Below, piece after piece: positions 1 through 64,000 of a stretch of 64,000 nt of DNA. Every line of letters begins with the position of its first letter. The first letter of the stretch is position 1. The notes under the pieces are model-generated. The model worked only from the letters and a program-made list of their open reading frames with translations. It was not told the origin of the DNA and ran no database searches. The position numbers were made by a program, and so were the translations under genes. This DNA comes from Gemmatimonadota bacterium (lineage in GTDB: Bacteria > Latescibacterota > UBA2968 > UBA8231): positions 110,977 to 174,976 of the forward strand of contig JABJJN010000008.1 of NCBI GenBank assembly GCA_018660835.1, read 5' to 3'.

Positions 1-2
1 AG

Positions 3-803
3 GCCCTGCTGATTGCTTCGGGCAATCTGTGCTGGCTCAACTACATCACCGTGGTCCTGTGTCTCACCTGCTTCGATGACCGGGTCTGGCAATATCTATT
101 TGGACGCTCTGAGCGACTTTCTCGTTGGTTGTCGCTGACGATCAGCAGGCAGACGGGTTGCGACGCTGCCAACGCATCATACGCCCGTCGCCTCACCGTA
201 GGCGGCCTGTGTCTGCTCGTAGCCTATTTGAGTATCGGCCCTGTGGGCAATCTGCTGTCGACGCGACAGGCGATGAACACATCTTTCGATCGACTGCACT
301 TGGTCAATACCTATGGTGCCTTCGGACACATCGGCAAAGTGCGACGTGAAATCATTCTCCTCGGGACCATCGATCCCAATCCAGGACCGTCCAGCGATTG
401 GGTGGAATACGAATTCGAGTGCAAACCGGGGGACCCTGAGCGGCGTCCCTGCATCGTCTCACCCTACCATCTGCGCCTTGACTGGCAGATCTGGTTCGCC
501 GCCATGGCCGACTACCGTTCACAACCGTGGTTCGTCCACTTCGTATACAAACTGTTACATGCGGATCCAGGGGCTCTGAGTTTGCTCGACGCTGATCCCT
601 TCGGTGGCCGACAGCCCACCGCAATTCGTGCAGATCTCTACCAATACCATCTCGCGCCACTCAGATCAGACGCGTTCTGGCAGCGGCAGCATGTTGGCGT
701 CTATCTACCTATGCTGCGAGCCACCGACCCACAGTTGCAGCAGGCGATCAAGCGTCTGGGATGGCCCTTGTTGTCGAGTCATGGTGGCACCATAAGCCAG
801 TAG
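3..803 (+). CDS. Lipase maturation factor family protein, 3' part (5' end outside window)
   Basis: The reading frame is open to the left edge, so the N-terminal membrane domain is missing; the first GTG at 51 is internal. The visible part begins with a segment like the GN(Y/L)xxxN-(I/L)T motif of LMF1-type proteins, has one clear membrane helix around residues 65-90 of the visible part, and then the soluble C-terminal domain with WVEYEFECKPGD, RRPCIVSPYH and RLDWQIWFAA, which are hallmarks of the family. In animals LMF1 helps fold lipases in the ER; the bacterial role is unknown but is probably at the inner membrane. It ends just before the PIG-L gene on the same strand (65 bp gap). Confidence 0.85.
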   Translation, partial: ALLIASGNLCWLNYITVVLCLTCFDDRVWQYLFGRSERLSRWLSLTISRQTGCDAANASYARRLTVGGLCLLVAYLSIGPVGNLLSTRQAMNTSFDRLHLVNTYGAFGHIGKVRREIILLGTIDPNPGPSSDWVEYEFECKPGDPERRPCIVSPYHLRLDWQIWFAAMADYRSQPWFVHFVYKLLHADPGALSLLDADPFGGRQPTAIRADLYQYHLAPLRSDAFWQRQHVGVYLPMLRATDPQLQQAIKRLGWPLLSSHGGTISQ

Positions 804-868
804 CTATACTGGACTGCAGCCAGCTTAGCGCACCCGGAACTAAATCATCGCGACAACCAGGAGTCACC

Positions 869-1693
869 ATGACCGCCAGTTCTCTGCGTTTGCTTGTGAT
901 CGGCGCCCACCCCGATGACTGCGAAGTCAAAGCGGGGGGCCTCACAGCCATCTACCGTGACCTGGGCCATCAGGTTCGCTTTCTGTCGATGACCAATGGT
1001 GCCACGGGACATCATGAGGTGGGGGGCATCGAACTGGCCCTGCGCCGCCGCCAGGAGTCCGAAGCCGTCGCTGCCGCCGAAGGCATCGACTACACGATCC
1101 TCGACATCCACTGTGGCGAGTTGGAACCGTCCGTTGCTAATCGCAAGGAGGTCATCCGACAGATACGCGACTACCAACCGGATCTGGTGTTGACGCATCG
1201 CCCCTGGGACTATCATCCCGATCACCGCTACACAGGCATGCTCGTTCAGGACGCCTCCTACATCCTCACCGTCCCCAACATGGTTCCCCTCACGCCGCAC
1301 CTGCAGCGGATGCCCGTGATCATGTATCTCTACGACAACTTCAAGAAGCCGATCCCCTTTCAACCAGATATCGCCGTTGACATCGATGCTGTCATCGAGC
1401 GCAAACTCGACATGCTGCACTGCCACACGTCGCAGATGTATGAATGGCTGCCCTACAATCGCAATGAACTGGACAAGGTTCCTGCAGATGAGGCGGGACG
1501 TCGTGAATATCTTGCCAATTGGCGTCTGCCGCAGTTCGTCGAGGTTGCTCAACGCCATCGCGATCGACTCGTCGGCCTCTACGGCGTAGAAAAGGGCAAC
1601 AACACCAGATATGCGGAGTGTTTCGAAGCGTGCGAGTATGGTGCCGCACTCACCGCCGATGCGAAGAAACGTCTGTTTCCGTTCTTGCCATAG
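869..1693 (+). CDS. PIG-L (LmbE-like) deacetylase
   Basis: A 274-residue zinc-dependent N-acetyl hydrolase of the PIG-L/LmbE family, which removes acetyl groups from amino sugars such as GlcNAc conjugates. The metal-binding AHPDD motif sits at residues 13-17 after a hydrophobic first strand, and a second HPDH motif lies near residue 115, as in MshB/BshB. The ATG at 869 follows a CCAGGAG ribosome-binding site, so I reject the longer in-frame start at 761. The exact substrate cannot be read from sequence. Its last 44 bases overlap the tail of the convergent ankyrin gene. Confidence 0.9.
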   Translation: MTASSLRLLVIGAHPDDCEVKAGGLTAIYRDLGHQVRFLSMTNGATGHHEVGGIELALRRRQESEAVAAAEGIDYTILDIHCGELEPSVANRKEVIRQIRDYQPDLVLTHRPWDYHPDHRYTGMLVQDASYILTVPNMVPLTPHLQRMPVIMYLYDNFKKPIPFQPDIAVDIDAVIERKLDMLHCHTSQMYEWLPYNRNELDKVPADEAGRREYLANWRLPQFVEVAQRHRDRLVGLYGVEKGNNTRYAECFEACEYGAALTADAKKRLFPFLP

Positions 1694-2669
1694 CCCGATT
1701 CAGCAAATCCAGTACGTGCCGATTGTCACGTTCCTGGGCTAGAGACAGAGCCCCTGCCGCTCGCGCCCCCTGTTGCAACAGCCGCTGGACAACATCGCCG
1801 TGCCCGTGGTCGACGGCAGACAATAGAGGGTCTGCCAGATCTTCCTCTGAATACTCGAGGAGACAGTCGACAGCAGACGTTTTGCCATTGTGGCAGGCGA
1901 AGTCGAGGGGCGTCGCCTCATACACCACGTGTTTCCGGCTCAGATCCGCGCCGCGCATGATCAGAAATCGAATCATTTTGATGTGTTCGCCGAAAACTGC
2001 CTGGTGTAACCCGGTTCCAAGTTGCATCGGTTGGGCGTTGATATCGACGCCTCTATCCAGCAGAACCTCCGCTGTAGCGATCTGACCATGACGGCACGCC
2101 GCACTGAGGGCTGTGTGTAGCTGGTCCTCTGGGTCGGCAGCGGGTGTTTGCTGCAGGAGTGTTTCCAGGGCATCAACACGTCCCAATCCGGCGGCCACGC
2201 TGAGCGAGCGAATCCGAGCACCCTTGGCCAACAGCATCTGCGCTGCCGCCGTATAGCCGAAGTCGATCGCTAATTGGAGAGGAAACCCGTCGTTGTCAGG
2301 GCCCTCAGTCGCTGCTCCTGCGTCAACCAGTATTTCAACCAGATCCGCCTGGACCCCTGCATTCGCAGGGTGTACGCTGCTCACGAGCAAATTCAAGGTC
2401 GTCTGACGGGAGCCACCCCCGTAGGTCTCGGCAAGAGCGTCGACATCCGCGCCTGCGTCGAACAGGATTCGTGCAACGTCAACGGCGTTGGGCGGGGTCT
2501 TCTGTAGTTCATCTTCGATGCCATTGGCAGCGACGTAGTGCAACAGCATGGCTCGGTGTTCGGAGGTGGCGCGTGCGCGAATCAGCTCCGGCTGCCCGAG
2601 TAGCAATTCCTGCAGAGCTTCTGTGTCGCCGGCAATGATGGCAGCAACAGCCAGGTCAAAATCACTCAT
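1650..2669 (-). CDS. Ankyrin-repeat protein
   Basis: A 339-residue protein built of ankyrin repeats over most of its length: units such as DVARILFDAGADVDA, IATAEVLLDRGVDINA and MIRFLIMRGADL recur about every 33 residues. Ankyrin arrays are protein-binding scaffolds, so the partner and role are unknown. There is no signal peptide, which suggests a cytoplasmic protein. I start it at the MSDFDLAVAA methionine; the open frame continues upstream to 3188 but that part is basic, low-complexity and overlaps the divergent lipoprotein gene. The 3' end overlaps the PIG-L gene tail to tail. Confidence 0.85.
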   Translation of the reverse strand: MSDFDLAVAAIIAGDTEALQELLLGQPELIRARATSEHRAMLLHYVAANGIEDELQKTPPNAVDVARILFDAGADVDALAETYGGGSRQTTLNLLVSSVHPANAGVQADLVEILVDAGAATEGPDNDGFPLQLAIDFGYTAAAQMLLAKGARIRSLSVAAGLGRVDALETLLQQTPAADPEDQLHTALSAACRHGQIATAEVLLDRGVDINAQPMQLGTGLHQAVFGEHIKMIRFLIMRGADLSRKHVVYEATPLDFACHNGKTSAVDCLLEYSEEDLADPLLSAVDHGHGDVVQRLLQQGARAAGALSLAQERDNRHVLDLLNRAMARTETDVSSHRR

Positions 2670-2816
2670 GGTTTCATTCTGTGTGATGGATGATGGTAGC
2701 AAGAAATAGAGCCAGCAAAGCCGTCCAGGGTTACGAGGGCTTGCCCCAGCGGAAGCGGCGATGTACATGTTTGGCCTCCGGGAACGGTGCCCTCCCCTCG
2801 CCGCTGGCTGTGACCG

Positions 2817-3686
2817 ATGCGCCCCATAAGTTACTTGATTTTGCTTTTGCCCCTCTTCGGACTTGCCTGCGCGCCGATGCTCGCCACGCACCTGCCACCT
2901 CCGACGCTTCCTCTCCCGTCGCGTTCTGCAACGGCTCCCAGTGGCACTGCTTTCCTCACCCAGACGGCCGGTAGTGATCTCGCAACACGTCATGCGCTGG
3001 CGGCGGCGCAGATCCTGGCAGGCAATGTGCCCGCTTCCTTGCGAAGACTCGTGTCGGTCACACTGCGTCACGAACAGTTGGGCGAGGCGGTGATATGGGT
3101 AACGGCTGATGTCCTGTCGATCGGCAACGACTCCACTGCGGTCCGCTGCCCACTGGGGGGCCCCGATGCGATCCGTGTGGCGCGTCAACTCAAGTGCTGG
3201 TTACCGACGCGCCGCATGGTGGATGCCATCTACCAGCAGGCCCCCCGTAAGCTGTCACCCCGGCCCATGCCACCGACGGCACAGATGACGAGCAATCCGT
3301 ATTACATCGAGCACCATCGTCACATTGAAGAACAACTGACTTCCGCGGCACCCACTTCAACACCGACCTCGATGCTGACGGCAGGTCACAAGAAAGATGT
3401 GGTTCTGACACCGCGACTGGCTGCAAGACGGGGCCGTGTCGCCATCTACGGATGGCACCAACTTGATGGGGTTCCGATCCAGCCCCTGAGCACCGTCCAT
3501 TCTGCCCACTACGCTGACTATTCCCATGGAATTCGGCTCGTGTGGGATCAGGTGAGGGTGAACGGAGAGAGTTTCTCTGTTGCCCAGATCCTCGCCGATC
3601 CCGAACGCGCGGCATTGCTAAGTGACGAGGGCGCCTTCGATCCGGAGACTCTGATCCAGGACTGGCTCACGCCGCCAGTTGACTGA
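2817..3686 (+). CDS. Conserved secreted lipoprotein of unknown function
   Basis: A 289-residue protein with a lipoprotein signal peptide: a short basic start, a leucine-rich core and a GLAC lipobox with Cys18. A Pro/Thr/Ser-rich linker follows (residues 20-45), then a globular domain with motifs I recall from secreted proteins annotated only as hypothetical (VIWVTADVLSIGNDS, LPTRRMVDAIY, VAIYGWHQLDG, HYADYSHGIRLV). The conserved His, Tyr and Asp hint at an enzyme, but I cannot name one. It is probably anchored in the periplasm or outer membrane. Confidence 0.75.
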   Translation: MRPISYLILLLPLFGLACAPMLATHLPPPTLPLPSRSATAPSGTAFLTQTAGSDLATRHALAAAQILAGNVPASLRRLVSVTLRHEQLGEAVIWVTADVLSIGNDSTAVRCPLGGPDAIRVARQLKCWLPTRRMVDAIYQQAPRKLSPRPMPPTAQMTSNPYYIEHHRHIEEQLTSAAPTSTPTSMLTAGHKKDVVLTPRLAARRGRVAIYGWHQLDGVPIQPLSTVHSAHYADYSHGIRLVWDQVRVNGESFSVAQILADPERAALLSDEGAFDPETLIQDWLTPPVD

Positions 3687-3772
3687 TCAGGCAGATCACG
3701 AGGCCCTCCCCTTCGTCCTGCGTGTCGACAAGGGAGCAGATCGCTTCGAGCCCAAGGTCCCTGTTGAAAATC

Positions 3773-3801
3773 TTGTCGCCCTCTCAGGTGCGCACTATCA
3801 T
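3773..3801 (+). promoter_or_regulatory. Candidate sigma-70-type promoter for the amt-PII pair
   Basis: TTGTCG (3773-3778), 17 bases, then TATCAT (3796-3801), lying 39 bases before the amt start. The match is moderate; I saw no sigma-54 (GG-N10-GC) element, which is often present before this operon in proteobacteria. Confidence 0.35.
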
Positions 3802-3840
3802 GCAGCAACCCAATTCATCACCCTCAGGAGTGAAAACCTC

Positions 3841-5148
3841 ATGATCGGCCGCATTCTGACCCCGATCGCACTCGTGTTCGCCCTGCCCGGAGTCGGTTTG
3901 GCGCAGGACTCGCTGGATACAGGAGACACCGCCTGGATCACGACGGCGACGGCGCTGGTGCTGTTCATGACGATCCCGGGCCTGGCCATGTTTTATGCCG
4001 GCCTGGTGAAATCCCGCAATGTCCTGTCCATGTTCACCCAGTGTTTTGCGATCACGGCACTGGTGACCGTCCTGTGGACGATCTATGGCTACAGTCTTGC
4101 CTTCGACAGCACGGGAATGGTGGAGGGGGCGACGGGGCTGTCCGCCTTCGTCGGCGGCTTCGGCAAACTGTTCCTTGCTGGCGTCACACCAGATTCAATA
4201 TCTGGGACCATTCCTGAACTCACCTTCGTCGCCTTTCAACTGACCTTTGCCATCATCACACCGGCCCTCATGATCGGTGCTTTCGCAGAGCGCATGAAGT
4301 TTTCCGCCGTCCTGTGGTTCACCGGTCTGTGGGTGACGCTCTGTTACTTCCCCACAGCTCATATGGTCTGGGGCGGCGCCGGTGGCTACTTCGCTGACAT
4401 GGGTGTATTCGATTTTGCCGGTGGGATCGTCGTGCACATTACGGCTGGTTTCTCCGCACTCGTCGCCTGTAGTCTTGTCGGCAGACGCCAGGGTCATCCA
4501 AACAAAATGACCCCACCACACAATATCCCGATGACACTGGCAGGTACAGCCATGTTATGGGTTGGATGGTTTGGCTTTAATGGTGGCAGTGCACTGGCCG
4601 CCAATGGTCAGGCAGCGATGGCCATCATGGTGACACAGATCTCGCCATGTGTCGCAGCCATCACATGGATCACCATCGAACGCATCCGCTTCGGGCAACC
4701 CACAGCTGTCGGTCTGGCGACGGGGGCCATTGCTGGCCTTGCTGCCATCACTCCCGCCTCGGGCAATGTCGGCCCTCTCGGTGCGATAGCCATCGGTCTC
4801 ACAGCAGGACTTGTCTGCTACTGGGCTTCGATCGTCCTCAAGGCGCGTTTTGGCTACGATGACGTACTGGATGTCGTCGGTGTCCACGGCGTGGGCGGGC
4901 TCGTTGGAACGCTTCTTGTCGCCGTCTTCGCTTCAGCCACTTTTGGTGGCGCCATAGAGGGGCTCGACATTGCAGCACAATTTGGTATTCAGGCATTTGC
5001 CAGTATCGCCGTCGCCGCCTACTGCATGATCGTCAGTTTCGTCATCTTGAAGGCACTGGACGCCATCATTGGCCTACGTGTCACCGGCGATGAAGAAGTG
5101 GCGGGCCTCGACATTGCAGACCATGGTGAGACGGGCTACGCAGCCTAA
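3841..5148 (+). CDS. amt: Ammonium transporter, Amt family
   Basis: A 435-residue inner-membrane ammonium channel. An N-terminal signal peptide (ending near LAQDS) is followed by 11 predicted membrane segments. Family hallmarks are present: GDTAWITTATALVLFMTIPG, FYAGLVKSRN, DFAGGIVVHITAGFSALV (first pore histidine) and DDVLDVVGVHGVGG (second pore histidine). The start is the ATG at 3841, preceded by CAGGAG; the frame open back to 3679 is non-coding. It is followed 30 bases later by a PII gene, the usual amtB-glnK pairing in which PII blocks the channel when nitrogen is plentiful. Confidence 0.97.
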   Translation: MIGRILTPIALVFALPGVGLAQDSLDTGDTAWITTATALVLFMTIPGLAMFYAGLVKSRNVLSMFTQCFAITALVTVLWTIYGYSLAFDSTGMVEGATGLSAFVGGFGKLFLAGVTPDSISGTIPELTFVAFQLTFAIITPALMIGAFAERMKFSAVLWFTGLWVTLCYFPTAHMVWGGAGGYFADMGVFDFAGGIVVHITAGFSALVACSLVGRRQGHPNKMTPPHNIPMTLAGTAMLWVGWFGFNGGSALAANGQAAMAIMVTQISPCVAAITWITIERIRFGQPTAVGLATGAIAGLAAITPASGNVGPLGAIAIGLTAGLVCYWASIVLKARFGYDDVLDVVGVHGVGGLVGTLLVAVFASATFGGAIEGLDIAAQFGIQAFASIAVAAYCMIVSFVILKALDAIIGLRVTGDEEVAGLDIADHGETGYAA

Positions 5149-5178
5149 ACGATCTGAAATCAAGCGAAAGAATAGAGT

Positions 5179-5517
5179 ATGAAATTGCTCAAATGCATCA
5201 TCCGTACCGGGGTTCTCGACCAGGTAAAGGAGGCCCTCAGCGGTCTCGGTGTCGTCGGCATGACCGTTGGTGAGGTAAAGGGATTTGGCCGCCAGAAGGG
5301 TCACAAGGAGGTGTATCGCGGCGCCGAGTATCAGATCGATTTCACACCGAAATTGCAGGTGGAGATCGTCGTCAGCGACAGTCTCGCTGAACCGGCGATC
5401 AGCGCCATCCGCGAAGCGGCGGGAACCGGCAACATCGGAGATGGCAAAATCTTCGTCATTCCCGTGGAAGATTCGGTACGCATCCGTACCGGCGAGACCG
5501 GGGAATCAGCCCTGTAG
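5179..5517 (+). CDS. glnK: Nitrogen regulatory protein PII (GlnB/GlnK family)
   Basis: A 112-residue PII signal protein that senses ATP/ADP and 2-oxoglutarate and binds AmtB and nitrogen enzymes. The T-loop (residues 37-55) is intact with Tyr51, the uridylylation site, in RGAEYQIDF, and the nucleotide-binding GDGKIFV lies near residue 87. Its place directly after amt argues for a GlnK role; GlnB and GlnK cannot be told apart by sequence alone. Length is normal for the family. Confidence 0.95.
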   Translation: MKLLKCIIRTGVLDQVKEALSGLGVVGMTVGEVKGFGRQKGHKEVYRGAEYQIDFTPKLQVEIVVSDSLAEPAISAIREAAGTGNIGDGKIFVIPVEDSVRIRTGETGESAL

Positions 5518-5571
5518 CCTGCAGGTGGACGACCATTGATGGAATTCAGATACTCAACAAGGGAGTGCTAA

Positions 5572-6762
5572 ATGGGTTCGCGCAAGCGCATGGCGGTTGT
5601 CACGACGGAATGGCGTTTTCACTGCCATGCCTGGCATATGGCGGAACGATTTCTCGTCGGCTACCCTACACGAGGAGAATGGCACACACCTGATCTGGAA
5701 GTGGTTTCTGCCTACGTCGATCAGTTTCCCGACAATGATCTGAGCCGGCAGCGGTCTGAGGAATTCGGCTTCCCCATCTATGAGTCCGTCGCCGATGCAT
5801 TGCGTTGCGGCGGCGACCAGTTGGCAGTAGACGCGGTCCTGCTGATTGGCGAACACGGTAACTACGAGAAAAGCGAATTCGGTCAGACCAAATACCCCCG
5901 CTACGAATTGTTCAAGCAGATCACCGACGTCTTCCGCAGTGATGGCCGTTCGGTCCCCGTCTTCAACGACAAACACTTGTCGTGGAAGTGGGAGTGGGCG
6001 AAAGAGATGTACGACCTGTCACACGAACTCGATTTTGCTCTCGCTGCCGGGTCGTCGCTTCCCGGAACGTGGCGGATGCCTTCAGTCGACATGCCATTCG
6101 GCGCCCAGGTCGAAGAGATGATGTCCGTCGCCATGGGAGGCATGGACAGCTACGACTTCCATGCCATTGAGGTCATTCAGAGTATGGCCGAAAGGCGTGC
6201 AGGAGGTGAAACCGGCATCGCCGCGGTACAGGGGCTGAAAGGAGACGCCGTCTGGCAGGCAATGGATGCAGGCAGTTGGAGCAAGGGAGGTTGGGATCCG
6301 GCCTTATTCGAAGCCTGTCTTGCCCGCACGCAAACCCTGGCCCAACCGGAGACCTACAGCCATCGATACCCAACTCCGGAGCAGATGCGCGAGTGGGTGG
6401 AGGAACCGGTAGCCTACCGTATCGAATACGTCGACGGCACGAAGGCGACCATGCTGCTGATGAACGGACTCGTCGGTGACTTCACCTTTGCTGCACGGAT
6501 CAAGGGACAGGCGTCCCCTCTGTCGACACTGTTCTACCTGCCGCCGGTGCCAAATGTCATGTATTCAGCTGAGTTGATGGCCAAGGCGGAGGCCACCTTC
6601 ATGACGGGCAAATCTCCCGGCCCGATTGAGCGAACATTGCTGACGACGGGGCTCGTGGAAGCGTGCGTGCAATCTGCCAATACAGAGCAGGCACGGACCG
6701 AAACACCGCATCTCGATGTAGCGTATCAGGTAACATCAGAGTCGTTATTCGCTGAGGATTGA
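5572..6762 (+). CDS. Conserved protein of unknown function
   Basis: A 396-residue soluble protein. The start opens with a Rossmann-like beta strand (KRMAVVTTEW), followed by HAWHMAERFLVGYP, AVDAVLLIGEHGNY and PVFNDKHLSW. These blocks recall a family of hypothetical proteins frequent in Planctomycetes and related phyla that is loosely like Gfo/Idh/MocA oxidoreductases, but no GxGxxG motif is present, so I do not assign a reaction. AGGGAGTG lies 5 bases before the ATG. It sits 54 bases after the PII gene and may be cotranscribed, although nothing ties it to nitrogen metabolism. Confidence 0.7.
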   Translation: MGSRKRMAVVTTEWRFHCHAWHMAERFLVGYPTRGEWHTPDLEVVSAYVDQFPDNDLSRQRSEEFGFPIYESVADALRCGGDQLAVDAVLLIGEHGNYEKSEFGQTKYPRYELFKQITDVFRSDGRSVPVFNDKHLSWKWEWAKEMYDLSHELDFALAAGSSLPGTWRMPSVDMPFGAQVEEMMSVAMGGMDSYDFHAIEVIQSMAERRAGGETGIAAVQGLKGDAVWQAMDAGSWSKGGWDPALFEACLARTQTLAQPETYSHRYPTPEQMREWVEEPVAYRIEYVDGTKATMLLMNGLVGDFTFAARIKGQASPLSTLFYLPPVPNVMYSAELMAKAEATFMTGKSPGPIERTLLTTGLVEACVQSANTEQARTETPHLDVAYQVTSESLFAED

Positions 6763-6798
6763 CCTCAACTTGGGGCCTGCACTCTACCGGCGTAGGCA

Positions 6799-7734
6799 TC
6801 AACCAGGTTTCCCCGCAGCCTCGATCAACCCGCGCATGTAACCGACAGCGAAGAGCCGTCCCAGCATCGTATAACCAGCCTCGCCGGACTCGCCGGCCAA
6901 TACCGGCACGTGATCGGGGCGCATGACACCATCAAAGCCAGCCGCATTGTAGGCCTGGATGGCAGCATACATGTCGGTGGGCCCTTCGTCGTGGAAGGTC
7001 TCGATGAAATGATCAGGTGTGCCGCGCACGTCACGCACATGCACGAAGCGGATATGCTTCCCAAGACGCCGTATCGTCTGCGGCACATCGACTCCCATGG
7101 CGGCGAAGTTCCCCTGACAGAAGCAGATTCCATTTGCCGGGCTCGGGGCGACCTGGACGAGTCGCTCGAAAGCCTCGGGATTCACCATGATTCGTTCCGC
7201 ACCACGAAGTGGGGTCAGAGGCGGATCGTCGGGGTGCATGGCGAGGGCAACCCCCGCTTGTTCGGCGATGGGCAGGATGTGATCAAGGAAGCGCCGGAGA
7301 TTCTCCCACAGCGCTTCGGCGCCCACGTGGGGGCCCTCCAGCGGCCCCAGAGCCTCGACCTGCTCCCGATCGAATTCCGTGCAGAGGGCGCCGCCTCGCC
7401 CGGGGGTGTCCACGGACGTCCTCGTCCAGTCTGTCAGTCCCATCCAGTTGTAACACAGGACACCGATTCCGCAGGCTCCCATGGAGACAATCAGGCGACT
7501 GAGTTCGTCGATCTGAACCTGCCAGCCTTCCAGTCCCAGGACCACTCGATCGATGGGCAGATAGCCCTCGACGACGGTCACGTCCATCCCATGGGCCTGA
7601 ACCTGCTCGCACAGTGGCTGCATGTCTGAGACCTCGGGGCCGGCGTAGCGGATGACGATGTCCGTGACGCCGATCTGTCGCGCGAGTTGCAGGTTGTGAT
7701 CGTCGAATGGGGTCACGACCATGGCGATACGCAT
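6799..7734 (-). CDS. uxuA: Mannonate dehydratase-like TIM-barrel protein
   Basis: A 311-residue xylose-isomerase-like barrel with UxuA hallmarks: MHPDDPPLTPLRG (metal site), ICFCQGNFAAMG, VHVRDVRGTPDHFIETFHDEG and RPDHVPVL. UxuA removes water from D-mannonate to give 2-keto-3-deoxygluconate in hexuronate breakdown. The protein is shorter than E. coli UxuA (394 residues), as in many non-proteobacterial homologues, so a related sugar-acid dehydratase is possible. I start at MRIAMV, with GGAGTG three bases upstream; the longer frame to 7767 adds an unconserved tail. The gene stands alone and faces a lipoprotein gene across a 141 bp divergent spacer. Confidence 0.8.
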   Translation of the reverse strand: MRIAMVVTPFDDHNLQLARQIGVTDIVIRYAGPEVSDMQPLCEQVQAHGMDVTVVEGYLPIDRVVLGLEGWQVQIDELSRLIVSMGACGIGVLCYNWMGLTDWTRTSVDTPGRGGALCTEFDREQVEALGPLEGPHVGAEALWENLRRFLDHILPIAEQAGVALAMHPDDPPLTPLRGAERIMVNPEAFERLVQVAPSPANGICFCQGNFAAMGVDVPQTIRRLGKHIRFVHVRDVRGTPDHFIETFHDEGPTDMYAAIQAYNAAGFDGVMRPDHVPVLAGESGEAGYTMLGRLFAVGYMRGLIEAAGKPG

Positions 7735-7875
7735 CGGCACTCCTTCAAGTTGGGTTCTAATGCACAAAGATAGCGTCTCGGCACTGCTGTTGGCGGCCGG
7801 TGCGGATTACTAGTTTCTTTCCAGCAATTACGAAAGCGCCTTTCCATTGCCGCCCCGACACCCGCAGGGAAAACC

Positions 7876-8613
7876 ATGTCAGTCAATCCTACCCTTGCCG
7901 GCTGCTTGATCTTCGCAGCGCTGACCTCATGCGCTCCCAATCACATCTCTGAAGACAACAAGGAAGTCACCATGGCCGCCGTGCACGCCCCTGTTCTGCC
8001 CAACGAGCCGGCCGATCTGACGGCTGACCTGCCGAGCAAGTACGCCGCCTGTCCTGCACTCGTGCTGCGACAACATTGGACCGGCGCCGACGCATTGCCG
8101 GTGGAGACGGGTGTCGCTCGGATCGGGGCGACGACGAAGGGCCTCAGCGTTCACATCCGCTATGAGGACTCTGACATCTTCTCCACGGCCACGGCAAATC
8201 AGCAACGCATGTGGCAGTTGGGTGACGTGGCAGAGGTATTCGTGAAACCGGGACTGGATCGGACCGACTATTGGGAAGTCCACGTGACGCCTAATAACTT
8301 CCTCATGGACTTGAGTATTCCATCCCGGTCAGGCATGCAGTCGGGTGAGCACAGCTGGGAAGACATCATCTCACCTGAGAGTGGTACCGTGTTCCAAACC
8401 CACGTAACCGACGGGGCGTGGGTCGCCGAACTCACCATTCCCTGGTCCGCCTTTGGCGTGGCAGGGATTCCGGAATCAGGAACAACGTGGCAGTTCGCCG
8501 TGTGCCGCTACAATTACAACGGCGGCCTGGAAGATCCGGAGCTTTCCTCTACGGCCCCCCTCTCAAAGCGAAGCTTTCACTTCTACGAAGACTACACCGA
8601 CCTGACCTTCTGA
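7876..8613 (+). CDS. CBM9-like carbohydrate-binding lipoprotein
   Basis: A 245-residue lipoprotein with a LTSC lipobox (Cys19). The mature part is a single beta-sandwich resembling the CBM9/DOMON-like domain found in many glycan-degrading bacteria: GLSVHIRYEDSDI, WQLGDVAEVFVKP, YWEVHVTPNN, WVAELTIPWSAFG and WQFAVCRYNY. The likely role is binding carbohydrate at the cell surface; a ligand cannot be stated. A second start at 7972 has an AAGGA site but would lose the signal peptide, so I prefer 7876 (AGGGA upstream). A transglutaminase-like gene follows 61 bases later. Confidence 0.75.
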   Translation: MSVNPTLAGCLIFAALTSCAPNHISEDNKEVTMAAVHAPVLPNEPADLTADLPSKYAACPALVLRQHWTGADALPVETGVARIGATTKGLSVHIRYEDSDIFSTATANQQRMWQLGDVAEVFVKPGLDRTDYWEVHVTPNNFLMDLSIPSRSGMQSGEHSWEDIISPESGTVFQTHVTDGAWVAELTIPWSAFGVAGIPESGTTWQFAVCRYNYNGGLEDPELSSTAPLSKRSFHFYEDYTDLTF

Positions 8614-8674
8614 TCGACGCGTCATCGCTTGGAATTCGCTGCTACATGCGGTTTGCATCAGAAAGAGAGCGTAG

Positions 8675-10828
8675 ATGACATCTCAGCACACAGTGCCTGC
8701 CCATCGCCAGGTTCTCTGCATGAGCGCCGGCGATCTCGAGGCACATGGACAACTCCACGATGTCATGCTCGTGGACGATGGCATCCGACTACGCGACCGA
8801 GTCCTCGTCGAGGACGACGCGACCGCCATTGGCTGTCCGGAAGGCGGCGAAAATCGCTCGTGGTTTGAGCCACTCGTATCTGGTGCGCGCCTGCGCAAGA
8901 TCCTTGTCCTTGATGATAACAGGGCACGCGCCGTGTTACTCACCTGGTGTGGCACCGAGGCAGACGGCAACGAAGCAGCTCTGCACATCGCAGTAAATGG
9001 CATCGAGATCGTGCGTCCCCCAACAAGCCAGGTGCATCCACAGTGCCGGCACTACTATACACCGGACTGGGGTGGTTCACATTTCGACAACTGGTTCGTC
9101 GTGGCCCTGCCTGTGGGTGCGCTGCACGCTGGCGACAACACATTGGAAATGTGGTGCGATGACGAGACCTCTACCGCAGACAGTCCCGCTTGGGAAGTGA
9201 TGGTCGCCGCCGACAGCGAGCGGCACCGCGGCTGCGACCCACCGCTGCCAGCGGTAGGTCGCAGCGCCTTCAGCGACGATGGCGGATCGACGTGGGATGC
9301 CAAGCGCCTGGGACGCAGCAATGACATCGCCGGAGAATACTGCGTACGTCTCAGCCTGGAGAGCCACCGACGCCGTGGCGTGTTGCGCTCCGGCGTAATC
9401 GACTCAACCACAGGCGGCCAGGATGGCGGCGACTCGAATCTGCACCGACATCTCATCGTCAGCCAGTGTGACATCACATGCGACGTGGACATGCCCGCAG
9501 GAACGCAGGTGGATGTGCGCGTGCGTTATGCAGATACACCACGAGCCAGCGGCGACGGTTGGTCCGAGTGGGAGCAGCTGGTAGATCTCCGAGGCTCGCG
9601 CCTATCTCCCCCGGGCCGGTGGCTACAGCTCGAAGTAGAGTTGTCGACGCAGGACCCCCTCGTCTCACCCACCCTGAAGGGCGTCCACGTCGAGGCGAAG
9701 GTGGAGGTCGCACAGATCGACACGGCCCCACGGTCCCGCCTGCTCGAATCACGCAATGGACGCGCCGTCCCTTCTTCTTTCGACTACGCGTGGGAGAAGC
9801 CCGAGATGCTCGCCGACCTGCGTGAACGCTTCGAGTTGGATGCCGTCGTCGCTGGTGCGACGACCGAGTTTGAGGCACAGCTACGCCTGATGAACTGGTC
9901 CTATCGTATTCCGCTCGGCAACCTGGACCATTATGCCTGGCGCTATCACGACCTGCCGCAGTTGGAACGCGATGCGGACGGGGCGATCCGTCTTCTGGGG
10001 CCCTACGAGGGTTCACGCCGTCAGGGACATTGCCTCTACTGCAATCTGACTCTTGTCGCAGCACTGTTGTCTTTTGGCTACGCCGCGCGCTGGGTGAACA
10101 TCTCCACAAAGCACACGTATGGGCATGAGGTCACCGAGGTCTGGTCCAACGATTTCGGCAAGTGGGTCCACCTCGACGCGACACGTGATTTCTATGTCTA
10201 TGACTTGGATTCCGGCCTGCCTCTGAGCCTCACAGAGATCGGCGAGCACGTGGGACGTGTGATTCCGGAGCCGGTGACGTGGGAACGGCCGATCCAGGCT
10301 CAGGTAGCTCGCGTCGACCCGGAGGCAGCGGGCATGGGGTGCAGACAACCAGGACATGGGCATGACATTCTGTTCGAAAATGGGCTGGATCTTCTGCAGA
10401 TGATCGGCCACTTGCAGATGCCGATGCGCAACGATTTTGCCAGCCGTCCACAACCGGTGCCGTGGCGGGTGAGCAGTAACTGGGGCTCCAGCGAGTTCGT
10501 CACCTGGCACAGTGAGCGCTTCCCACCGAAGCTGGAATACGAACACACGACGGGTCGGCTGCAAGATTGGGAGCCGGTTCTGCAGGAAGCACGGGTGCAC
10601 CTGATCGAAACGGCGACAGTGGGGCAGCTACGCGTCGAGGTCGAGACGGTGACACCGTGGTTCGAGACCTTCGAGGTGAGTGTGGATGACAACCACTGGT
10701 TGAGTCAGTCAGAATCGGCATGGACGTGGAGCCTTCACGAAGGCGTCAACCACCTGCGCGTACGAGCCTGCAATCGCTTCGGTGTGCGCGGTAGCGTCAG
10801 CGAGATGACGTTGGTCCTGCCATCTTAA
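8675..10828 (+). CDS. Transglutaminase-like cysteine protease-fold protein
   Basis: A 717-residue multidomain protein. The first ~370 residues look like beta-sandwich domains. Residues ~395-510 form a transglutaminase-like core with a candidate triad: Cys453 in GHCLYC, His484 in YGHEVTEVW and Asp501 in HLDAT; spacing from Cys453 to the following AAR matches the family. The C-terminal ~130 residues look Ig-like. Family members act as transglutaminases, peptidases or amidases. No signal peptide is obvious at this start, so location is unsure. It probably forms an operon with the CBM9-like gene before it and the small gene after it. Confidence 0.75.
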   Translation: MTSQHTVPAHRQVLCMSAGDLEAHGQLHDVMLVDDGIRLRDRVLVEDDATAIGCPEGGENRSWFEPLVSGARLRKILVLDDNRARAVLLTWCGTEADGNEAALHIAVNGIEIVRPPTSQVHPQCRHYYTPDWGGSHFDNWFVVALPVGALHAGDNTLEMWCDDETSTADSPAWEVMVAADSERHRGCDPPLPAVGRSAFSDDGGSTWDAKRLGRSNDIAGEYCVRLSLESHRRRGVLRSGVIDSTTGGQDGGDSNLHRHLIVSQCDITCDVDMPAGTQVDVRVRYADTPRASGDGWSEWEQLVDLRGSRLSPPGRWLQLEVELSTQDPLVSPTLKGVHVEAKVEVAQIDTAPRSRLLESRNGRAVPSSFDYAWEKPEMLADLRERFELDAVVAGATTEFEAQLRLMNWSYRIPLGNLDHYAWRYHDLPQLERDADGAIRLLGPYEGSRRQGHCLYCNLTLVAALLSFGYAARWVNISTKHTYGHEVTEVWSNDFGKWVHLDATRDFYVYDLDSGLPLSLTEIGEHVGRVIPEPVTWERPIQAQVARVDPEAAGMGCRQPGHGHDILFENGLDLLQMIGHLQMPMRNDFASRPQPVPWRVSSNWGSSEFVTWHSERFPPKLEYEHTTGRLQDWEPVLQEARVHLIETATVGQLRVEVETVTPWFETFEVSVDDNHWLSQSESAWTWSLHEGVNHLRVRACNRFGVRGSVSEMTLVLPS

Positions 10829-10855
10829 CAACGACACACGTAGCCAGGAGACGCA

Positions 10856-11083
10856 ATGATTCACGCCTATAGCAATGAAACGCAGACACGCTGGGACCGC
10901 GGTGAATTGCAGGTCCAACTACTGCAGGTGAACAACCCGCGGCCCATCGGCTATTGTGATGGTACGGACAAGGACGTCGCCGAACTGCGGCAGATTGCCG
11001 AGTCTGAAGGCGCTGAAGAATTTCATGTAGCAAAGAAGGAACTCAAGAGCGGCCGTGAGATCTGGACACTCGGCGCGCCGTAG
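10856..11083 (+). CDS. Small conserved-looking protein, unknown
   Basis: A 75-residue soluble, acidic protein with no motif I recognise. Support for it being a real gene comes from a good ribosome-binding site (CCAGGAG, six bases before the ATG), its position 27 bases after the transglutaminase-like gene on the same strand, and the lack of any competing frame. No function is offered. Confidence 0.55.
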   Translation: MIHAYSNETQTRWDRGELQVQLLQVNNPRPIGYCDGTDKDVAELRQIAESEGAEEFHVAKKELKSGREIWTLGAP

Positions 11084-11098
11084 AAACGATCGGCTTAC

Positions 11099-11692
11099 TC
11101 AGGCTTCGCGATTCTCATTCAGGTCCTTGAGCAGACCCGTAGCCAGATCGTAGATCCAGCCGTGCAGATAGAGTTTCTGATCTCTATCCCAGGCGTCTAG
11201 GACAATACTGTTCGAGGCGAGCGACTCCACTTGGGCACGCGTGTTCAGCTCACACAGGCGACGAAAACGGGACGCCTCATCCAACTCTTTCAGCTCGTCG
11301 TGGTAACGCCGTCGTACATTGCTCACGTGGTCGACCCACACGCCGAGGGGGCCGTAGGCGGGAGCACCGAGGGATGCTAACACGCCACCGCAGCCATAAT
11401 GGCCACACACGACGACATGCTCCACCTGCAGTGTCGCCACGGCAAATTGAACAACAGACAGCACATTGACATCGCCCGGGGCCACGACATTGGCAATGTT
11501 GCGATGCACGAAAATTTCGCCGGGGTCGAGGCCAACGATGACATTGGGGGGCACGCGGGAGTCAGCGCAGCCGATCCACAGAATTCTGGGTCGCTGCTCT
11601 TCTGCCAGTCGTTCGAAGTAACCGGGGTCATGCTGCCGGACGTGTTCAGCCCACTGCCGATTGTTCTCGAAAACTTCCGGAAGGTATCTCAT
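11099..11692 (-). CDS. can: Beta-class carbonic anhydrase
   Basis: A 197-residue zinc enzyme interconverting CO2 and bicarbonate in the cytoplasm. The zinc ligands line up with E. coli Can by number: Cys42 and Asp44 in GCADSR, His98 and Cys101 in GHYGCGG, and Arg46 of the Asp-Arg dyad is present. No signal peptide. Nothing in the neighbourhood indicates a special role, so housekeeping supply of bicarbonate is most likely. It converges with the small gene at 10856-11083 with a 15 bp gap. Confidence 0.96.
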   Translation of the reverse strand: MRYLPEVFENNRQWAEHVRQHDPGYFERLAEEQRPRILWIGCADSRVPPNVIVGLDPGEIFVHRNIANVVAPGDVNVLSVVQFAVATLQVEHVVVCGHYGCGGVLASLGAPAYGPLGVWVDHVSNVRRRYHDELKELDEASRFRRLCELNTRAQVESLASNSIVLDAWDRDQKLYLHGWIYDLATGLLKDLNENREA

Positions 11693-11862
11693 GAACAGAA
11701 CCTCCGGCAGTAGCGGGCACTTCGCAAGATCACCTGGCTTCAGGCCTCATTGGGCATGTCCCTGCGCAGGTTGTTTCCGTTTCGGCGTCAGCACGAGGAG
11801 TGTCCCAACCAGCCGATAGCCTCAATATCTCTTGGCGAAGGTCTCGACGATCTGCGTGAGTT

Positions 11863-13899
11863 TCACCTAAAGACCCATTCTTTTCTGTGCGGCGAGGAAC
11901 AGACGGTGACCGTGCCTTCCCGAGCCCCTGGAACCACAACTTCCAACTCCTGGTCGCCAATCACTCCCACGTGCCGACCTTCCCGCTCAGTCCAGAACTT
12001 GGTCTTGGATCCTGGCTGCACAGCAAAAAGAGACAACAGTCGACACTGACTGCTGCTCTCGATGAGGGTTTCGAAGAATGGGCAATCGCGCTCTGGCAGA
12101 ACACCTCCAAACTGATCCAGATTCCATGGTGCCTGATAGCCGTGACGGCCAATTCGACTTGTAGCAGCATCGCCATCCAGGCTGAGGACGCGGGCACTGA
12201 GTCTCACTGATTCACGCTGCAGAAAAAAATCATGCACTTCAATGCCGGTGTCCTTGCGAGCCCCAGTGCTGTCACCGGTCGCGGCAGCCCTGGTCGGCGT
12301 GGAACCAGTATTCCAGCGCAGTGAGATCGACTCTGCCGTGTCCAATTCGATGTCATCCAGCACCACGACGAAACCGGGAAACACATGCAGGACCGTTCGC
12401 AGGCACTGTTTGACTCCATCCCAGGCCGCGGTGGTATCGAGCTTCCACATACCACCCCAATGGTCATCGAAGATGGATTCCACGATGTGACCCTGAGCCC
12501 GAAGCGCTCGTTTTCCGTGCAGGGGTCCCTCGGTGTAATCCGGGTGCAGGACGTAGCATGATCGCATGTCGCGACCGCCGAAAACCGGGATATTGTGTCC
12601 GTAGGCCTGTGCTTCGAAATAGCGAAATCGATCCAGTGTGAAGAAGCCGGCGGGATAGGTCGTTGGTGGTGTCCCCCAATCCACGATCAAGGGCTGGCCT
12701 GCCCCATCGATCACCACCTGTCCGGGGTCGTTGTGCTCATGATTGTCTTCGCGGCGTGCTTTGGAACCGACAACGGACGCTGTCCGATTCGGGTCCCACG
12801 ATGAGCGGCTCGAGATCAAGGCTCCGTGCTCGTGGTACGCCCGCCCCAGAGGCCATACCCCCTGCGCTGATGCAGGTTCCAGATCGGGATCCAGACAGAG
12901 GAGTTGCAGTGGATCAGCCATGGATGTCCGATGACGCAAAGCAAACTCCTGCAAGACGCCATCCTGGCAGGCGGCAGCGACGGCGACCATCCAATCCGCT
13001 TTGAGCACGCCGCGGGGTTGGCCATCACCAAATGCAAACAGATGGCCAGGTGGAACACACATGTGGATGAAGAACCGGCCAATGTCCGGGAAGGGAGCCG
13101 CCGCCAGTCGGTTTTCCCTCTGCTGGGCCCAGCCCATTCGGGCCGTGAAATAGTCGACGATCAGCGCCACGGCCCCGGCATAGCCGAGTCCCTCGTTGAA
13201 TTCCCCCGCAGCGCCGAAGTCCTGCAGATGCCGCTCCATCAGAGGATCAGCAAAGTCGATCAGATTGCGGGCCTCCGGGTGAAGTTCGTCCAGGGCCATG
13301 CCACAGACGCCGAGACCACCGACGATGCAAGTCAGCCAGTTGTTGTTCACACCGATCCACCATGGGTCGGTCTGGATGGCCTCTTGAAATGGACGAACTG
13401 CGCGCTTGTCCAGGCCCATGACGATAGACTCGAGTTGCCCCACATCTAAGTGGGGTCGCAGCCAATTGAGCATGACACCGACATCTTTTGCCAGCATACC
13501 GGTGCGCAGGTGGACGTCGTATTCCGGATCCGTCATACGCGCCCGGTGATTCCAGGCAGGATAGGCGGCATCATCAAACAGGACCTGTGCCTGGCGCAGG
13601 GCTGCTTCGAGCCAGGCCTGATCCTCGTCGACGAGAAACATCAGAGCATGGCGAAGGATGCGCAGGCCCACCGCACGACAGAGGGTATAGTCCATCCCCA
13701 ACAGCTGGGCACTGTACTCATCTCGACCAGGGAAAACCGAGTCGACGAGGTAGGGTTCCAGATCGCGCTCACGTACAGCCGCAGCGCGTATGTCTGCCCA
13801 GAGCTGCGTCGCCACGGGAGAATCGATGATCTGCCTGATCTCGCTCAAGCGCGCACGCCGAACCGTGCTATCCAACGAAAGCAAAATCGATGGGTCCAT
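11863..13899 (-). CDS. Heparinase II/III-like polysaccharide lyase family protein
   Basis: A 678-residue protein with the alpha/alpha-toroid plus beta-sandwich layout of PL12/PL15/PL17-type lyases. Helical N-terminal part with NNNW (185-188) and EFNEGLGY (233-240), then the heparinase II/III-like domain with HEHND (387-391) and VDWG. These enzymes cleave uronic-acid polysaccharides such as alginate or heparan-like glycans by beta-elimination; the substrate is not readable here. No signal peptide is seen, so it may act on imported oligosaccharides. I start at MDPSILLSL; the frame extends to 14052 without a ribosome-binding site. The upstream leader holds two hairpins. Confidence 0.85.
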   Translation of the reverse strand: MDPSILLSLDSTVRRARLSEIRQIIDSPVATQLWADIRAAAVRERDLEPYLVDSVFPGRDEYSAQLLGMDYTLCRAVGLRILRHALMFLVDEDQAWLEAALRQAQVLFDDAAYPAWNHRARMTDPEYDVHLRTGMLAKDVGVMLNWLRPHLDVGQLESIVMGLDKRAVRPFQEAIQTDPWWIGVNNNWLTCIVGGLGVCGMALDELHPEARNLIDFADPLMERHLQDFGAAGEFNEGLGYAGAVALIVDYFTARMGWAQQRENRLAAAPFPDIGRFFIHMCVPPGHLFAFGDGQPRGVLKADWMVAVAAACQDGVLQEFALRHRTSMADPLQLLCLDPDLEPASAQGVWPLGRAYHEHGALISSRSSWDPNRTASVVGSKARREDNHEHNDPGQVVIDGAGQPLIVDWGTPPTTYPAGFFTLDRFRYFEAQAYGHNIPVFGGRDMRSCYVLHPDYTEGPLHGKRALRAQGHIVESIFDDHWGGMWKLDTTAAWDGVKQCLRTVLHVFPGFVVVLDDIELDTAESISLRWNTGSTPTRAAATGDSTGARKDTGIEVHDFFLQRESVRLSARVLSLDGDAATSRIGRHGYQAPWNLDQFGGVLPERDCPFFETLIESSSQCRLLSLFAVQPGSKTKFWTEREGRHVGVIGDQELEVVVPGAREGTVTVCSSPHRKEWVFR

Positions 13900-14021
13900 G
13901 TGAGCGATCTCTTTGGGATTCAGCCGGAGGGTGTATTGCGCTAACCAACCGCTTCCTTGTCCCAGCGACAAGAAGAGGCGAGAGCGTGAGCCCTCGCCTC
14001 TCGAAAGAACTGGCAACATCT

Positions 14022-14035
14022 GGCGCGTATAGCCG
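14022..14035 (+). repeat. GGCGCGTATAGCCG direct repeat, copy 1
   Basis: Identical 14-base copy at 14101-14114; each has CGGC/GCCG-like flanks around GCGTATA and may be a protein-binding site. A third, weaker copy is at 14221-14233. Confidence 0.5.
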
Positions 14036-14100
14036 CCCTCAGATGCCGCCATCGCCTTTCCCCAGAACCGTCTGGTGCAGGCACGTGTGCCCTTCGGCCC

Positions 14101-14114
14101 GGCGCGTATAGCCG
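14101..14114 (+). repeat. GGCGCGTATAGCCG direct repeat, copy 2
   Basis: Exact second copy, 79 bases downstream of the first, in the divergent spacer between the heparinase-like and M81 genes. Confidence 0.5.
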
Positions 14115-14443
14115 CGACAAACCGTTATGCAGAAGGTAGAGGGTCGCGACATCACCCGGTCACCATCGGTATTCCCGATCGTACCTGGCGCGATGCCACT
14201 GAGCTTGCCATCCCCGCCCACCGCGTATACCCGCTGGCTGCGCAAGATGCCGTACTGTATCTGGACAGTATTGGGCGGGGTGGAATGCTGTCAAACCGTC
14301 TCTGCGTATTCAGAATAGGATGTCCGCCAGCACATTGTCCATGTCTCACACGGGCTTGTCTCGCGACCTCTTCTGATCCGATGTTATCCTACGATCGAGA
14401 CCTCACCATGTGGGCAACCCAGACTCTCACTGCGAAAGACACC

Positions 14444-15949
14444 ATGTCCAGAATCCTTATCGCCGAGTGCAAACAGGAGGTGTCTACCTTCAACCCGGCC
14501 CCCAGCCGCTATGAGGACTTTCGCGTCGTCAAAGGCGCCGATTTGCTCGACTTCCACTACAACACACGTGAAGAAGTAGGCGGCGCCCTGAGTGTCTTCG
14601 ATGCAGCGGCTGATGTGGAACTGGTGCCCAGTTACGGCGCCAGCTCCAACACGTCTGGTGGTGTGCTGGCTGCTGAGAGTTTCAATCGATTGTTGCATGA
14701 CTACTCGAGTGCCATCGCGACCGCACGTGATTTGAACACGATCGATGCCGCCTACATTTGCCTGCACGGTGCGATGCAGGCAGAGAACGAAAACGACCCG
14801 GAGGGAGCACTCCTGCACCAGGCTCGACGAATTCTCGGAGAACAGATTCCGATTGTCGTCTCTGTCGATATCCACGGGATCCTTACGGACCGCATGCTGC
14901 AACTCGCCGATGCGGTCGTCGTCTATCACACGTACCCACACATCGACTTCTACGAGACCGGGGTTCGAGCGGCGACACTGCTGCTGAAGATCCTGCGGGA
15001 CGAAATTCGTCCCGTCACGGCACGTGTGAAGATTCCTACGCTGGCCCGCGGTGATGAGATGATCACGGCGACGGGTGCCGTCGGTGAGTGCATTCGCAAG
15101 GCACAGGAGATCGAGGCCGGTGTGGACGGGTTGGCAGCAGGTGTCATGTGGGGTAATCCCTTCACCGATGTGCCCGAATTGCGCAGCAACGCCGTCGTCG
15201 TGATGGATGGAGACGAGGAAGCAGCACAGACACTGGCTCTCGATCTGGCGCAGAGATTCTGGACTCATCATGAAAAGATGCAGGTTCCACTGGCCAGCTT
15301 ACAGGACGCCGTGCAGCAAGCAGCGGCCGTCGCCGCCGGCACCGTTGTGATGATGGATGCTGCCGATGCGACCAGTTCGGGCGCCTCAGGTGATAGCAAT
15401 GCGATCCTGCGCGAAGCACTGCATCAGGGCTACGAGGGCACCATCCTGGCACCTCTTGTTGATCAGGCCGCCGTTGAATTCGCTTTTCGCGCTGGTGTCG
15501 GTGGTAGCTTTCGCGCGCACCTCGGCGGTGCCGTCGACGGCCAACGATATCGACCACTGGAACTCGATGTCCAGGTGCGTTCGCTGTCGGACGGCAAGTT
15601 CCGTAGCGAGTCCTTCGGTTGGCCCTGGGATGCGGGTAAAACCGCGGTCTTGGTGGCGGATCAGGCGACGCTGGTTGTGAGCACGCGACCGGTGAGTCTC
15701 TTCGATCGTTCCTTCTTCTATGCCAACGGCCAGGATCCGCGTCACTTCGACATGGTCGTGGTGAAGTCGCCGCACGCCGAACCGCACATGTTCGCCGATT
15801 GGTGTGCGAAACTCATCAACGTCGATGCTCCTGGCTCGACCAGTGCGAATCTGCCGAGTCTTGGCCACACAATCTGCGAGCGCCCGATCATCCCTCTGGA
15901 TGAGGGCGTGACCTTCGACCCTGTCGCCGACGTTTTTCGGCGATCGTAA
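14444..15949 (+). CDS. M81 family metallopeptidase (MlrC/microcystinase C-like)
   Basis: A 501-residue MlrC-family protein: an N-terminal DUF1485 region and C-terminal MlrC domain. Candidate zinc ligands are Asp142 and His144 in SVDIHG and His166 in YPHIDFYETG. MlrC finishes microcystin breakdown in Sphingomonas, but most homologues lie in catabolic clusters of unrelated bacteria and their substrates are unknown. The start MSRILIAE is chosen because homologues begin at this first beta strand; an upstream ATG at 14408 would add 12 residues, and the frame back to 14075 is not conserved. It converges with the ceramidase-like gene, 17 bp apart. Confidence 0.85.
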   Translation: MSRILIAECKQEVSTFNPAPSRYEDFRVVKGADLLDFHYNTREEVGGALSVFDAAADVELVPSYGASSNTSGGVLAAESFNRLLHDYSSAIATARDLNTIDAAYICLHGAMQAENENDPEGALLHQARRILGEQIPIVVSVDIHGILTDRMLQLADAVVVYHTYPHIDFYETGVRAATLLLKILRDEIRPVTARVKIPTLARGDEMITATGAVGECIRKAQEIEAGVDGLAAGVMWGNPFTDVPELRSNAVVVMDGDEEAAQTLALDLAQRFWTHHEKMQVPLASLQDAVQQAAAVAAGTVVMMDAADATSSGASGDSNAILREALHQGYEGTILAPLVDQAAVEFAFRAGVGGSFRAHLGGAVDGQRYRPLELDVQVRSLSDGKFRSESFGWPWDAGKTAVLVADQATLVVSTRPVSLFDRSFFYANGQDPRHFDMVVVKSPHAEPHMFADWCAKLINVDAPGSTSANLPSLGHTICERPIIPLDEGVTFDPVADVFRRS

Positions 15950-15966
15950 GCTGCGGGTGCCTTGCC

Positions 15967-17316
15967 CTATCGACTACGACCTTGAGTTCGAAGTCGCTCT
16001 GCCAACACGAGGAACGTTTCCCTCACAGCATTGTTGATGCCGAGCGCCACGGGTCCCGGGCCATTCTTGCTGTACGTATTGGCTCGATCCACCTCGTATC
16101 CGCCTTCGGCAATCAGCTCGTCCGTCGGCATGTAGTTCCGACCGTCCTGGCAATAGCCCCAGGCTATCAGCTTCTGATCCTGCAGCCATTGGCGTAGCAG
16201 TGGCTGCCACTCCGCGAGGACTTCGTTCGCCAGCCACGCAATTTGATGCCCCTCTGCGAGGCGTATCAAGCCGACATTCCATGGCAGAAAACGCACAGGA
16301 GGGATCCCCGCACGAAGTCGCTCACCCCAATACTCCCCGAGATTCTTCTCCAACTCGTCATCCCGACAAGCCAGGGTTTCCCAATGGGACGACTCGGGTA
16401 GTTTCGCATGATCTTTGGGTGCCATCGCGAAGTCTGCCACGCACCCCACATCCAGTTCAATGACTTCCCCCGTGTCCTGCAGCGCCGTGATCACATCACC
16501 GGCGATCTGTTTCCCCGTTGCGACGTAGTCACCGGGTTCTGACGTACGGAAAGTCCCCGTGGTCATGTCTGCCAGTTGACGTGGCCGCACATTTCCAGCG
16601 AGCCCCTGGATGAACTGGGCGTGTACGTCGCCCGCCAGATGCTCGGCGAGATGATTCCTGCTGATCCCGGGCCAATCTGCAGAAATGCCCTGCCAGCTGA
16701 AGCCATATACCATGACGGGGTGGCATCCGTGGCTGAATAACACACACCGTTCATTCCCCGTAGCGGCCTGCAGATCAAGGACCCAGAGATCTGGATTGTA
16801 GAATCCATCCGGATTTGGCCCCATGCCCATTTCGCCATCCGCATCTCGGCGACGGCGGTTGATACCAATCTGCGAGGCGCCATGACAGACCCGAACAGAC
16901 ACGTCCTGAAGCATCTCGATCGCATCGATCGACATCTTCAAACACCGCTGGATCAGATCGGCTTCATAGGCCACCAGGTCTTCTGGCTTCTGTTCTGTCG
17001 TCGCATACCCCTCGAAACCCGACATGGGGCCGCTGTGGGTGTGGGAGAAGTTGATGACAATGGCGTCGAAGGGAATGCCCGTCATCGCTGACAGTTCCTG
17101 GCGAAAGCCACTCGTCTGCGGCCACGCCATCCCGATCATGTCGATGGATAACCACAGGGTGCGCGCGCCCTTCGCATCCTCAAGCACCAATGCCTGAGCG
17201 ACGAGGCGATCGATGATCTGGGTACCGGGCGAGAACCGGGGTCCCCTTCCCCCCATGGGGAGTCCGAGGGGCGGCGTTGAATCGATCTGAGTCCATCCGG
17301 CCTTTGCCATCTTCAC
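15967..17316 (-). CDS. Neutral/alkaline ceramidase-like hydrolase
   Basis: A 449-residue protein matching the N-terminal catalytic domain of neutral/alkaline non-lysosomal ceramidases: STPPLGLPMGGR near the start, FSHTHSGP (90-97) with zinc-binding histidines, GINRRRRD (151-158), FSHGCHP (194-200) and QGLAGNVRP. Family members hydrolyse the amide bond of ceramide; the stand-alone domain versions common in environmental bacteria are uncharacterised and may cleave other amides. There is no signal peptide and the C-terminal Ig-like domain of true ceramidases is absent, so cytoplasmic and different chemistry is possible. Confidence 0.8.
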   Translation of the reverse strand: MKMAKAGWTQIDSTPPLGLPMGGRGPRFSPGTQIIDRLVAQALVLEDAKGARTLWLSIDMIGMAWPQTSGFRQELSAMTGIPFDAIVINFSHTHSGPMSGFEGYATTEQKPEDLVAYEADLIQRCLKMSIDAIEMLQDVSVRVCHGASQIGINRRRRDADGEMGMGPNPDGFYNPDLWVLDLQAATGNERCVLFSHGCHPVMVYGFSWQGISADWPGISRNHLAEHLAGDVHAQFIQGLAGNVRPRQLADMTTGTFRTSEPGDYVATGKQIAGDVITALQDTGEVIELDVGCVADFAMAPKDHAKLPESSHWETLACRDDELEKNLGEYWGERLRAGIPPVRFLPWNVGLIRLAEGHQIAWLANEVLAEWQPLLRQWLQDQKLIAWGYCQDGRNYMPTDELIAEGGYEVDRANTYSKNGPGPVALGINNAVRETFLVLAERLRTQGRSR

Positions 17317-17399
17317 CTGTCATCTGGTTGAGCATGTCTGCAGGGGAGCCCTGATTGCACAGGCTCATCGTATAGATTCGAAGAAGAATCCCGCGAGTC

Positions 17400-18344
17400 C
17401 TAGGTTGTGGCGTCCGATCCACCCAGAAGGGGAGACCAGTATTGCCACAGATTCTGCGGCACATCGTAGCGCTTAAGTTTTCGCCCTTGGTGATCCAACG
17501 GTAGAAAGCCTGTCGCCGGCGCCGGGTCGTCAGCGGTGTGCGCAGGTGGTGACCATGGTGTGCCATCCTTGTCGGGAAACATCACCATCGGTGCCTGCTG
17601 CCGCATTTCTCTGTGGGAGTAACGGGCAAATTGCGCCACGCGGGGCTGTTGTGAGCCTGCAGCATTCGTCGACCCGACGTGCGTCGTCAAACCATGAAAG
17701 AGCATGGCGTCCCCCGCTCTCCCTGTCATGCAGACCACTTCACCGACACTGGGGTCTCGATCAAGCAAAGCCCGGTGCCCACCGCTACGCACAGGCTCGG
17801 TGAATAGATACGAACCATCAAACTGCTCAGGGTGTTCGAGGAAATATCGCTGATTCGCCAGGTGTGACCTGGGCCAGTAGGCCGTGCCGCCGCCCTTGGC
17901 ACTGCTGACATCCCAGAGCAACACAGCGAAGAACGCCATGAACCCACCTCCCCAGCCTGTCGCATAGCCATCCAGATGACCATCAACGGGGGCGACCCAC
18001 TCGCTGCCTGGCGCACTCGGCAAAATCACACGCGTCATCGGCACCTGCCGCGTCCACGGCTGCCCCGCGGGGTGAGAGGGGGCAAAGGCGTCTCCCCCCA
18101 GCTGCTCGACGATGGATTGCAGGTTGTCCACGTCGTATAGATTGGGGCCCAGCTCAGGCCAGCCGCCCTCCGGCGCGTAGCGGCCCACCGGCCACGTGTC
18201 AGGGTCGCCGAGGTCGACGCCATCTGTACACGCAGCACGCATCTGAGACTGCCAACCTGCAAGGATATCAGCAGGGATCAGGCCCTGGATCGGCAGCGCT
18301 CCCTCCGCTTTGAACTCGTCCAATTGTGCTGACGATAGTTGCAT
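17400..18344 (-). CDS. Phytanoyl-CoA dioxygenase family protein (PhyH)
   Basis: A 314-residue Fe(II)/2-oxoglutarate oxygenase. The jelly-roll ligands are visible: His123 and Asp125 in GHLDG, His222 in THVGSTN and Arg235 (2-oxoglutarate carboxylate) in QPRVAQFARYS; GDAMLFHG precedes the distal His. Such PhyH proteins hydroxylate many small molecules, and the substrate is unknown. I start at MQLSSAQLDEF, as the extension to 18467 overlaps the promoter region of the porin. It may be cotranscribed with the ceramidase-like gene 83 bases downstream. Confidence 0.85.
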   Translation of the reverse strand: MQLSSAQLDEFKAEGALPIQGLIPADILAGWQSQMRAACTDGVDLGDPDTWPVGRYAPEGGWPELGPNLYDVDNLQSIVEQLGGDAFAPSHPAGQPWTRQVPMTRVILPSAPGSEWVAPVDGHLDGYATGWGGGFMAFFAVLLWDVSSAKGGGTAYWPRSHLANQRYFLEHPEQFDGSYLFTEPVRSGGHRALLDRDPSVGEVVCMTGRAGDAMLFHGLTTHVGSTNAAGSQQPRVAQFARYSHREMRQQAPMVMFPDKDGTPWSPPAHTADDPAPATGFLPLDHQGRKLKRYDVPQNLWQYWSPLLGGSDATT

Positions 18345-18519
18345 GCTTTTCACAGATACCCTCCGAATCCTGCCGTTGTCCGCTGTGCCCCAAATGAATG
18401 GCAAGAATGAGCTGAGCAAAACCTGCGAAACGCCTGCGAGCGACACCGGGGCACGCATGTCACACATCCAGCACCCGATTCTGTGCGATTCTCTCGAGTA
18501 GACCCGAACGGCAGGATTC

Positions 18520-18550
18520 TTGCAGGGCTCCTATGGGTATCGACTATAAT
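18520..18550 (+). promoter_or_regulatory. Candidate promoter for the porin gene
   Basis: A perfect TATAAT (18545-18550) with TTGCAG (18520-18525) 19 bases before it, 45 bases ahead of the porin ATG. The -10 is the best in the window; the -35 and spacing are poor. Confidence 0.45.
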
Positions 18551-18594
18551 CGGACTTACAAGTCTTAAGATAGAAAGACGTGGAGGAGAAGAGG

Positions 18595-20037
18595 ATGCGA
18601 CATCTGAGCTGGATCATGTTCCTGGGCGCACTGTCCATCACCACTGCAGCACAAGCCGACACGAAGCTGACCTACAGCGGCGTGTATACGGCATGGTCTC
18701 AATCCCAGCACGCCTTCCGCTTCGACGCCGATGCATACGATGACAACTACATCGTGCAGATGCTTCGGCTGAACCTCGCGCTGGCACCGAATGAGCGCAT
18801 GAAGGTCGTAACTCGCTTCGATATGGGACAAGGATGGTGGGGCGTCGACAATGCGGATCGCACAGTGAACCGTACGGGCGCCACGGGTGGCAGCAGCCTC
18901 TTCGACTTCAAGGACACCAACTTCCTGCTGCATGTAGACCAGGCATATGCTCAGTTCACCCTTGCACCGCACCCACTGACCTTCCGTGTGGGGCGACAGT
19001 CCTTTCGTCTGGGCAACAAACTCGTCATCGACAACAATCTCGACGGCATCCAGCTCGATATTGGCGGTGTCGGCGACGGTCTCACCATCGGATGGGCGAA
19101 GATGTCGGAGGGTGGAGACAATATCAGTGATATCGACGCCAGCAAGACCGGTGGTGCCGACAATCGTGACGCCGACCTGCTACTCGTCAATTTCCGCAGC
19201 AAGATGGCCGGTGGCACCTACAATCTCTTCTCCGCCTATTACACCGATCGCAGCTCCGACGACGGCAACGCCTACATCCCCGACCACCTCAACTACTTCA
19301 AGACGCGCTTCTCGGCGCAGCCGACAACACTGACAGTGTTTGGCCTGGCTGGCGACACGAAACTGGGCGCCATCAAGTTGGCTGGTGAGGTTGAGTATCT
19401 CACGGGGACCGACGACGTCGACAACGCCACCCACGGTGCGCAGGCATGGGATATCAACAATGGCGATCTCAGCGGCTTCAATCTCTATCTGAAGGCCGAT
19501 ATGCCAATGGGTGATCGACTCAGTGTAGGTGGGGTCTTTGGGATGGGTTCCGGTGATGACGATTTGACATCCGGCGCCGGCAATGTCAACAAGATCCGCA
19601 CGTCGGGCTTCTTCTACCTGACCGAGATCTGGGAAGACTCCATTATGCCGGACGAGGAGGGCATCACACCTCAGGGTCTGGGCGCGCCCAATGTCCGTGG
19701 TTATCGCGAATTGGAGAACACGACAGCCCTGCAGGTGAATGGCACATTTAAGCCCTCGAAAAAACTCAGCCTCTTTGCTTCGGCAACCTATCTGCAGGCA
19801 ACGCAGGACATTCCAGCCTGGAATAACGATGGCACACCCAACTACGCACTGACGGCGAACGACCTGGGGCAGGAGGTCGACTTCCGTGTTTCATATCTGA
19901 TCGAGCAAGGGCTCAGTGCCCATCTGCGCGGCGGCATCTTCATGCCCGGAGATGCGGCGGGCTATTTGATCAATGGGAATGCGCTCAGCGACGACTCGGC
20001 CTGGGAGCTGAAAGGAGTCATCACCCTCAAATTCTAA
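18595..20037 (+). CDS. Outer-membrane porin-like beta-barrel protein
   Basis: A 480-residue protein with a Sec signal peptide cut after TTAAQA. The mature chain alternates polar and hydrophobic residues in about 16-18 strands, and ends in ...VITLKF, the terminal aromatic residue recognised by the BAM machinery. The N-terminal third (VVTRFDMGQGWWG, AYAQFTLAPHPLTFRVGRQSFRLG) recalls alginate-export/porin-like barrels. It likely lets small solutes through the outer membrane. GGAGGAG lies just before the ATG at 18595; the GTG at 18580 is less likely. Monocistronic, with a candidate promoter directly upstream. Confidence 0.8.
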   Translation: MRHLSWIMFLGALSITTAAQADTKLTYSGVYTAWSQSQHAFRFDADAYDDNYIVQMLRLNLALAPNERMKVVTRFDMGQGWWGVDNADRTVNRTGATGGSSLFDFKDTNFLLHVDQAYAQFTLAPHPLTFRVGRQSFRLGNKLVIDNNLDGIQLDIGGVGDGLTIGWAKMSEGGDNISDIDASKTGGADNRDADLLLVNFRSKMAGGTYNLFSAYYTDRSSDDGNAYIPDHLNYFKTRFSAQPTTLTVFGLAGDTKLGAIKLAGEVEYLTGTDDVDNATHGAQAWDINNGDLSGFNLYLKADMPMGDRLSVGGVFGMGSGDDDLTSGAGNVNKIRTSGFFYLTEIWEDSIMPDEEGITPQGLGAPNVRGYRELENTTALQVNGTFKPSKKLSLFASATYLQATQDIPAWNNDGTPNYALTANDLGQEVDFRVSYLIEQGLSAHLRGGIFMPGDAAGYLINGNALSDDSAWELKGVITLKF

Positions 20038-20083
20038 CCAGCGCGTGCAAGTGGCCGAAGGAATCGACTTTGCCTGAAGCTGA

Positions 20084-21160
20084 CTACCGAGATGACTTCA
20101 CCTCAGCTTTCGGATAGCGTTGGCCTGTGATCTGCCAGCGAGTGGTCTCGCTTCGACGCGATGCGGCGACGATGGCTTTGGAACGATCGCGCTCAAACAC
20201 GAGCTGAAAGGGCCACGAGCGCAGGTCGAAGACATCTCGCTCGACGGGGATCAGTTCGTTCTTCGGCCACAGCCAGCCGTAGTGCCGCATGACAAGTTCG
20301 CCCTTCTCCACGCCAATCGTGAACTCGACGTCTTGCTTGAGATGCAGTGGCACTTCGCGCGGCAGCCCACCCACGCGGCGCGCCACATCCGGGCCAAATC
20401 GACTCCGCCCGCCGGCTCGGCGCGGTGTCGAATTGCGCTGATAGGTGTACGTGCCGGTATACTCGGCCAGGGCCGCCGTCTTCACAGGAGACGCGGCCAC
20501 GACGGGTTGGGACAAAAAGTCGCCGATCTGTTGATAGGTCTCCTGCCAATCGCCCGAGCTACTGTCGATGCTGAGGCTGGGCAGATCCAGTTCTGCCAGG
20601 TGCTGCTCCATGATCTGTCGGGCGTCGATCCAGTTCTGCACGAGGCCATCGAACCCCTCAAGGTCGCGGCGCCGACTGTAGATGCTGGCGTCAGCCTGTT
20701 GGATGTAGTGCTCCTCGACGCGTTCGCCGCGCACATCCAGGATGTGGCGCATAGCCTGCGCATAATCAGGCTGATGGAGGTAGAGCATCACAGGCTTGAG
20801 GGGAGCGCAAAACTGCGCCATGCGTGTGATGACTTTGCTGATTCGGGCAGGTTTGACGTCGGCACGCAGGAGAGGGCTGATCAACTGCTGGAAGAAATGG
20901 CCCTCCATCACCACGATCTCCTTCGACCGTCGCGCCCGCGAGGCAAAGTCACGCCATCGTCTCAGGGCCGCCGTTCCATACTCCTTGAAACCCTTGGCGC
21001 GAACGATCCCCTTCGTCGCCGCCACAGGATGCGGCTGCTCTTGCTGGGAGAACCAGCGACACGGATGGCCGGCACGCTGCAATTGACGCCACAGGTGTTG
21101 AGCCGTCGAGGACTTTCCCACACCGGGACAGCCTTCCACGAGAATCAGTCGTGTGTCCAT
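20084..21160 (-). CDS. P-loop NTPase, thymidylate/adenylate-kinase-like, with C-terminal extension
   Basis: A 358-residue protein. A Walker A motif, EGCPGVGKSST (residues 9-19), opens an N-terminal kinase-like domain with a DRx-like lid region (IVVMEGHFFQQ, LYLHQPDYAQAM), which resembles small-molecule kinases such as thymidylate kinase. The C-terminal ~120 residues (TGTYTYQRNSTPRR onward) are beta-rich and not familiar. The substrate is unknown. I start at MDTRLILVEG, as the P-loop strand must be near the N-terminus; the longer frame to 21346 runs through the spacer shared with the first URO-D gene. It converges with the porin gene. Confidence 0.65.
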   Translation of the reverse strand: MDTRLILVEGCPGVGKSSTAQHLWRQLQRAGHPCRWFSQQEQPHPVAATKGIVRAKGFKEYGTAALRRWRDFASRARRSKEIVVMEGHFFQQLISPLLRADVKPARISKVITRMAQFCAPLKPVMLYLHQPDYAQAMRHILDVRGERVEEHYIQQADASIYSRRRDLEGFDGLVQNWIDARQIMEQHLAELDLPSLSIDSSSGDWQETYQQIGDFLSQPVVAASPVKTAALAEYTGTYTYQRNSTPRRAGGRSRFGPDVARRVGGLPREVPLHLKQDVEFTIGVEKGELVMRHYGWLWPKNELIPVERDVFDLRSWPFQLVFERDRSKAIVAASRRSETTRWQITGQRYPKAEVKSSR

Positions 21161-21355
21161 CGGCCTAAACGGCTGGAATCGTGAGAATCTGCATATCTGA
21201 ACGATATGCCACCATGGCACTCTTTGGCGAACCGGTGATCTGCTCGAGACAACGACAGAGTGATCATTTTTTTCTTCGCCTCGCAGGTGCAGTTTCGGGT
21301 TAGTTAACCTCATACTGGACGCGTCACCCTCCACCTGGCGAACCACTCCTGATCT

Positions 21356-22465
21356 GTGATGACGATCGATTTCTCTGATCTACATCGGCGCGTCTGTTTC
21401 GGCGAAGCAGAAGGGCGCATCATCTGGCAGCCGCGTATTCTCGCCTGGTTCACGGACCGAGACTTCGCCGGCGTGCCATTGCCCGCTCCGTACACAGGTA
21501 TGTCGCCTTACGAAGTGTATCGTGAGTTAGGCTGTTCTGCCCGACTCTACGAATACAACGCCTGTTTTCGCCGTACAGAGGATGCTCGCGTGCGGGTTTC
21601 CACCGAGCAGGTTGGAGATCTTACTCACACGACGATCGAGACACCCGTGGGTAGCCAACTTCGCGTGACGCGCAGCACGCCCAACAGTTGGCATCCGATC
21701 ACTCAAAAGTGGGAGGTGACCCATGCCGACGAATTGCGTGCTGCGACGTGGCGGGAGGAGCATTGCACCTGGCACTGGGACGAAGCGTGTTATCAACGCC
21801 TGTTAGGCGAAGTCGGAGACTTAGGCGCCCCAACCACCTTCATGCCGCGCATGAATATTGAGTCACTCTATCTCGAAAAGATGGGTGTCGAAAGTGCCAT
21901 CTATGCACTATACGACGACACCGACGCGGTAGAAGCCTTCTTCGCCGCCCTCGAAAGATCCCATGATCGCCTCCTCGACGTCATCTGTGCCTGCCCTGTG
22001 GAGATTGTCAACTTTGGTGAGAACGTCCACGCAGGTACCCTCTCCCCCGATCTGTTCGAACGATATCATCTGCCCGCCTGCCAGCGCCGCTGTGCACGTC
22101 TGCACGAAGCGGGCAAGTTCGTGTGCTCCCATTGGGACGGAGACACTGGGCCACTGCTGCCCTACGTTCGCCAGACAGGGCTCGACGGCATTGAGGCCAT
22201 CACGCCGCAACCCCAGGGCGATGTCACATTGCAACAGGCGCGCGAAGCGCTCGGCGACGAGATGTATCTGCTCGACGGAATCCCCGCCGTCTACTTCGAT
22301 GACACATACGGGATCGACGTATTGGAAGCCTGCGTACACGAGATCATCGAACTCTTCGCACCAAATCTGGTGCTCGGGATCTCCGATGAAATCTCATCGA
22401 CAGGTGATCTGGAGAGGGTGCGTCGTGTCGGTGAGATCGTCGATGACTACAACGCACATCTCTAA
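21356..22465 (+). CDS. URO-D superfamily protein A (HxDG class)
   Basis: First of 17 URO-D-type genes. A 369-residue (beta/alpha)8 barrel of the uroporphyrinogen decarboxylase/MtaA/CmuA superfamily. The strand where MtaA carries its zinc H-x-C reads CSHWDGD here, so the cysteine is replaced by Asp. Other family blocks: YLEKMGVESAIYALYDDTDAV, LSPDLFERYHLPACQRRC and LVLGISDEIS. It is not HemE: the N-terminal arginine motif that binds porphyrin carboxylates is absent. GTG (21356) and ATG (21359) are both possible starts. Only 18 bases separate its end from convergent gene B. Confidence 0.75.
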   Translation: MMTIDFSDLHRRVCFGEAEGRIIWQPRILAWFTDRDFAGVPLPAPYTGMSPYEVYRELGCSARLYEYNACFRRTEDARVRVSTEQVGDLTHTTIETPVGSQLRVTRSTPNSWHPITQKWEVTHADELRAATWREEHCTWHWDEACYQRLLGEVGDLGAPTTFMPRMNIESLYLEKMGVESAIYALYDDTDAVEAFFAALERSHDRLLDVICACPVEIVNFGENVHAGTLSPDLFERYHLPACQRRCARLHEAGKFVCSHWDGDTGPLLPYVRQTGLDGIEAITPQPQGDVTLQQAREALGDEMYLLDGIPAVYFDDTYGIDVLEACVHEIIELFAPNLVLGISDEISSTGDLERVRRVGEIVDDYNAHL

Positions 22466-22483
22466 ACCTTCACCGACACTCAG

Positions 22484-23545
22484 TTACTCGTAGCTCCCAC
22501 ACTCGGCAAGCGTACGAAGAGCCAATTGATAGTTGCTCAGCGACACGTCGCTTGGCACGGAGTGATCGGTGTGGAACAGGTATCCAGCGGCCCCCTCCTT
22601 GCCGGCGGCCACTTTCGTCCGCACCTCCTCGACAACATCCTCTTCGCTACCTGCCAGTTTGGTCGCATCAATGCCGCCAAACAGAGCCAGATGATCACCG
22701 TATTCGGTGCGCAGAGCCCCCACATCGAGGCCTGCTTTGGCTTCCAGCGGGTGTAGTCCAGTAAAGCCCGCCTGCAGGAAATCTGGAATCAGAGGTCGTA
22801 CGTCGCCATCTGAGTGCAAGATGATAGGTAAACCATCTGCGGCGAAGTGCTCACAGACGCGACGGTGATGTGGCATCACTTGTTCGCGGTACATGGCTGG
22901 AGAAATCAGTGGCGCCGTTCGATAACCCAGATCATCCGCCAGGAAGACACCATCAAACTCGAAGCCCGCCGCCTTCATCCCATCATACAGATCGATGATC
23001 AACTGCGCATGTTGGGCCATCATGTCTCCAGGCCATTCTGGTTCCTGGATCATGGCCATCAGCATCGTCTCAAGGCCAATCCTGTGCCATGTGGGATGAA
23101 ATGAAGCATGCGCCGAAAAGGCGACGAACTGGTCTTTTTCTCGCGCCCGTCGGTAGCCATCCAGTGTGGGCAAGCGCAGCGAGTTGTAGGTCAACCGGTC
23201 ACGGTGTTTCCGCCAGGCATCCGCTGAGTCGATGGTGAATTCGAGCCAATGAGGCGTCCAGTCGTCACCGATGGCGATCACCTTGCGTGTCGCCCCATCA
23301 CCATCGACGTAGATGCGATATCGGTCTGTCTCTTCTATGGTGTGTTCGGGGAATTGCAGGGAATAGTCACCACCGATACGAGCCATTTCACAACCGAAGT
23401 GCTCACCGAGATCAACATCCGCGGGAAGACCTTCGCGGCGCCAACGAATCTCCGTGGAACGCCAGAACGCGTCCTGGTACGGCACCCTATCATGTGGCAG
23501 CCCTCCCAGAGCACATCGGATGCGCTCCCGTGATGTCATACTCAT
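22484..23545 (-). CDS. URO-D superfamily protein B (HxDG class)
   Basis: A 353-residue URO-D-type barrel. It has the usual start MTSRERIRCALGGLPHDRVP, then FDGVFLADDLGYRTAPLISP, the signature ILHSDGD (HxDG, no zinc cysteine), LHPLEAKAGLDV, LFGGID and LFHTDHSVPSDV. The HxDG form is common in uncharacterised URO-D proteins of catabolic clusters; methyl transfer to or from a corrinoid is the known chemistry of nearby groups but is not shown for this class. Third gene of a leftward operon D-C-B, 19 bases after C. Confidence 0.85.
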   Translation of the reverse strand: MSMTSRERIRCALGGLPHDRVPYQDAFWRSTEIRWRREGLPADVDLGEHFGCEMARIGGDYSLQFPEHTIEETDRYRIYVDGDGATRKVIAIGDDWTPHWLEFTIDSADAWRKHRDRLTYNSLRLPTLDGYRRAREKDQFVAFSAHASFHPTWHRIGLETMLMAMIQEPEWPGDMMAQHAQLIIDLYDGMKAAGFEFDGVFLADDLGYRTAPLISPAMYREQVMPHHRRVCEHFAADGLPIILHSDGDVRPLIPDFLQAGFTGLHPLEAKAGLDVGALRTEYGDHLALFGGIDATKLAGSEEDVVEEVRTKVAAGKEGAAGYLFHTDHSVPSDVSLSNYQLALRTLAECGSYE

Positions 23546-23564
23546 GTGCCATCCTCCATGCGGA

Positions 23565-24713
23565 TCAAGAATAGTGGTCCCTCAGACGATCAAACTCGTC
23601 GAGGAAAGCCAGGAAATTGTCGTATTTGGTACCAAAGGCGACTGAGTGCGATGGACCGAGGATGAAGCCGCCGCCGGGTGCACCACGCTCCATCGCGGTG
23701 CGTACAGCGGCGCGGGTCTCAGCGGTGGTTCCGGCGATGAGCACCTCCACTGGTACGCCTCCCCAGAAACACAATGTCTCTCCGTAGTTTTGCTTGAGCA
23801 GACCGACCTCCATGCCCGCCGTCGTTTGCAGCGACTGGTAACAGTCGACGCCGGCATCGATGAACATGTCCATCAGTGGCATGTTATTGCCACAGTTGTG
23901 AAAGATGATCTGTTGGACGCCCGATTCTCTGACATGCTGCATTCGAGCCTTGAGATACGGATAGCTCAGTTCGCGGAACATGTCCGGTGACACGAGGGGC
24001 CCATTGCTGCCAGCCGTATCCTGTTCCATCAGCACACCTGCAGCACCTGGCCGAATGCAGTGTGCATCAAGGGCGTTCTGACGCGCCACGGACTGCCGAT
24101 TGGCGGCAGCGATCACCTCTGGCTGCAGGGCGTGCAGCACCAGCCCCTCCTCAGTGCCCCCCAGCAAGGTCAGCGCCGTGATCCCCCCCGTTGAAGATGC
24201 CACGTAGCGTTCGTCGCCGAGTTCAGCGATGACGTGATCGAGGACCTCGAACATGCTGGCGTCGGGAGGTTCAGGTGGCGTGTCGTCGGCAAAATCCTCC
24301 ACCGACCAGTTTCGCTCGCCCACGGTCGGATCGTAGACACACCGTATCTCGTTGGCACTCCGTGATGCCTGATAGACACGACCTCGTTCGTCCTCCCAGC
24401 GATCGTCGCCGATGGCCCGTGGACGCAGCGGTTCATAGTCGACGGGCGGCAGGAGCATAGCCTCCTTGGGCAGCAACAGGTCGGCACAGTCCATCAGGCG
24501 GTAGAAGTCGACCACATCTGCCTTTAGACCTGCAGCCAATTCGTTTCGACGTCCCTCCCAAAGGGCAATCTGACTCTCCACTTTGTCACGCACGAAGGTA
24601 GAGCGCCCCAATACGCGCCCCACCGTATCGCAGTCGACGGCATAGAAACCCAGTGGTACTCGGTCCACGGGCTGGCGATTGATGGCAGCGCTAACGCGTT
24701 GCTTCGAGTTCAT
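23565..24713 (-). CDS. URO-D superfamily protein C (HxCG class)
   Basis: A 382-residue URO-D-type barrel starting MNSKQRVSAAINRQPVDRVPLG. The signature strand is IIFHNCGNN, keeping the H-x-C pair that binds zinc in MtaA/MtbA, followed by YQSLQTTAGMEV, LCFWGGVPVE and GGGFILGPSHSV. The third MtaA cysteine is not present at the last strand (GPSH instead). The frame continues to 24764 but the start at 24713 fits the family. Second gene of the D-C-B operon, only 5 bases after D. Confidence 0.87.
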   Translation of the reverse strand: MNSKQRVSAAINRQPVDRVPLGFYAVDCDTVGRVLGRSTFVRDKVESQIALWEGRRNELAAGLKADVVDFYRLMDCADLLLPKEAMLLPPVDYEPLRPRAIGDDRWEDERGRVYQASRSANEIRCVYDPTVGERNWSVEDFADDTPPEPPDASMFEVLDHVIAELGDERYVASSTGGITALTLLGGTEEGLVLHALQPEVIAAANRQSVARQNALDAHCIRPGAAGVLMEQDTAGSNGPLVSPDMFRELSYPYLKARMQHVRESGVQQIIFHNCGNNMPLMDMFIDAGVDCYQSLQTTAGMEVGLLKQNYGETLCFWGGVPVEVLIAGTTAETRAAVRTAMERGAPGGGFILGPSHSVAFGTKYDNFLAFLDEFDRLRDHYS

Positions 24714-24718
24714 GGGTG

Positions 24719-25933
24719 TCAGATGAACACCTCGTCGATCACCTGCCTGCACATGGCCACCCATTGGCGCACTCGCTGCGGGTCTCCTTCCACCGTCTCT
24801 ACATCCTTCAGCGTGATGTCAACGAAGTTGTCCCTGCAAGCCATCAAATCCTGGCGCAGGAGCTGCCTTACCCGCTCGTGATCGAGACCGTAGCCAACCA
24901 TGTCCGTCGGACTCGGGCGATAACTGAATACGTAGTCTCGCCCGATCTGTTGCGCGCAGCGTTCGACGTCAGCAAAGGGTGAAACAGCGATGCGGCGTAG
25001 ATTTGGAATCTGCCGTAGCATCGTGATCTTATCGGTCAGATCTTCGCAACAACCGTAGGCGACGAGACCGAACTGCTGCATGATGGGCAGTTGGTGTTGC
25101 AGCAGGAACTCCTCATGCATCTGGGGTGACACACCGGTAAACTCCTGGGCGGCGGTGAAACACCACAGTTGGCTTCGACTCACCCCATGCTGATTGGCCA
25201 CGGGATCGTCGAGCTCTTCTGCATAGGCCATCGCCTGGTTGTAGTGCGAGGTCAGCCCCAGATCGCCCTCTTCCTCGGCCTGCCGTTGTGCGCGCTGTAC
25301 TCCTTCTGACATGAAACCGAGCAGGTCGTGCAACCATTGTGGTCGATCGATCATGTCGACCATGAAGTGCTCAATCCCACGCAGGTATCCCAGGTCGGTG
25401 GACAGATCCGCTGACCACGTCCAATACGCAGGACCGCGATCGACATCGACATCGATCAGATCACCCAGACATTCCTGCACACGAGCCAGATTCTCCGCCG
25501 TGCGTGTCTCGTCAATCTCGTGTCGCGGTGGGAGAAGCTTCCCCATGTCTGCCGGATCTCTGATCGGATAGTCGACCTTGAACGAGCCATGGAGATCATT
25601 CGTACGTTGGCGCTCGAGTGGCACACCCCAACCACTGCACACGTGCTGGGCCCGAACCGTCACCCAAGGCTCGAAGACTGAATCGTCACCGAGCCGGTCC
25701 CAGAACAGGTGGCGACGGAAGAAATCCTCCATCTGGCGCCACAATGGATCCTGACAACGCGGTTGGCTATCGGGCATTTCGTGCCAGGCGAAAGCGCGGA
25801 TATAGATCGGTGGCCGCGTCTGTCGCAGGCTGTTGTGCCGCCGCCACAGTTGCCGTCGCTGCGCCTGTTCAGGACGCCGACATATGTCGACGTAGCGTCG
25901 TGCCAGATCGCGTATGTAGGTGCGTTCCTGCAA
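24719..25933 (-). CDS. URO-D superfamily protein D (TTG start)
   Basis: A 404-residue divergent URO-D-like protein. I place the start at a TTG (25931-25933): GGAGGT lies four bases upstream, and the resulting N-terminus (QERTYIRDLARRYVDI, then RRQLWRRHNSL) matches a known subgroup of long URO-D-like proteins. Two ATGs further up (26056, 26035) would add a tail that overlaps the divergent spacer. The signature strand reads YGCCEDL in place of HxCG, and the end has SPFADVERCAQQIG and VFSYRPSP. First gene of the leftward operon D-C-B. Confidence 0.75.
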   Translation of the reverse strand: MQERTYIRDLARRYVDICRRPEQAQRRQLWRRHNSLRQTRPPIYIRAFAWHEMPDSQPRCQDPLWRQMEDFFRRHLFWDRLGDDSVFEPWVTVRAQHVCSGWGVPLERQRTNDLHGSFKVDYPIRDPADMGKLLPPRHEIDETRTAENLARVQECLGDLIDVDVDRGPAYWTWSADLSTDLGYLRGIEHFMVDMIDRPQWLHDLLGFMSEGVQRAQRQAEEEGDLGLTSHYNQAMAYAEELDDPVANQHGVSRSQLWCFTAAQEFTGVSPQMHEEFLLQHQLPIMQQFGLVAYGCCEDLTDKITMLRQIPNLRRIAVSPFADVERCAQQIGRDYVFSYRPSPTDMVGYGLDHERVRQLLRQDLMACRDNFVDITLKDVETVEGDPQRVRQWVAMCRQVIDEVFI

Positions 25934-25937
25934 TACT

Positions 25938-25943
25938 ACCTCC
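25938..25943 (-). promoter_or_regulatory. Ribosome-binding site that fixes the TTG start of gene D
   Basis: GGAGGT on the minus strand, four bases before the TTG codon. No comparable site precedes the upstream ATG codons. Confidence 0.6.
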
Positions 25944-25959
25944 GTGCGAGGGTCTTCTG

Positions 25960-25974
25960 ATGTAACCTGACCAA
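25960..25974. promoter_or_regulatory. 15-base motif shared with the spacer before gene Q (copy 1)
   Basis: ATGTAACCTGACCAA on the plus strand, 27 bases before gene D's start. A 14/15 match, ATGTAACATGACCAA, lies at 46395-46409, 46 bases before gene Q. Both are in divergent spacers upstream of leftward URO-D operons, 20 kb apart. Confidence 0.4.
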
Positions 25975-26083
25975 CCTGACCCCATTTGGGAAACGGCCCC
26001 TTGCTCAACAGACGGCACCTCGGTATGGTGACCATGACGACCCGAGTTGGTTGCACTTCCTCTTAGCTGTGGAACTGGTCACC

Positions 26084-27301
26084 ATGAATTCCCGTGAACG
26101 CGTCCGCAAGATTCTGAACTTCGAGGAGGCTGATCGACCCGCGATCGATCTGGGTGCTACCCGGATGACGGGTACGGTGGCGTGGACCTATGAGGCCCTG
26201 AAACGAGCACTAGGCATCGACGAGGGACAGACGCGGGTCTTCGATCTGTTCCAGATGCTGGCTGAAGTCGAGGAGCCAGTACTCGATGCCCTGGGTTGCG
26301 ACTTTGCCATGGTGCCCGCAGATACGATGAACTATGGACTCACCCGCAACGGCTGGAAGGAATTTACCTTCTGGGGCGATCAGACCTTCCACGTACCAGC
26401 GGGTTTCCATCCGCAATCGACCGAGGACGGATCGCTGCTGGTGGGTGAGGGTCCCGAATGGACCGAAGCGGTAGCGCGTATGCCCGAAGGAGGCCGGTAT
26501 TTCGACGCACTTCATGTCGCCAATCTCACAGACACCTTCGAAGTACCACACATGGACGAGAAACAGTGGGCTCTACCGGGCCCTCTTGACGCCGACTTCC
26601 TCGAGCGTGAACGCGTCAAGATCAAGGCACTCTACGAATCCACAAGTCGTGCACTCGTGGTCACGCCTCCCTTCAGCCTTCCAGGTGGCTATGGCGGATT
26701 ATACCAGTGGGGGATGAAAATGGCCTTGGATCCGGTCCACTGCGAGCAATACATGCTGGCGCAGTGTGAGGCCAACGCCAGCAGGGCGCGACAATATCTG
26801 AGTGCAGTAGGCAAATATGTCGATGTCCTCGTTCTGAGCGGTGCTGACTACGGCACGCAGGACCGCGAAGTCTTCAGACCATCACTCTTCGGTGACATCA
26901 TCGCACCGGCTTGGAAGCTGGTGTGTGATGCAGTGCACGAGTTTCCCGACGTGAAGGTGTGGATCCACAGCTGCGGCTCCATTCCGGACTTGATCGGCTA
27001 TATCGCTGATGCGGGCGTCGACTGCCTCAACCCGGTCCAATGGGGTGCTGCAGGCATGGATCGACACTGGATGAAAGAGACCTACGGAGACCGTTTGGTC
27101 TTCTGGGGTGGCGGCATTAACACGCAGAACACCTTCCCCTTCGGCACCGAGGCCGATGTACGCCGTGAGGCCCAGGAGTGCCTGGAGATTTTTGCCCCCG
27201 GTGGCGGTTGCGTCGTCAATCCGATTCACAACATTCAGGCCGATGTGCCGATCGAAAATATCGTGGCACTCTACGAAACGGCACGGGCCTATCGCTACTA
27301 A
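26084..27301 (+). CDS. URO-D superfamily protein E (HxCG class)
   Basis: A 405-residue URO-D-type barrel starting MNSRERVRKILNFEEADRPAID. Family blocks: LVVTPPFSLPGGYGG, VLVLSGADYGTQ, the signature VWIHSCGSIPDLI (HxCG), LNPVQWGAAGMD, LVFWGGGINTQ and GGGCVVNPIHNIQADVP. A cysteine does occur near the last strand (GGGC) but out of register with MtaA. It heads a rightward operon with a glycosyltransferase (27 bases later) and a propeller protein, which links this copy to glycan metabolism by position. The 150 bp spacer to gene D must hold both promoters. Confidence 0.87.
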   Translation: MNSRERVRKILNFEEADRPAIDLGATRMTGTVAWTYEALKRALGIDEGQTRVFDLFQMLAEVEEPVLDALGCDFAMVPADTMNYGLTRNGWKEFTFWGDQTFHVPAGFHPQSTEDGSLLVGEGPEWTEAVARMPEGGRYFDALHVANLTDTFEVPHMDEKQWALPGPLDADFLERERVKIKALYESTSRALVVTPPFSLPGGYGGLYQWGMKMALDPVHCEQYMLAQCEANASRARQYLSAVGKYVDVLVLSGADYGTQDREVFRPSLFGDIIAPAWKLVCDAVHEFPDVKVWIHSCGSIPDLIGYIADAGVDCLNPVQWGAAGMDRHWMKETYGDRLVFWGGGINTQNTFPFGTEADVRREAQECLEIFAPGGGCVVNPIHNIQADVPIENIVALYETARAYRY

Positions 27302-27328
27302 ACCAACCCGTCGCCTGAAGGATGATCT

Positions 27329-28414
27329 GTGAACGTCCTGTTCTTCTGGGAACCGGTCGGTGGTCTCAGTCTCGAGCATCGCTGCAACCCCTACGCTGGA
27401 CTCCTTGACCACGCCTTACACGCCCACGACATCCATCTCGAGTTGGGTGACTATGGTATGTCGCCGGCGTGGCTCGAGGCGCAACGGTCAACCCATGACG
27501 TTCTACACCTCAACTGGTTACATCTGTTCTACCGACGCGACGACCTGGCGGCGACGGTAGCAGCCTTCCATGACTTCGCCGAGAGCATCCACGTTGCCCA
27601 CCGGTTGGGGTATCGTATCGTGTGGACCCTGCACAATCTTTATCCCCATGAGCGCCCCTTCCCGCAGATCGATCACATGGCCCGACTGCTGGTGGCCGAT
27701 CACGCGGATATCGTGCTCGCTCACTGTGAACATGCGGCTGCTTTGGCGCGAAAACACTTCTACTGTCGGGATGTACGAGTCGTGCCACACGGGAACTTCA
27801 TCGACGTATTCCGCAACGATCTGCCCCAGGCAGAGGCCCGGGCACGCCTCGATCTGGATAGCGACGATTTCGTCTATCTATTCTTCGGCAATGCACGTGG
27901 TTACAAGTCGATCGAAACGCTGATCGACGCGTTTGTCAGCCTGCAAGCTGACGATGCAGTGCTGGGCCTGATGATGCGCAATGCCTTCGACCCCTCCTAC
28001 GGGCAGCAACTGGCCGATCATGCTGGCAACAGTGGCGGGCGTATTCGCATCTGGACCTCCGAGTTCTTCGCCAACGACGACTTTCAGCTCTATCTCAACA
28101 GTGCGGATGTCGTCGTGCTTCCCTTCGCCGAAGTACTGACGTCAGGCTCGGCGATCACAGCCCTTGGTTTTGGCCGACCGGTCATCGCGCCGGCTCTAGG
28201 CTGCCTGCCAGAGCTCATCGGCGACACGGCGGGCATCATCTACGACCCGGCCATTGCCGATGCATTGCCACGTGCAATGGAAACGATCCGGCGACGTGAT
28301 CTCACCAGCCTTGGTGCCGCTGCTCGAGCTCGCGCCGAGTCGTTGGACTGGGCAGGGATCGCGACGCACATCGTCGCTGCCTACCGCGGCGATGAGATCT
28401 CGATGGCGCCATGA
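27329..28414 (+). CDS. GT4-type glycosyltransferase
   Basis: A 361-residue GT-B fold protein. Its N-terminal half has HLNWLHLFYR, IVWTLHNLYPHE and VVPHGNFIDVF; the C-terminal nucleotide-sugar half has FLYFFGNARGYKSIE-like VYLFFGNARGYK, DVVVLPFAEVLTSGSA and PVIAPALGCLPELI, the family 4 donor-binding block. It likely adds a sugar to a lipid or polysaccharide at the cytoplasmic face. GTG start with AAGGATGAT upstream. Its stop overlaps the next start (ATGA), so the two are translationally coupled. Confidence 0.85.
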   Translation: MNVLFFWEPVGGLSLEHRCNPYAGLLDHALHAHDIHLELGDYGMSPAWLEAQRSTHDVLHLNWLHLFYRRDDLAATVAAFHDFAESIHVAHRLGYRIVWTLHNLYPHERPFPQIDHMARLLVADHADIVLAHCEHAAALARKHFYCRDVRVVPHGNFIDVFRNDLPQAEARARLDLDSDDFVYLFFGNARGYKSIETLIDAFVSLQADDAVLGLMMRNAFDPSYGQQLADHAGNSGGRIRIWTSEFFANDDFQLYLNSADVVVLPFAEVLTSGSAITALGFGRPVIAPALGCLPELIGDTAGIIYDPAIADALPRAMETIRRRDLTSLGAAARARAESLDWAGIATHIVAAYRGDEISMAP

Positions 28415-29493
28415 CCCAGCACACCTTCACTCGGCATGGTGCCCTGCTCACCCCTGTTCCCAACATGGTCGGCCCCGGTCCATACTACTGCTGTCTCGTG
28501 GACATGAAGCAGGTGCCTGATTTTGCCGGTGACTACGCCTTGTATTTCTCCACCGATCACGACAGCGGTGCAGGTGGGATCTGGCTTTATGTCTGTAATG
28601 GGTCACCGACGGATCCGGCCGCCTGGAGATCATTTGATGCGGCCCTCGCGGCGGGAGACTTCCATCACCTGGGAGCGGGTCCGCAGGCGAATCCCATCTT
28701 CGTCGACCCCATTCAGGGAACCGGGCACACCGAGACGCCCCATGTAAATGTCATTGATGGCACCGTCTACATGACGTATCACAAGAATGGCATCGAAGAC
28801 ACGCAGCGAACCCTGCTGGCTACATCTACCGACGGTGTCTGTTTTTCGCGCATTCAGGGTGAGGATGATTCCGTGATCCTGCGTTATCAGCCCGGCGACA
28901 GACCTGGCAATGGCCACACAGGCTACTTCCGCTGGGCTCGCAACCGGTTTACCGCCATCCCGCACAAGTATGTCGGCTATTCGCTACACGGCGGTGGTGA
29001 TGACTACCACTCGGCGATCTGGGCCTCCGACGATGCGATCAACTGGCAGGAGTTGGATGTGCTCAAGCCCATCGAGGGCCATGCGATGCCCGACCAGAAC
29101 ATGATGCTGATCTGGCACGATATAGACCCCGGATCCGTCACCCCCCTCGGCAACGGCGAATATGTCGCCGTGTGTGGTGGTGGCAACAGAGCCTCGGGCG
29201 ATGTCTCTCGGGTCGTTGAGCTCTACGAGATCTTTCTGGCGGAAGATGGCCGCACACTGACACGACAGAGCCGTAGGATTCTGGGAACCAGACCCGGCGA
29301 CGATGACGCCGAAGAGTTGTCGTCACCGACCAGCCTTGTTGTGGACGGAACCCAGCATCTGATCTACGTCGGCGCGAAGGATCGGGGTACAGTGAACACC
29401 GTCATGGGCGCGTCGGGTGTCTTCGATGTCCAGGCTCCCGTCAGTGTACCGCTACCTGCTGCCCAGCGTGCACGCCATGTGGTGTGTCAGTGA
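28411..29493 (+). CDS. Five-bladed propeller protein, GH43/GH32-like
   Basis: A 360-residue protein of repeated beta-rich blades typical of the GH43/GH32/DUF-type glycosidase propellers: YALYFSTDHDSGAGGIWLYV, GHTETPHVNVIDGTVYMTYHKN, TLLATSTDGVCF, HSAIWASDDAINWQEL and VVDGTQHLIYVGAKD. The order of blades suggests glycan binding or cleavage, but I cannot point to the three catalytic acids with confidence. No signal peptide, so it is likely cytoplasmic. Its ATG overlaps the glycosyltransferase stop; it converges with gene F 43 bases later. Confidence 0.65.
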   Translation: MTQHTFTRHGALLTPVPNMVGPGPYYCCLVDMKQVPDFAGDYALYFSTDHDSGAGGIWLYVCNGSPTDPAAWRSFDAALAAGDFHHLGAGPQANPIFVDPIQGTGHTETPHVNVIDGTVYMTYHKNGIEDTQRTLLATSTDGVCFSRIQGEDDSVILRYQPGDRPGNGHTGYFRWARNRFTAIPHKYVGYSLHGGGDDYHSAIWASDDAINWQELDVLKPIEGHAMPDQNMMLIWHDIDPGSVTPLGNGEYVAVCGGGNRASGDVSRVVELYEIFLAEDGRTLTRQSRRILGTRPGDDDAEELSSPTSLVVDGTQHLIYVGAKDRGTVNTVMGASGVFDVQAPVSVPLPAAQRARHVVCQ

Positions 29494-29536
29494 CTGCCGT
29501 TCAGTGCCTGGTCCCTGTCTGCCGCCTGACACAAGC

Positions 29537-30703
29537 TCAACCTGTCATGGCCCGGGCCGTAGACAGATGAGCAAGGAAGTTCTCCGGGGGCGTCCCTGGC
29601 AGGACAGCATCCGCCGTCGAATGGATGTGCGCCTGGCCAGCCGTAGCCGAGACCATGCTCCGCGTCGCCAACCTCACCGCTTCTACGCTGCCGTCTCGCA
29701 GTAGACCCAGGTCAAGATTTCCCTTAGTGCAAGATCCTGGGCGCAGACGTGCTCTGGCGCTGGCCAGTTCATTATCCCCAGCCGGTGGTGGCGCCACCGT
29801 CTCCAGAACATCCGCCTCGATACGATCGAAGACTCCCGCATCAAAGAAGCGCTGAGTCCGACCACAGTTGTGGTACCAGAACAGACCGCCGCGATCGTGG
29901 GTCCAGGCGGCGTAGTCGCTCAGACACGGCACATCCATGGCAGCGAACAAGTCAGGTGACGTCATCTCCAGACCAAGTCCGGAGGCGCTCATGAAATCAA
30001 ACCCCTCCTCCAGGGCGAGGGCGAAGACGAAGAGCGAAGCCTCATAGACGGCGGCCATACTGCGGCGATAGGTAGACTCGAAGTCGTGCCAGTGCAGAAA
30101 CCACGTGGCCTGGCCAACCTGGTGAGCGAGCCAGTACGGATTGACGTGGCCGATGACGATGACACCATCATCGGCAACCTTGCGCCGCCACTGGCGGAAA
30201 AACGTGCGGATCTGCTCTTCCCGTTGTACCACCGAGAGACAGGCTGACTGGAAGTACAGGTGATCTTCTTCCGTCTGCACCGGAAAACTTGCCTCCGTGC
30301 TGCCCATGACCATGCCGCGGGGTAGGCGTTTGGTCCAGGTTCCAGCCTCGGTAGGCAGTGTGTAGCACACGCGATCTTTGTCGCTGCCTTGTTCGTCAAT
30401 CTCCCAGGGGAAGATGAACTGCGTGCAACCCACCATGAACATAGGCTCGTAGTCGACAGCACGACTCAGAGCGATCTCGTCGCCTACGGCGTCTCCCGTG
30501 GTCGGCAGACCAAGGTGCTGCAGCGTTGCCTCCAGGACATCAGGCTTGGGCAGGAATGGCGAGACCACGGGGCGATGCTCGGCAGGAGAGCGGACATAGT
30601 CGATGAAACGCCGACGCGCCGTCCCCGGTGCCGCAGTGCATCCTGCGGCGTCGTCCTCAGACGCCACCTGACGACCAAGACGTGAGACATGTGACTCGTT
30701 CAT
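29537..30703 (-). CDS. URO-D superfamily protein F (HxCG class)
   Basis: A 388-residue URO-D-type protein. The body has FMSASGLGLEMTSPDLFAAM, the signature WYHNCGRTQ (HxCG), IEADVLETVAPPPAGDNEL, TKGNLDLGLL and HIHSTADAVLPGTPPEN. The APPPxGD-N block is typical of a subgroup often annotated as URO-D near sugar genes. The second Met (30703) follows GGAGGAGC, so it is preferred to the ATG at 30718. It is the only member of the array transcribed alone, and it faces gene G across a 184 bp spacer. Confidence 0.82.
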   Translation of the reverse strand: MNESHVSRLGRQVASEDDAAGCTAAPGTARRRFIDYVRSPAEHRPVVSPFLPKPDVLEATLQHLGLPTTGDAVGDEIALSRAVDYEPMFMVGCTQFIFPWEIDEQGSDKDRVCYTLPTEAGTWTKRLPRGMVMGSTEASFPVQTEEDHLYFQSACLSVVQREEQIRTFFRQWRRKVADDGVIVIGHVNPYWLAHQVGQATWFLHWHDFESTYRRSMAAVYEASLFVFALALEEGFDFMSASGLGLEMTSPDLFAAMDVPCLSDYAAWTHDRGGLFWYHNCGRTQRFFDAGVFDRIEADVLETVAPPPAGDNELASARARLRPGSCTKGNLDLGLLRDGSVEAVRLATRSMVSATAGQAHIHSTADAVLPGTPPENFLAHLSTARAMTG

Positions 30704-30821
30704 GCTGTGCTCCTCCATTCCCTACAACCTACCCTAATTCGTCTCTGAGATGCGAGTACAGGTAGCGCCTTGCCCGGTGTAGGAGATCTCGGTTTGTTGA
30801 CATAAGGAGGTGACGAACATC

Positions 30822-30875
30822 GTGACACCTCAATCGGCCAGTCTAGATCCCGCGATCCTACCGCCCGGAGCCTGA
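30822..30875 (+). other. Possible 17-codon leader ORF before gene G
   Basis: AAGGAGGTGA (30804-30813), a full anti-Shine-Dalgarno match, precedes a GTG at 30822 that opens 17 codons (V-TPQSASLDPAILPPGA) ending in TGA, 12 bases before the ATG of gene G. No such strong site precedes gene G itself. It could be a translated leader or coincidence. Confidence 0.35.
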
Positions 30876-30887
30876 GATTTGCAAGAG

Positions 30888-31901
30888 ATGACCAGCCTGG
30901 AGCGCGTCCGTGCCACGATTGCCGGTAGGCCACGCGACCGGCCTCCAGTGCAGCCGATGCTGATGACCTTCGCTGGAAAATATGCCAGGATCCCCTTTGG
31001 GGACTACTGCCGCAGCGGCGAGTTAATGGCCGCCGCCCAGTTGTCCGTGTGGCGTGATTTTGACCTCGACATTCTGCTGACCTGTTCGGATCCTGCCCGC
31101 GAGGTCGTGGACTTGTGCGGCGAAGACAGTGTGCGCTGGTATCCTGACCAACCGCCAGCGATCGACGAGACCAACGCGGCCCTCAAGGACAAGGCGAAAC
31201 TCGCACAACTGACACTCCCCGACGTCCACGCCGGACGGATGGGCGACCGCATCGAGGCGATCCGACTCCTGCGTCGTGAAGCAGGCGCCGAGGCCTGTAT
31301 TGTCGGCTGGGTCGAAGGCGCCCTGGCTCTGGCTGCCGAGCTACGTGGCATCAATGCACTCATGACCGATTTCTTCGACGACCCGGCCTTCGTCCATGAC
31401 CTGCTCACGTTCTGTGCCGACCTCTCCACCCACTATGCTGCAGCTCAGGTTGAAGCGGGTGCTGACAGCATCGGCATGAGTGACGCTGCCGCGAGTCTGA
31501 TCGGACCAGAATTCTACGCCGACTTTCTGTGGTCGAGACAGCGACAGATCCTGCGTGCCGCCACCGACGCAGGAGCGATGACACGAGTACACATGTGCGG
31601 CTGTACTGACCCCCTGCTGGAAGATATGGCACGGCTGCCAGCCGACGTCTTCGAAGTCGACTTCCTCACCGACCTTGCCCTCGCCCGACAGAAACTGGGG
31701 GCAGATCGCACGCTGTGTGGCAATATCGACACCATCTCAACCATGCTGGAAGGCAGCGTTGACGATGTCACCCAGTCAGCGCAGGACTGTCAGATGGCTG
31801 GTGGCAAGCATTTCATCGTTGCACCCGGATGTGAAGTCGCGCCCTTCACACCACCAGAAAACGTACGGGCTCTTGTCGAATTTTCTAAAAAATTGAGCTG
31901 A
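30888..31901 (+). CDS. URO-D superfamily protein G, MtaA/MtbA-like methyltransferase
   Basis: A 337-residue barrel that is the most MtaA-like in the window. It keeps the whole zinc pattern of methylcobamide:thiol methyltransferases: His235-x-Cys237 in VHMCGC and Cys315 in VAPGCEVAPFTPPEN, with LCGNID between. In methanogens this enzyme class moves a methyl group from a corrinoid protein to coenzyme M; in bacteria the acceptor would be another thiol or tetrahydrofolate. No corrinoid protein is nearby. A TTG at 30879 is an alternative start. First gene of a two-gene unit with H, 20 bases apart. Confidence 0.87.
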   Translation: MTSLERVRATIAGRPRDRPPVQPMLMTFAGKYARIPFGDYCRSGELMAAAQLSVWRDFDLDILLTCSDPAREVVDLCGEDSVRWYPDQPPAIDETNAALKDKAKLAQLTLPDVHAGRMGDRIEAIRLLRREAGAEACIVGWVEGALALAAELRGINALMTDFFDDPAFVHDLLTFCADLSTHYAAAQVEAGADSIGMSDAAASLIGPEFYADFLWSRQRQILRAATDAGAMTRVHMCGCTDPLLEDMARLPADVFEVDFLTDLALARQKLGADRTLCGNIDTISTMLEGSVDDVTQSAQDCQMAGGKHFIVAPGCEVAPFTPPENVRALVEFSKKLS

Positions 31902-31921
31902 CGAAAGAGGGCAGTCATCCC

Positions 31922-32968
31922 ATGACCTCTCGTGAACGCATCCTCGCCGCCCTCAAGGGTGAGCGTCCTGATCGTATACCCGTCTCCCCCTTTGGCCTGG
32001 GGCATCTGGATCCGGACGGGCCTGTTGCGGCCGAGTTGATTGCCCGCACCGACCCCTTCCTGACGGCAGGTCTCGGTGGCAACCCTTTCACCGGCACTGC
32101 CGTCGACAGCACCAGCCAGCAGGTGGGAGACGAGACCATCACCCGCTACCAGACACCGGCTGGCGAGCTTGTGCAGCGTTATCAGCGGACCAGCATCACC
32201 GGCTGCACAACCGAGTTTCCCTGCAAGGACGCAGCAGATGTGGAGGCATTCTTAAGTATTCCCTTCGTCGCCGCCGTGCCCCAGGTGGAAGCCTTTCTCA
32301 AACGACGTGCCGAGATCGGTGACGACGCGCTGCTGCTGGCTGGCATCGGCGACGCCATTTGCTTCCCCGCCACAATTCTGTCACCTGAAGACATGTGTCT
32401 GCTGTCCATGGATTCGCCCGAATTGCTGCGCCGCTGCGTACACGTCGCCCATGAGCGTCTGATGAGCTTCGTCGATCTCGCCTGTTGTGCCGGTGTCGAT
32501 GCTTTCCGCATCGTCGGCGGCGAATACGCCACCGAGCAACTCGGCCCCGCCGGATTTGACGACCTCGTGAGACCGTGGGACACGCAACTCGTCTCCCTGA
32601 TCCACGACCACGGGGCCCTGGCCTACTACCACAATCACGGCTACGTCGACAGCTATCTCGAGACCTTCGCCGATCTAGGCATCGACTTTCTCGATCCCCT
32701 CGAAGTGCCGCCCTACGGCAACGTCGACCTTGGCACCGCCCACCGCCGTATTGGCGATCGTGTCTGCCTCGTAGGTGGGCTCGATGACATGGAGGTGTTG
32801 GAAACACGCGACGAAGCCACAGTTCGGCGTCTGGGACGTGCTCACCTGGAGGCCGTAGGTCACGAAAGCGGGTTCTGCCTCGGCGGAACGGCGTCCGGCA
32901 CATTCACCGCCAAGGCGGCGTGCAACTTCATCGCCCTCGCCGAGGAGTCGCAGAGCTTCTGCCGCTGA
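31922..32968 (+). CDS. URO-D superfamily protein H (HNHG variant)
   Basis: A 348-residue URO-D-type protein opening MTSRERILAALKGERPDRIPVSP. The signature strand reads YYHNHGYV, a histidine in place of the Cys or Asp of other copies. Other blocks: AFRIVGGEYATEQL, FLDPLEVPPYGNVDL, VCLVGGLDDMEVL and GFCLGGTASGTFT. Its chemistry may differ from gene G, with which it is probably cotranscribed. It meets gene I tail to tail with a 10 bp gap. Confidence 0.85.
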   Translation: MTSRERILAALKGERPDRIPVSPFGLGHLDPDGPVAAELIARTDPFLTAGLGGNPFTGTAVDSTSQQVGDETITRYQTPAGELVQRYQRTSITGCTTEFPCKDAADVEAFLSIPFVAAVPQVEAFLKRRAEIGDDALLLAGIGDAICFPATILSPEDMCLLSMDSPELLRRCVHVAHERLMSFVDLACCAGVDAFRIVGGEYATEQLGPAGFDDLVRPWDTQLVSLIHDHGALAYYHNHGYVDSYLETFADLGIDFLDPLEVPPYGNVDLGTAHRRIGDRVCLVGGLDDMEVLETRDEATVRRLGRAHLEAVGHESGFCLGGTASGTFTAKAACNFIALAEESQSFCR

Positions 32969-32978
32969 GTCACCCGGG

Positions 32979-34019
32979 TTAGCGGTGCCAGCGCTCGCTC
33001 AGGTAGTCGAAGTAGAACAGCGCATTGTCGACAGGCACATTGCTGGGGATGTGGTTGCCCACGGCAAAGACGAAACCGGGGCAGCGCTCGGCCAGTGCCA
33101 GACTCGCATCGACCTCAGCAGCTATCTGCTCTTGCGTCCCAAAGGTGAGGGTGCGACAGTCCACCTTGCTGCTGACGATCACATGCGTGTCAGCGAACCC
33201 CTCCACAACGGCCTCCAGGGAGGTCATCGGTTCGAAGATGAATCCATGCGCGCCAGCAGCGGCCAGATCCGGCAGGAACTCGGTGAATGTCGCATCGGCA
33301 CAGAATAGGACGATCTTGCCAGCTTCGCGCAGCGGCTCCCAGAGTTTCTGGTAGCGTGGAAAGATGGCCGACCGGTAGAAATCGGGGTGCATGAATGGCC
33401 CCTCGGACCAGACCATGTCGTCATGGCAGATGAAGGCCTCGATCGACGTCTCGGCCTGCGCCTGATAGTGATGGAGGGACAGGCGGAAAAAGCCATCGAC
33501 GACTCGCTCGAAACGATCCTGATCAGCCGCCGCCTCCAGCAGGCGTTCCCAGCCGAAGGTCTGAATCATGCCTGAGACGATGGTCTTGTAGTAGCCACCG
33601 GGAAACACCTGCTCGGGATGTTCGCCTCGTCCCGTGCGATAGCGCTCCTCGTAGAATTCGACGAGTTCGCCGTGCTCGGGCAGGCCATACTCCTCGACGG
33701 CGTCGAAAGCCCACACCTGTTCCACTGTGGCGAAAGGACAGCTGATCGTCTCACGACGATCGATCCCGCCTTCGAGGAATTCCGCGTGGCCCATGTCGGT
33801 GACCCTGCCCCTTTCCTCCCAAGGCACCGGGCCATCACTCGTCGACCACAGGAAATCGATATCCCAGGCATCGTGAAAGGCCTGCCAGGCAGCCGTGTCC
33901 TGCTGCGGGTCGCGTCCGGTGACGGCACGCACCAGCGCGTAATTGCTGCAATACTCCGTATGTGCCAGACGCGCCGCTGGATCTCGCCGCAGAGCGGCCA
34001 TGCCAATCTCGTAGCTCAT
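32979..34019 (-). CDS. URO-D superfamily protein I (divergent)
   Basis: A 346-residue URO-D-like protein. The start (MSYEIGMAALRRDPAARLAHTEYCSNYALV) lacks the usual M-x-SRER opening and resembles another known URO-D subgroup. The signature position reads VLFCADATF, with no His. Other blocks: AFICHDDMVWSEGPFMHPDFY, FIFEPMTSLEAV and FVFAVGNHIPSNVPVDN. Loss of the HxC/HxD pair argues that metal or substrate binding is altered. Last gene of the fucosidase-J-I operon, 12 bases after J. Confidence 0.82.
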   Translation of the reverse strand: MSYEIGMAALRRDPAARLAHTEYCSNYALVRAVTGRDPQQDTAAWQAFHDAWDIDFLWSTSDGPVPWEERGRVTDMGHAEFLEGGIDRRETISCPFATVEQVWAFDAVEEYGLPEHGELVEFYEERYRTGRGEHPEQVFPGGYYKTIVSGMIQTFGWERLLEAAADQDRFERVVDGFFRLSLHHYQAQAETSIEAFICHDDMVWSEGPFMHPDFYRSAIFPRYQKLWEPLREAGKIVLFCADATFTEFLPDLAAAGAHGFIFEPMTSLEAVVEGFADTHVIVSSKVDCRTLTFGTQEQIAAEVDASLALAERCPGFVFAVGNHIPSNVPVDNALFYFDYLSERWHR

Positions 34020-34031
34020 GAGCGCAGGCGA

Positions 34032-35135
34032 TCAGCGCCAGCGGCCGCAGTAGTCGGATGCTCGATGCGTGTCGATCATCGTCTGATCCAGTGGATACTC
34101 ACCCCAGCGTCGTCCTGCGTCTACCATGGCACGGTAGTTATCCGGCTTCACTGCAGGGTGGATAGAGTTGCTCGACGCCAGGATGAATCCCCCACCAGGG
34201 GCCGCCTTGGCGATGGTCTCTTGCACCGCGACCTCTACCTCGGCTTCGGTGGCATGCGGCAACAGTTCCGTGCAGTCGATGTTGCCGATGACGGCGATAC
34301 GGTCGCCATAACGTGCCTTCGCCTCGCCGATGTCCATGCCGGCCAGTGGCTCCAGCGGATCGATGGCGTCGATCCCTGCCTCATCGACCATCATATCGAG
34401 AATCGGCCAGATATTGCCATCCGTGTGTTTGATGAAGGGCACACCACACGCATGGGCTGCGTCAACACTCTGTTTGAGATAGGGTAGGACGAACTCACGG
34501 AAGTGATTGGGTGACATGGCCGGCCCATGGGTCGCCGCGTAGTCGTCGCCGGAGACGACGACATCGGCACCCAATTCGATGGCCTTCGTCATCATGCGGA
34601 TCTTGTAGTCCATCACGATCTGCGCCAACTCGTGGACGAAATCAGGTGCTTCGATGTAGGCCATCAACAACCTGTCCATGCCGCCAAGTAGATAATGCGA
34701 GAACTCGAAGGCATCGTGAGTACAGAAGACGATCGCCCGCTGCCCTTTGAAGCGCGCCACCGCTGAGCGCAGACTCACAAGCCGCGCCTCGTCCTCAACG
34801 TCCGGTGGCGTGTAGGTAGCCAGGTCGCCGGGTCCGGCGATGGGACCACTCTCGGGATAGGGAATACCAACGTCCGTCTGCCGCCACACGACCTGCCAGT
34901 GATCGGCACTCGCCGCGCCGATCCCCTCCATGCCGATGTCGTCGACTTGTATTGGCGTCAGTGGCGTATCCTCGAAGACGGTGATGCCGTCGAGATCTTC
35001 CGCTTCGACAAAGTCCTCAAGACTTGTCGCCCCCCACGCTGATCGTGTGGGTTCGTTGATGATGAGCTCCCAGATGGGCACACGATCCGGCTGTTGTCGC
35101 CGCAGAGCAGTAAGAAAGCGGTCTCGGCCGTTCAT
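34032..35135 (-). CDS. URO-D superfamily protein J (HxDG class)
   Basis: A 367-residue URO-D-type barrel opening MNGRDRFLTALRRQQPDRVPIWE. Family blocks: VVVSGDDYAATHGPAMSPNHF, the signature FIKHTDGNIWPIL (HxDG), IDPLEPLAGMDIGEAK, IAVIGNIDCTELL and GGGFILASSNSIHPAVKPDN. Its ATG overlaps the TGA of the upstream alpha-L-fucosidase, so the two are translationally coupled, which ties it by position to fucosyl glycan use. Confidence 0.87.
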   Translation of the reverse strand: MNGRDRFLTALRRQQPDRVPIWELIINEPTRSAWGATSLEDFVEAEDLDGITVFEDTPLTPIQVDDIGMEGIGAASADHWQVVWRQTDVGIPYPESGPIAGPGDLATYTPPDVEDEARLVSLRSAVARFKGQRAIVFCTHDAFEFSHYLLGGMDRLLMAYIEAPDFVHELAQIVMDYKIRMMTKAIELGADVVVSGDDYAATHGPAMSPNHFREFVLPYLKQSVDAAHACGVPFIKHTDGNIWPILDMMVDEAGIDAIDPLEPLAGMDIGEAKARYGDRIAVIGNIDCTELLPHATEAEVEVAVQETIAKAAPGGGFILASSNSIHPAVKPDNYRAMVDAGRRWGEYPLDQTMIDTHRASDYCGRWR

Positions 35136-36460
35136 CTGTTGCTCTTCAGAAATAGCTCGACCACCGGTATGTCCACATTGGGACGTTCCACAGGTAGATC
35201 CAGGGTCACGGCACCCGCGTCAGCACCACCCATCTCCATCTGCTGCGCAGAGGGCTCGTGCAGGAAAACTTCCGACGCATCGTTGAGCAGTTGTGCGTAT
35301 TCCACCTTGCCTGCAAGTCCATCCAGTGACAGCTGCTTGTAGGGCCAGGCGAAGATGTGCACGTAAAGACGATTGGTCTGTGGATTCCACGTCAGGCGAC
35401 AATCCTTCGGTGTGGGCACACCGGCCTCAGCGGCTGTACAACCGTAGATGGATCGCGCGTGTCGCCGCATCCACTCCCCCATGCCACGCAGTCGCTGCAG
35501 AGCCCGCTCATCAAACTCCCCACGTCCCGTGGGGCCAACGTTGAGCAGTAGATTGCCCCCCTTGCTGACCACTTCGATCAGCATTCGCAGCAATTGCTCG
35601 ACGCTCTTCCAGCTTGACTCGTCGCGATGGTAGCCCCAGGATCCCGAGAACGTCTGGCACGTCTCCCACACGACCTTCGTGCCACTGTCGTCAGTTGGCC
35701 ATTCGCGGGGCATGAATTGCTCCGGCGTGCGATAGTCCCAGCCACCCTCCACATCCATCAGGTCCAGTCGGTCATCGACGAGGATGTCTGGCTGCAATTG
35801 CCGTGTCAGCTGGATCAGTTTCTCGCTCTGCCAGTCCTGTCGCCCTTTGCCATCGAATTCTGCGGGTCGGCCGCGCGCGCCAGCAGGATAGGAGAAGTCG
35901 TAGAACAGCAGATCAACCTTGCCATAGTTGGTGAGCAATTCACGCACCTGTCCGTGCAAGTAGTCGCTGTACTTGCTCTGCTCGCGGTTGGCGTTGTGTG
36001 CATCCCGCTCGGGATGGTTGCGCATGGAGTGCACATCGTCGATTCGAAACTGCGGGTGATGCCAGTCGATGAGGGAGTGATAGAATCCGACCTTCATCCC
36101 ACGCTCACGAAAGGCCGTCACCATGGGATTGATCAGATCACGACCGGCCGGTGTGTTCGGCGCTTTGTAGTCGGTGAGTTTTGAATCCCACAGGCAGAAA
36201 CCGTCATGATGCTTGGTCGTCACGCAGAAATACTTCATGCCCGCATTGCTCGCCTCTGCCGCCCACATCTCCGGGTCGTAGAGGTCGGGATCGAAACGGG
36301 GAAAATACCTGGCGTCGTAATCCTCGTCAGAAATCTCTTCGCGTTGCTTGACCCACTCGTGCCGGCCGGGCAGAGCGTAGAGCCCCCAGTGGATGAACAA
36401 CCCGAAGCGGTCCTGAACAAACCAATCCGAGTCGCCCGTCGTCGGTCTGACCTGGTGCAT
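35132..36460 (-). CDS. Alpha-L-fucosidase, GH29
   Basis: A 442-residue retaining exo-fucosidase. GH29 blocks are clear: RFGLFIHWGLYALPG (18-32), TTKHHDGFCLWDS (81-93), GFYHSLIDWHHP and VDLLFYDFSYP, where Asp188 stands at the nucleophile position (often WFDG in the family). VGPTGRGEFD and a short C-terminal beta domain follow. No signal peptide, so it probably acts on imported oligosaccharides. It is the first gene of a leftward operon with URO-D genes J and I and is divergent from gene K across 162 bp. Confidence 0.93.
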   Translation of the reverse strand: MHQVRPTTGDSDWFVQDRFGLFIHWGLYALPGRHEWVKQREEISDEDYDARYFPRFDPDLYDPEMWAAEASNAGMKYFCVTTKHHDGFCLWDSKLTDYKAPNTPAGRDLINPMVTAFRERGMKVGFYHSLIDWHHPQFRIDDVHSMRNHPERDAHNANREQSKYSDYLHGQVRELLTNYGKVDLLFYDFSYPAGARGRPAEFDGKGRQDWQSEKLIQLTRQLQPDILVDDRLDLMDVEGGWDYRTPEQFMPREWPTDDSGTKVVWETCQTFSGSWGYHRDESSWKSVEQLLRMLIEVVSKGGNLLLNVGPTGRGEFDERALQRLRGMGEWMRRHARSIYGCTAAEAGVPTPKDCRLTWNPQTNRLYVHIFAWPYKQLSLDGLAGKVEYAQLLNDASEVFLHEPSAQQMEMGGADAGAVTLDLPVERPNVDIPVVELFLKSNR

Positions 36461-36622
36461 GTGGAAGATCTCCTCTGATGGCGTCGCTGACTTGCTGGGC
36501 TATCTGGTTATCTACCCGGATTTTGACATACGGCGCTACCACCTCGGGTCGACAGTGGCAGGACTGGGACCGGTTGCGCATACGTATAGGAGACCCCTTC
36601 GCCATTCTCACCGAGGACCCAG

Positions 36623-37897
36623 ATGAACCCACGTGAGCGTATGCGTGCCCTGATCCGACGCGAGCCCATCGATCGCTTGCCCTATCAGTTTGGCGGTCCT
36701 AGGGCCTCCACCTTCGCTGCCTGGCGTCTGCAGGGACTCAGCCAGCTGCAACAACGCAACTGGTCACAGCTCTCCGGCGAGGACGGCACCATGGGCGTCG
36801 GTAAGTTCTACACCGGCGTCTACCCACTGTTCGAGGAACGTGTGATCGAGGAACAGGGCAACCTGCGCACCTGGGTCGATGGCTGGGGCTCTACACGACA
36901 GGACGCCATCGTGCAACCCACTGCCGGTTTTGCCACCCGACGCTGGCTCGATTTCGCCGTCAAAGGCTGGGACGACTGGAAACGTGTGCGCGAACGTCTC
37001 GATCCGCACACGCCACAGCGCACACGCCCTCTCACGGTTGACGAGATCACGCCTACCATGGGGCCCGATAGCTATGGCTGGCATGCTCCTGGCGGCAGCC
37101 ATTGGCGTGACAACATCGAGACCTGCAATCATGCTGATGTGCCGGTGCGGCTGGTAACGACAGGAATCTACTGGGGTATCCGTGACCTGGTGGGCATGGA
37201 GAATCTCTCGGTCATGTTCTACGACCAACCCGGCCTGGTGCAGGACATGTTCGACTACTGGGCCTGGTTCCTGATGGAATTGCTCGACGAAGCCCTCAGT
37301 CACATCAAGGTCGATATCGTCATGCTCAACGAGGACATGGCTTTCAAAGGACAAGCCATGATGTCGCCACCATTGATGCAGAAATTTCTGCTGCCCAACT
37401 ATCGCAAGCTCTACTCCTTCTTCAAGGACAAGGGGGTTGGCACCCTGATCATGGACAGCGACGGCTACAACAATCAGATCCTCGATGTGTTGTATCCGCA
37501 GGTGCTGGACGGCATCCAGCCCATCGAGATCGCCGCCGGCAACGATCCTGAGCAGATTCTGACCAACTTTCCGGGCATCCACATCCACGGTGGGGTGGAC
37601 AAACGTGAATTGCGTTTTTCACGCGAACAGCTGCGTGCCGAAGTGGTCAAACGCTACAACACGGCCCGTCGCCATGGCGGCTACATCCCACATGTCGATC
37701 ATGGCGTGCCACCGGACATCCCCTTGCGCAACTTCCTCTACTACCTCGAGTTGTGTCGCGGCTTCTGTGACGGTCAGGATCTGGCGAGCTTCGAGCCCTC
37801 CTGCCAGCTGGAGCAGCAGCTTGGTCCTGTGGAGGAGATGTTCGAACCCGGCTCAGCTATCGCCGCCGCCTACGCCATGGACGAAGAACTCGGGTGA
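36623..37897 (+). CDS. URO-D superfamily protein K (DSDG class)
   Basis: A 424-residue URO-D-type protein opening [25 protein letters not shown]-like. It is longer than the usual 340-370 residues. The signature strand reads [13 protein letters not shown], so His is replaced by Asp (DSDG). Other blocks: [48 protein letters not shown] and [20 protein letters not shown]. First gene of the rightward operon K-L-M-N; its TGA overlaps the GTG of L. Confidence 0.85.
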
Positions 37898-38937
37898 ACG
37901 ACGACGTGATGACACCGCGACAGCGCTTCCACGCTGTGATGGATTTTCGCCCCTTCGATCGCCTGCCTGTCGTCGAATGGGCGGGATGGTGGAATCAGAC
38001 CATCGATCGCTGGCACGGTGAGGGTTTGCCGCAGACACTGACTGATCGCTACGACATCTGCCGCCACTTTGGCCTCGACGTGTGGATGCAGGACTGGTTT
38101 CGGCCGCGTGGACCAAACTGTCCACAGCCTGCATCACACGGTTCCGGAATCCTCGTGGACGAAGCAGGGTATGATGCACTGCGCCCTCATCTCTACCCGA
38201 AACCCGCCGTCGACCGCCAACGCTGGACCCATTGGGCGGCGTTGCAACAGCGGGGCGACGCAGTGCTCTGGTTTACCTTGGACGGATATTTCTGGTTTGC
38301 CCGGGGTTTGCTCGGAATCGAACGTCATCTCTTCGCATTCTACGACCAGCCGGAACTTCTGCACCGCATCAACGATGATCTGACCGAATACAGCCTGGCC
38401 GTAGTCGACGAGCTATGCACCATCTGTACGCCCGACTTCATGACCTTTGGTGAAGACATGAGCTACAACCACGGACCCATGTTGTCGAAAGACCTCTACG
38501 ATGAATTCATGGCTCCATACTACCGTCGGATCATTCCGGCTTTACGGGATCGAGGCATTCTCCCCCTGGTGGACTCCGACGGTGATATCACCGGCCCGGT
38601 ACGCTGGTTCGAAGAAGTCGGCCTCGGCGGGGCACTGCCGCTGGAGAGACAGTCCGGTGTCGACATTCCCGAGTTACGGCGGAACCATCCGCGCATGAGC
38701 TTTGTCGGCCACTTCGACAAAATGACCATGAACCGCGGCGAGGCCGCCATGCGCACCGAGTTCGAACGACTACTGCCCACTGCGGCCCGCGGGGGTTTCT
38801 GCATCAGTTGCGATCACCAGACGCCACCGGGCGTGTCGTATGAACAGTATCAGTTGTATCTGCGGCTGTTCCACGAGTACGCCACCGAGGCTGGTCGCCA
38901 ATCGACGTCATTGCTGGCGGATCTCGCCGGTGGTTGA
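37894..38937 (+). CDS. URO-D superfamily protein L (DSDG class)
   Basis: A 347-residue URO-D-type protein with GTG start overlapping the stop of K. It has the opening [41 protein letters not shown], the signature LPLVDSDGD (DSDG, like K), [10 protein letters not shown] and [21 protein letters not shown] and L share the DSDG class and the VDH/CDH-x-PP ending, so they may be a diverged pair acting on related substrates. Confidence 0.85.
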
Positions 38938-40000
38938 GCTCAAGCCGGACTTCGAGCAGGTCCTCGATCGCTTCGAAGCCTGGTGGCAAGGTGAGATCGT
39001 CGATCGTCCTCTGGTTGGTTTCAGCTACCCAAAGGACCCGGAAAATCGTGTGTCAGTGCCGGTGTCGACCCATGCCAGCCTGCATGACCGCTGGATGGAC
39101 GCCGACTTCGCCGTGGCCTCAGCAAGTGCGCGGGTGAACAACACGATCTTTGCTGGCGACGCCTTGCCCGTGGCCTATCCAAATCTTGGACCGGAGGTAT
39201 TCTCGGCATTTTACGGCTGCCCATTGGTGTTCACCGAAACGACTTCGTGGAGCGAGCCCGTCCTCGAAGACTGGGACAGCGTCGGCACCTTGTCTCTGGA
39301 TGCAGACAATCAATATCACCGCAAGATTCTGCAGATCACCGATGGACTGCTCGAGATCGGGCGTGATCGATTCCTGGTCGGCTACACCGATCTGCATGGT
39401 GGCGGCGACGCCATCGCCGCGCTGCGTGAGCCGCAACGGCTGTGCATCGACGTTCTCGAGCGACCCGATGATGTACGAGCTCTCGCCGAACGGGTGACCA
39501 CCGACTTCCTGCACACCTACGACCTGTACCACGATAGGCTACAGACTGCCGGCCAGCATTCTATCACCTGGCTGCCGGCAACCTGTCGCGGCCGCATGCA
39601 CGTGCCCTCCAATGATTTCTCCTGCATGATCTCGCAGGAGCTTTTCGAGGACCTCTTCATCCCTGGCATCATCCGCGAGTGCCGGCACATGGACCGCTGT
39701 ATCTACCACCTGGACGGGCCCGATGCACTGCGCTTCCTCGACCTGATCCTGGCAATCCCCGAGATCGATGCAATACAATGGGTACCAGGCGCGGGGCAGG
39801 CCCACTGGTCGAATTGGATCGATGTGTACCACCGCATACAGGCAGCGGGCAAGTCGTTCGTCATCTACCCGGCCGCAGTGGAACTCGACCAGGTCTTTTC
39901 TGTCTTGCGTCCCGAGGGTGTCTGGCTCGCAGTCTCCGGCGTCACCGATCACGACATGGCCCACGGCGTGCTCGACGCGGTGTCTCGATGGACAGCATGA
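38930..40000 (+). CDS. URO-D superfamily protein M (divergent, HLDG)
   Basis: A 356-residue URO-D-like protein. The likely start is a GTG at 38930, eight bases inside gene L; the frame runs back to 38840 but that part only shadows L. The opening ([27 protein letters not shown], with the WWxxEIxDRP block) marks a known divergent subgroup. The signature strand is CIYHLDGPDALRFLD (HxDG). The end lacks the usual GGF/GGG strand. No clear ribosome-binding site, consistent with coupling to L. Confidence 0.75.
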   Translation: MVELKPDFEQVLDRFEAWWQGEIVDRPLVGFSYPKDPENRVSVPVSTHASLHDRWMDADFAVASASARVNNTIFAGDALPVAYPNLGPEVFSAFYGCPLVFTETTSWSEPVLEDWDSVGTLSLDADNQYHRKILQITDGLLEIGRDRFLVGYTDLHGGGDAIAALREPQRLCIDVLERPDDVRALAERVTTDFLHTYDLYHDRLQTAGQHSITWLPATCRGRMHVPSNDFSCMISQELFEDLFIPGIIRECRHMDRCIYHLDGPDALRFLDLILAIPEIDAIQWVPGAGQAHWSNWIDVYHRIQAAGKSFVIYPAAVELDQVFSVLRPEGVWLAVSGVTDHDMAHGVLDAVSRWTA

Positions 40001-40995
40001 ACCATCGGCAACGTCTTCAGGCCATCATCGCCGGTGAGCCTGCAGATCGCTGCGGCTTCTGGCTCGGCAACCCGCACGCCGATACGTGGCCGATCCTCGA
40101 GGGCCACTTCGGTACCGACGATCACGAGCAGATCCTGCAGCAGTTTGATGACGATATGCGATGGATCCGGCCCGGCGCCTACCACCACCCCGAGGCGCGG
40201 CCGATGTTCGACTTTCAGCGCAAGGGTCGCGAACTGGCCGCTGGGGGCGTCTTCGCTGATTGCGACAGTGTCGACGAGGTCGATGCCTTCGACTGGCCGA
40301 ATCCGGACTACCTCGACTTCACCGATACCATCTCCAGCTTACAGACTGCCGGTGATGTCTATCGTCCCAGTGGCTTCTGGTGCCCATTCTTCCACTATGT
40401 CGCTGACTTTTTCGGGATGGAGAACTACTTCGTCAAGATGTACACCCACGCCGACGTCGTGCATGCCGTCACTCGTCACGTCGTCGACTTTCATCTGGAA
40501 GCAAATCGTCGCTTCTTCGCCGTCGCCGGCGATCTGATAGATGCCTACTTCTTCGGCAACGATTTCGGCACCCAGCGCGGTCTGCTCATCAGTCGCCAGA
40601 TGATGGCCGACTTCGTCTTTCCCTACTTCCGCCAGCTCACGGGCCTCGCGCACGAATCCGGCTATCGCGTCATCCTGCACTCCTGCGGCTCCATCTACGA
40701 CGTCATCCCCGATCTCATCGACATGGGCGTCGATGCCCTGCATCCTCTGCAGGCACGCGCCGCCAACATGGAAGCCGAACGCCTCGCGGTGGATTTCGGC
40801 GGCGAGTTGGCTTTTGTGGGAGGGATCGACACGCAGGATCTGCTGGTCAATGGGAAACCGGACGACATCGCCGCCGACGTGAAGCGCGTCAAGCGCCTGC
40901 TCGGACCGCGTCTGATCATCTCACCCAGCCACGAGGCAGTGCTGCCGAATGTGTCGCCTTTGAATCTGCTCGCTATGGCACAGGCGGTTCGCTAA
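39997..40995 (+). CDS. URO-D superfamily protein N (HxCG class)
   Basis: A 332-residue URO-D-type barrel. I use the ATG at 39997, which overlaps M's stop as ATGA and gives MNHRQRLQAIIAGEPADRC; an ATG at 39988 adds three residues. Blocks: IDAYFFGNDFGTQRGLLIS, the signature VILHSCGSIYDVI (HxCG), LHPLQARAANMEAE, LAFVGGIDTQDLL and LIISPSHEAVLPNV. Last gene of K-L-M-N; only 20 bases from convergent gene O. Confidence 0.85.
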   Translation: MNHRQRLQAIIAGEPADRCGFWLGNPHADTWPILEGHFGTDDHEQILQQFDDDMRWIRPGAYHHPEARPMFDFQRKGRELAAGGVFADCDSVDEVDAFDWPNPDYLDFTDTISSLQTAGDVYRPSGFWCPFFHYVADFFGMENYFVKMYTHADVVHAVTRHVVDFHLEANRRFFAVAGDLIDAYFFGNDFGTQRGLLISRQMMADFVFPYFRQLTGLAHESGYRVILHSCGSIYDVIPDLIDMGVDALHPLQARAANMEAERLAVDFGGELAFVGGIDTQDLLVNGKPDDIAADVKRVKRLLGPRLIISPSHEAVLPNVSPLNLLAMAQAVR

Positions 40996-41015
40996 AGGGC
41001 TCCCCTGCTAGCAGA

Positions 41016-42059
41016 TCAGACCGTTGCCTGATGGTCAGGCACGATCTGCACCTGCAGGCACAGGCCACCCGCTGGCTGCAGGCGCTGCAACTGGTCCAGT
41101 TCCGACTGGTACACCGGTCCGGTCACGATCAGCGGCTTGTGGGCCAGGATGCGCCGCAGTTGCGGCATGACCTCGGCTGCCAGTGGGCCGCCGGGGTAAT
41201 CGATGGAGACCTGAATGCAGTCCAGATCCGGCTCCTGCACCAGGTCGTCGATGATGTGCAGACAGCAGGAATGCAGGTGGATGAGGGTGATGTCGAAAGC
41301 CTCAAAGACCTTCCGATCGAAGGGCAGCACACGCTCGCGGTAGGTCTCCGGCGACAGCATCGAAGCGTTATCAACCTGGGTCCTCACGACGGTGCCCGGC
41401 GCCCAGATCCCATAACTGGACAGATATCCATCTTCGAATCTGGGCGTCGCCGCCAGCCTCATCGTCGCCATGTGGTTAAACAGTTCAGCGCACTTGGCCA
41501 GGATCCGGTCCGCTACGTCTGGCGCCGTCTTGACGGCTATACAGGCTTCTTCATGACCCAGACCGGCAAACATCATGTCCACCGGGCCGCGGAACAGAGG
41601 TTGTGTGATCGGGTAGCGGCCGTCGGCACGATCGACGAGATACTCGACGAAAGCGCCAAGCTTGTCGATCCAATCCTGGTCAGGTGCTACCAGGGCCTCA
41701 TCATGCCAATCCTCGACGCAGTCTTCGACCCAGGACTCCGCCCATGGACCGCCGGTGACGATTCGTATCGGACAGCCGAAGGCGGCCTCCGTCCAACACA
41801 TGCCCGGTGGTCCCTCGCCGACCATGAAATCACCGTGGATCACTTCGCGGGTCTGATGGTCGCCGTAGAATCGGGACGGCTCGAGCAATTCGGGTGTGAT
41901 CAGGCACCCATCCACCGATCTGGTCCCATCAGCAAGGGGGATCCCACCGCGCTCCTGTAATGGCTGGTGCGCTGACACCGACATCAGTGGTGTCTCGCCC
42001 TGCCGACGCCAGAACGATTCGTGTCGACTCAGCAGGTCTCGCAGTTCATTGTCGCTCAT
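41016..42059 (-). CDS. URO-D superfamily protein O (divergent, HSCC)
   Basis: A 347-residue URO-D-like protein of the divergent M type: it opens with a helical RHESFWRRQGETPLMSVS and ends without the usual GGG strand. The signature is LIHLHSCCLHIID, an H-x-C pair followed by Cys in place of Gly. Other blocks: GPVDMMFAGLGHEEAC, DNASMLSPETYRERVLPFD and CIQVSIDYPGGP. Its ATG overlaps the TGA of P. Last gene of the leftward operon Q-HyuA-P-O. Confidence 0.75.
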   Translation of the reverse strand: MSDNELRDLLSRHESFWRRQGETPLMSVSAHQPLQERGGIPLADGTRSVDGCLITPELLEPSRFYGDHQTREVIHGDFMVGEGPPGMCWTEAAFGCPIRIVTGGPWAESWVEDCVEDWHDEALVAPDQDWIDKLGAFVEYLVDRADGRYPITQPLFRGPVDMMFAGLGHEEACIAVKTAPDVADRILAKCAELFNHMATMRLAATPRFEDGYLSSYGIWAPGTVVRTQVDNASMLSPETYRERVLPFDRKVFEAFDITLIHLHSCCLHIIDDLVQEPDLDCIQVSIDYPGGPLAAEVMPQLRRILAHKPLIVTGPVYQSELDQLQRLQPAGGLCLQVQIVPDHQATV

Positions 42060-43168
42060 TCTCTTGCCTTCCTGACAACTGAGCCCGCCGCTTGATCCTC
42101 AGGCGCGGCATCGGTGAAGTCGCCGTGTGTCTCGCACGTGCGCTGGTAGGTCGCGAAAGATTCCAGGGGAATTTCCGGGCTGACGGAATGCGTGCCGATG
42201 ATGAATCCTCCGTCACGTCCCAACTCGATAAGCGTTTTTGCCTCGCTCTCGATCTCAGCGGCGCTGCCGAGGGGTAGCGTCTGCGTGTTGCACATGCCCC
42301 CCGTCAGAATGAGTTGCGGATAGCGCCGGCGCAGCTGCTCGGCGATCATTCCCGTCCGGCGTTCAAGTGGATTCAGACCATCGATACCAGCGTCGACGAG
42401 CATGTCGAGAATCGGCAGAATGTTGCCATCAGAATGCAGGACTACGTACCGGGCACCGGCCTCCTTGTAGGCGCGGATCATGCGGCGATACGCCGGCAGC
42501 AACACTCGTTCGAAGCTGTCGGGCGAAAACATGGGGCCGCCATTGTGGGCCATGTCGTCGTAAATCCATACACCGCTGTCGGACAGATCCCAACGTCGGA
42601 GCAACTCAACACCCACGGCGATCAGGTGATCGACCATCTTATCGACCAGGGCCCGTGCCAGACATACGTCGCCGGCCATGTCCATCAGGAACTGTTCGGT
42701 GCCGCGCACGAAACTGGTACGCAGATAGGGTCCACCCGTCTTGCCAAAGACGCAGTAATTGGACTTGTCCGCGGCCAGCTTCGACGCCGTCGCTTGCAGG
42801 TCTCCCCCGTGTATCGCGTAGCGTAGATCGAGACACGGTGCATCGAACACGATATGCTCGGGGTCGCAACCGGGGGGGATCGGCACCTCGAGGACCTCGT
42901 CGAAATACGCCCCATCTCGTGAGCGCACCGTGCGGCCCCAATCATCGACGCGAACCGTCCAATCTCCGCGTCGCTCCAACAGCTTGGCTCGCGTCGGGAA
43001 GGCACCCTCGCGCGGGCACCAGATAGCGATGTCGCTGAGGCTCTCGGGTGGGCCCAACCGGCGTTCCCAAGCAGGGGGCAATTCCCAGAAGCTATCGAAC
43101 CGGGGAATCCTGTCGGGGCGCTCGAAGTGGCAAGCGCGAAGGACACGTTCGTGTGAGGTGATGGACAT
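42056..43168 (-). CDS. URO-D superfamily protein P (HxDG class)
   Basis: A 370-residue URO-D-type barrel opening MSITSHERVLRACHFERPDRIPR. Blocks: VWIYDDMAHNGGPMFSPDSF, the signature VVLHSDGNILPIL (HxDG), LNPLERRTGMIAEQL, LILTGGMCNTQTLP and GGFIIGTHSVSPEIPLES. It is closest in pattern to genes B and J. Sixty-six bases separate it from the HyuA-like gene before it. Confidence 0.87.
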   Translation of the reverse strand: MSITSHERVLRACHFERPDRIPRFDSFWELPPAWERRLGPPESLSDIAIWCPREGAFPTRAKLLERRGDWTVRVDDWGRTVRSRDGAYFDEVLEVPIPPGCDPEHIVFDAPCLDLRYAIHGGDLQATASKLAADKSNYCVFGKTGGPYLRTSFVRGTEQFLMDMAGDVCLARALVDKMVDHLIAVGVELLRRWDLSDSGVWIYDDMAHNGGPMFSPDSFERVLLPAYRRMIRAYKEAGARYVVLHSDGNILPILDMLVDAGIDGLNPLERRTGMIAEQLRRRYPQLILTGGMCNTQTLPLGSAAEIESEAKTLIELGRDGGFIIGTHSVSPEIPLESFATYQRTCETHGDFTDAAPEDQAAGSVVRKARE

Positions 43169-43234
43169 CTTGGCGGCTCCCGGACCTGTTTCTCAATAAT
43201 CCCAGATCGGGCACTGACCGCAACTCGTCCGAGT

Positions 43235-45259
43235 TCATCGACCTGCTGGATTACCAGATCCAAAGACAGGCTTCCCCACAGCGCTGAAGACCAGTTCAGT
43301 CTCGATGAGTGCCACGCCAGCCTGACCCCGCACGGGGGCCGTGATATCCTGTCGCGCAACACGCACTTGCGCATCGTCAGCACCGGCTCGGCCCACGCGC
43401 TCACGCAGATAGACCGTCGCCCGTTCATGCGCCAAAGCGACGCCAGCTTCGAGAGAACGCGTCGCCAGAAGACCGTCAGGCAACAGGACGTGGTAGATGT
43501 TCTCCCGCTCCGTGGGTCGAATCTGCACCCGCAGATGCTGCACCACACCGCCGGCAACGGCACCCACCGCATTGGCCACAGGCGCGTGCGGCGCCACAAC
43601 GAGTTCTGTATTCAGCCGCTCAGCGACACCGGGGCTGTACGCCTCCACAGGGGCACCCACAAAAACCAGGGGCCGGTCCAACTCCAGACGGACGCTGAGA
43701 TCGGATGGGAGATCACCGAAGGCGCGCCCCATCAAGGCCTGCGCCCCCTCCGCCCGTTCCCAACCCGCTTCCTTCCCCTCGTCACACAGCACCTTGGACA
43801 CGACTTCCGTGGCGATACGCTGCGATACGCCTTCGACGACGCATTCACAGAAAGCGTGGGCCGAAAGACCCATCTGTGCCCCAAGGAGTTCGGCACCCAG
43901 GCGCGCCGCCTCCCCATCGTGTGCATCGTAGCGCCCCAACACATGCAGAGCATCGGTGGGTGTGAATCCCGCCCGTACAACACATCGACGACGTTCGAGT
44001 TCTGCGAGACCGGACAGCTGCAGACTCCCATACATCGAAGCCTCGGACATCGCTGCCAGGGACGCGGGCGATGCGCCGATCTCCCCGAGCAGACGGTTTC
44101 CCTGAGCGCTCAGCTGGACATGTTCCCCAGCCAGTCTCACGACAAACTCCGCTACGTGCTGTTCGGCACCCGCACGCTGTTGCCGCCGAAGTTCAGCGAG
44201 CACGCCATCATGCTCTTGTGCCAACAAGGACAGGGGCACCACACGCCGCGGCCCCGTCTGCAGCGCTTCGTGCGCACGACGACGTACATCAATGCGCACA
44301 TGGCTGTCGCCACCGAGGCCGACGGTGTGTACGTGCAGTGCTTCCACCATGGTGCGCCAACCGCCAACTCGAGCTCCCTCACGATTGAGCCGAGGCAGAC
44401 CATCACGTAACACGGCGATATCTGTCGTGGTCCCACCCATGTCGATGACCCAGGCATCGCGCCGGCCCGCCAGATGCCAGGCACCGACGACGCTCGCCGC
44501 CGGCCCCGATAGAATCGTCTCCACCGGTCGTTCGAGGGCAAAGTCAGCCCCTACCATGGAACCGTCCCCCTTCACGACCATGAGTGGCGCCCGTATGCCG
44601 ACTCCCACCAAGGTCTCACGCACCGTCTCCACCAGACCGCTCAGTAGAGGAATGAGGCATGCGTTCAGCGCTGCCGTCGTCGCACGCCGAACCGAATCGA
44701 GTTCAGCCGTCAATTCGCTGGCACAGGTAACGGGCAGATGACCGCCATGCTGCCGGATGATCTCAAGAGCCCGATGCTCGTGTGCAGGATTGCGCACCGA
44801 ATAGTAACCGGAGACGGCAAAGGCCTCGACCTTCCCGCGTCGCTGGCGCACCGCTTCGATGAGTGCTTCTTCATCGAGAGGGGCGACCTCCACGCCGGCG
44901 CCATCGTGACCACCGGCAATGGCGACCACATCCTCGGTCACCAGATGACGCTCGAGGCCGAAGCGACGCAGCAGCTGTACGTCGTAGCCAATCAGAATCA
45001 GACACACAGGGTGCCTGATCCCTTCGACGATGGCATTGGTTGCCAGCGTCGTCGATAGTCCCACCACACCAATTTGATTTGCACTGTCGGCGGGTCCCGC
45101 CGCAAGTACCGACCGAATCGACTCGGAGACACCACCCGCCAGATCGGCGGGTGTCGTCAGCGCCTTGGCGCTGGCGACCATGTTCGCCGCAGGCCAGCTC
45201 ACCAATGCCGCATCGGTATAGGTGCCACCTGCGTCCACACCCAGAGCCAGATCGCTCAT
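43235..45259 (-). CDS. Hydantoinase/oxoprolinase family protein (HyuA-like ASKHA ATPase)
   Basis: A 674-residue protein. The N-terminal Hydant_A_N domain starts LALGVDAGGTYTDA (phosphate-binding loop, residues 5-17), and the hydantoinase A ATPase core has DMGGTTTD near residue 271 and VHTVGLGGDS. Classical HyuA/5-oxoprolinase uses ATP to open cyclic amides, with a HyuB partner; no HyuB is present here. The C-terminal third is like acetophenone-carboxylase/DUF-type tails. Fold kin (ASKHA) also activate corrinoid methyltransferases, which is worth noting given its place between URO-D genes Q and P. Start 45259 fits the family better than 45280. Confidence 0.88.
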   Translation of the reverse strand: MSDLALGVDAGGTYTDAALVSWPAANMVASAKALTTPADLAGGVSESIRSVLAAGPADSANQIGVVGLSTTLATNAIVEGIRHPVCLILIGYDVQLLRRFGLERHLVTEDVVAIAGGHDGAGVEVAPLDEEALIEAVRQRRGKVEAFAVSGYYSVRNPAHEHRALEIIRQHGGHLPVTCASELTAELDSVRRATTAALNACLIPLLSGLVETVRETLVGVGIRAPLMVVKGDGSMVGADFALERPVETILSGPAASVVGAWHLAGRRDAWVIDMGGTTTDIAVLRDGLPRLNREGARVGGWRTMVEALHVHTVGLGGDSHVRIDVRRRAHEALQTGPRRVVPLSLLAQEHDGVLAELRRQQRAGAEQHVAEFVVRLAGEHVQLSAQGNRLLGEIGASPASLAAMSEASMYGSLQLSGLAELERRRCVVRAGFTPTDALHVLGRYDAHDGEAARLGAELLGAQMGLSAHAFCECVVEGVSQRIATEVVSKVLCDEGKEAGWERAEGAQALMGRAFGDLPSDLSVRLELDRPLVFVGAPVEAYSPGVAERLNTELVVAPHAPVANAVGAVAGGVVQHLRVQIRPTERENIYHVLLPDGLLATRSLEAGVALAHERATVYLRERVGRAGADDAQVRVARQDITAPVRGQAGVALIETELVFSAVGKPVFGSGNPAGR

Positions 45260-45272
45260 CGTGATGCCGCCA

Positions 45273-46349
45273 TCAGGCATAGGCCCCGAATTGATTCACG
45301 GCATCATACATGGCCACCACATTCTCCGTCGGTGAGTTGTCCTGCAATTGATGCGTGGGGGCGAAACAGTAACCACCACCGGGCATCATCGTCTCAAGGG
45401 TTTCGCGACAGATCTGTGTTACGTCGGCAGGATCACCTGTCGCCACGGGCCCTGCCGTACTGATACAGCCATGGAAAGCCAGGCCGTGACCATAACGCTC
45501 CTTGAGGAAAGCCGGTGACATGTCCATCGCCTCTGGCTGCAGCGTGTCCACCGCGCCAATCCCCATCTCGATGAAGTCGTCATAGGCCCAGCTACTGGAA
45601 CCACACGTGTGGATCATCACCGGCTTGCCGAATTCGGTCGCCAGATCGACGTAGCGCTGATGTCGAGGACGGATGTGCCGTCGGTAGAGATCGAGGCCGA
45701 TGAGGGGTCCCTTCTGCGTGCCCAGATCCTCGCCGAGCCAGACAAAGTCGATATGGTCTGCCGCCACCTCGAGGCAACGGCGGGTCACGGCCAGTTCGTG
45801 TTCCACCTTGCGATCGACCAGAGCAAGACCGGCGGCATCGTCGGTGATCAGATCGACGAGGACCTGTTCCATCGTGCGGATCATGCCATTGCTATTGATG
45901 ATGTCGCCGAGCCCCGGATTGCCGAGATGGGTGGCGACACCCGTTGCGCGCAGCCGCGCCGCTTGCGAGACCAGCGACGCGTAGTCATAGTCGTCAGCCG
46001 AGGGCGATGGCCACGCGGCGATGGCCGCCTCATCTGCGTCACGCAGAGGAAAGTCGCAGAAGTCCCAGTATCCCCCACTGTCGTGTTCGATCCAACGTGT
46101 CCGCCGCCCCCAGACCGGATCGACACGCCGATCCGTGACCGGCTCGTGCAGACGATCGCCGATGTAGCCTGCCCTCACCTCGCGGAAATCAACACACAGG
46201 CGGCGACGCAAGCCCTCATGGTCATCGGTAGCCAGCCCGAAGTGTGCCTTCAGGCGGGCATCGATCCCCGGATTTGCACTGTAGTTGATCGGCACACGAT
46301 CAGCTTCCTGACGATTCAGCGTCAGCAACACTCGTTCACTGGAATCCAT
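45273..46349 (-). CDS. URO-D superfamily protein Q (HxCG class)
   Basis: A 358-residue URO-D-type barrel opening MDSSERVLLTLNRQEADRVPIN. Blocks: FVWLGEDLGTQKGPLIGLDLY, the signature VMIHTCGSSSWAY (HxCG), VDTLQPEAMDMSP, LAFHGCISTAGPVATG and GGGYCFAPTHQLQDNSP. Similar proteins are often annotated as URO-D or methyltransferase near catabolic genes. First gene of the operon Q-HyuA-P-O, which ends 13 bases before HyuA. A GTG nine bases upstream is an alternative start. Confidence 0.87.
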   Translation of the reverse strand: MDSSERVLLTLNRQEADRVPINYSANPGIDARLKAHFGLATDDHEGLRRRLCVDFREVRAGYIGDRLHEPVTDRRVDPVWGRRTRWIEHDSGGYWDFCDFPLRDADEAAIAAWPSPSADDYDYASLVSQAARLRATGVATHLGNPGLGDIINSNGMIRTMEQVLVDLITDDAAGLALVDRKVEHELAVTRRCLEVAADHIDFVWLGEDLGTQKGPLIGLDLYRRHIRPRHQRYVDLATEFGKPVMIHTCGSSSWAYDDFIEMGIGAVDTLQPEAMDMSPAFLKERYGHGLAFHGCISTAGPVATGDPADVTQICRETLETMMPGGGYCFAPTHQLQDNSPTENVVAMYDAVNQFGAYA

Positions 46350-46380
46350 CCGCAACACACCCTCTTTCCTTCACCCGTGC

Positions 46381-46409
46381 GAGATACGACTCCTATGTAA
46401 CATGACCAA
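46381..46409 (-). promoter_or_regulatory. Candidate promoter for the Q-HyuA-P-O operon, containing the shared 15-base motif (copy 2)
   Basis: On the minus strand TTGGTC (46404-46409), 17 bases, TATCTC (46381-46386), 31 bases before gene Q. The 15-base motif ATGTAACATGACCAA (46395-46409, plus strand) overlaps the -35. The matching motif near gene D has no -10 at the same spacing, so the shared part may be a regulator site rather than promoter. Confidence 0.4.
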
Positions 46410-46524
46410 TTGCGTCGACGCCGCCACTTACCCCCTCTCTGCCGCTTGATCAGCGATGCAGACTTGACCGCGTGCACGCGACAGGTCTTGCTTGGCCGTG
46501 GATGCCACACCCACAGGACAGGTC

Positions 46525-47205
46525 ATGAATTGCGCAGATGGGAACACCATGCCAAGTCCTGAGACCCAGGACCTCGACATCAGCGACTGGGCCCCGCTGT
46601 CGCCGACGACGGTCGTCGACGCCTTGAGAGGTTGTGACAAGCCATTCTGGATCGCAGGCGGCTGGGCCCTCGACCTGTTGGTTGGCGAGCAGACGCGAGA
46701 ACACCGTGATACGGATGTTCTGATATTGACCCGGGATCAGCTGGCGATTCAGAGACACTTATCGAGTGACTGGGTGCTCTACAAGACGCAGCAACCGACA
46801 CCGTCGAAACTGGCGCCCTGGCCCGCGGGAGAATACCTCCCACCCGAATCAGGTATAAACGACATCTGGGTCAAGAACGAAGTGGGCGGCCCATGGGTCT
46901 TTCAGATCATGTTTCTGCAATCGTCTGAAGATCACTGGACCTTCCGCCGCGATGAGCGTCTTGGAGGTCCGCTGTCTGACATTGGTTGGGAGACGCCCGA
47001 AGGACTGCCGGTACTCAGCCCCCAAATCCAGCTCCTTTTCAAGGGCGCAAAGGATCGCCGCCCCAAAGACGATGCCGACTTCCATACCGCACGGGCGCAC
47101 CTGTCCGACCATCAGCAACGCTGGCTCGCGCGGGGCCTGCGGCTACAATTCGGCGATGACCACGAGTGGCTCGAATTCCTCGAATCAGCGTCTTCACTGG
47201 GCTGA
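46525..47205 (+). CDS. Nucleotidyltransferase, aminoglycoside 2''-adenylyltransferase-like
   Basis: A ~226-residue protein with the pol-beta-type block FWIAGGWALDLLVGEQTREHRDTDVLIL: GGWALDL plus the H-R-D-T-D metal acids, as in the ANT(2'')/LinB-type family (PF10706). Such proteins can adenylylate aminoglycosides or lincosamides, but many chromosomal members have no shown resistance role. Starts at 46492 (GTG), 46525 (ATG, CAGGACAGG upstream) and 46549 are possible. It is divergent from gene Q. Confidence 0.72.
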   Translation: MNCADGNTMPSPETQDLDISDWAPLSPTTVVDALRGCDKPFWIAGGWALDLLVGEQTREHRDTDVLILTRDQLAIQRHLSSDWVLYKTQQPTPSKLAPWPAGEYLPPESGINDIWVKNEVGGPWVFQIMFLQSSEDHWTFRRDERLGGPLSDIGWETPEGLPVLSPQIQLLFKGAKDRRPKDDADFHTARAHLSDHQQRWLARGLRLQFGDDHEWLEFLESASSLG

Positions 47206-47448
47206 CAATTCCTGGAATTTGCGGATGCGTTTTTCCACACTCGCCGTCATCTTACGCGCGACGTACGCGTAGAGACCTTCCATGCCGTGTTTTCTGACAT
47301 TGTATCTGTACTCTGTATGCCATGTCTCCATCAGGACCTGCCCCGAAGCAATGTGCCTGAGTTCAACGCCGCCCTTCACCATCAGGTAGTCGAACTCGCT
47401 TGGCTCCACCTTGCTGGCAACAGACTCGATCTGAATGCATCTGGCCAA
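47194..47448 (-). CDS. Short hypothetical protein, doubtful start
   Basis: An 84-residue frame with a TTG start and no good ribosome-binding site; the same frame is open to 47496 without another start codon. The text FDYLMVKGGVELRH, WHTEYRYNVRKHGMEGLYAYVARKM looks protein-like and may be the C-terminal part of a START/SRPBCC-type domain. It overlaps the nucleotidyltransferase end by 12 bases. It could be a small gene or a remnant. Confidence 0.35.
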   Translation of the reverse strand: MARCIQIESVASKVEPSEFDYLMVKGGVELRHIASGQVLMETWHTEYRYNVRKHGMEGLYAYVARKMTASVEKRIRKFQELSAQ

Positions 47449-47468
47449 CAGCCGGGATTCAGGTAGAA

Positions 47469-48047
47469 CTACATCATGCGTTTGAGGGCTAGGTAGTCAC
47501 CACTGACCTCCAACGTGACCGACACGGACTGGCTGTCTCTATTCCTCCAGTACCAGCCGTGGAAGCCGTCGAAGACTGCTACAAGCTCGCCCTGATCTGA
47601 AGAAACCATGCGACCCTTCTTGTAGCTGATGAAAAGCCCCGATCCTCGACTGCCATCTCCGTGCGTATCGTGATTGAGCTTGCCGCCCGTCGTCGACCAC
47701 TTGTACTGCGCCACAGCACCCGCTTTCATCTCCAACTTGAACTCAACCGCCTCCCCGGGCGCGAGAGTATGCTCCACCATATCACTCTGGCTCGGCTTCT
47801 GATCGACGCTGGCAACAGATGCGGCACCGTCCTGGAGTGTCGATTCCAGCTCGAGACTCACTTTGATGTCGCCCATCTTCTTCAACCCCGACCAGGCCCC
47901 AATCCCTGTCGGATCGATTCCGTATTCGGCAGGTAACACGGCGACGACGAGCACCACCGTAGCGACAGCTAACGCAATGACCGTTGAACGAAGGAGCTGT
48001 CGCGACGAAGGCAGCTTGTCTGTTGAGGGTGCTTGCGAATCGGTCAC
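47469..48047 (-). CDS. Membrane-anchored protein of unknown function, partner of HupE-like gene
   Basis: A 192-residue protein with one N-terminal membrane helix (residues ~22-40, STVIALAVATVVLVVAVL) and a periplasmic beta-rich domain. The blocks AEYGIDPTGIG, LAPGEAVEFKLEM, AQYKWST, FDGFHGWYWRNR and GDYLALKRM recall proteins annotated as transmembrane anchor proteins that often sit next to HupE/UreJ genes. GTG start overlapping the HupE-like stop by one base (TAGTG), so the two are coupled. Function unknown. Confidence 0.7.
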   Translation of the reverse strand: MTDSQAPSTDKLPSSRQLLRSTVIALAVATVVLVVAVLPAEYGIDPTGIGAWSGLKKMGDIKVSLELESTLQDGAASVASVDQKPSQSDMVEHTLAPGEAVEFKLEMKAGAVAQYKWSTTGGKLNHDTHGDGSRGSGLFISYKKGRMVSSDQGELVAVFDGFHGWYWRNRDSQSVSVTLEVSGDYLALKRMM

Positions 48048-48730
48048 TACATATCTCCCATGATGAAGTATCCGACCAATTGGTACTCCATCAGGATGAA
48101 GCCCAAGGCCATGAGTGCGACATTTGCGGTGTAAGCGTGTCGGTGGAAACTTCCGTGCTTGCGCCAGAAGCTGATCATGATCAGGATGGCTGACAACGCC
48201 AGCAGTTGGCCCACTTCAACGCCGACATTGAAAGCAATCAGATTCGACCACAGCCCCTCAGGGGCGATCTCGAATTCGAGTATTTTTGTGGCAAGACCGA
48301 AACCATGAAACAGACCGAAGACAAGCGTCGCGATCTTCGTATTCGGCTGAACTGAGAGCCAGCGCTGGTAAGCGCCAAGGTTATCGAGCGCTTTGTAGAC
48401 GACAGAAAGCCCAATGATTGCATCGATGAGATAGGCACTCACACCTATGTTGGTGTAGACACCGAGCAGCAGTGTCGTTGAGTGACCGATCGCAAAGATG
48501 CTCACATACACACCAACATCTTTGAGCCGGTACAGGAAGAATATGACGCCGAAGAGAAATGCCAGGTGATCGTATCCGGTGACCATGTGTTTCGCACCCA
48601 GATACACAAATGGGATGAGATGTACGCCACTGATCTGTTGGATGTAGCCCTGATCCCCACTGGTCACCCCATGCGCTGACGCGATCGCAGGGACACACAG
48701 AACGAGTAGTAATCTCCACATACCTCGCAT
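48047..48730 (-). CDS. HupE/UreJ family membrane protein
   Basis: A 227-residue protein with a cleaved signal peptide (ending ASA) that leaves histidine near the new N-terminus, then about six membrane helices. GYDHLAFLFGVIFFLY, IFAIGHSTTLLLGV and FGLFHGFGLA match the HupE/UreJ_2 pattern. HupE and UreJ are linked to nickel or cobalt uptake, but no hydrogenase or urease gene is in the window, so the metal or role is open. First gene of a two-gene unit with the anchor protein. Confidence 0.82.
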   Translation of the reverse strand: MRGMWRLLLVLCVPAIASAHGVTSGDQGYIQQISGVHLIPFVYLGAKHMVTGYDHLAFLFGVIFFLYRLKDVGVYVSIFAIGHSTTLLLGVYTNIGVSAYLIDAIIGLSVVYKALDNLGAYQRWLSVQPNTKIATLVFGLFHGFGLATKILEFEIAPEGLWSNLIAFNVGVEVGQLLALSAILIMISFWRKHGSFHRHAYTANVALMALGFILMEYQLVGYFIMGDM

Positions 48731-48824
48731 CTACCTCTTTCCTCTTTGGAAAACCAACATTCTCGCTTGCTTGCTCCAACAGCGGCTACCATTGAAGTAG
48801 GAACAACACACAATAAGCTACCTC

Positions 48825-50900
48825 TCACGGTGATCCAATGTGGATGTAGTTACCCAGAGTACCGGTGACGATGTCGGTGATCATCCAGAAGGCAACGCAG
48901 CTGATCTGCCCGAGAATGAGTCCGAGGAAAAAGGGTCGCCCCGCCCGATACGCGGATACTCCGCCGTACTTCAGCAGAATCCATTTCAGCAGCCAGCCCA
49001 CAGCGATGCCAAACCATACCCAACTCATCACCCACGTATCGGCGATGGGCAGACCCAGGTAGTGCAGCGGCCACCAGAGGAATCGCTGACGCATCCATAC
49101 CAGCAGCCCCATCACACCTGCGCCACCCACGGCAAAGCCCCAGCGTGGGGCCATGATCGATGTCGTAAGGGGATTGTTCATCTTGTCAGCGATGAAGCCG
49201 AAAACGGTACGGGGCATGCCGCCGAAAAACCACGACTGCAGATTGATGCCGCCATAGGTGTAGGCCAGCCACAGGGTCGTCACCACCGAACCCACCAGAG
49301 CCAGCACGATGGCCAGTGCCACGGCACCCATCAGTCCTGCCCGTTCCCGTACCCCCACCTCGTCTGCCAGTTTGAGTCCATGGAAGGCCGAAGACATCAC
49401 GGACGTGCGAATGTCGGCAGTCCACGTGTAGGTAAAACCCGTTGCCACCAATCCCGGATGGCCGAAGGCTTCGGTGCCGAAGCCGTATACCGAAAAAACG
49501 GGGGCGATCATCTGTGGGCGACAGAAACCAACACCACCTTCGGCGATGATTCGTGACAGACCGATGAACACGGCAAAGGCACAGAGAGTGAACAGGGGCG
49601 CAAGCCACAAAGGCATGCCCGAGGCCCACAACCAACCGATGATGACAGCGAGACCCGCCACCAACACCGCCGTCGCACCACGTCCCGATTCGCCGTAGGC
49701 ATGGGGAGTCCAAAGCATCTTCCGCAGGTGCCCTCGGGCCATCCACACAGAGACACCTGCCAGTACCAACATGGCACCCATCGCTTGGTGGCTGGCACCG
49801 GGCGAAGTGCCCAGGGCACTCCCGGTAAATGTTTCACCGTGGCCGGGAACCTCGTAGCCCACGACGCGAAACAGTGCCGATTCGGTGCGCGCCAACAGAT
49901 GGAAAAACCACAGACTGAAGGCAACGTTCAGATTGAGAAAGTAGGTAAGCCCAATGACGGGAAAGCCGAGGAACAGACGCAGCATGATGCCATTGTCCCC
50001 CAGCCTCAACATCGTGTCCGTCTGCACAGCGGGAATGAAGTTGAAGTAGTGGTGGAGCGCCCGCGTACTGAACAGGACAAAAGGCAACAGAAAACCTGCC
50101 CACATCAAGGGGCTCCTGAAGATGGGCGGTAGTCGGCCCGTGGAGCCGCGCAACATCTCCAGGGGCAGTTCCGTCAGGGGAAAGACCAGCCGCTCGTGCT
50201 CGATCCACTGACGTCGCAGAAGTAGCACCGTTGCCACCATGACCGCATAGATGGCCGCAATCAGCACCGCCCATGAAGCCAGCGGCAGCAACCAGGCATC
50301 CCACGGAATATCGCTGCCCTCGGGCAGCCCCTCGTAGAAGTATTTCACTGCCAGTGGATCGCGAGGTGCCAGCCATTCGGGAATGTGTGGCTGAATGAGC
50401 CCTTTCCAGTCGTTTTCCGGTGTGGCGTAGTAGAATGCACCGGGCAGTACCGGTAGAAGGTTGGCCACCAGGCCCCACGTCGGGATCGCCGAGGCAACTG
50501 CCATCATCGTATACACGACGACGAGTTCGCCCGATCCCAGGGCCATACTTGTGCGGATGCGGAACAACGCGGTATTGATGACAGCCGTGAAGATGAAGAA
50601 CAGGAAGATGGCGCCAGCGGTGATGAAATCCGCTGCCATACCCGCCGTGTGATGCAGGAACACGGTGTACGGACAAAGGACGGACAGTAGGATAGCCAGG
50701 AGGCTGCCTACAGCGAAGGCTCTGGGAGTACAGGCCGTTGCTTTTTCGTGCTTCAGGTTAGACACATGAGAAGCATACAATAACTGGCCGCTTCTCGTTC
50801 TGCCTTTCTCGTGACAAGGGGCGCGACTTGCGGCGGTCTCGTCGAGGGGAATCTGCGGCGCAGCAGGCCTGAGGCTTTGCGTTTCTGCCCATGTGTCCAT
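48825..50900 (-). CDS. Large polytopic membrane protein, DUF6785/DUF6784-like
   Basis: A 691-residue protein with about 14 membrane helices. The layout and blocks (RAFAVGSLLAILLSVLCPY, ELVVVYTMMAVASAIPTWG, ERLVFPLTELPLEML, RIIAEGGVGFCRPQM, GLPIADTWVMSWVWFG, FFLGLILGQ) fit the DUF6785/DUF6784 family, which is common in Planctomycetes-like bacteria and distantly like oligopeptide (OPT) transporters. A transport role is inferred, substrate unknown. The first 45 residues look non-conserved; a GTG at 50765 may be the true start. Confidence 0.75.
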   Translation of the reverse strand: MDTWAETQSLRPAAPQIPLDETAASRAPCHEKGRTRSGQLLYASHVSNLKHEKATACTPRAFAVGSLLAILLSVLCPYTVFLHHTAGMAADFITAGAIFLFFIFTAVINTALFRIRTSMALGSGELVVVYTMMAVASAIPTWGLVANLLPVLPGAFYYATPENDWKGLIQPHIPEWLAPRDPLAVKYFYEGLPEGSDIPWDAWLLPLASWAVLIAAIYAVMVATVLLLRRQWIEHERLVFPLTELPLEMLRGSTGRLPPIFRSPLMWAGFLLPFVLFSTRALHHYFNFIPAVQTDTMLRLGDNGIMLRLFLGFPVIGLTYFLNLNVAFSLWFFHLLARTESALFRVVGYEVPGHGETFTGSALGTSPGASHQAMGAMLVLAGVSVWMARGHLRKMLWTPHAYGESGRGATAVLVAGLAVIIGWLWASGMPLWLAPLFTLCAFAVFIGLSRIIAEGGVGFCRPQMIAPVFSVYGFGTEAFGHPGLVATGFTYTWTADIRTSVMSSAFHGLKLADEVGVRERAGLMGAVALAIVLALVGSVVTTLWLAYTYGGINLQSWFFGGMPRTVFGFIADKMNNPLTTSIMAPRWGFAVGGAGVMGLLVWMRQRFLWWPLHYLGLPIADTWVMSWVWFGIAVGWLLKWILLKYGGVSAYRAGRPFFLGLILGQISCVAFWMITDIVTGTLGNYIHIGSP

Positions 50901-51009
50901 AGTCTTTTCTTCTTGCCCCGCGCGGAAACTCTCCCCCTCCGCCGGTATTTGACGGCTGCCAGACGGGCGCCGTTCTCACATGTCTTTCCGTAGAAATTGA
51001 ACCTCTTAC

Positions 51010-52686
51010 ATGCTGGATTTCTATCGCCTTCGCCCTTCGAACCCGAAGGACGATGTGCTGTCGGGTATCACCGTCGCCTTGGCCTTGGTGCCGGAAGCGG
51101 TCGCTTTTGCCTTCGTCGCCGGCGTTTCACCCATCATCGGTCTCTATTCTGCCTTCTTCATTGGCCTGATAAGCGCCATCTTCGGTGGCCGCCCAGGCAT
51201 GATCAGCGGCGCGACGGGGGCCATGGCCGTCGTCATCGTCACCCTCGTCGCCGAATATGGCCTGGAATATCTCTTTCCCACGGTGATCCTGTGCGGCGTG
51301 ATCCAGATCCTTGTCGGACTGGGCCGGTTGGGAAAACTGATCCGCATGGTGCCACACTCAGTCATGCTGGGCTTCGTAAATGGCCTGGCCATCGTCATCA
51401 TGCTCGCCCAATTCGGCAGTTTTCAGACCATTGGCAGTGATGGCCTGCTACGCCTCATCGACGGTTGGTCGTTGGTGATCATGGTGGGACTCGTGGGACT
51501 CACGATGGCCATCATCTGGCTATTGCCCAAGCTGACGACGGCCATCCCTGCATCACTGATGGCGATCATCACTGTGACGCTCCTGGCCGTAGGTCTCAAC
51601 TCGTGGGCACCCGCATCTCTCGCCTCTGAGGGTCAGACGAATGTGGTCGCCACAGTGAAAGACATGCTGGTCACCCAGTCGCAGGCCGCCGCAGTGCGTG
51701 CGGCCGACACGGAAACAGAAGACTTTGTGGCTCAGGCACTGGCCAGCGTCGACATCGATGCCGTCGGCATCGCCGCCGGGCTGCCGGGATTGTTCTTCCT
51801 GGAGCATGTTCTGCCGCCCCTGACCTGGGCGACGCTAATGACGATACTGCCCTTTGCCGTTATTCTCGCAGGGGTGGGTCTGATCGAGTCACTGATGACG
51901 ATGACACTCATCGACGAGATCACCGAAACACGTGGTCGCGGAAATCGTGAGTGTATCGGTCAGGGCCTGGCCAACATCACCTGTGGGTTATTCGGAGGCA
52001 TGGGCGGTTGTGCGATGATCGGTCAGTCCCTGATCAACGTGAACTCAGGTGGCCGCGGTCGAACAAGTGGCATCACCGCCGCCGTGTGCCTGCTGTTGTT
52101 CGTGCTGTTTCTGGCACCGTGGATCGAGATGATCCCCATGGCGGCCCTCGTGGGCGTCATGTTCATGGTCGTCATCGGCACCTTCGAATGGGCGACCCTG
52201 AGAATGTGGCAGCGCATGCCGGCAACGGACATGCTCGTCATGGTTCTCGTCGCTGGCTACACCGTGATCATGCACGATCTGGCGACTGCGGTTCTTCTCG
52301 GCGTGGTGGTGTCAGCACTGGCTTTCGCGTGGCAGCATGCGACGCACATCTTCGCCGACATCAAGAGCAATGAGCACGGCTCCAAGATCTATCAGCTCCA
52401 TGGTCCACTGTTCTTCGCATCTGTGCGCTCTTTTCTTGATATGTTCGACGCCGCGAAGGATCCAGAGGACGTTGTCATCGACTTCTACTACACCCGTGTC
52501 TACGACCAATCTGGGCTCGAAGCGATCAATTCGATTGCCGAGCGCTACGAACGTGCGGGCAAGCGACTGCACCTGACACACCTGAGCGCCGAGTGTCGTC
52601 AGCTTCTTGCCCGAGCGGGAGATCTCGTTGAGGTCAACGTATCTGAAGATCCTCAGTACCACGTCGCCACGGATCGCATCGCCTGA
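51010..52686 (+). CDS. SulP family anion transporter with STAS domain
   Basis: A 558-residue inner-membrane transporter. The opening [29 protein letters not shown] matches the SulP first helix, [19 protein letters not shown] and [12 protein letters not shown] follow, then [24 protein letters not shown]. The C-terminal STAS domain (~residues 445-550) has [20 protein letters not shown]. SulP members carry sulfate, bicarbonate or other anions, often with sodium or protons. The ion cannot be told here. Divergent from the DUF6785-like gene. Confidence 0.92.
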
Positions 52687-52734
52687 TCAAGGGGGCAGAC
52701 GTTTGGTACATTGTCACCAACAAAAGGGGGAAAT

Positions 52735-53559
52735 GTGGAGACCATATTCATAGATCAAGGCACAACCTGGTTGGTTGCCCATGGTCCTGGTTTCTTAGCG
52801 AATGCCATAACGTTCCTTGTCATTCTGCTGATCGGCTCGGTTGTCATCCGCACGATCTGCAAGGTCACGCGTCGTATTCTGGTGAGTGCCGACAGGGTCA
52901 GTGAGATTCTCGAGAACTTCACTGTTGATGTCCTCAACAAGACGCTGTGGATTTTCCTGCTGATGGTCGCGCTTTCCCAGATGGGAATAGACGTGATGCC
53001 CATGATTGCCGGACTGGGTGTCGCGGGCTTCATCATCGGTTTCGCTTTCCAGGAAAGTCTTGGAAATCTCGCAGCAGGCCTCATGGTACTGCTGAATCAG
53101 CCCTTCAAGATCGGTGACTTTGTCGAAGCTGGTGGCGTGAGTGGCACGGTGAGAGAGCTGAATCTCATGGCCACGACACTGACAACCCCCGACAACAAGC
53201 TGGTCATCTGTCCGAACCAATCAATCTGGGGAGCGTCGATAACAAACTACTCGGCCCTTGAGACACGTCGTGTGGACATGGTCGTCGGCATTTCCTACGG
53301 CGCTGACATTTCTGTCGCCAAGTCGCTGATTGTGGGTGTCATCGAAGCGGACGAACAGATTCTCAGCGACCCGGAGCCAGTCGTCGAGGTTGTTGAGATG
53401 GCAGATTCATCGATCAATCTGGTCGTACGCCCGTGGTGCAAGACAGAAGATTACTGGACCGTCTACTTCAGATTGCACCACGCCTTGAAGGATTGTCTGG
53501 ACACGAATGAGATCGAAATCCCCTTCCCGCAGCTTGATGTCCATCATTACGGTAGATAG
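52735..53559 (+). CDS. mscS: Small-conductance mechanosensitive channel, MscS family
   Basis: A ~274-residue MscS-type channel that opens on membrane tension to release solutes in osmotic downshock. Three membrane helices are followed by the pore block MIAGLGVAGFIIGFAFQESLGNLAAGLMVLLNQPFKIGDFVE and the cytoplasmic beta/vestibule domains (ATTLTTPDNKLVICPNQSIWG, ITNYSALETRRVDMVVGISY). I start at the GTG at 52735 with AAGGGGGAA upstream; the TTG at 52711 is weaker. Length is close to E. coli MscS (286). Confidence 0.93.
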   Translation: METIFIDQGTTWLVAHGPGFLANAITFLVILLIGSVVIRTICKVTRRILVSADRVSEILENFTVDVLNKTLWIFLLMVALSQMGIDVMPMIAGLGVAGFIIGFAFQESLGNLAAGLMVLLNQPFKIGDFVEAGGVSGTVRELNLMATTLTTPDNKLVICPNQSIWGASITNYSALETRRVDMVVGISYGADISVAKSLIVGVIEADEQILSDPEPVVEVVEMADSSINLVVRPWCKTEDYWTVYFRLHHALKDCLDTNEIEIPFPQLDVHHYGR

Positions 53560-53568
53560 TCTGCCCCT

Positions 53569-54036
53569 ATGACGCAGATCAATCTCCGGCCGGTAACAGA
53601 GGCCAACTTCAGGCAGGTCCAGCTCTTGTCGGGGACCTTGAAGGACGGCCAGGACCGGTTCGTTGCCAGCAACATCTTCTCTCTCGCTGAGGCCTACGTC
53701 AGTGAATCGGCCTGGCCCCGTGCCATTTGCGATGGCGATACCCCTGTCGGCTTTCTGATGCTGCAGGATGAGCCGGAAAAGCCTGAATACTTTCTGTGGC
53801 GCTTCATGATCGGTGGTGAATTTCAGGGCCGCGGCTACGGACGCGCCGCCATCGAGCGTCTCGTCGAACACGTCCGACAGCGTCCTGGGGCAACGCAATT
53901 GCTCACCAGCTGCGTCCAGGGCGAGGGAGGTCCGGAGGGATTCTATCGGAGTCTCGGTTTTGTACCCAATGGCCAGATGTATGACGAAGAACTGGGCCTG
54001 GTGATGGAGATTTCGCCGGCCACTCAGACGAAGTAG
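53569..54036 (+). CDS. GNAT family N-acetyltransferase
   Basis: A 155-residue acetyl-CoA-dependent acetyltransferase. The acetyl-CoA loop QGRGYGRAAIERL lies near residue 85, and FYRSLGFVPNG near 128 is the usual C-terminal strand. The start LRPVTEANFRQV and the W-R-F-M-I-G strand resemble the spermine/spermidine (BltD-like) subgroup, so a polyamine substrate is possible but unproven. It follows mscS by nine bases and overlaps the convergent lyase-like gene by 13 bases. Confidence 0.85.
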   Translation: MTQINLRPVTEANFRQVQLLSGTLKDGQDRFVASNIFSLAEAYVSESAWPRAICDGDTPVGFLMLQDEPEKPEYFLWRFMIGGEFQGRGYGRAAIERLVEHVRQRPGATQLLTSCVQGEGGPEGFYRSLGFVPNGQMYDEELGLVMEISPATQTK

Positions 54037-57000
54037 CTCACCTTCTGGTTCGTCACCAACAGCACCCCCTCTCCCAAGGCCTTCGCCTGCACCGGGTCAC
54101 GGACAACACCGGCGGGCGCCGACACGCGCTGTAGCTTGCCCGTGTCATCCAATTCGGCGAGTGCACCATTGTCGCATTGTGCCGCCGTACAATTCGGTCG
54201 CGCTATGACACTCGCAACGGGCTGACCGAGGAAGGCACACCAGCGTCGGTGCCCCTCGGCAGCAGCGAATGCAGACACGGAACCGCAAGCCGCTCCCGCG
54301 ATCACCGTGTCGGGGCCTACATCTACAGCCGTCGCCGCCGCGCCCAAATCTGCCTCCCATAGAATGTCTCCGTCGAGACGATAGATGATGAGTTGGTGAT
54401 GATTGGTATCCAAACCGGTGATCACCTCATCTTGTCCATCACCATCTACATCGGCGACCTGCAGCGATCTCATCCAGGAGGGAATCGACCAACAGACGAT
54501 ATCCTCGCGTTGCAGCGCGTGTAGAAACTGTCCTTCGCCGTCGTGTACGCGGCACCAACCGTGAATGGAGGGCTGCGACATTCCTGCCAGCACACGAGCC
54601 GTCCCGTCCTGTGCCACTGTGTGCGCCAATGATGTCGGCACACCCCACTGGCAAGCCGTGCGCCATCGGAGGTCACCGGTTTCGCTGAACCCATACAGAT
54701 GACGATCCGCGCAGCCGACGACGATCTCCATCCTGCCATCACCATCCAGGTCCACCATCTGTAACCCAACAATGCCGCAGTGTAGCCGCGTCCAGTATTC
54801 CCAACTCATCGGTTGCCACTCGATCAGATGCGACCAGCGCTCATCCCCATTCGCATCAAAGATCCGCAACGTCGCATCATCGCCACCAACCACCAGACCG
54901 CCATCCGCAAGCCAGGCAATACTGCGGACCGCCCCACCGGTCTCAAGTCGGAGGTGACGCTCACCCGACGCATCGATTAGTTGCACAACGCCATCCGCGC
55001 GACCGATGGCACCCATGTGCGTTGACGTCGCCACCGCCGAGACGGGAGAGTCCCCCTCAAACTGCCAGACCGGCGCCCACGACGACTTCGCGATCGGATG
55101 GAATCCCTCGGCCGATCCTGATCGCGGCCTCTCTGTACCGGGCAGCCACCAGACACCGTCTCGATCCTCGATGCCTGTCCGCTCACCAAAGCTGATATCG
55201 ACACCGGCTACACGAATTCTCTGAGAGGTCTCTACTTCGATGTCCACGGACCGGGATTCATCCTCCTGATTCGACACGCGCCACGCCGTCAGCTGACGCG
55301 TGATTTCGCCCTCACTCAGCCCAGCCAGGGAACGCAGCGTCCATCGTTGACAGACGATGCCCTCGCGGTCGACGACGGTCTGCAACATGGTGTCGTCATG
55401 ACCAGACGCTCGCATGTCCAGCATAGCCTGGTCCTGCGTTGACGCTATCCCCTCGGGAGAGGACTCGATCACCCCCTTCACATTCCACCGGGTCTCCACG
55501 AGAAAGCTCCCCGTCACGAGTGCCTCGATCTCATCGACACACAAAAACCACCCCGCCTCACAGCACAGGACGTGACGCCGCCAGACGGCCATGTCCGGAT
55601 AGATCAGCTCCGTCGATGCCAGTGAAGCACCATCGATCTCGCTCAGACTCAACAGTCGAGCGTAGCGATTCTCTGCCCCGGGGCCCCGACCATCAGCCAC
55701 GACGCTCACAGCACAGTGCTCACGCACGGACGCCGTGCTCCACTTGCCATAGTCGGGCCCACCAAACCAGTCGTGACCGGCGGCGGTGAAGCGAACGATC
55801 GCATTGGCATCCTGATAGGCATGGGATCCACCCGAAACACCATCCAGCAACAAATACTCATCCTGAGGATCCCATCCACGACGCCAGGAGATCTTGTCGA
55901 AACTCTCCTCCCAGGGCACGGTGCGACGATACACATTTCGTGGCTGATATTCGGCGTATTCCTCGAGACTGTCGTAGAACAGGCGCGATAAGGGTGCGAC
56001 GCGTAGTCCCGTCAGGCGGTCAGGCTCAGACGCCGCACGCCCCGTCACCCAACTGCGACCGGTCTCATCGCCACCCAGGTCGGTCACGGCTGCTCCGATC
56101 AGTGCCTGCTCGCCACCACGCATTGCCAACCGCAGATACCCGTCATCACCCGTGACAGCCGCTGCCATCAGCAGATAGAGGATCGGTCCCGATTCAAGAT
56201 TGGTGTGCGCCAGCAAGGCACGATCTGCCGCCTCCTGGAAGACGGTGCCGTGCACGTAATCTTCGATCCCCGCCTGCAACGCGAAGTCGGCCGTGTTGTA
56301 CAGCGTCGCCCGCCATTGGTGGCCCCAGGAGTCCTCCACCGGTTTGCTGGAGGTTAGTTGCGGTTCGAAGAATCGGCGTGCCAACTGCATCCAGTCGTCG
56401 GCTTCCGTCAGACCATGCACTCGCCGCAGATAGCGGCCGCACGTGAACACATCCAGCGCCGTGCGCGTCGCGTGATTCTGCCGAATCCGGTGATGTTCGG
56501 TGTCCTCGAGTAGACGAGGATTCGCGGCGCCTTCCGTCGAGTGCAGCAGAGCCAGGAAAACCTCAAGAACATGGGCTCGCTGTGATGCCGATACGAGCGG
56601 ATGATGCTCAAGCTGCGCAAAAGGCACCAACAGATGGCGCAGAAAGCCATGGATCATGATTGGATCTTCGCGTTTGCGCTCGAAAAAGCGCAGCTGGGCG
56701 AAGCGCAGGATCTCTTCGATGAATTTGCTGACTAACTGCTCGTCACCCGTCTTCACGGCGGCCATGCCCATCCGAGCAATCAGCATCATGTAGTCCCAGT
56801 CACCGGCACCACCCGTCTCGTGCCAGGGCGTCTCGGGTTCCTGCTGGAAAGGTCGGGCCGCGTCGAGATAGAGGTTGGCTTGGGCGCCGAGTTGCACGAC
56901 GTGTAAGTAAGGGACAATCCCGTCTGCATCGAATCGCTCGATGAGAGCGGTCGCCGCCGCGGCGGCGTCGGCCGCGTCACTTACACTGACAATGAGCACC

Positions 57001-57287
57001 GACCCCGATCGGCACATGGGTGTCGGCACCGAGCGCAGAGCCCACCCACCAGTACCCGGCCAGGCTCGATCCGTAATGTCGTCGAGGGACCAGTAGAGAC
57101 GGCGCAGGAAGGCGCTGTCCATCATGTTGCCAACAGCGATCACCGGTGCGGCATCCTCCACCGGCTGATCTGCGCTGTAGATCTGGTCGGCTCGCAGATG
57201 GAGGCCCTGGCGCAGGATTTCCGCCGCACGTGTGTATGGACTCCCCTCCGGAATCAGAAGTGTGAGTTCACATGTGAGCAAACTCAT
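54024..57287 (-). CDS. Large lyase-like protein with C-terminal FG-GAP-like propeller
   Basis: A 1087-residue protein. Residues ~1-450 are helical with an alpha/alpha-toroid look; ~450-690 resemble a heparinase II/III-like beta-sandwich (GGSHAYQDANAIVRFTAAGHDWFGG, KWSTASVREHCAVSVVADG). Residues ~700-1080 form a propeller with two calcium-binding-like FG-GAP repeats, VDLDGDGRMEIVVG and ADVDGDGQDEVITG, plus PQQ-like blades. No signal peptide is visible at this start, which is odd for FG-GAP repeats. Substrate unknown; uronic-acid glycans are a guess from the middle part. Downstream of the M1 peptidase by five bases. Confidence 0.7.
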   Translation of the reverse strand: MSLLTCELTLLIPEGSPYTRAAEILRQGLHLRADQIYSADQPVEDAAPVIAVGNMMDSAFLRRLYWSLDDITDRAWPGTGGWALRSVPTPMCRSGSVLIVSVSDAADAAAAATALIERFDADGIVPYLHVVQLGAQANLYLDAARPFQQEPETPWHETGGAGDWDYMMLIARMGMAAVKTGDEQLVSKFIEEILRFAQLRFFERKREDPIMIHGFLRHLLVPFAQLEHHPLVSASQRAHVLEVFLALLHSTEGAANPRLLEDTEHHRIRQNHATRTALDVFTCGRYLRRVHGLTEADDWMQLARRFFEPQLTSSKPVEDSWGHQWRATLYNTADFALQAGIEDYVHGTVFQEAADRALLAHTNLESGPILYLLMAAAVTGDDGYLRLAMRGGEQALIGAAVTDLGGDETGRSWVTGRAASEPDRLTGLRVAPLSRLFYDSLEEYAEYQPRNVYRRTVPWEESFDKISWRRGWDPQDEYLLLDGVSGGSHAYQDANAIVRFTAAGHDWFGGPDYGKWSTASVREHCAVSVVADGRGPGAENRYARLLSLSEIDGASLASTELIYPDMAVWRRHVLCCEAGWFLCVDEIEALVTGSFLVETRWNVKGVIESSPEGIASTQDQAMLDMRASGHDDTMLQTVVDREGIVCQRWTLRSLAGLSEGEITRQLTAWRVSNQEDESRSVDIEVETSQRIRVAGVDISFGERTGIEDRDGVWWLPGTERPRSGSAEGFHPIAKSSWAPVWQFEGDSPVSAVATSTHMGAIGRADGVVQLIDASGERHLRLETGGAVRSIAWLADGGLVVGGDDATLRIFDANGDERWSHLIEWQPMSWEYWTRLHCGIVGLQMVDLDGDGRMEIVVGCADRHLYGFSETGDLRWRTACQWGVPTSLAHTVAQDGTARVLAGMSQPSIHGWCRVHDGEGQFLHALQREDIVCWSIPSWMRSLQVADVDGDGQDEVITGLDTNHHQLIIYRLDGDILWEADLGAAATAVDVGPDTVIAGAACGSVSAFAAAEGHRRWCAFLGQPVASVIARPNCTAAQCDNGALAELDDTGKLQRVSAPAGVVRDPVQAKALGEGVLLVTNQKVSYFV

Positions 57288-57292
57288 CCTCC

Positions 57293-59842
57293 TTACTGGT
57301 ACTGCGCCAGAAATTCAATGAGAGCCGTATCGTGACGCGCCCGCCGCTCCATACACAGCTGCGCTCCTTCGACGGTCTTGGCCAGACTTGCCTGGTATAG
57401 TTCACCGCGGTCGGCGAAAAAGGTTCGCAGGAGCTCGAGATTGCTGTCACTGCAAACCGAAGCGCCGATGATCCGCGGCAGGATGCCATGATACACCTCC
57501 GGGATCTTCTTCAGGAAGGCCTCCTCATTCGAAGCAAGCCAATCGTACAGGATCGCGTGGTCATGCAAGACATAGTTGAAACGAAACAGGCCCGTCGCCG
57601 CATCCCCTGCGGGTACGTCGGCTGATATCGAGAAGTCCAGATGCTGCCGCACGATATCTGGATCATCGAAATACATCGATGTGAGGATGTTGGTCTTCTG
57701 ATCAGCAGACGATGATGACAGATAAACCTGCTTGTATTGGGCATAGCGACGACCATCGTCGCCAAGGGCTGTGGTTCTGAGTGCTTCGCGTGCGAGATCC
57801 GCATCGACTGATTCCGGCGCCTCGAGATAGCGGTCTGCTATCTCTGCCGCCGCCGCACTCACCCTCGGATCAGAGCCAAATTCACCCAGAACACGCACCA
57901 ATCGTGGACGCATCTGAATCAGCGCTTCGCTGTCGTTTGGCTTGCGATCGATCCCAACCGTGGTGAAGCGCTCACTCAGCGCGTGATCGATAAAGCGTGC
58001 AAAGGGTTCACGATTGTTCACACCGACAAAGTCATCGCCGATGGCCTTCACTCGTTCCAGTGCTGGCAGAAACACGAGAGGATGAGGATCGGCGAGTAGC
58101 CGATTCACCACGGCCAGAAAATCTGCCAGGGAAAGCTCACCCGCATTCAACAAGGCCTCAGTATTGCCGAGGAGGCCAATCTTCTCACGATCGGACAACT
58201 CATCCATGTCGTGAATCAGACCCTGGAAATGCCTCGGATCTATTTGCCAGCGGTAGTATCCATTCGCACCCGCATCGGGTAGCACCCAGGAAACATGCTC
58301 GGGCAGATCGATCTTACCGATCTCTCCATCCAGCAGATAGGTGATCTCGTGAATCTGATCACCCTCTTTGTATTTGACATTCAACGGGATGTGCCAGAGG
58401 AGATCCGCCGCCTCGCGTCCCAGTGTCAGATAGCGGTGTTGGCTGATGGTGCCATCCTTACCGATCTGCACCGTCGCGAAACCTGGCTGGTTCAGATAGT
58501 CACCGGCAATCCTGCCCACATCAATACCGGCGGTTTCAGACACGACATCCCACAGATCCTGTTCTGTTGCATTCTTCCAGGCGAATCGATCGACATAGAC
58601 ACGGATGGCCTGCTGCCAGACATCGGCACCCACATAGTGCTCAAGCATACGCAGAACGGCCGAACCCTTCGTGTATTTGAGTCCGAGGCCGTCGATGATT
58701 TCTGCTTCATTGCGCAACGTCCGACGGATGGGTTTGGCCGAGGTCAGTTGGTCCCGCGGGAAGGCGCCCGCCTGGGGCAGCTTGAGGACACTCTCATACT
58801 CTGGGTAGAGACCCTCGAGAATGGACCGCGCCATCCACGTAGCAAATGCCTCGTTGAGCCACAGATCATCCCACCACGCCATGGTCACCAGGTCACCATA
58901 CCACATGTGCGCCACTTCATGGGCAATGGTATTGAGTACGTTCTCCGCTTTGCGGCCGGATGCCTGATCGCCGATGAGCAGGAGATCCGTGCGATATGCA
59001 ACGAGACCCGCATTCTCCATCGCGCCAAAGGCGAACTCAGGCACGGCGACAAAGTCTAGCTTGCGATAGGGATACGCTGTCCCGAAGTATTGTTCGAGAG
59101 CAGAGATGATCTTTGGTGTCTCGCGCAGCACGAATCCGAGCTCGTGAGCGTGTCCCCTGGGGGTATAGACGTGCCCCGGGACAGACAGACCCTCCAACGG
59201 CGTAGAATCCAATGGTCCTACCGCCCAGGCCAGCAGATAACTCGACATCGGTGGAGTCTGCATGAAGGCGACCGTCTGCCAGCCGTCGTCTACCTCACGC
59301 GATGCAACAGGAGTATTCGATACGACGGCGTGTGATGCCGGTGCTGAAATCGTGACCTGGTAGGGAATCTTGAAGGAGGGTTCGTCGAACACAGGAAAGG
59401 CGGTTCGCGCCCGCATCGCTTCCATCTGCGTGAAGATGTAGCTGTTGTCTTCAAAAGCAACTCGGTGCATTCCGAGAGAATCCGTCGAAAATTTCCCGCG
59501 GAACTCAATCGTCAACTCGTATTCGCCCGCTGGAATCAGCTCACCGTCGCCAAGCCAACTCATCTCCCACTCACCGACGGTCGCAGCTAGTTCCCGCTCC
59601 AGGCCCTGCCCCTTCAGCTTGATCGACACCATCTGCAGATCGACCTGATAGATACCAATCTGCTCAACAGCATGATCGATCGTGAGTAGCAGGGTCGTGA
59701 CTCCTGTGTACCCGTCTTGAGAGGGATCCAGGGCGAGGGCGATCACCTGTGAACTTGGTGTGATCCCCTTGGGCAGCCGATAGTCACTGTCCTGTGCACT
59801 CACTTGTGCCAGGGTCAGTAGGGCTAACAACATCGCTCTCAT
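57293..59842 (-). CDS. M1 family aminopeptidase, exported
   Basis: An 849-residue zinc aminopeptidase with a Sec signal peptide (cut near VSAQ). M1 hallmarks are exact: GAMEN (273-277) for the free amino end, HEVAH (308-312) and the third ligand Glu331, giving HExxH-X18-E. ERAP1-like C-terminal helical domain follows. It trims peptides in the periplasm or outside. The start is the ATG at 59842 with GGGAGA upstream; the longer frame to 59881 spoils the signal peptide. Probably cotranscribed with the lyase-like gene after it. Confidence 0.95.
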   Translation of the reverse strand: MRAMLLALLTLAQVSAQDSDYRLPKGITPSSQVIALALDPSQDGYTGVTTLLLTIDHAVEQIGIYQVDLQMVSIKLKGQGLERELAATVGEWEMSWLGDGELIPAGEYELTIEFRGKFSTDSLGMHRVAFEDNSYIFTQMEAMRARTAFPVFDEPSFKIPYQVTISAPASHAVVSNTPVASREVDDGWQTVAFMQTPPMSSYLLAWAVGPLDSTPLEGLSVPGHVYTPRGHAHELGFVLRETPKIISALEQYFGTAYPYRKLDFVAVPEFAFGAMENAGLVAYRTDLLLIGDQASGRKAENVLNTIAHEVAHMWYGDLVTMAWWDDLWLNEAFATWMARSILEGLYPEYESVLKLPQAGAFPRDQLTSAKPIRRTLRNEAEIIDGLGLKYTKGSAVLRMLEHYVGADVWQQAIRVYVDRFAWKNATEQDLWDVVSETAGIDVGRIAGDYLNQPGFATVQIGKDGTISQHRYLTLGREAADLLWHIPLNVKYKEGDQIHEITYLLDGEIGKIDLPEHVSWVLPDAGANGYYRWQIDPRHFQGLIHDMDELSDREKIGLLGNTEALLNAGELSLADFLAVVNRLLADPHPLVFLPALERVKAIGDDFVGVNNREPFARFIDHALSERFTTVGIDRKPNDSEALIQMRPRLVRVLGEFGSDPRVSAAAAEIADRYLEAPESVDADLAREALRTTALGDDGRRYAQYKQVYLSSSSADQKTNILTSMYFDDPDIVRQHLDFSISADVPAGDAATGLFRFNYVLHDHAILYDWLASNEEAFLKKIPEVYHGILPRIIGASVCSDSNLELLRTFFADRGELYQASLAKTVEGAQLCMERRARHDTALIEFLAQYQ

Positions 59843-59933
59843 TGGAAATCTCCCGTCACCTGTTCGTTCGTGTCCCATCACTCACTGCTCGTAAGGAAGC
59901 GCCTTGCCCTAGGCCGGGCCAGATTCTCCCGCG

Positions 59934-60890
59934 CTACCTCAGCACGCTGCCGATGAAGTCATAACAAACGCGACGCACATCGGGCGGAAAGTCGTGAGGG
60001 CACTGTGGATGGATGATCTGTAAGCGGTCCGCTGCACCATGCAGGCGGTAGACTTCGCCTGCCGAGCGAACCACCTCGGCTGCACTCTGCCATTTGAAAT
60101 TGCTGTCACCCATCGGCGCCGAGACGAGGCATCCCCGTGGAGCGAGACTGGCGATCAGGTCGTGGAAGTCAAAGGGAATCGCAGCTGGCGAATCGTAGTC
60201 AACCAGCCGCGGCATGTAGCGCTTCTGCGACCAGCCATTGCCCGGCGTCCAGTTGAGGTAATCCAGATATGAGTCAAGACCGCAATTGGAGACGACGGCC
60301 TCGATCCGTGGATCAAAGACAGCTGTGTAAACAGAATTATGCCCGCCGAGGGAATGACCGATCGCGCCGAAAGCACGACCTGCGACGCAAGAGAAACTCT
60401 CGAGCAAATCAAGAGCTCGGATATTGTCCCAGATCGCCTTCATCGTCCCACTCTCATAGCCAAGGGCGTCGATGTCTGGCTGGTAGTCGGCCATCAGCGG
60501 ATAGGAGGGGGATATCGTCACGAATCCCTCTTCCGCCAATTCACTGGCATAGCTGCGATTGACTCGACCACTGAGTCCCACCACATCTCGATAGCCCTGT
60601 TCCCCATTGGTTGGATGCAAACAGAGCACACCCGGCCGGGCCTCGTCTGACGAATCATTTGGGAGACAGATGAAGGCCGTTGTCTCGCAGCCCTCATCTG
60701 CCTCGTAGGTGATGCTCTGGCGAACGTAGGTCCCACAATCTGTCTCGTCGAAGACCGACCACTTCGGAGGGCCCGAGCGATCTCCGGACGGCAAAGGTCC
60801 CATCACATGCTGCGCGGCGTTGTGAATCTTGTCTCGTATCGCTTCCCACGTCTCGAGATCTGCAGGCACCGGATCGGTAATGTGATTCAT
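59934..60890 (-). CDS. Alpha/beta hydrolase, dienelactone-hydrolase-like
   Basis: A 318-residue alpha/beta hydrolase. The nucleophile elbow is GHSLGGHNS with the catalytic Ser, preceded by RPGVLCLHPTNGEQG (oxyanion region) and GFVTISPSYPLMADY; the C-terminal Asp and His lie near GAADRLQIIHPQCPHDFP. No signal peptide. Such proteins hydrolyse esters, including sugar acetates; the substrate is unknown. I start at MNHITDPVPADL; the upstream frame to 61148 only shadows the next gene. Last gene of an operon that enters from the right edge. Confidence 0.82.
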   Translation of the reverse strand: MNHITDPVPADLETWEAIRDKIHNAAQHVMGPLPSGDRSGPPKWSVFDETDCGTYVRQSITYEADEGCETTAFICLPNDSSDEARPGVLCLHPTNGEQGYRDVVGLSGRVNRSYASELAEEGFVTISPSYPLMADYQPDIDALGYESGTMKAIWDNIRALDLLESFSCVAGRAFGAIGHSLGGHNSVYTAVFDPRIEAVVSNCGLDSYLDYLNWTPGNGWSQKRYMPRLVDYDSPAAIPFDFHDLIASLAPRGCLVSAPMGDSNFKWQSAAEVVRSAGEVYRLHGAADRLQIIHPQCPHDFPPDVRRVCYDFIGSVLR

Positions 60891-60945
60891 TGACAACCCC
60901 GAATCGTGTGTGAACTCGCTGGCTGGCGGAGCCCTGGTACAGCAC

Positions 60946-62013
60946 TCATAGTTGAATAGCGGCGAGATCGATGTCGAGACCGAATTGCTCGGCGAGCCAA
61001 CCATAGGCGAGACGCATCGCCTGCTCTGTAGGTCGATGGCCCGCAGCATGATGAAAGAACCCAGCCCCGTGGGCTCGACCATGCAGGGCATACACCCGCT
61101 GCGCCTCCAGGATATAATGCCAGCTGGCCGGACAATCCGCCTCGCCACCGACGAGAAAAAAGGGCCGTGGTGCCATCAGGGCCAACAGTTCGTGATGGGC
61201 ACGTTCGAAGTCGGCATGTTGTATGCGGTCACCCAGATACCAGTCATCGTCCCAGTTGGTAAAGCTGAAGCCAAAACCGAAATCAGAGGCGACACAGGCG
61301 GCGAAACGTGTGTCGAGGGCAGCTGCGTAGAACGCGATCTTGCCACCGAGCGAGTGCCCCATGACACCACATCGTGTCGTGTCGATGTAAGGCTGTTCAA
61401 GCAATAGATCGAGGGCGCGCGAAGCGTCCCAGGCAAGTCGCCCGACACCGGTCCAGTCGGGATGATCGACCCGCAGTTGATCTGCCGCCGCCTGCCACCA
61501 GTTCATGCCTGCACTATTCACGGGTTCAGGAACCGTATTGAATGGAAAGACCTCCGGACAGACGACGATGTAGCCCTGCGCCGCGAGATGCCGGCCAAAC
61601 TGAATGGCTGATTCCTCCTCGAGAAGGGGGGCCTGTGTCCGGATGTCGATCCCCGCCATCCGATCTGGATCATAGAATGGGATCACCATCCCTGGACACG
61701 ATTCTGCGACGGGTTTCTTCGGTGTCATCAATAGAAGAGTCTGCCGCGTCGTCGGCGTCGTCGGCTGCAGCAAGACCGTGCCGACATAGGCGTCCTGCTC
61801 AAAGTTCGTAACAATCTCCGAGGATCTGTCGAAGGCGGCCGTCGGATCGAAAGCTGGCTGGCCGATGACGGCCTGCCAGGCATCGAGAATCTTACTGCGG
61901 GTCTCCGGCCAATCCTCGATTCTGTCGGGGACGTGCAGCGGCCTGATGGGCTCCGGCGTGAAGGTCTCATCCTTCGGTGCCGGTTTACTGTATGTGGTCG
62001 ATATCCTGTTCAT
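60946..62013 (-). CDS. Alpha/beta hydrolase, acetylxylan-esterase-like
   Basis: A 355-residue alpha/beta hydrolase. The nucleophile elbow is GHSLGGKIA, with RCGVM before it; AAQGYIVVCPEVFPFN and PRPFFLVGGEADCPA follow, and the catalytic His lies near FFHHAAGHRPTEQ. It resembles the long sugar-ester esterases of AXE1/DUF-type groups. Start MNRISTTYSKPAP. Fifty bases of tandem repeats lie between it and the kinase gene before it. It shares ~55 bases of spacer with the second hydrolase. Confidence 0.82.
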   Translation of the reverse strand: MNRISTTYSKPAPKDETFTPEPIRPLHVPDRIEDWPETRSKILDAWQAVIGQPAFDPTAAFDRSSEIVTNFEQDAYVGTVLLQPTTPTTRQTLLLMTPKKPVAESCPGMVIPFYDPDRMAGIDIRTQAPLLEEESAIQFGRHLAAQGYIVVCPEVFPFNTVPEPVNSAGMNWWQAAADQLRVDHPDWTGVGRLAWDASRALDLLLEQPYIDTTRCGVMGHSLGGKIAFYAAALDTRFAACVASDFGFGFSFTNWDDDWYLGDRIQHADFERAHHELLALMAPRPFFLVGGEADCPASWHYILEAQRVYALHGRAHGAGFFHHAAGHRPTEQAMRLAYGWLAEQFGLDIDLAAIQL

Positions 62014-62031
62014 GCGTCGCTTTCGATGATG

Positions 62032-62070
62032 CCCCTGTCAGGGCCCCCTGTCAGGGACCTCTGTCAGGGA
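62032..62070. repeat. Three 13-base tandem repeats
   Basis: CCCCTGTCAGGGC (62032-62044), CCCCTGTCAGGGA (62045-62057) and CCTCTGTCAGGGA (62058-62070), each differing from its neighbour at one base. Units 1 and 2 hold CCCTG-T-CAGGG, an 11-base palindrome. The stop codon of the kinase gene lies in unit 3. Confidence 0.7.
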
Positions 62071-62915
62071 AGACCGATTTTTCGAGCCAGGACCTGCGCC
62101 GACACACGAGACTCAGACGCGAAACGAGCAAACATCCAGGTTTGAACCCGCTTGCTGTCCAGTTCGGCCAGTTCGCAGAAATGGGAAATCGTCGCCTCAG
62201 CCTTCTCTGCAAGTCGCTCCTTGGCGTCTCCCAGGTGCTGAGTTGCGTCGTACGCCGGATCGCCGACATAGGGTTTCGGGTCGATGGCCAACCATGGCGT
62301 CCTCTCCGCTCTCAGGACGTTGCCGGGGTGTAGATCCGTTGCCAACATAACTGACTCCGTCGCATCTGCTGCAAGCTGTGCACGTAGTTGGTCCCCTTCT
62401 TCCTTAAGACCGAAGTCATACTCCGGCTCCGGCTGATCAGACGGACCACTGCGCCATGTCTCGACCATCTCTACCAATGTTCGAAACATTCCCTGCGGCG
62501 GGTATCTCTTCCTTAAGCGCATCAAGATGTCGGCGACGACACGATCCTGAACTTCGAGAGGCTGGGCCTTCAGCGAGTCGCCAGGAATGCAGCGTTCCAA
62601 CAACATCGCGTTCCTTGCCCGATCCGACTCGAGCAGCAGGACAGTCGGATCGCCACGCCAAAATGCCAGCCCCTTGATTTCATCATCTGCCTGAATGTGT
62701 GGCATGCCGAGTTTGAGGATCGCTGCGTTCCCATCTTGGCGACGACAGGGAGCGACCCAGGAGACGGAGGCATTCTCAAGAATCGGGTCACCAAGTTCGA
62801 GTGACCATTCATCCTCGAGGGCCTGGATGTTTGCGGGCAGAGCGCTGAGCCACTCTTTGTCTGCCTCACTCCTGCAGACCTTGTCCAGAAACTCGGGAAT
62901 GACGAGAGCAGTCAT
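62064..62915 (-). CDS. APH(6)/hydroxyurea-kinase-like phosphotransferase
   Basis: A 283-residue kinase of PF04655 (aminoglycoside/hydroxyurea kinase). The catalytic block reads ATDLHPGNVLRAERTPWLAIDPKPYVGDPAYD: the usual HGD is TDL here, with DLH-x-GN and the metal Asp in AIDPK kept. AILKLG is the nucleotide-binding Lys strand. Resistance to streptomycin is the best-known role, but this gene is coupled to an enolase-superfamily gene (ATGA overlap) and followed by esterases, so a sugar or small-alcohol kinase in catabolism is at least as likely. No signal peptide. Confidence 0.82.
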   Translation of the reverse strand: MTALVIPEFLDKVCRSEADKEWLSALPANIQALEDEWSLELGDPILENASVSWVAPCRRQDGNAAILKLGMPHIQADDEIKGLAFWRGDPTVLLLESDRARNAMLLERCIPGDSLKAQPLEVQDRVVADILMRLRKRYPPQGMFRTLVEMVETWRSGPSDQPEPEYDFGLKEEGDQLRAQLAADATESVMLATDLHPGNVLRAERTPWLAIDPKPYVGDPAYDATQHLGDAKERLAEKAEATISHFCELAELDSKRVQTWMFARFASESRVSAQVLARKIGLP

Positions 62916-64000
62916 GTCGTGAGCGATTCCAGCACCATGCCCTCGCGCTTGAGTCGAGCATACATCTGCTCGAATTCTGCCCCGCCGTCGTCATCCCAGT
63001 AACGCGTCTTGATCGGTGCGCAGAAGCTGAATGGCACGAGGCCCCGTTTCCAGTCAGGGCGCACCATGAAGTGCCCCGATGCGTCTGGATCCATAGGAAA
63101 ATACATCTGCGCGCCATTCGCGAAGCTTGATGCAATGATCCATCGCGATGGTGCGGGTAGTTCCAGATTCTTCAACCGCTCCAGCGCGTCGCGGTCAAGA
63201 CTGAGTCCCAATCCGGGCTTCTCAGATACTCGAACGCAGCCATTGATTGGCTCGAGTCGTTCGTGTACAACATCATCGGTCCAGGTTTCCGTATCGGTGT
63301 GGAAGTGAAGATTCGCTGACGGAAAAGAAGCCATCATGTGCGTCGTCATGGCGCGGGAGATCGTCGTACCCACATTCTGGATCGAAAAAGGGATGTTTCC
63401 GGCACCAAACAATCCCGCCTGACGCGTGACGGGACCGAGCAGTTGGTGGCCGCGGATATAGGCATCCCCCGCCCCCATCAACACCTCGTGTGTGCAGTCG
63501 AGGGCCGCACGATGTCGTACGATGGGCAGGCGAATACGCTGACGCAGATCGATCGAGCCCTCGATGTCCTTCTCGTCCATCACATCTTCGAAACAACCGG
63601 CAATGGGATACTCCTGCAGTCTCGTGAGCAGATCGACCATGTGGTCGTCCGTTCCGCCACCGGTGAAGTCATAGTGGACGCGAAAGCCCGACGGTGCGAC
63701 AGCCTGCATCGCCTCCGTCTGCTCAAAGACATTCTCAAAGGGCGACAGGTGGTACTTCATCCATGTGTACCCCATCGAAGCGTAGCGCTGCACTGCCTCG
63801 GCCATGTGATCCGGGTGGGTCGAGACAGTCCAGCTGCCCACGGGCACCCATGACCGGTACTTCTGTCCAAACAGCTTGTACACCGGCACTCCCGCCGCCT
63901 GGCCCATCAGATCGTACATCGCCATGCCCAAGGGCAGACTCAACTCATCGCCCATCCAGTCGAAGGGACTTGAGCCGATGTAGCGCTCCAACACGGCAGG
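62912..64000 (-). CDS. Enolase-superfamily (mandelate racemase/muconate lactonizing) protein, 5' end outside window
   Basis: The C-terminal 360-odd residues of an enolase-superfamily enzyme; the frame is open to the right edge and the GTG at 63994 is internal. Visible: LGMAMYDLMGQAAGVPVYKLFG, the lysine strand WMKYHLSPF, first metal Asp in RVHYDFTGGG and Glu in AGCFEDVMD. At the third ligand the text is PIVRHRAALDC, with no Asp/Glu in the usual place. This matches a subgroup in Planctomycetes-like bacteria. Sugar-acid dehydration or racemization is likely, exact reaction unknown. Confidence 0.85.
   Translation of the reverse strand, partial: PAVLERYIGSSPFDWMGDELSLPLGMAMYDLMGQAAGVPVYKLFGQKYRSWVPVGSWTVSTHPDHMAEAVQRYASMGYTWMKYHLSPFENVFEQTEAMQAVAPSGFRVHYDFTGGGTDDHMVDLLTRLQEYPIAGCFEDVMDEKDIEGSIDLRQRIRLPIVRHRAALDCTHEVLMGAGDAYIRGHQLLGPVTRQAGLFGAGNIPFSIQNVGTTISRAMTTHMMASFPSANLHFHTDTETWTDDVVHERLEPINGCVRVSEKPGLGLSLDRDALERLKNLELPAPSRWIIASSFANGAQMYFPMDPDASGHFMVRPDWKRGLVPFSFCAPIKTRYWDDDGGAEFEQMYARLKREGMVLESLTT

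Follow-up and report, generated by a model that had tools for sequence, protein, structure and literature searches.

Seventeen open reading frames (ORFs) of the URO-D type (A to Q) lie together in 25 kb of this Latescibacterota genome, and we read them, with a probability of about 0.6, as a bank of substrate-specific URO-D MTIs (first-step corrinoid methyltransferases) that would share one corrinoid hub encoded on another contig. This reading builds on directly observed gene content, hub anatomy, co-distribution and purifying selection on the tested genes. The window, which is the whole 64,000-nucleotide stretch of DNA that was analyzed, contains all 17 ORFs at positions 21356 to 46358, as confirmed in its ORF listing. 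In the following list, bit scores are to PF01208 unless another family is named, motifs are those at the zinc-ligand position, and percentages are identities to orthologues in the genomes named.

21356..22465, +, URO-D A: 33.8 bits; HxD; near hub3-type URO-Ds in the tree, with weak support
22484..23545, -, URO-D B: 65.2 bits; HxD; G017 58%
23565..24764, -, URO-D C: 75.3 bits; HxC; G005 and G009 84-85%
24719..26056, -, URO-D-like D, divergent: no Pfam match; hhalign E 8e-6; overlaps C
26051..27301, +, URO-D E: 54 bits; HxC; G005 84%; dN 0.11, dS 1.73
27329..28414, +, glycosyltransferase-like ORF: assignment from the preliminary reading of the sequence only
28411..29493, +, propeller-like ORF: GH43 match of 16.8 bits, below cut-off
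29537..30718, -, URO-D F: 39.2 bits; HxC; G003 52%
30879..31901, +, URO-D G: 209.4 bits; full HxC...C zinc triad; MtaA clade; G005 82%
31922..32968, +, URO-D H: 52 bits; HxH; G005 87% (157-residue fragment), G011 54%
32979..34019, -, URO-D I: 50.5 bits; CxD; G005 85%, G003 48%
34032..35135, -, URO-D J: 128.9 bits; HxD; fucosidase gene in the same unit (linkage retained in G005)
35132..36460, -, alpha-L-fucosidase: PF01120 296.6 bits; 4 bp overlap with J
36623..37897, +, URO-D K: 37 bits; DxD
37894..38937, +, URO-D L: 42.8 bits; DxD; 4 bp overlap with K
38840..40000, +, URO-D-like M, divergent: no Pfam match; hhalign E 6e-4; fold match 4ay8; start uncertain (38936 used as start in the hhalign comparison)
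39982..40995, +, URO-D N: 56.2 bits; HxC; G005 and G009 84%, G017 58%, G011 47%; frame open from 39679, start set at 39982
41016..42059, -, URO-D O, divergent: 22.6 bits (below cut-off); hhalign E 7e-8; 4 bp overlap with P
42056..43168, -, URO-D P: 63.4 bits; HxD; G017 64%
43235..45280, -, HyuA-like ASKHA ATPase: Hydant_A_N and Hydantoinase_A; unit with Q
45273..46358, -, URO-D Q: 46.5 bits; HxC; 8 bp overlap with the HyuA-like gene

In profile searches, 14 of the 17 ORFs passed the curated PF01208 cut-off of 23.9 bits (33.8 to 209.4 bits), O fell just under it, and D and M had no Pfam match at E≤10. These last three were each compared with the 14 other members by profile-profile alignment (hhalign), at probabilities of 94.6 for O, 83.7 for D and 28.6 for M. 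The URO-D TIM-barrel fold was modeled for two of the 17 members: the J model (pTM 0.79) found only HemE/MtaA structures at Foldseek ranks 1 to 26 (E 5.5e-14 to 1.3e-10), and the weak, low-confidence M model (pLDDT 56.9, pTM 0.64) had as its top PDB match 4ay8, the Methanosarcina methyltransferase MtaA (E 2.4e-5, TM 0.54). Superfamily membership is firm for 15 ORFs and probable for D; for M it is tentative, suggested by the profile-profile alignment and the weak predicted fold. The array that the preliminary description had counted as 17 genes is therefore real, with two members unmatched by PF01208 and one below threshold, and of the interrupting genes that it named, the fucosidase and the HyuA-like ATPase were recovered by profile and the propeller protein only as a GH43 match below cut-off.

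The members are also as far apart as had been claimed, the highest pairwise identity inside the array being 32% (C-J), and because even this best pair is so divergent we regard them as old paralogues rather than fresh tandem copies. Recent tandem amplification is rejected on the same comparison, since seven members share 81 to 87% identity with orthologues in another genus. The genome holds 39 PF01208 matches, and chance placement would not give the clustering of 14 of them in this 25 kb. Decay can be dismissed for the six genes tested, with dN/dS (NG86) of about 0.06 to 0.13 for E, N, I, J, G and the HyuA-like gene.

When the 17 array proteins were taken together with five hub URO-Ds, the NCBIfam model mtaA_cmuA (TIGR01463) matched 17 of the 22 at E≤0.01 and the hemE model only 4, and on these counts we reject, for most of them, an identity as HemE paralogues of tetrapyrrole synthesis. 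J scores under every listed NCBIfam cut-off and far below that of hemE, and the likely HemE of the genome is encoded on contig C84 (353.6 bits to PF01208). The metal-ligand position varies across the 17 members (HxC in 6, HxD in 5, DxD in 2, HxH in 2, CxD in 1 and unaligned in 1), and the third cysteine is absent in 16, leaving G as the sole bearer of the HxC...C motif of the soluble CoM methyltransferases MtaA/MtbA. G is likewise the sole array member inside the MtaA clade of the tree; with its zinc site intact, it is more probably a thiol methyltransferase of the MtaA-like kind than an MTI.

The missing triad in 16 of 17 members counts against a bank of MTIs, and the variable ligands favor a different reading, in which most members would be corrinoid-independent TIM-barrel enzymes (decarboxylase-, lyase- or aldolase-like, acting on sugar or other acids) and methyl transfer would be left to the hub URO-Ds and G. 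We consider this unlikely given the mtaA_cmuA matches and the nesting of N and Q in the tree with the hub1 URO-Ds, which are encoded beside MtaC; moreover, zinc is dispensable in CdmB, a characterized URO-D MTI, according to the available text of PMC13222342.

Profile searches found no PF02607 (MtaC-like) or RACo match on the contig that holds the window (C4), in agreement with the earlier statement that the window lacks an MtaC-like gene. The partners that the preliminary description had suggested might lie elsewhere, both MtaC-like proteins and activators, are indeed found on two other contigs. Contig C66 carries a hub of an MtaC-like corrinoid protein, DUF1638, an 899-residue MeTr/MTHFR/DUF5981 fusion, FTHFS and two URO-D genes, and contig C101 carries a second corrinoid locus with RACo, a conserved locus in which MtaC and MtaA-like genes are paired with a homocysteine S-methyltransferase. 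A corrinoid protein, a MeTr-type MTII and a reductive activator are thus all encoded in the genome; the C66 URO-Ds have their own MtaC-type protein alongside, and the array has none. A profile search of the genome found no cobT (PF02277, the lower-ligand gene). An MttB gene adjoins URO-Ds in this genome and in G005 and G009, and none was found in G011 despite its many URO-Ds. The architecture proposed earlier, many C1-transfer enzymes with partners elsewhere, is supported by the C66 hub, the C101 RACo locus and related hubs in relatives, and the earlier interpretation as a whole is partly supported.

For the preferred reading, a bank of MTIs on a shared hub, we infer catalysis, direction, substrates, docking and the role of the HyuA-like protein. 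Each URO-D enzyme would take a different CH3-O, CH3-N or CH3-S substrate and pass the methyl group to Co(I) of the C66 MtaC-like protein, from which the pterin-binding domain of the fusion would move it to tetrahydrofolate; the MTHFR domain would then oxidize methyl-THF to methylene-THF, and formate-THF ligase could yield formate and ATP. Co(I) would be restored by RACo and possibly also by the HyuA-like ATPase of the array. In principle, methyl transfers of this kind can also run backward, and the glycosyltransferase-like ORF inside the array would suit a flow from methyl-THF through MtaC to products such as glycans, methylated by the URO-Ds. This direction seems very improbable to us, since MTHFR and formate-THF ligase in the hub fit the oxidation of incoming methyl groups and the fucosidase and enolase-family neighbors of J are usually catabolic.

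A bank serving methyl-sulfur/methyl-selenium salvage instead of broad demethylation, the role proposed for type 1 mlp clusters in the available text of PMC10418091, would be consistent with G, which has the full triad and groups with MtaA-like proteins, and with the conserved C101 locus joining MtaC, MtaA-like and homocysteine S-methyltransferase genes. We think this improbable, given the lack of the third cysteine in the 16 other members and a cluster layout unlike that described in the portion of PMC10418091 available: contig C4 has no corrinoid protein or RACo, and the C66 hub has MeTr, MTHFR and FTHFS. Most members do share the mtaA_cmuA model with MtaA/MtbA/MtsA, and the likeness of the array to these enzymes and to type 1 mlp clusters otherwise lies in the triad and grouping of G.

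One hint to a substrate comes from J. G005 has an 82% identical fucosidase orthologue, one gene away from its J orthologue, and neighbors of J in relatives include enolase-superfamily (in G005) and aldehyde oxidoreductase genes, which would suit corrinoid-independent enzymes. No signal peptide was seen by eye in the alpha-L-fucosidase. The operon of fucosidase, enolase-superfamily enzyme and J hints at O-methyl-fucose as the substrate of J. A Pfam tally of neighbors, covering 92 of the 149 listed non-URO-D neighbors and the best 25 of 117 families, was diffuse (among those listed, PhyH 4, ABC2_membrane_6 3, fucosidase 2, PFL-like 2, sulfatase 2 and enolase family 2) and pointed to no single class, and we rejected it as a guide to substrate class.

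Close orthologues of the HyuA-like ATPase (E≤1e-100) occur in 6 of 47 genomes of its class, exactly those with at least 25 URO-D hits, making it a marker of URO-D-rich genomes there. Corrinoid-related genes (MtaC, MtaA-like URO-D, RACo, DUF1638, MeTr or S-methyltransferase) lie near HyuA relatives in 24 of 80 named loci, and none from this query list was found in the other 56, many of them short. MttB lies near a HyuA relative in one locus tested, and a URO-D-MtaC fusion adjoins one in two methanogens. Hydantoinase genes are described near mtsF/mtaCB2 in Methanosarcina acetivorans (PMC11619418, available part) and within glycine-betaine methyltransferase clusters (PMC9768040, available part); in the latter a HyuA-like protein likewise sits among corrinoid methyltransferases, whereas that of the array forms a unit with URO-D genes. 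From these associations the ATPase possibly restores Co(I). Four of the ten genomes whose outside HyuA genes are closest carry only 4 to 11 URO-D hits.

Within the family, five further genomes have hubs like that on C66 (L016-L020; the loci of L019 and L020 run to contig ends), and a simpler hub occurs in another class (L113, L120). Six genomes of the family have at least 25 URO-D hits, and hub MtaC is present in 5 of these versus 1 of the 18 others (Fisher p 8e-4); for the HyuA orthologue the corresponding counts are 6 and 0 (p 7e-6). These values overstate the case because relatives are not phylogenetically independent. Across 31 genomes with at least 8 URO-D hits, an MtaC-size protein (PF02607, open frame up to 320 aa) was present in 24, three of which (G004, G009, G089) have the C101 type only; G081 has only a contig-edge PF02607 fragment, and no such protein was found in G035, G073, G076, G078, G083 and G084. 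These six count against the bank of MTIs and in favor of corrinoid-independent functions. Extra MtaC-size matches in G007 and G019 were not counted as hubs, no URO-D being listed on those contigs, and MtaC in other classes often lies apart from URO-D genes, by housekeeping genes (dnaA, uvrA, ruvB).

Other classes of the Latescibacterota also commonly show URO-D expansion: their 17 genomes have from 1 to at least 27 URO-D hits without an array-type HyuA, which counts against the preferred reading. Because such genomes reach at least 27 hits without it, HyuA is not required for expansion in general, and we reject it as the cause of all URO-D expansion. The preliminary description had raised the possibility of a common phylum feature with an assigned function: the expansion does recur in the phylum, and no function assigned to it was found in the literature searched.

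Known URO-D MTI systems, comprising the O-demethylases OdmB/VdmB/MtvB/MtoB and the dehalogenating MTIs CdmB, CmuA and MecC/MecE, share with the array the URO-D barrel and an MtaC-type corrinoid protein and MeTr-type domain encoded in the same genome. In cdmBCA and the mec cassette (three URO-D proteins), as far as the sources available describe them, the URO-D genes are kept with a corrinoid protein, in contrast to the 17 together here without one. "Ca. Formimonas warabiya" has an MttB bank of 82 genes (PMC9768040, available part), which resembles the array in having many paralogous corrinoid methyltransferases per genome but belongs to another superfamily. A further proposal, possible but doubtful, is that dozens of URO-D enzymes of differing specificity, most without a packaged corrinoid protein, dock on one MtaC, with J as an O-methylated-sugar demethylase and the HyuA-like ATPase as a dedicated corrinoid caretaker.

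If the array is such a bank, a large demethylase repertoire would exist in Latescibacterota and in some genomes of Chloroflexi, Armatimonadetes and Poribacteria, with a modular layout in which substrate recognition by many enzymes is set apart from methyl handling by one B12 protein. It would suggest a role for the HyuA-like ATPases found repeatedly next to corrinoid enzymes, and methylated natural compounds, possibly including methylated sugars, would be unrecognized C1 sources for these organisms.

The array comprises 17 ORFs, A to Q, at positions 21356-46358 of the window, in a draft assembly of 7.09 Mb (105 contigs, completeness 93%, contamination 8%). The preliminary description assigned all 17 to the URO-D superfamily, and a profile search upholds this directly for the 14 that pass the cut-off of the URO-D profile PF01208, out of 39 matches (38 above the cut-off) in the whole genome; O scores below it (22.6 bits against 23.9), and D and M returned no Pfam match. 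Profile-profile comparison ties O (E 7e-8), D (8e-6) and M (6e-4) to other array members, a link joined for M by a weak structure model (pTM 0.64) whose top PDB match is MtaA of Methanosarcina mazei, and D stands as a probable member, M as a tentative one. J gave a better model (pTM 0.79), which resembles structures of HemE and MtaA. Strand and spacing divide the array into approximately eight units:

A alone
D-C-B
E with a glycosyltransferase-like and a propeller-like ORF
F alone
G-H
fucosidase-J-I
K-L-M-N
Q-HyuA-P-O (HyuA, a HyuA-like ASKHA ATPase)

By their coordinates, several adjacent array genes overlap, with most overlaps measuring 4-46 bp, which suggests that they are translationally coupled. 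The metal site, scored at the position reading HxC in MtaA-like references, varies among members:

HxC (n=6): C, E, F, G, N, Q
HxD (n=5): A, B, J, M, P
HxH (n=2): H, O
DxD (n=2): K, L
CxD: I
unaligned at this position: D

G alone among the 17 has a third cysteine besides HxC. In a FastTree phylogeny of 136 sequences (3 of 139 were left out for coverage), G clusters with MtaA-like proteins and the remaining members are scattered across several deep groups. N and Q cluster with the URO-D gene directly 5' of MtaC in a corrinoid hub on contig C66 (support 0.957), and A lies close to the hub3 type of URO-D with low support.

G005, a member of another genus of the family, carries orthologues at 81-85% identity for six array genes (C, E, G, I, J, N) and at 87% over a 157-residue fragment for H; dN/dS against G005 is ∼0.06-0.13 for HyuA and for the URO-D genes E, N, I, J and G. 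Synteny there is partial: one contig carries E, C, N together with HyuA, and another carries H, I, J and the fucosidase. These orthologues and their partial synteny speak against the array being contamination.

We hypothesize that the array is a bank of first-step corrinoid methyltransferases (MTI) sharing one corrinoid hub. PF02607, the profile for MtaC-like corrinoid proteins, matched this genome in four places (a MetH-size protein, an MtaC-size protein on each of C101 and C66, and a 360-residue frame that scored more weakly) and nowhere on the window's contig, confirming that no MtaC-like gene lies in the window. Candidates for the shared partners initially proposed to be encoded elsewhere are MtaC on C66 and C101 and the genome's single match to RACo, the reductive activator of corrinoid proteins, on C101; their docking to the array enzymes is a prediction. 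The loci concerned are as follows:

C101 locus (L002): MtaA-like URO-D, MtaC, RACo, homocysteine S-methyltransferase
C66 hub, in transcription order: URO-D, MtaC, DUF1638, Pterin_bind/MTHFR/DUF5981 fusion, second URO-D, formate-THF ligase
Fuller hub in relatives G017 and G011: URO-D, MtaC, URO-D, DUF1638, RACo, MeTr/MTHFR, URO-D, FTHFS
Hub in G003: version without the first two URO-Ds
Hub in G005 and G008: interrupted by contig ends
Hub in G087 and G088 (another class): URO-D, MtaC, DUF5981, MTHFR, MeTr

A third URO-D gene lies near the C66 hub on the opposite strand, and the FTHFS gene of the G011 hub is at the opposite end and reversed. Going by the established functions of their families, the hub genes would carry methyl groups from a donor to the corrinoid, then to tetrahydrofolate and finally to formate. 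Most relatives, including ones with 1-2 URO-D genes, have MtaC, URO-D and RACo matches on one contig, the first three parts of the C101 locus. This locus may belong to a different system, one for methyl-sulfur or methionine.

Six of the 24 family genomes (G000, the window's own, with G003, G005, G009, G011 and G017) have at least 25 PF01208 matches, the counts of G003, G005, G011 and G017 being lower bounds with 39 candidates scored. The hub MtaC was found in 5 of these 6 against 1 of 18 others (G008; Fisher 8e-4), and a HyuA orthologue (54-78% identity) in 6 of 6 against 0 of 18 (Fisher 7e-6), p-values that overstate independence given that the genomes are related. The exception for MtaC, G009, is 76% complete. 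Across 47 genomes of the wider class, HyuA at E≤1e-100 marks the same six. MttB is another corrinoid methyltransferase family; in a search of 24 genomes, 15 from the family and without G017, it was found in 4 of 5 URO-D-rich family genomes (G000, G003, G005, G009) against 2 of 10 others (G001, G014), and was not found in G011 despite its many URO-D genes. It adjoins URO-D genes in G000, G005 (C403) and G009 (C72):

G000:C61:163102-164466 (L005:5064-6488): MttB-family gene beside a URO-D trio

Other observations weigh against the shared-hub reading. In 17 Latescibacterota genomes of other classes (G072-G088), URO-D matches range from 1 to at least 27, and none has HyuA at E≤1e-100. Among 31 genomes with at least 8 URO-D matches, PF02607 detected an MtaC-size protein in 24 (C101 type only in G004, G009 and G089), a contig-edge fragment only in G081, and no MtaC-size protein in G035, G073, G076, G078, G083 and G084, of which G035, G076, G078 and G083 are 90-99% complete. 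Several other classes have a single MtaC away from URO-D genes and flanked by housekeeping genes, an arrangement that fits a shared protein and an unrelated role equally well:

L114, L115, L116, L117, L122: lone MtaC-like genes, in genomes rich in URO-D from other Latescibacterota classes and in one Chloroflexi genome
Neighbours tested: dnaA (L115), uvrA (L116), ruvB (L122)

As a separate observation, G072-G088 gave no PF01208 match of HemE strength (best E 7.5e-18 to 9.2e-61, against ≤1e-76 in most of the window's own class), and judging from these scores they may lack heme synthesis.

HyuA in named genomes also bears on the shared-hub reading. Among the best 80 loci of the matches listed, 24 carry MtaC, DUF1638, MeTr, RACo, S-methyltransferase or MtaA-like genes, mainly in methanogens, Syntrophomonadaceae, Halanaerobiales, Desulfosporosinus and some Chloroflexi; most proteobacterial loci among the 80 had no such genes by the query families used. 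MttB also occurs in HyuA locus L034. A URO-D-MtaC fusion of 659-661 residues, which is a natural joining of the two partners proposed here, adjoins HyuA in two genomes:

L156:455-2434 and L163:106-2091: URO-D-MtaC fusions (Methanolobus bombayensis and a Methanosarcinaceae genome)

These neighbourhoods agree with published hydantoinase placements, as far as the available portions of the sources describe them, in glycine-betaine clusters (PMC9768040) and in Methanosarcina acetivorans, where a pair of them lies downstream of its mtsF/mtaCB2 region (PMC11619418). PF01208 was searched in 32 of the 80 named genomes, and 6 of the 10 with the closest HyuA among the matches listed are URO-D-rich: a Caldilineae (32), two Chloroflexi (41 and 45), an Ardenticatenia (31), an Armatimonadetes (26) and a Latescibacterota genome (32), three of these counts being lower bounds with 45 candidates scored. 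The other four have 4, 5, 9 and 11.

A tally of 92 URO-D neighbour proteins was diffuse. It included two glycyl-radical enzymes resembling pyruvate formate-lyase and a pair of SelB-type factors. The array itself is flanked by three genes:

14075-15949: MlrC-like M81 metallopeptidase
17400-18467: PhyH-type dioxygenase
48825-50900: DUF6785/DUF6784 protein

The clearest substrate lead concerns J: an alpha-L-fucosidase adjoins it in the window, the order in G005 is fucosidase, enolase-superfamily enzyme, J, and an aldehyde ferredoxin oxidoreductase lies between relatives of J and H in G011. From these neighbours we guess, for J only, that the substrate is O-methyl-fucose or its acid.

Earlier work, in its available portions (PMC10418091, PMC13222342, PMC9768040), already describes URO-D MTIs, MtaA-like enzymes and large banks of MttB. 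Among the open-licence papers listed in literature searches, no title or abstract opening describes URO-D arrays in Latescibacterota or gives them a function. The preliminary description had raised the possibility that the array is a common feature of the phylum with an assigned function: URO-D-rich genomes do recur in the phylum, but no such function appears in the titles and abstract openings of those papers. We rate the array as known parts in an unfamiliar many-to-one layout.
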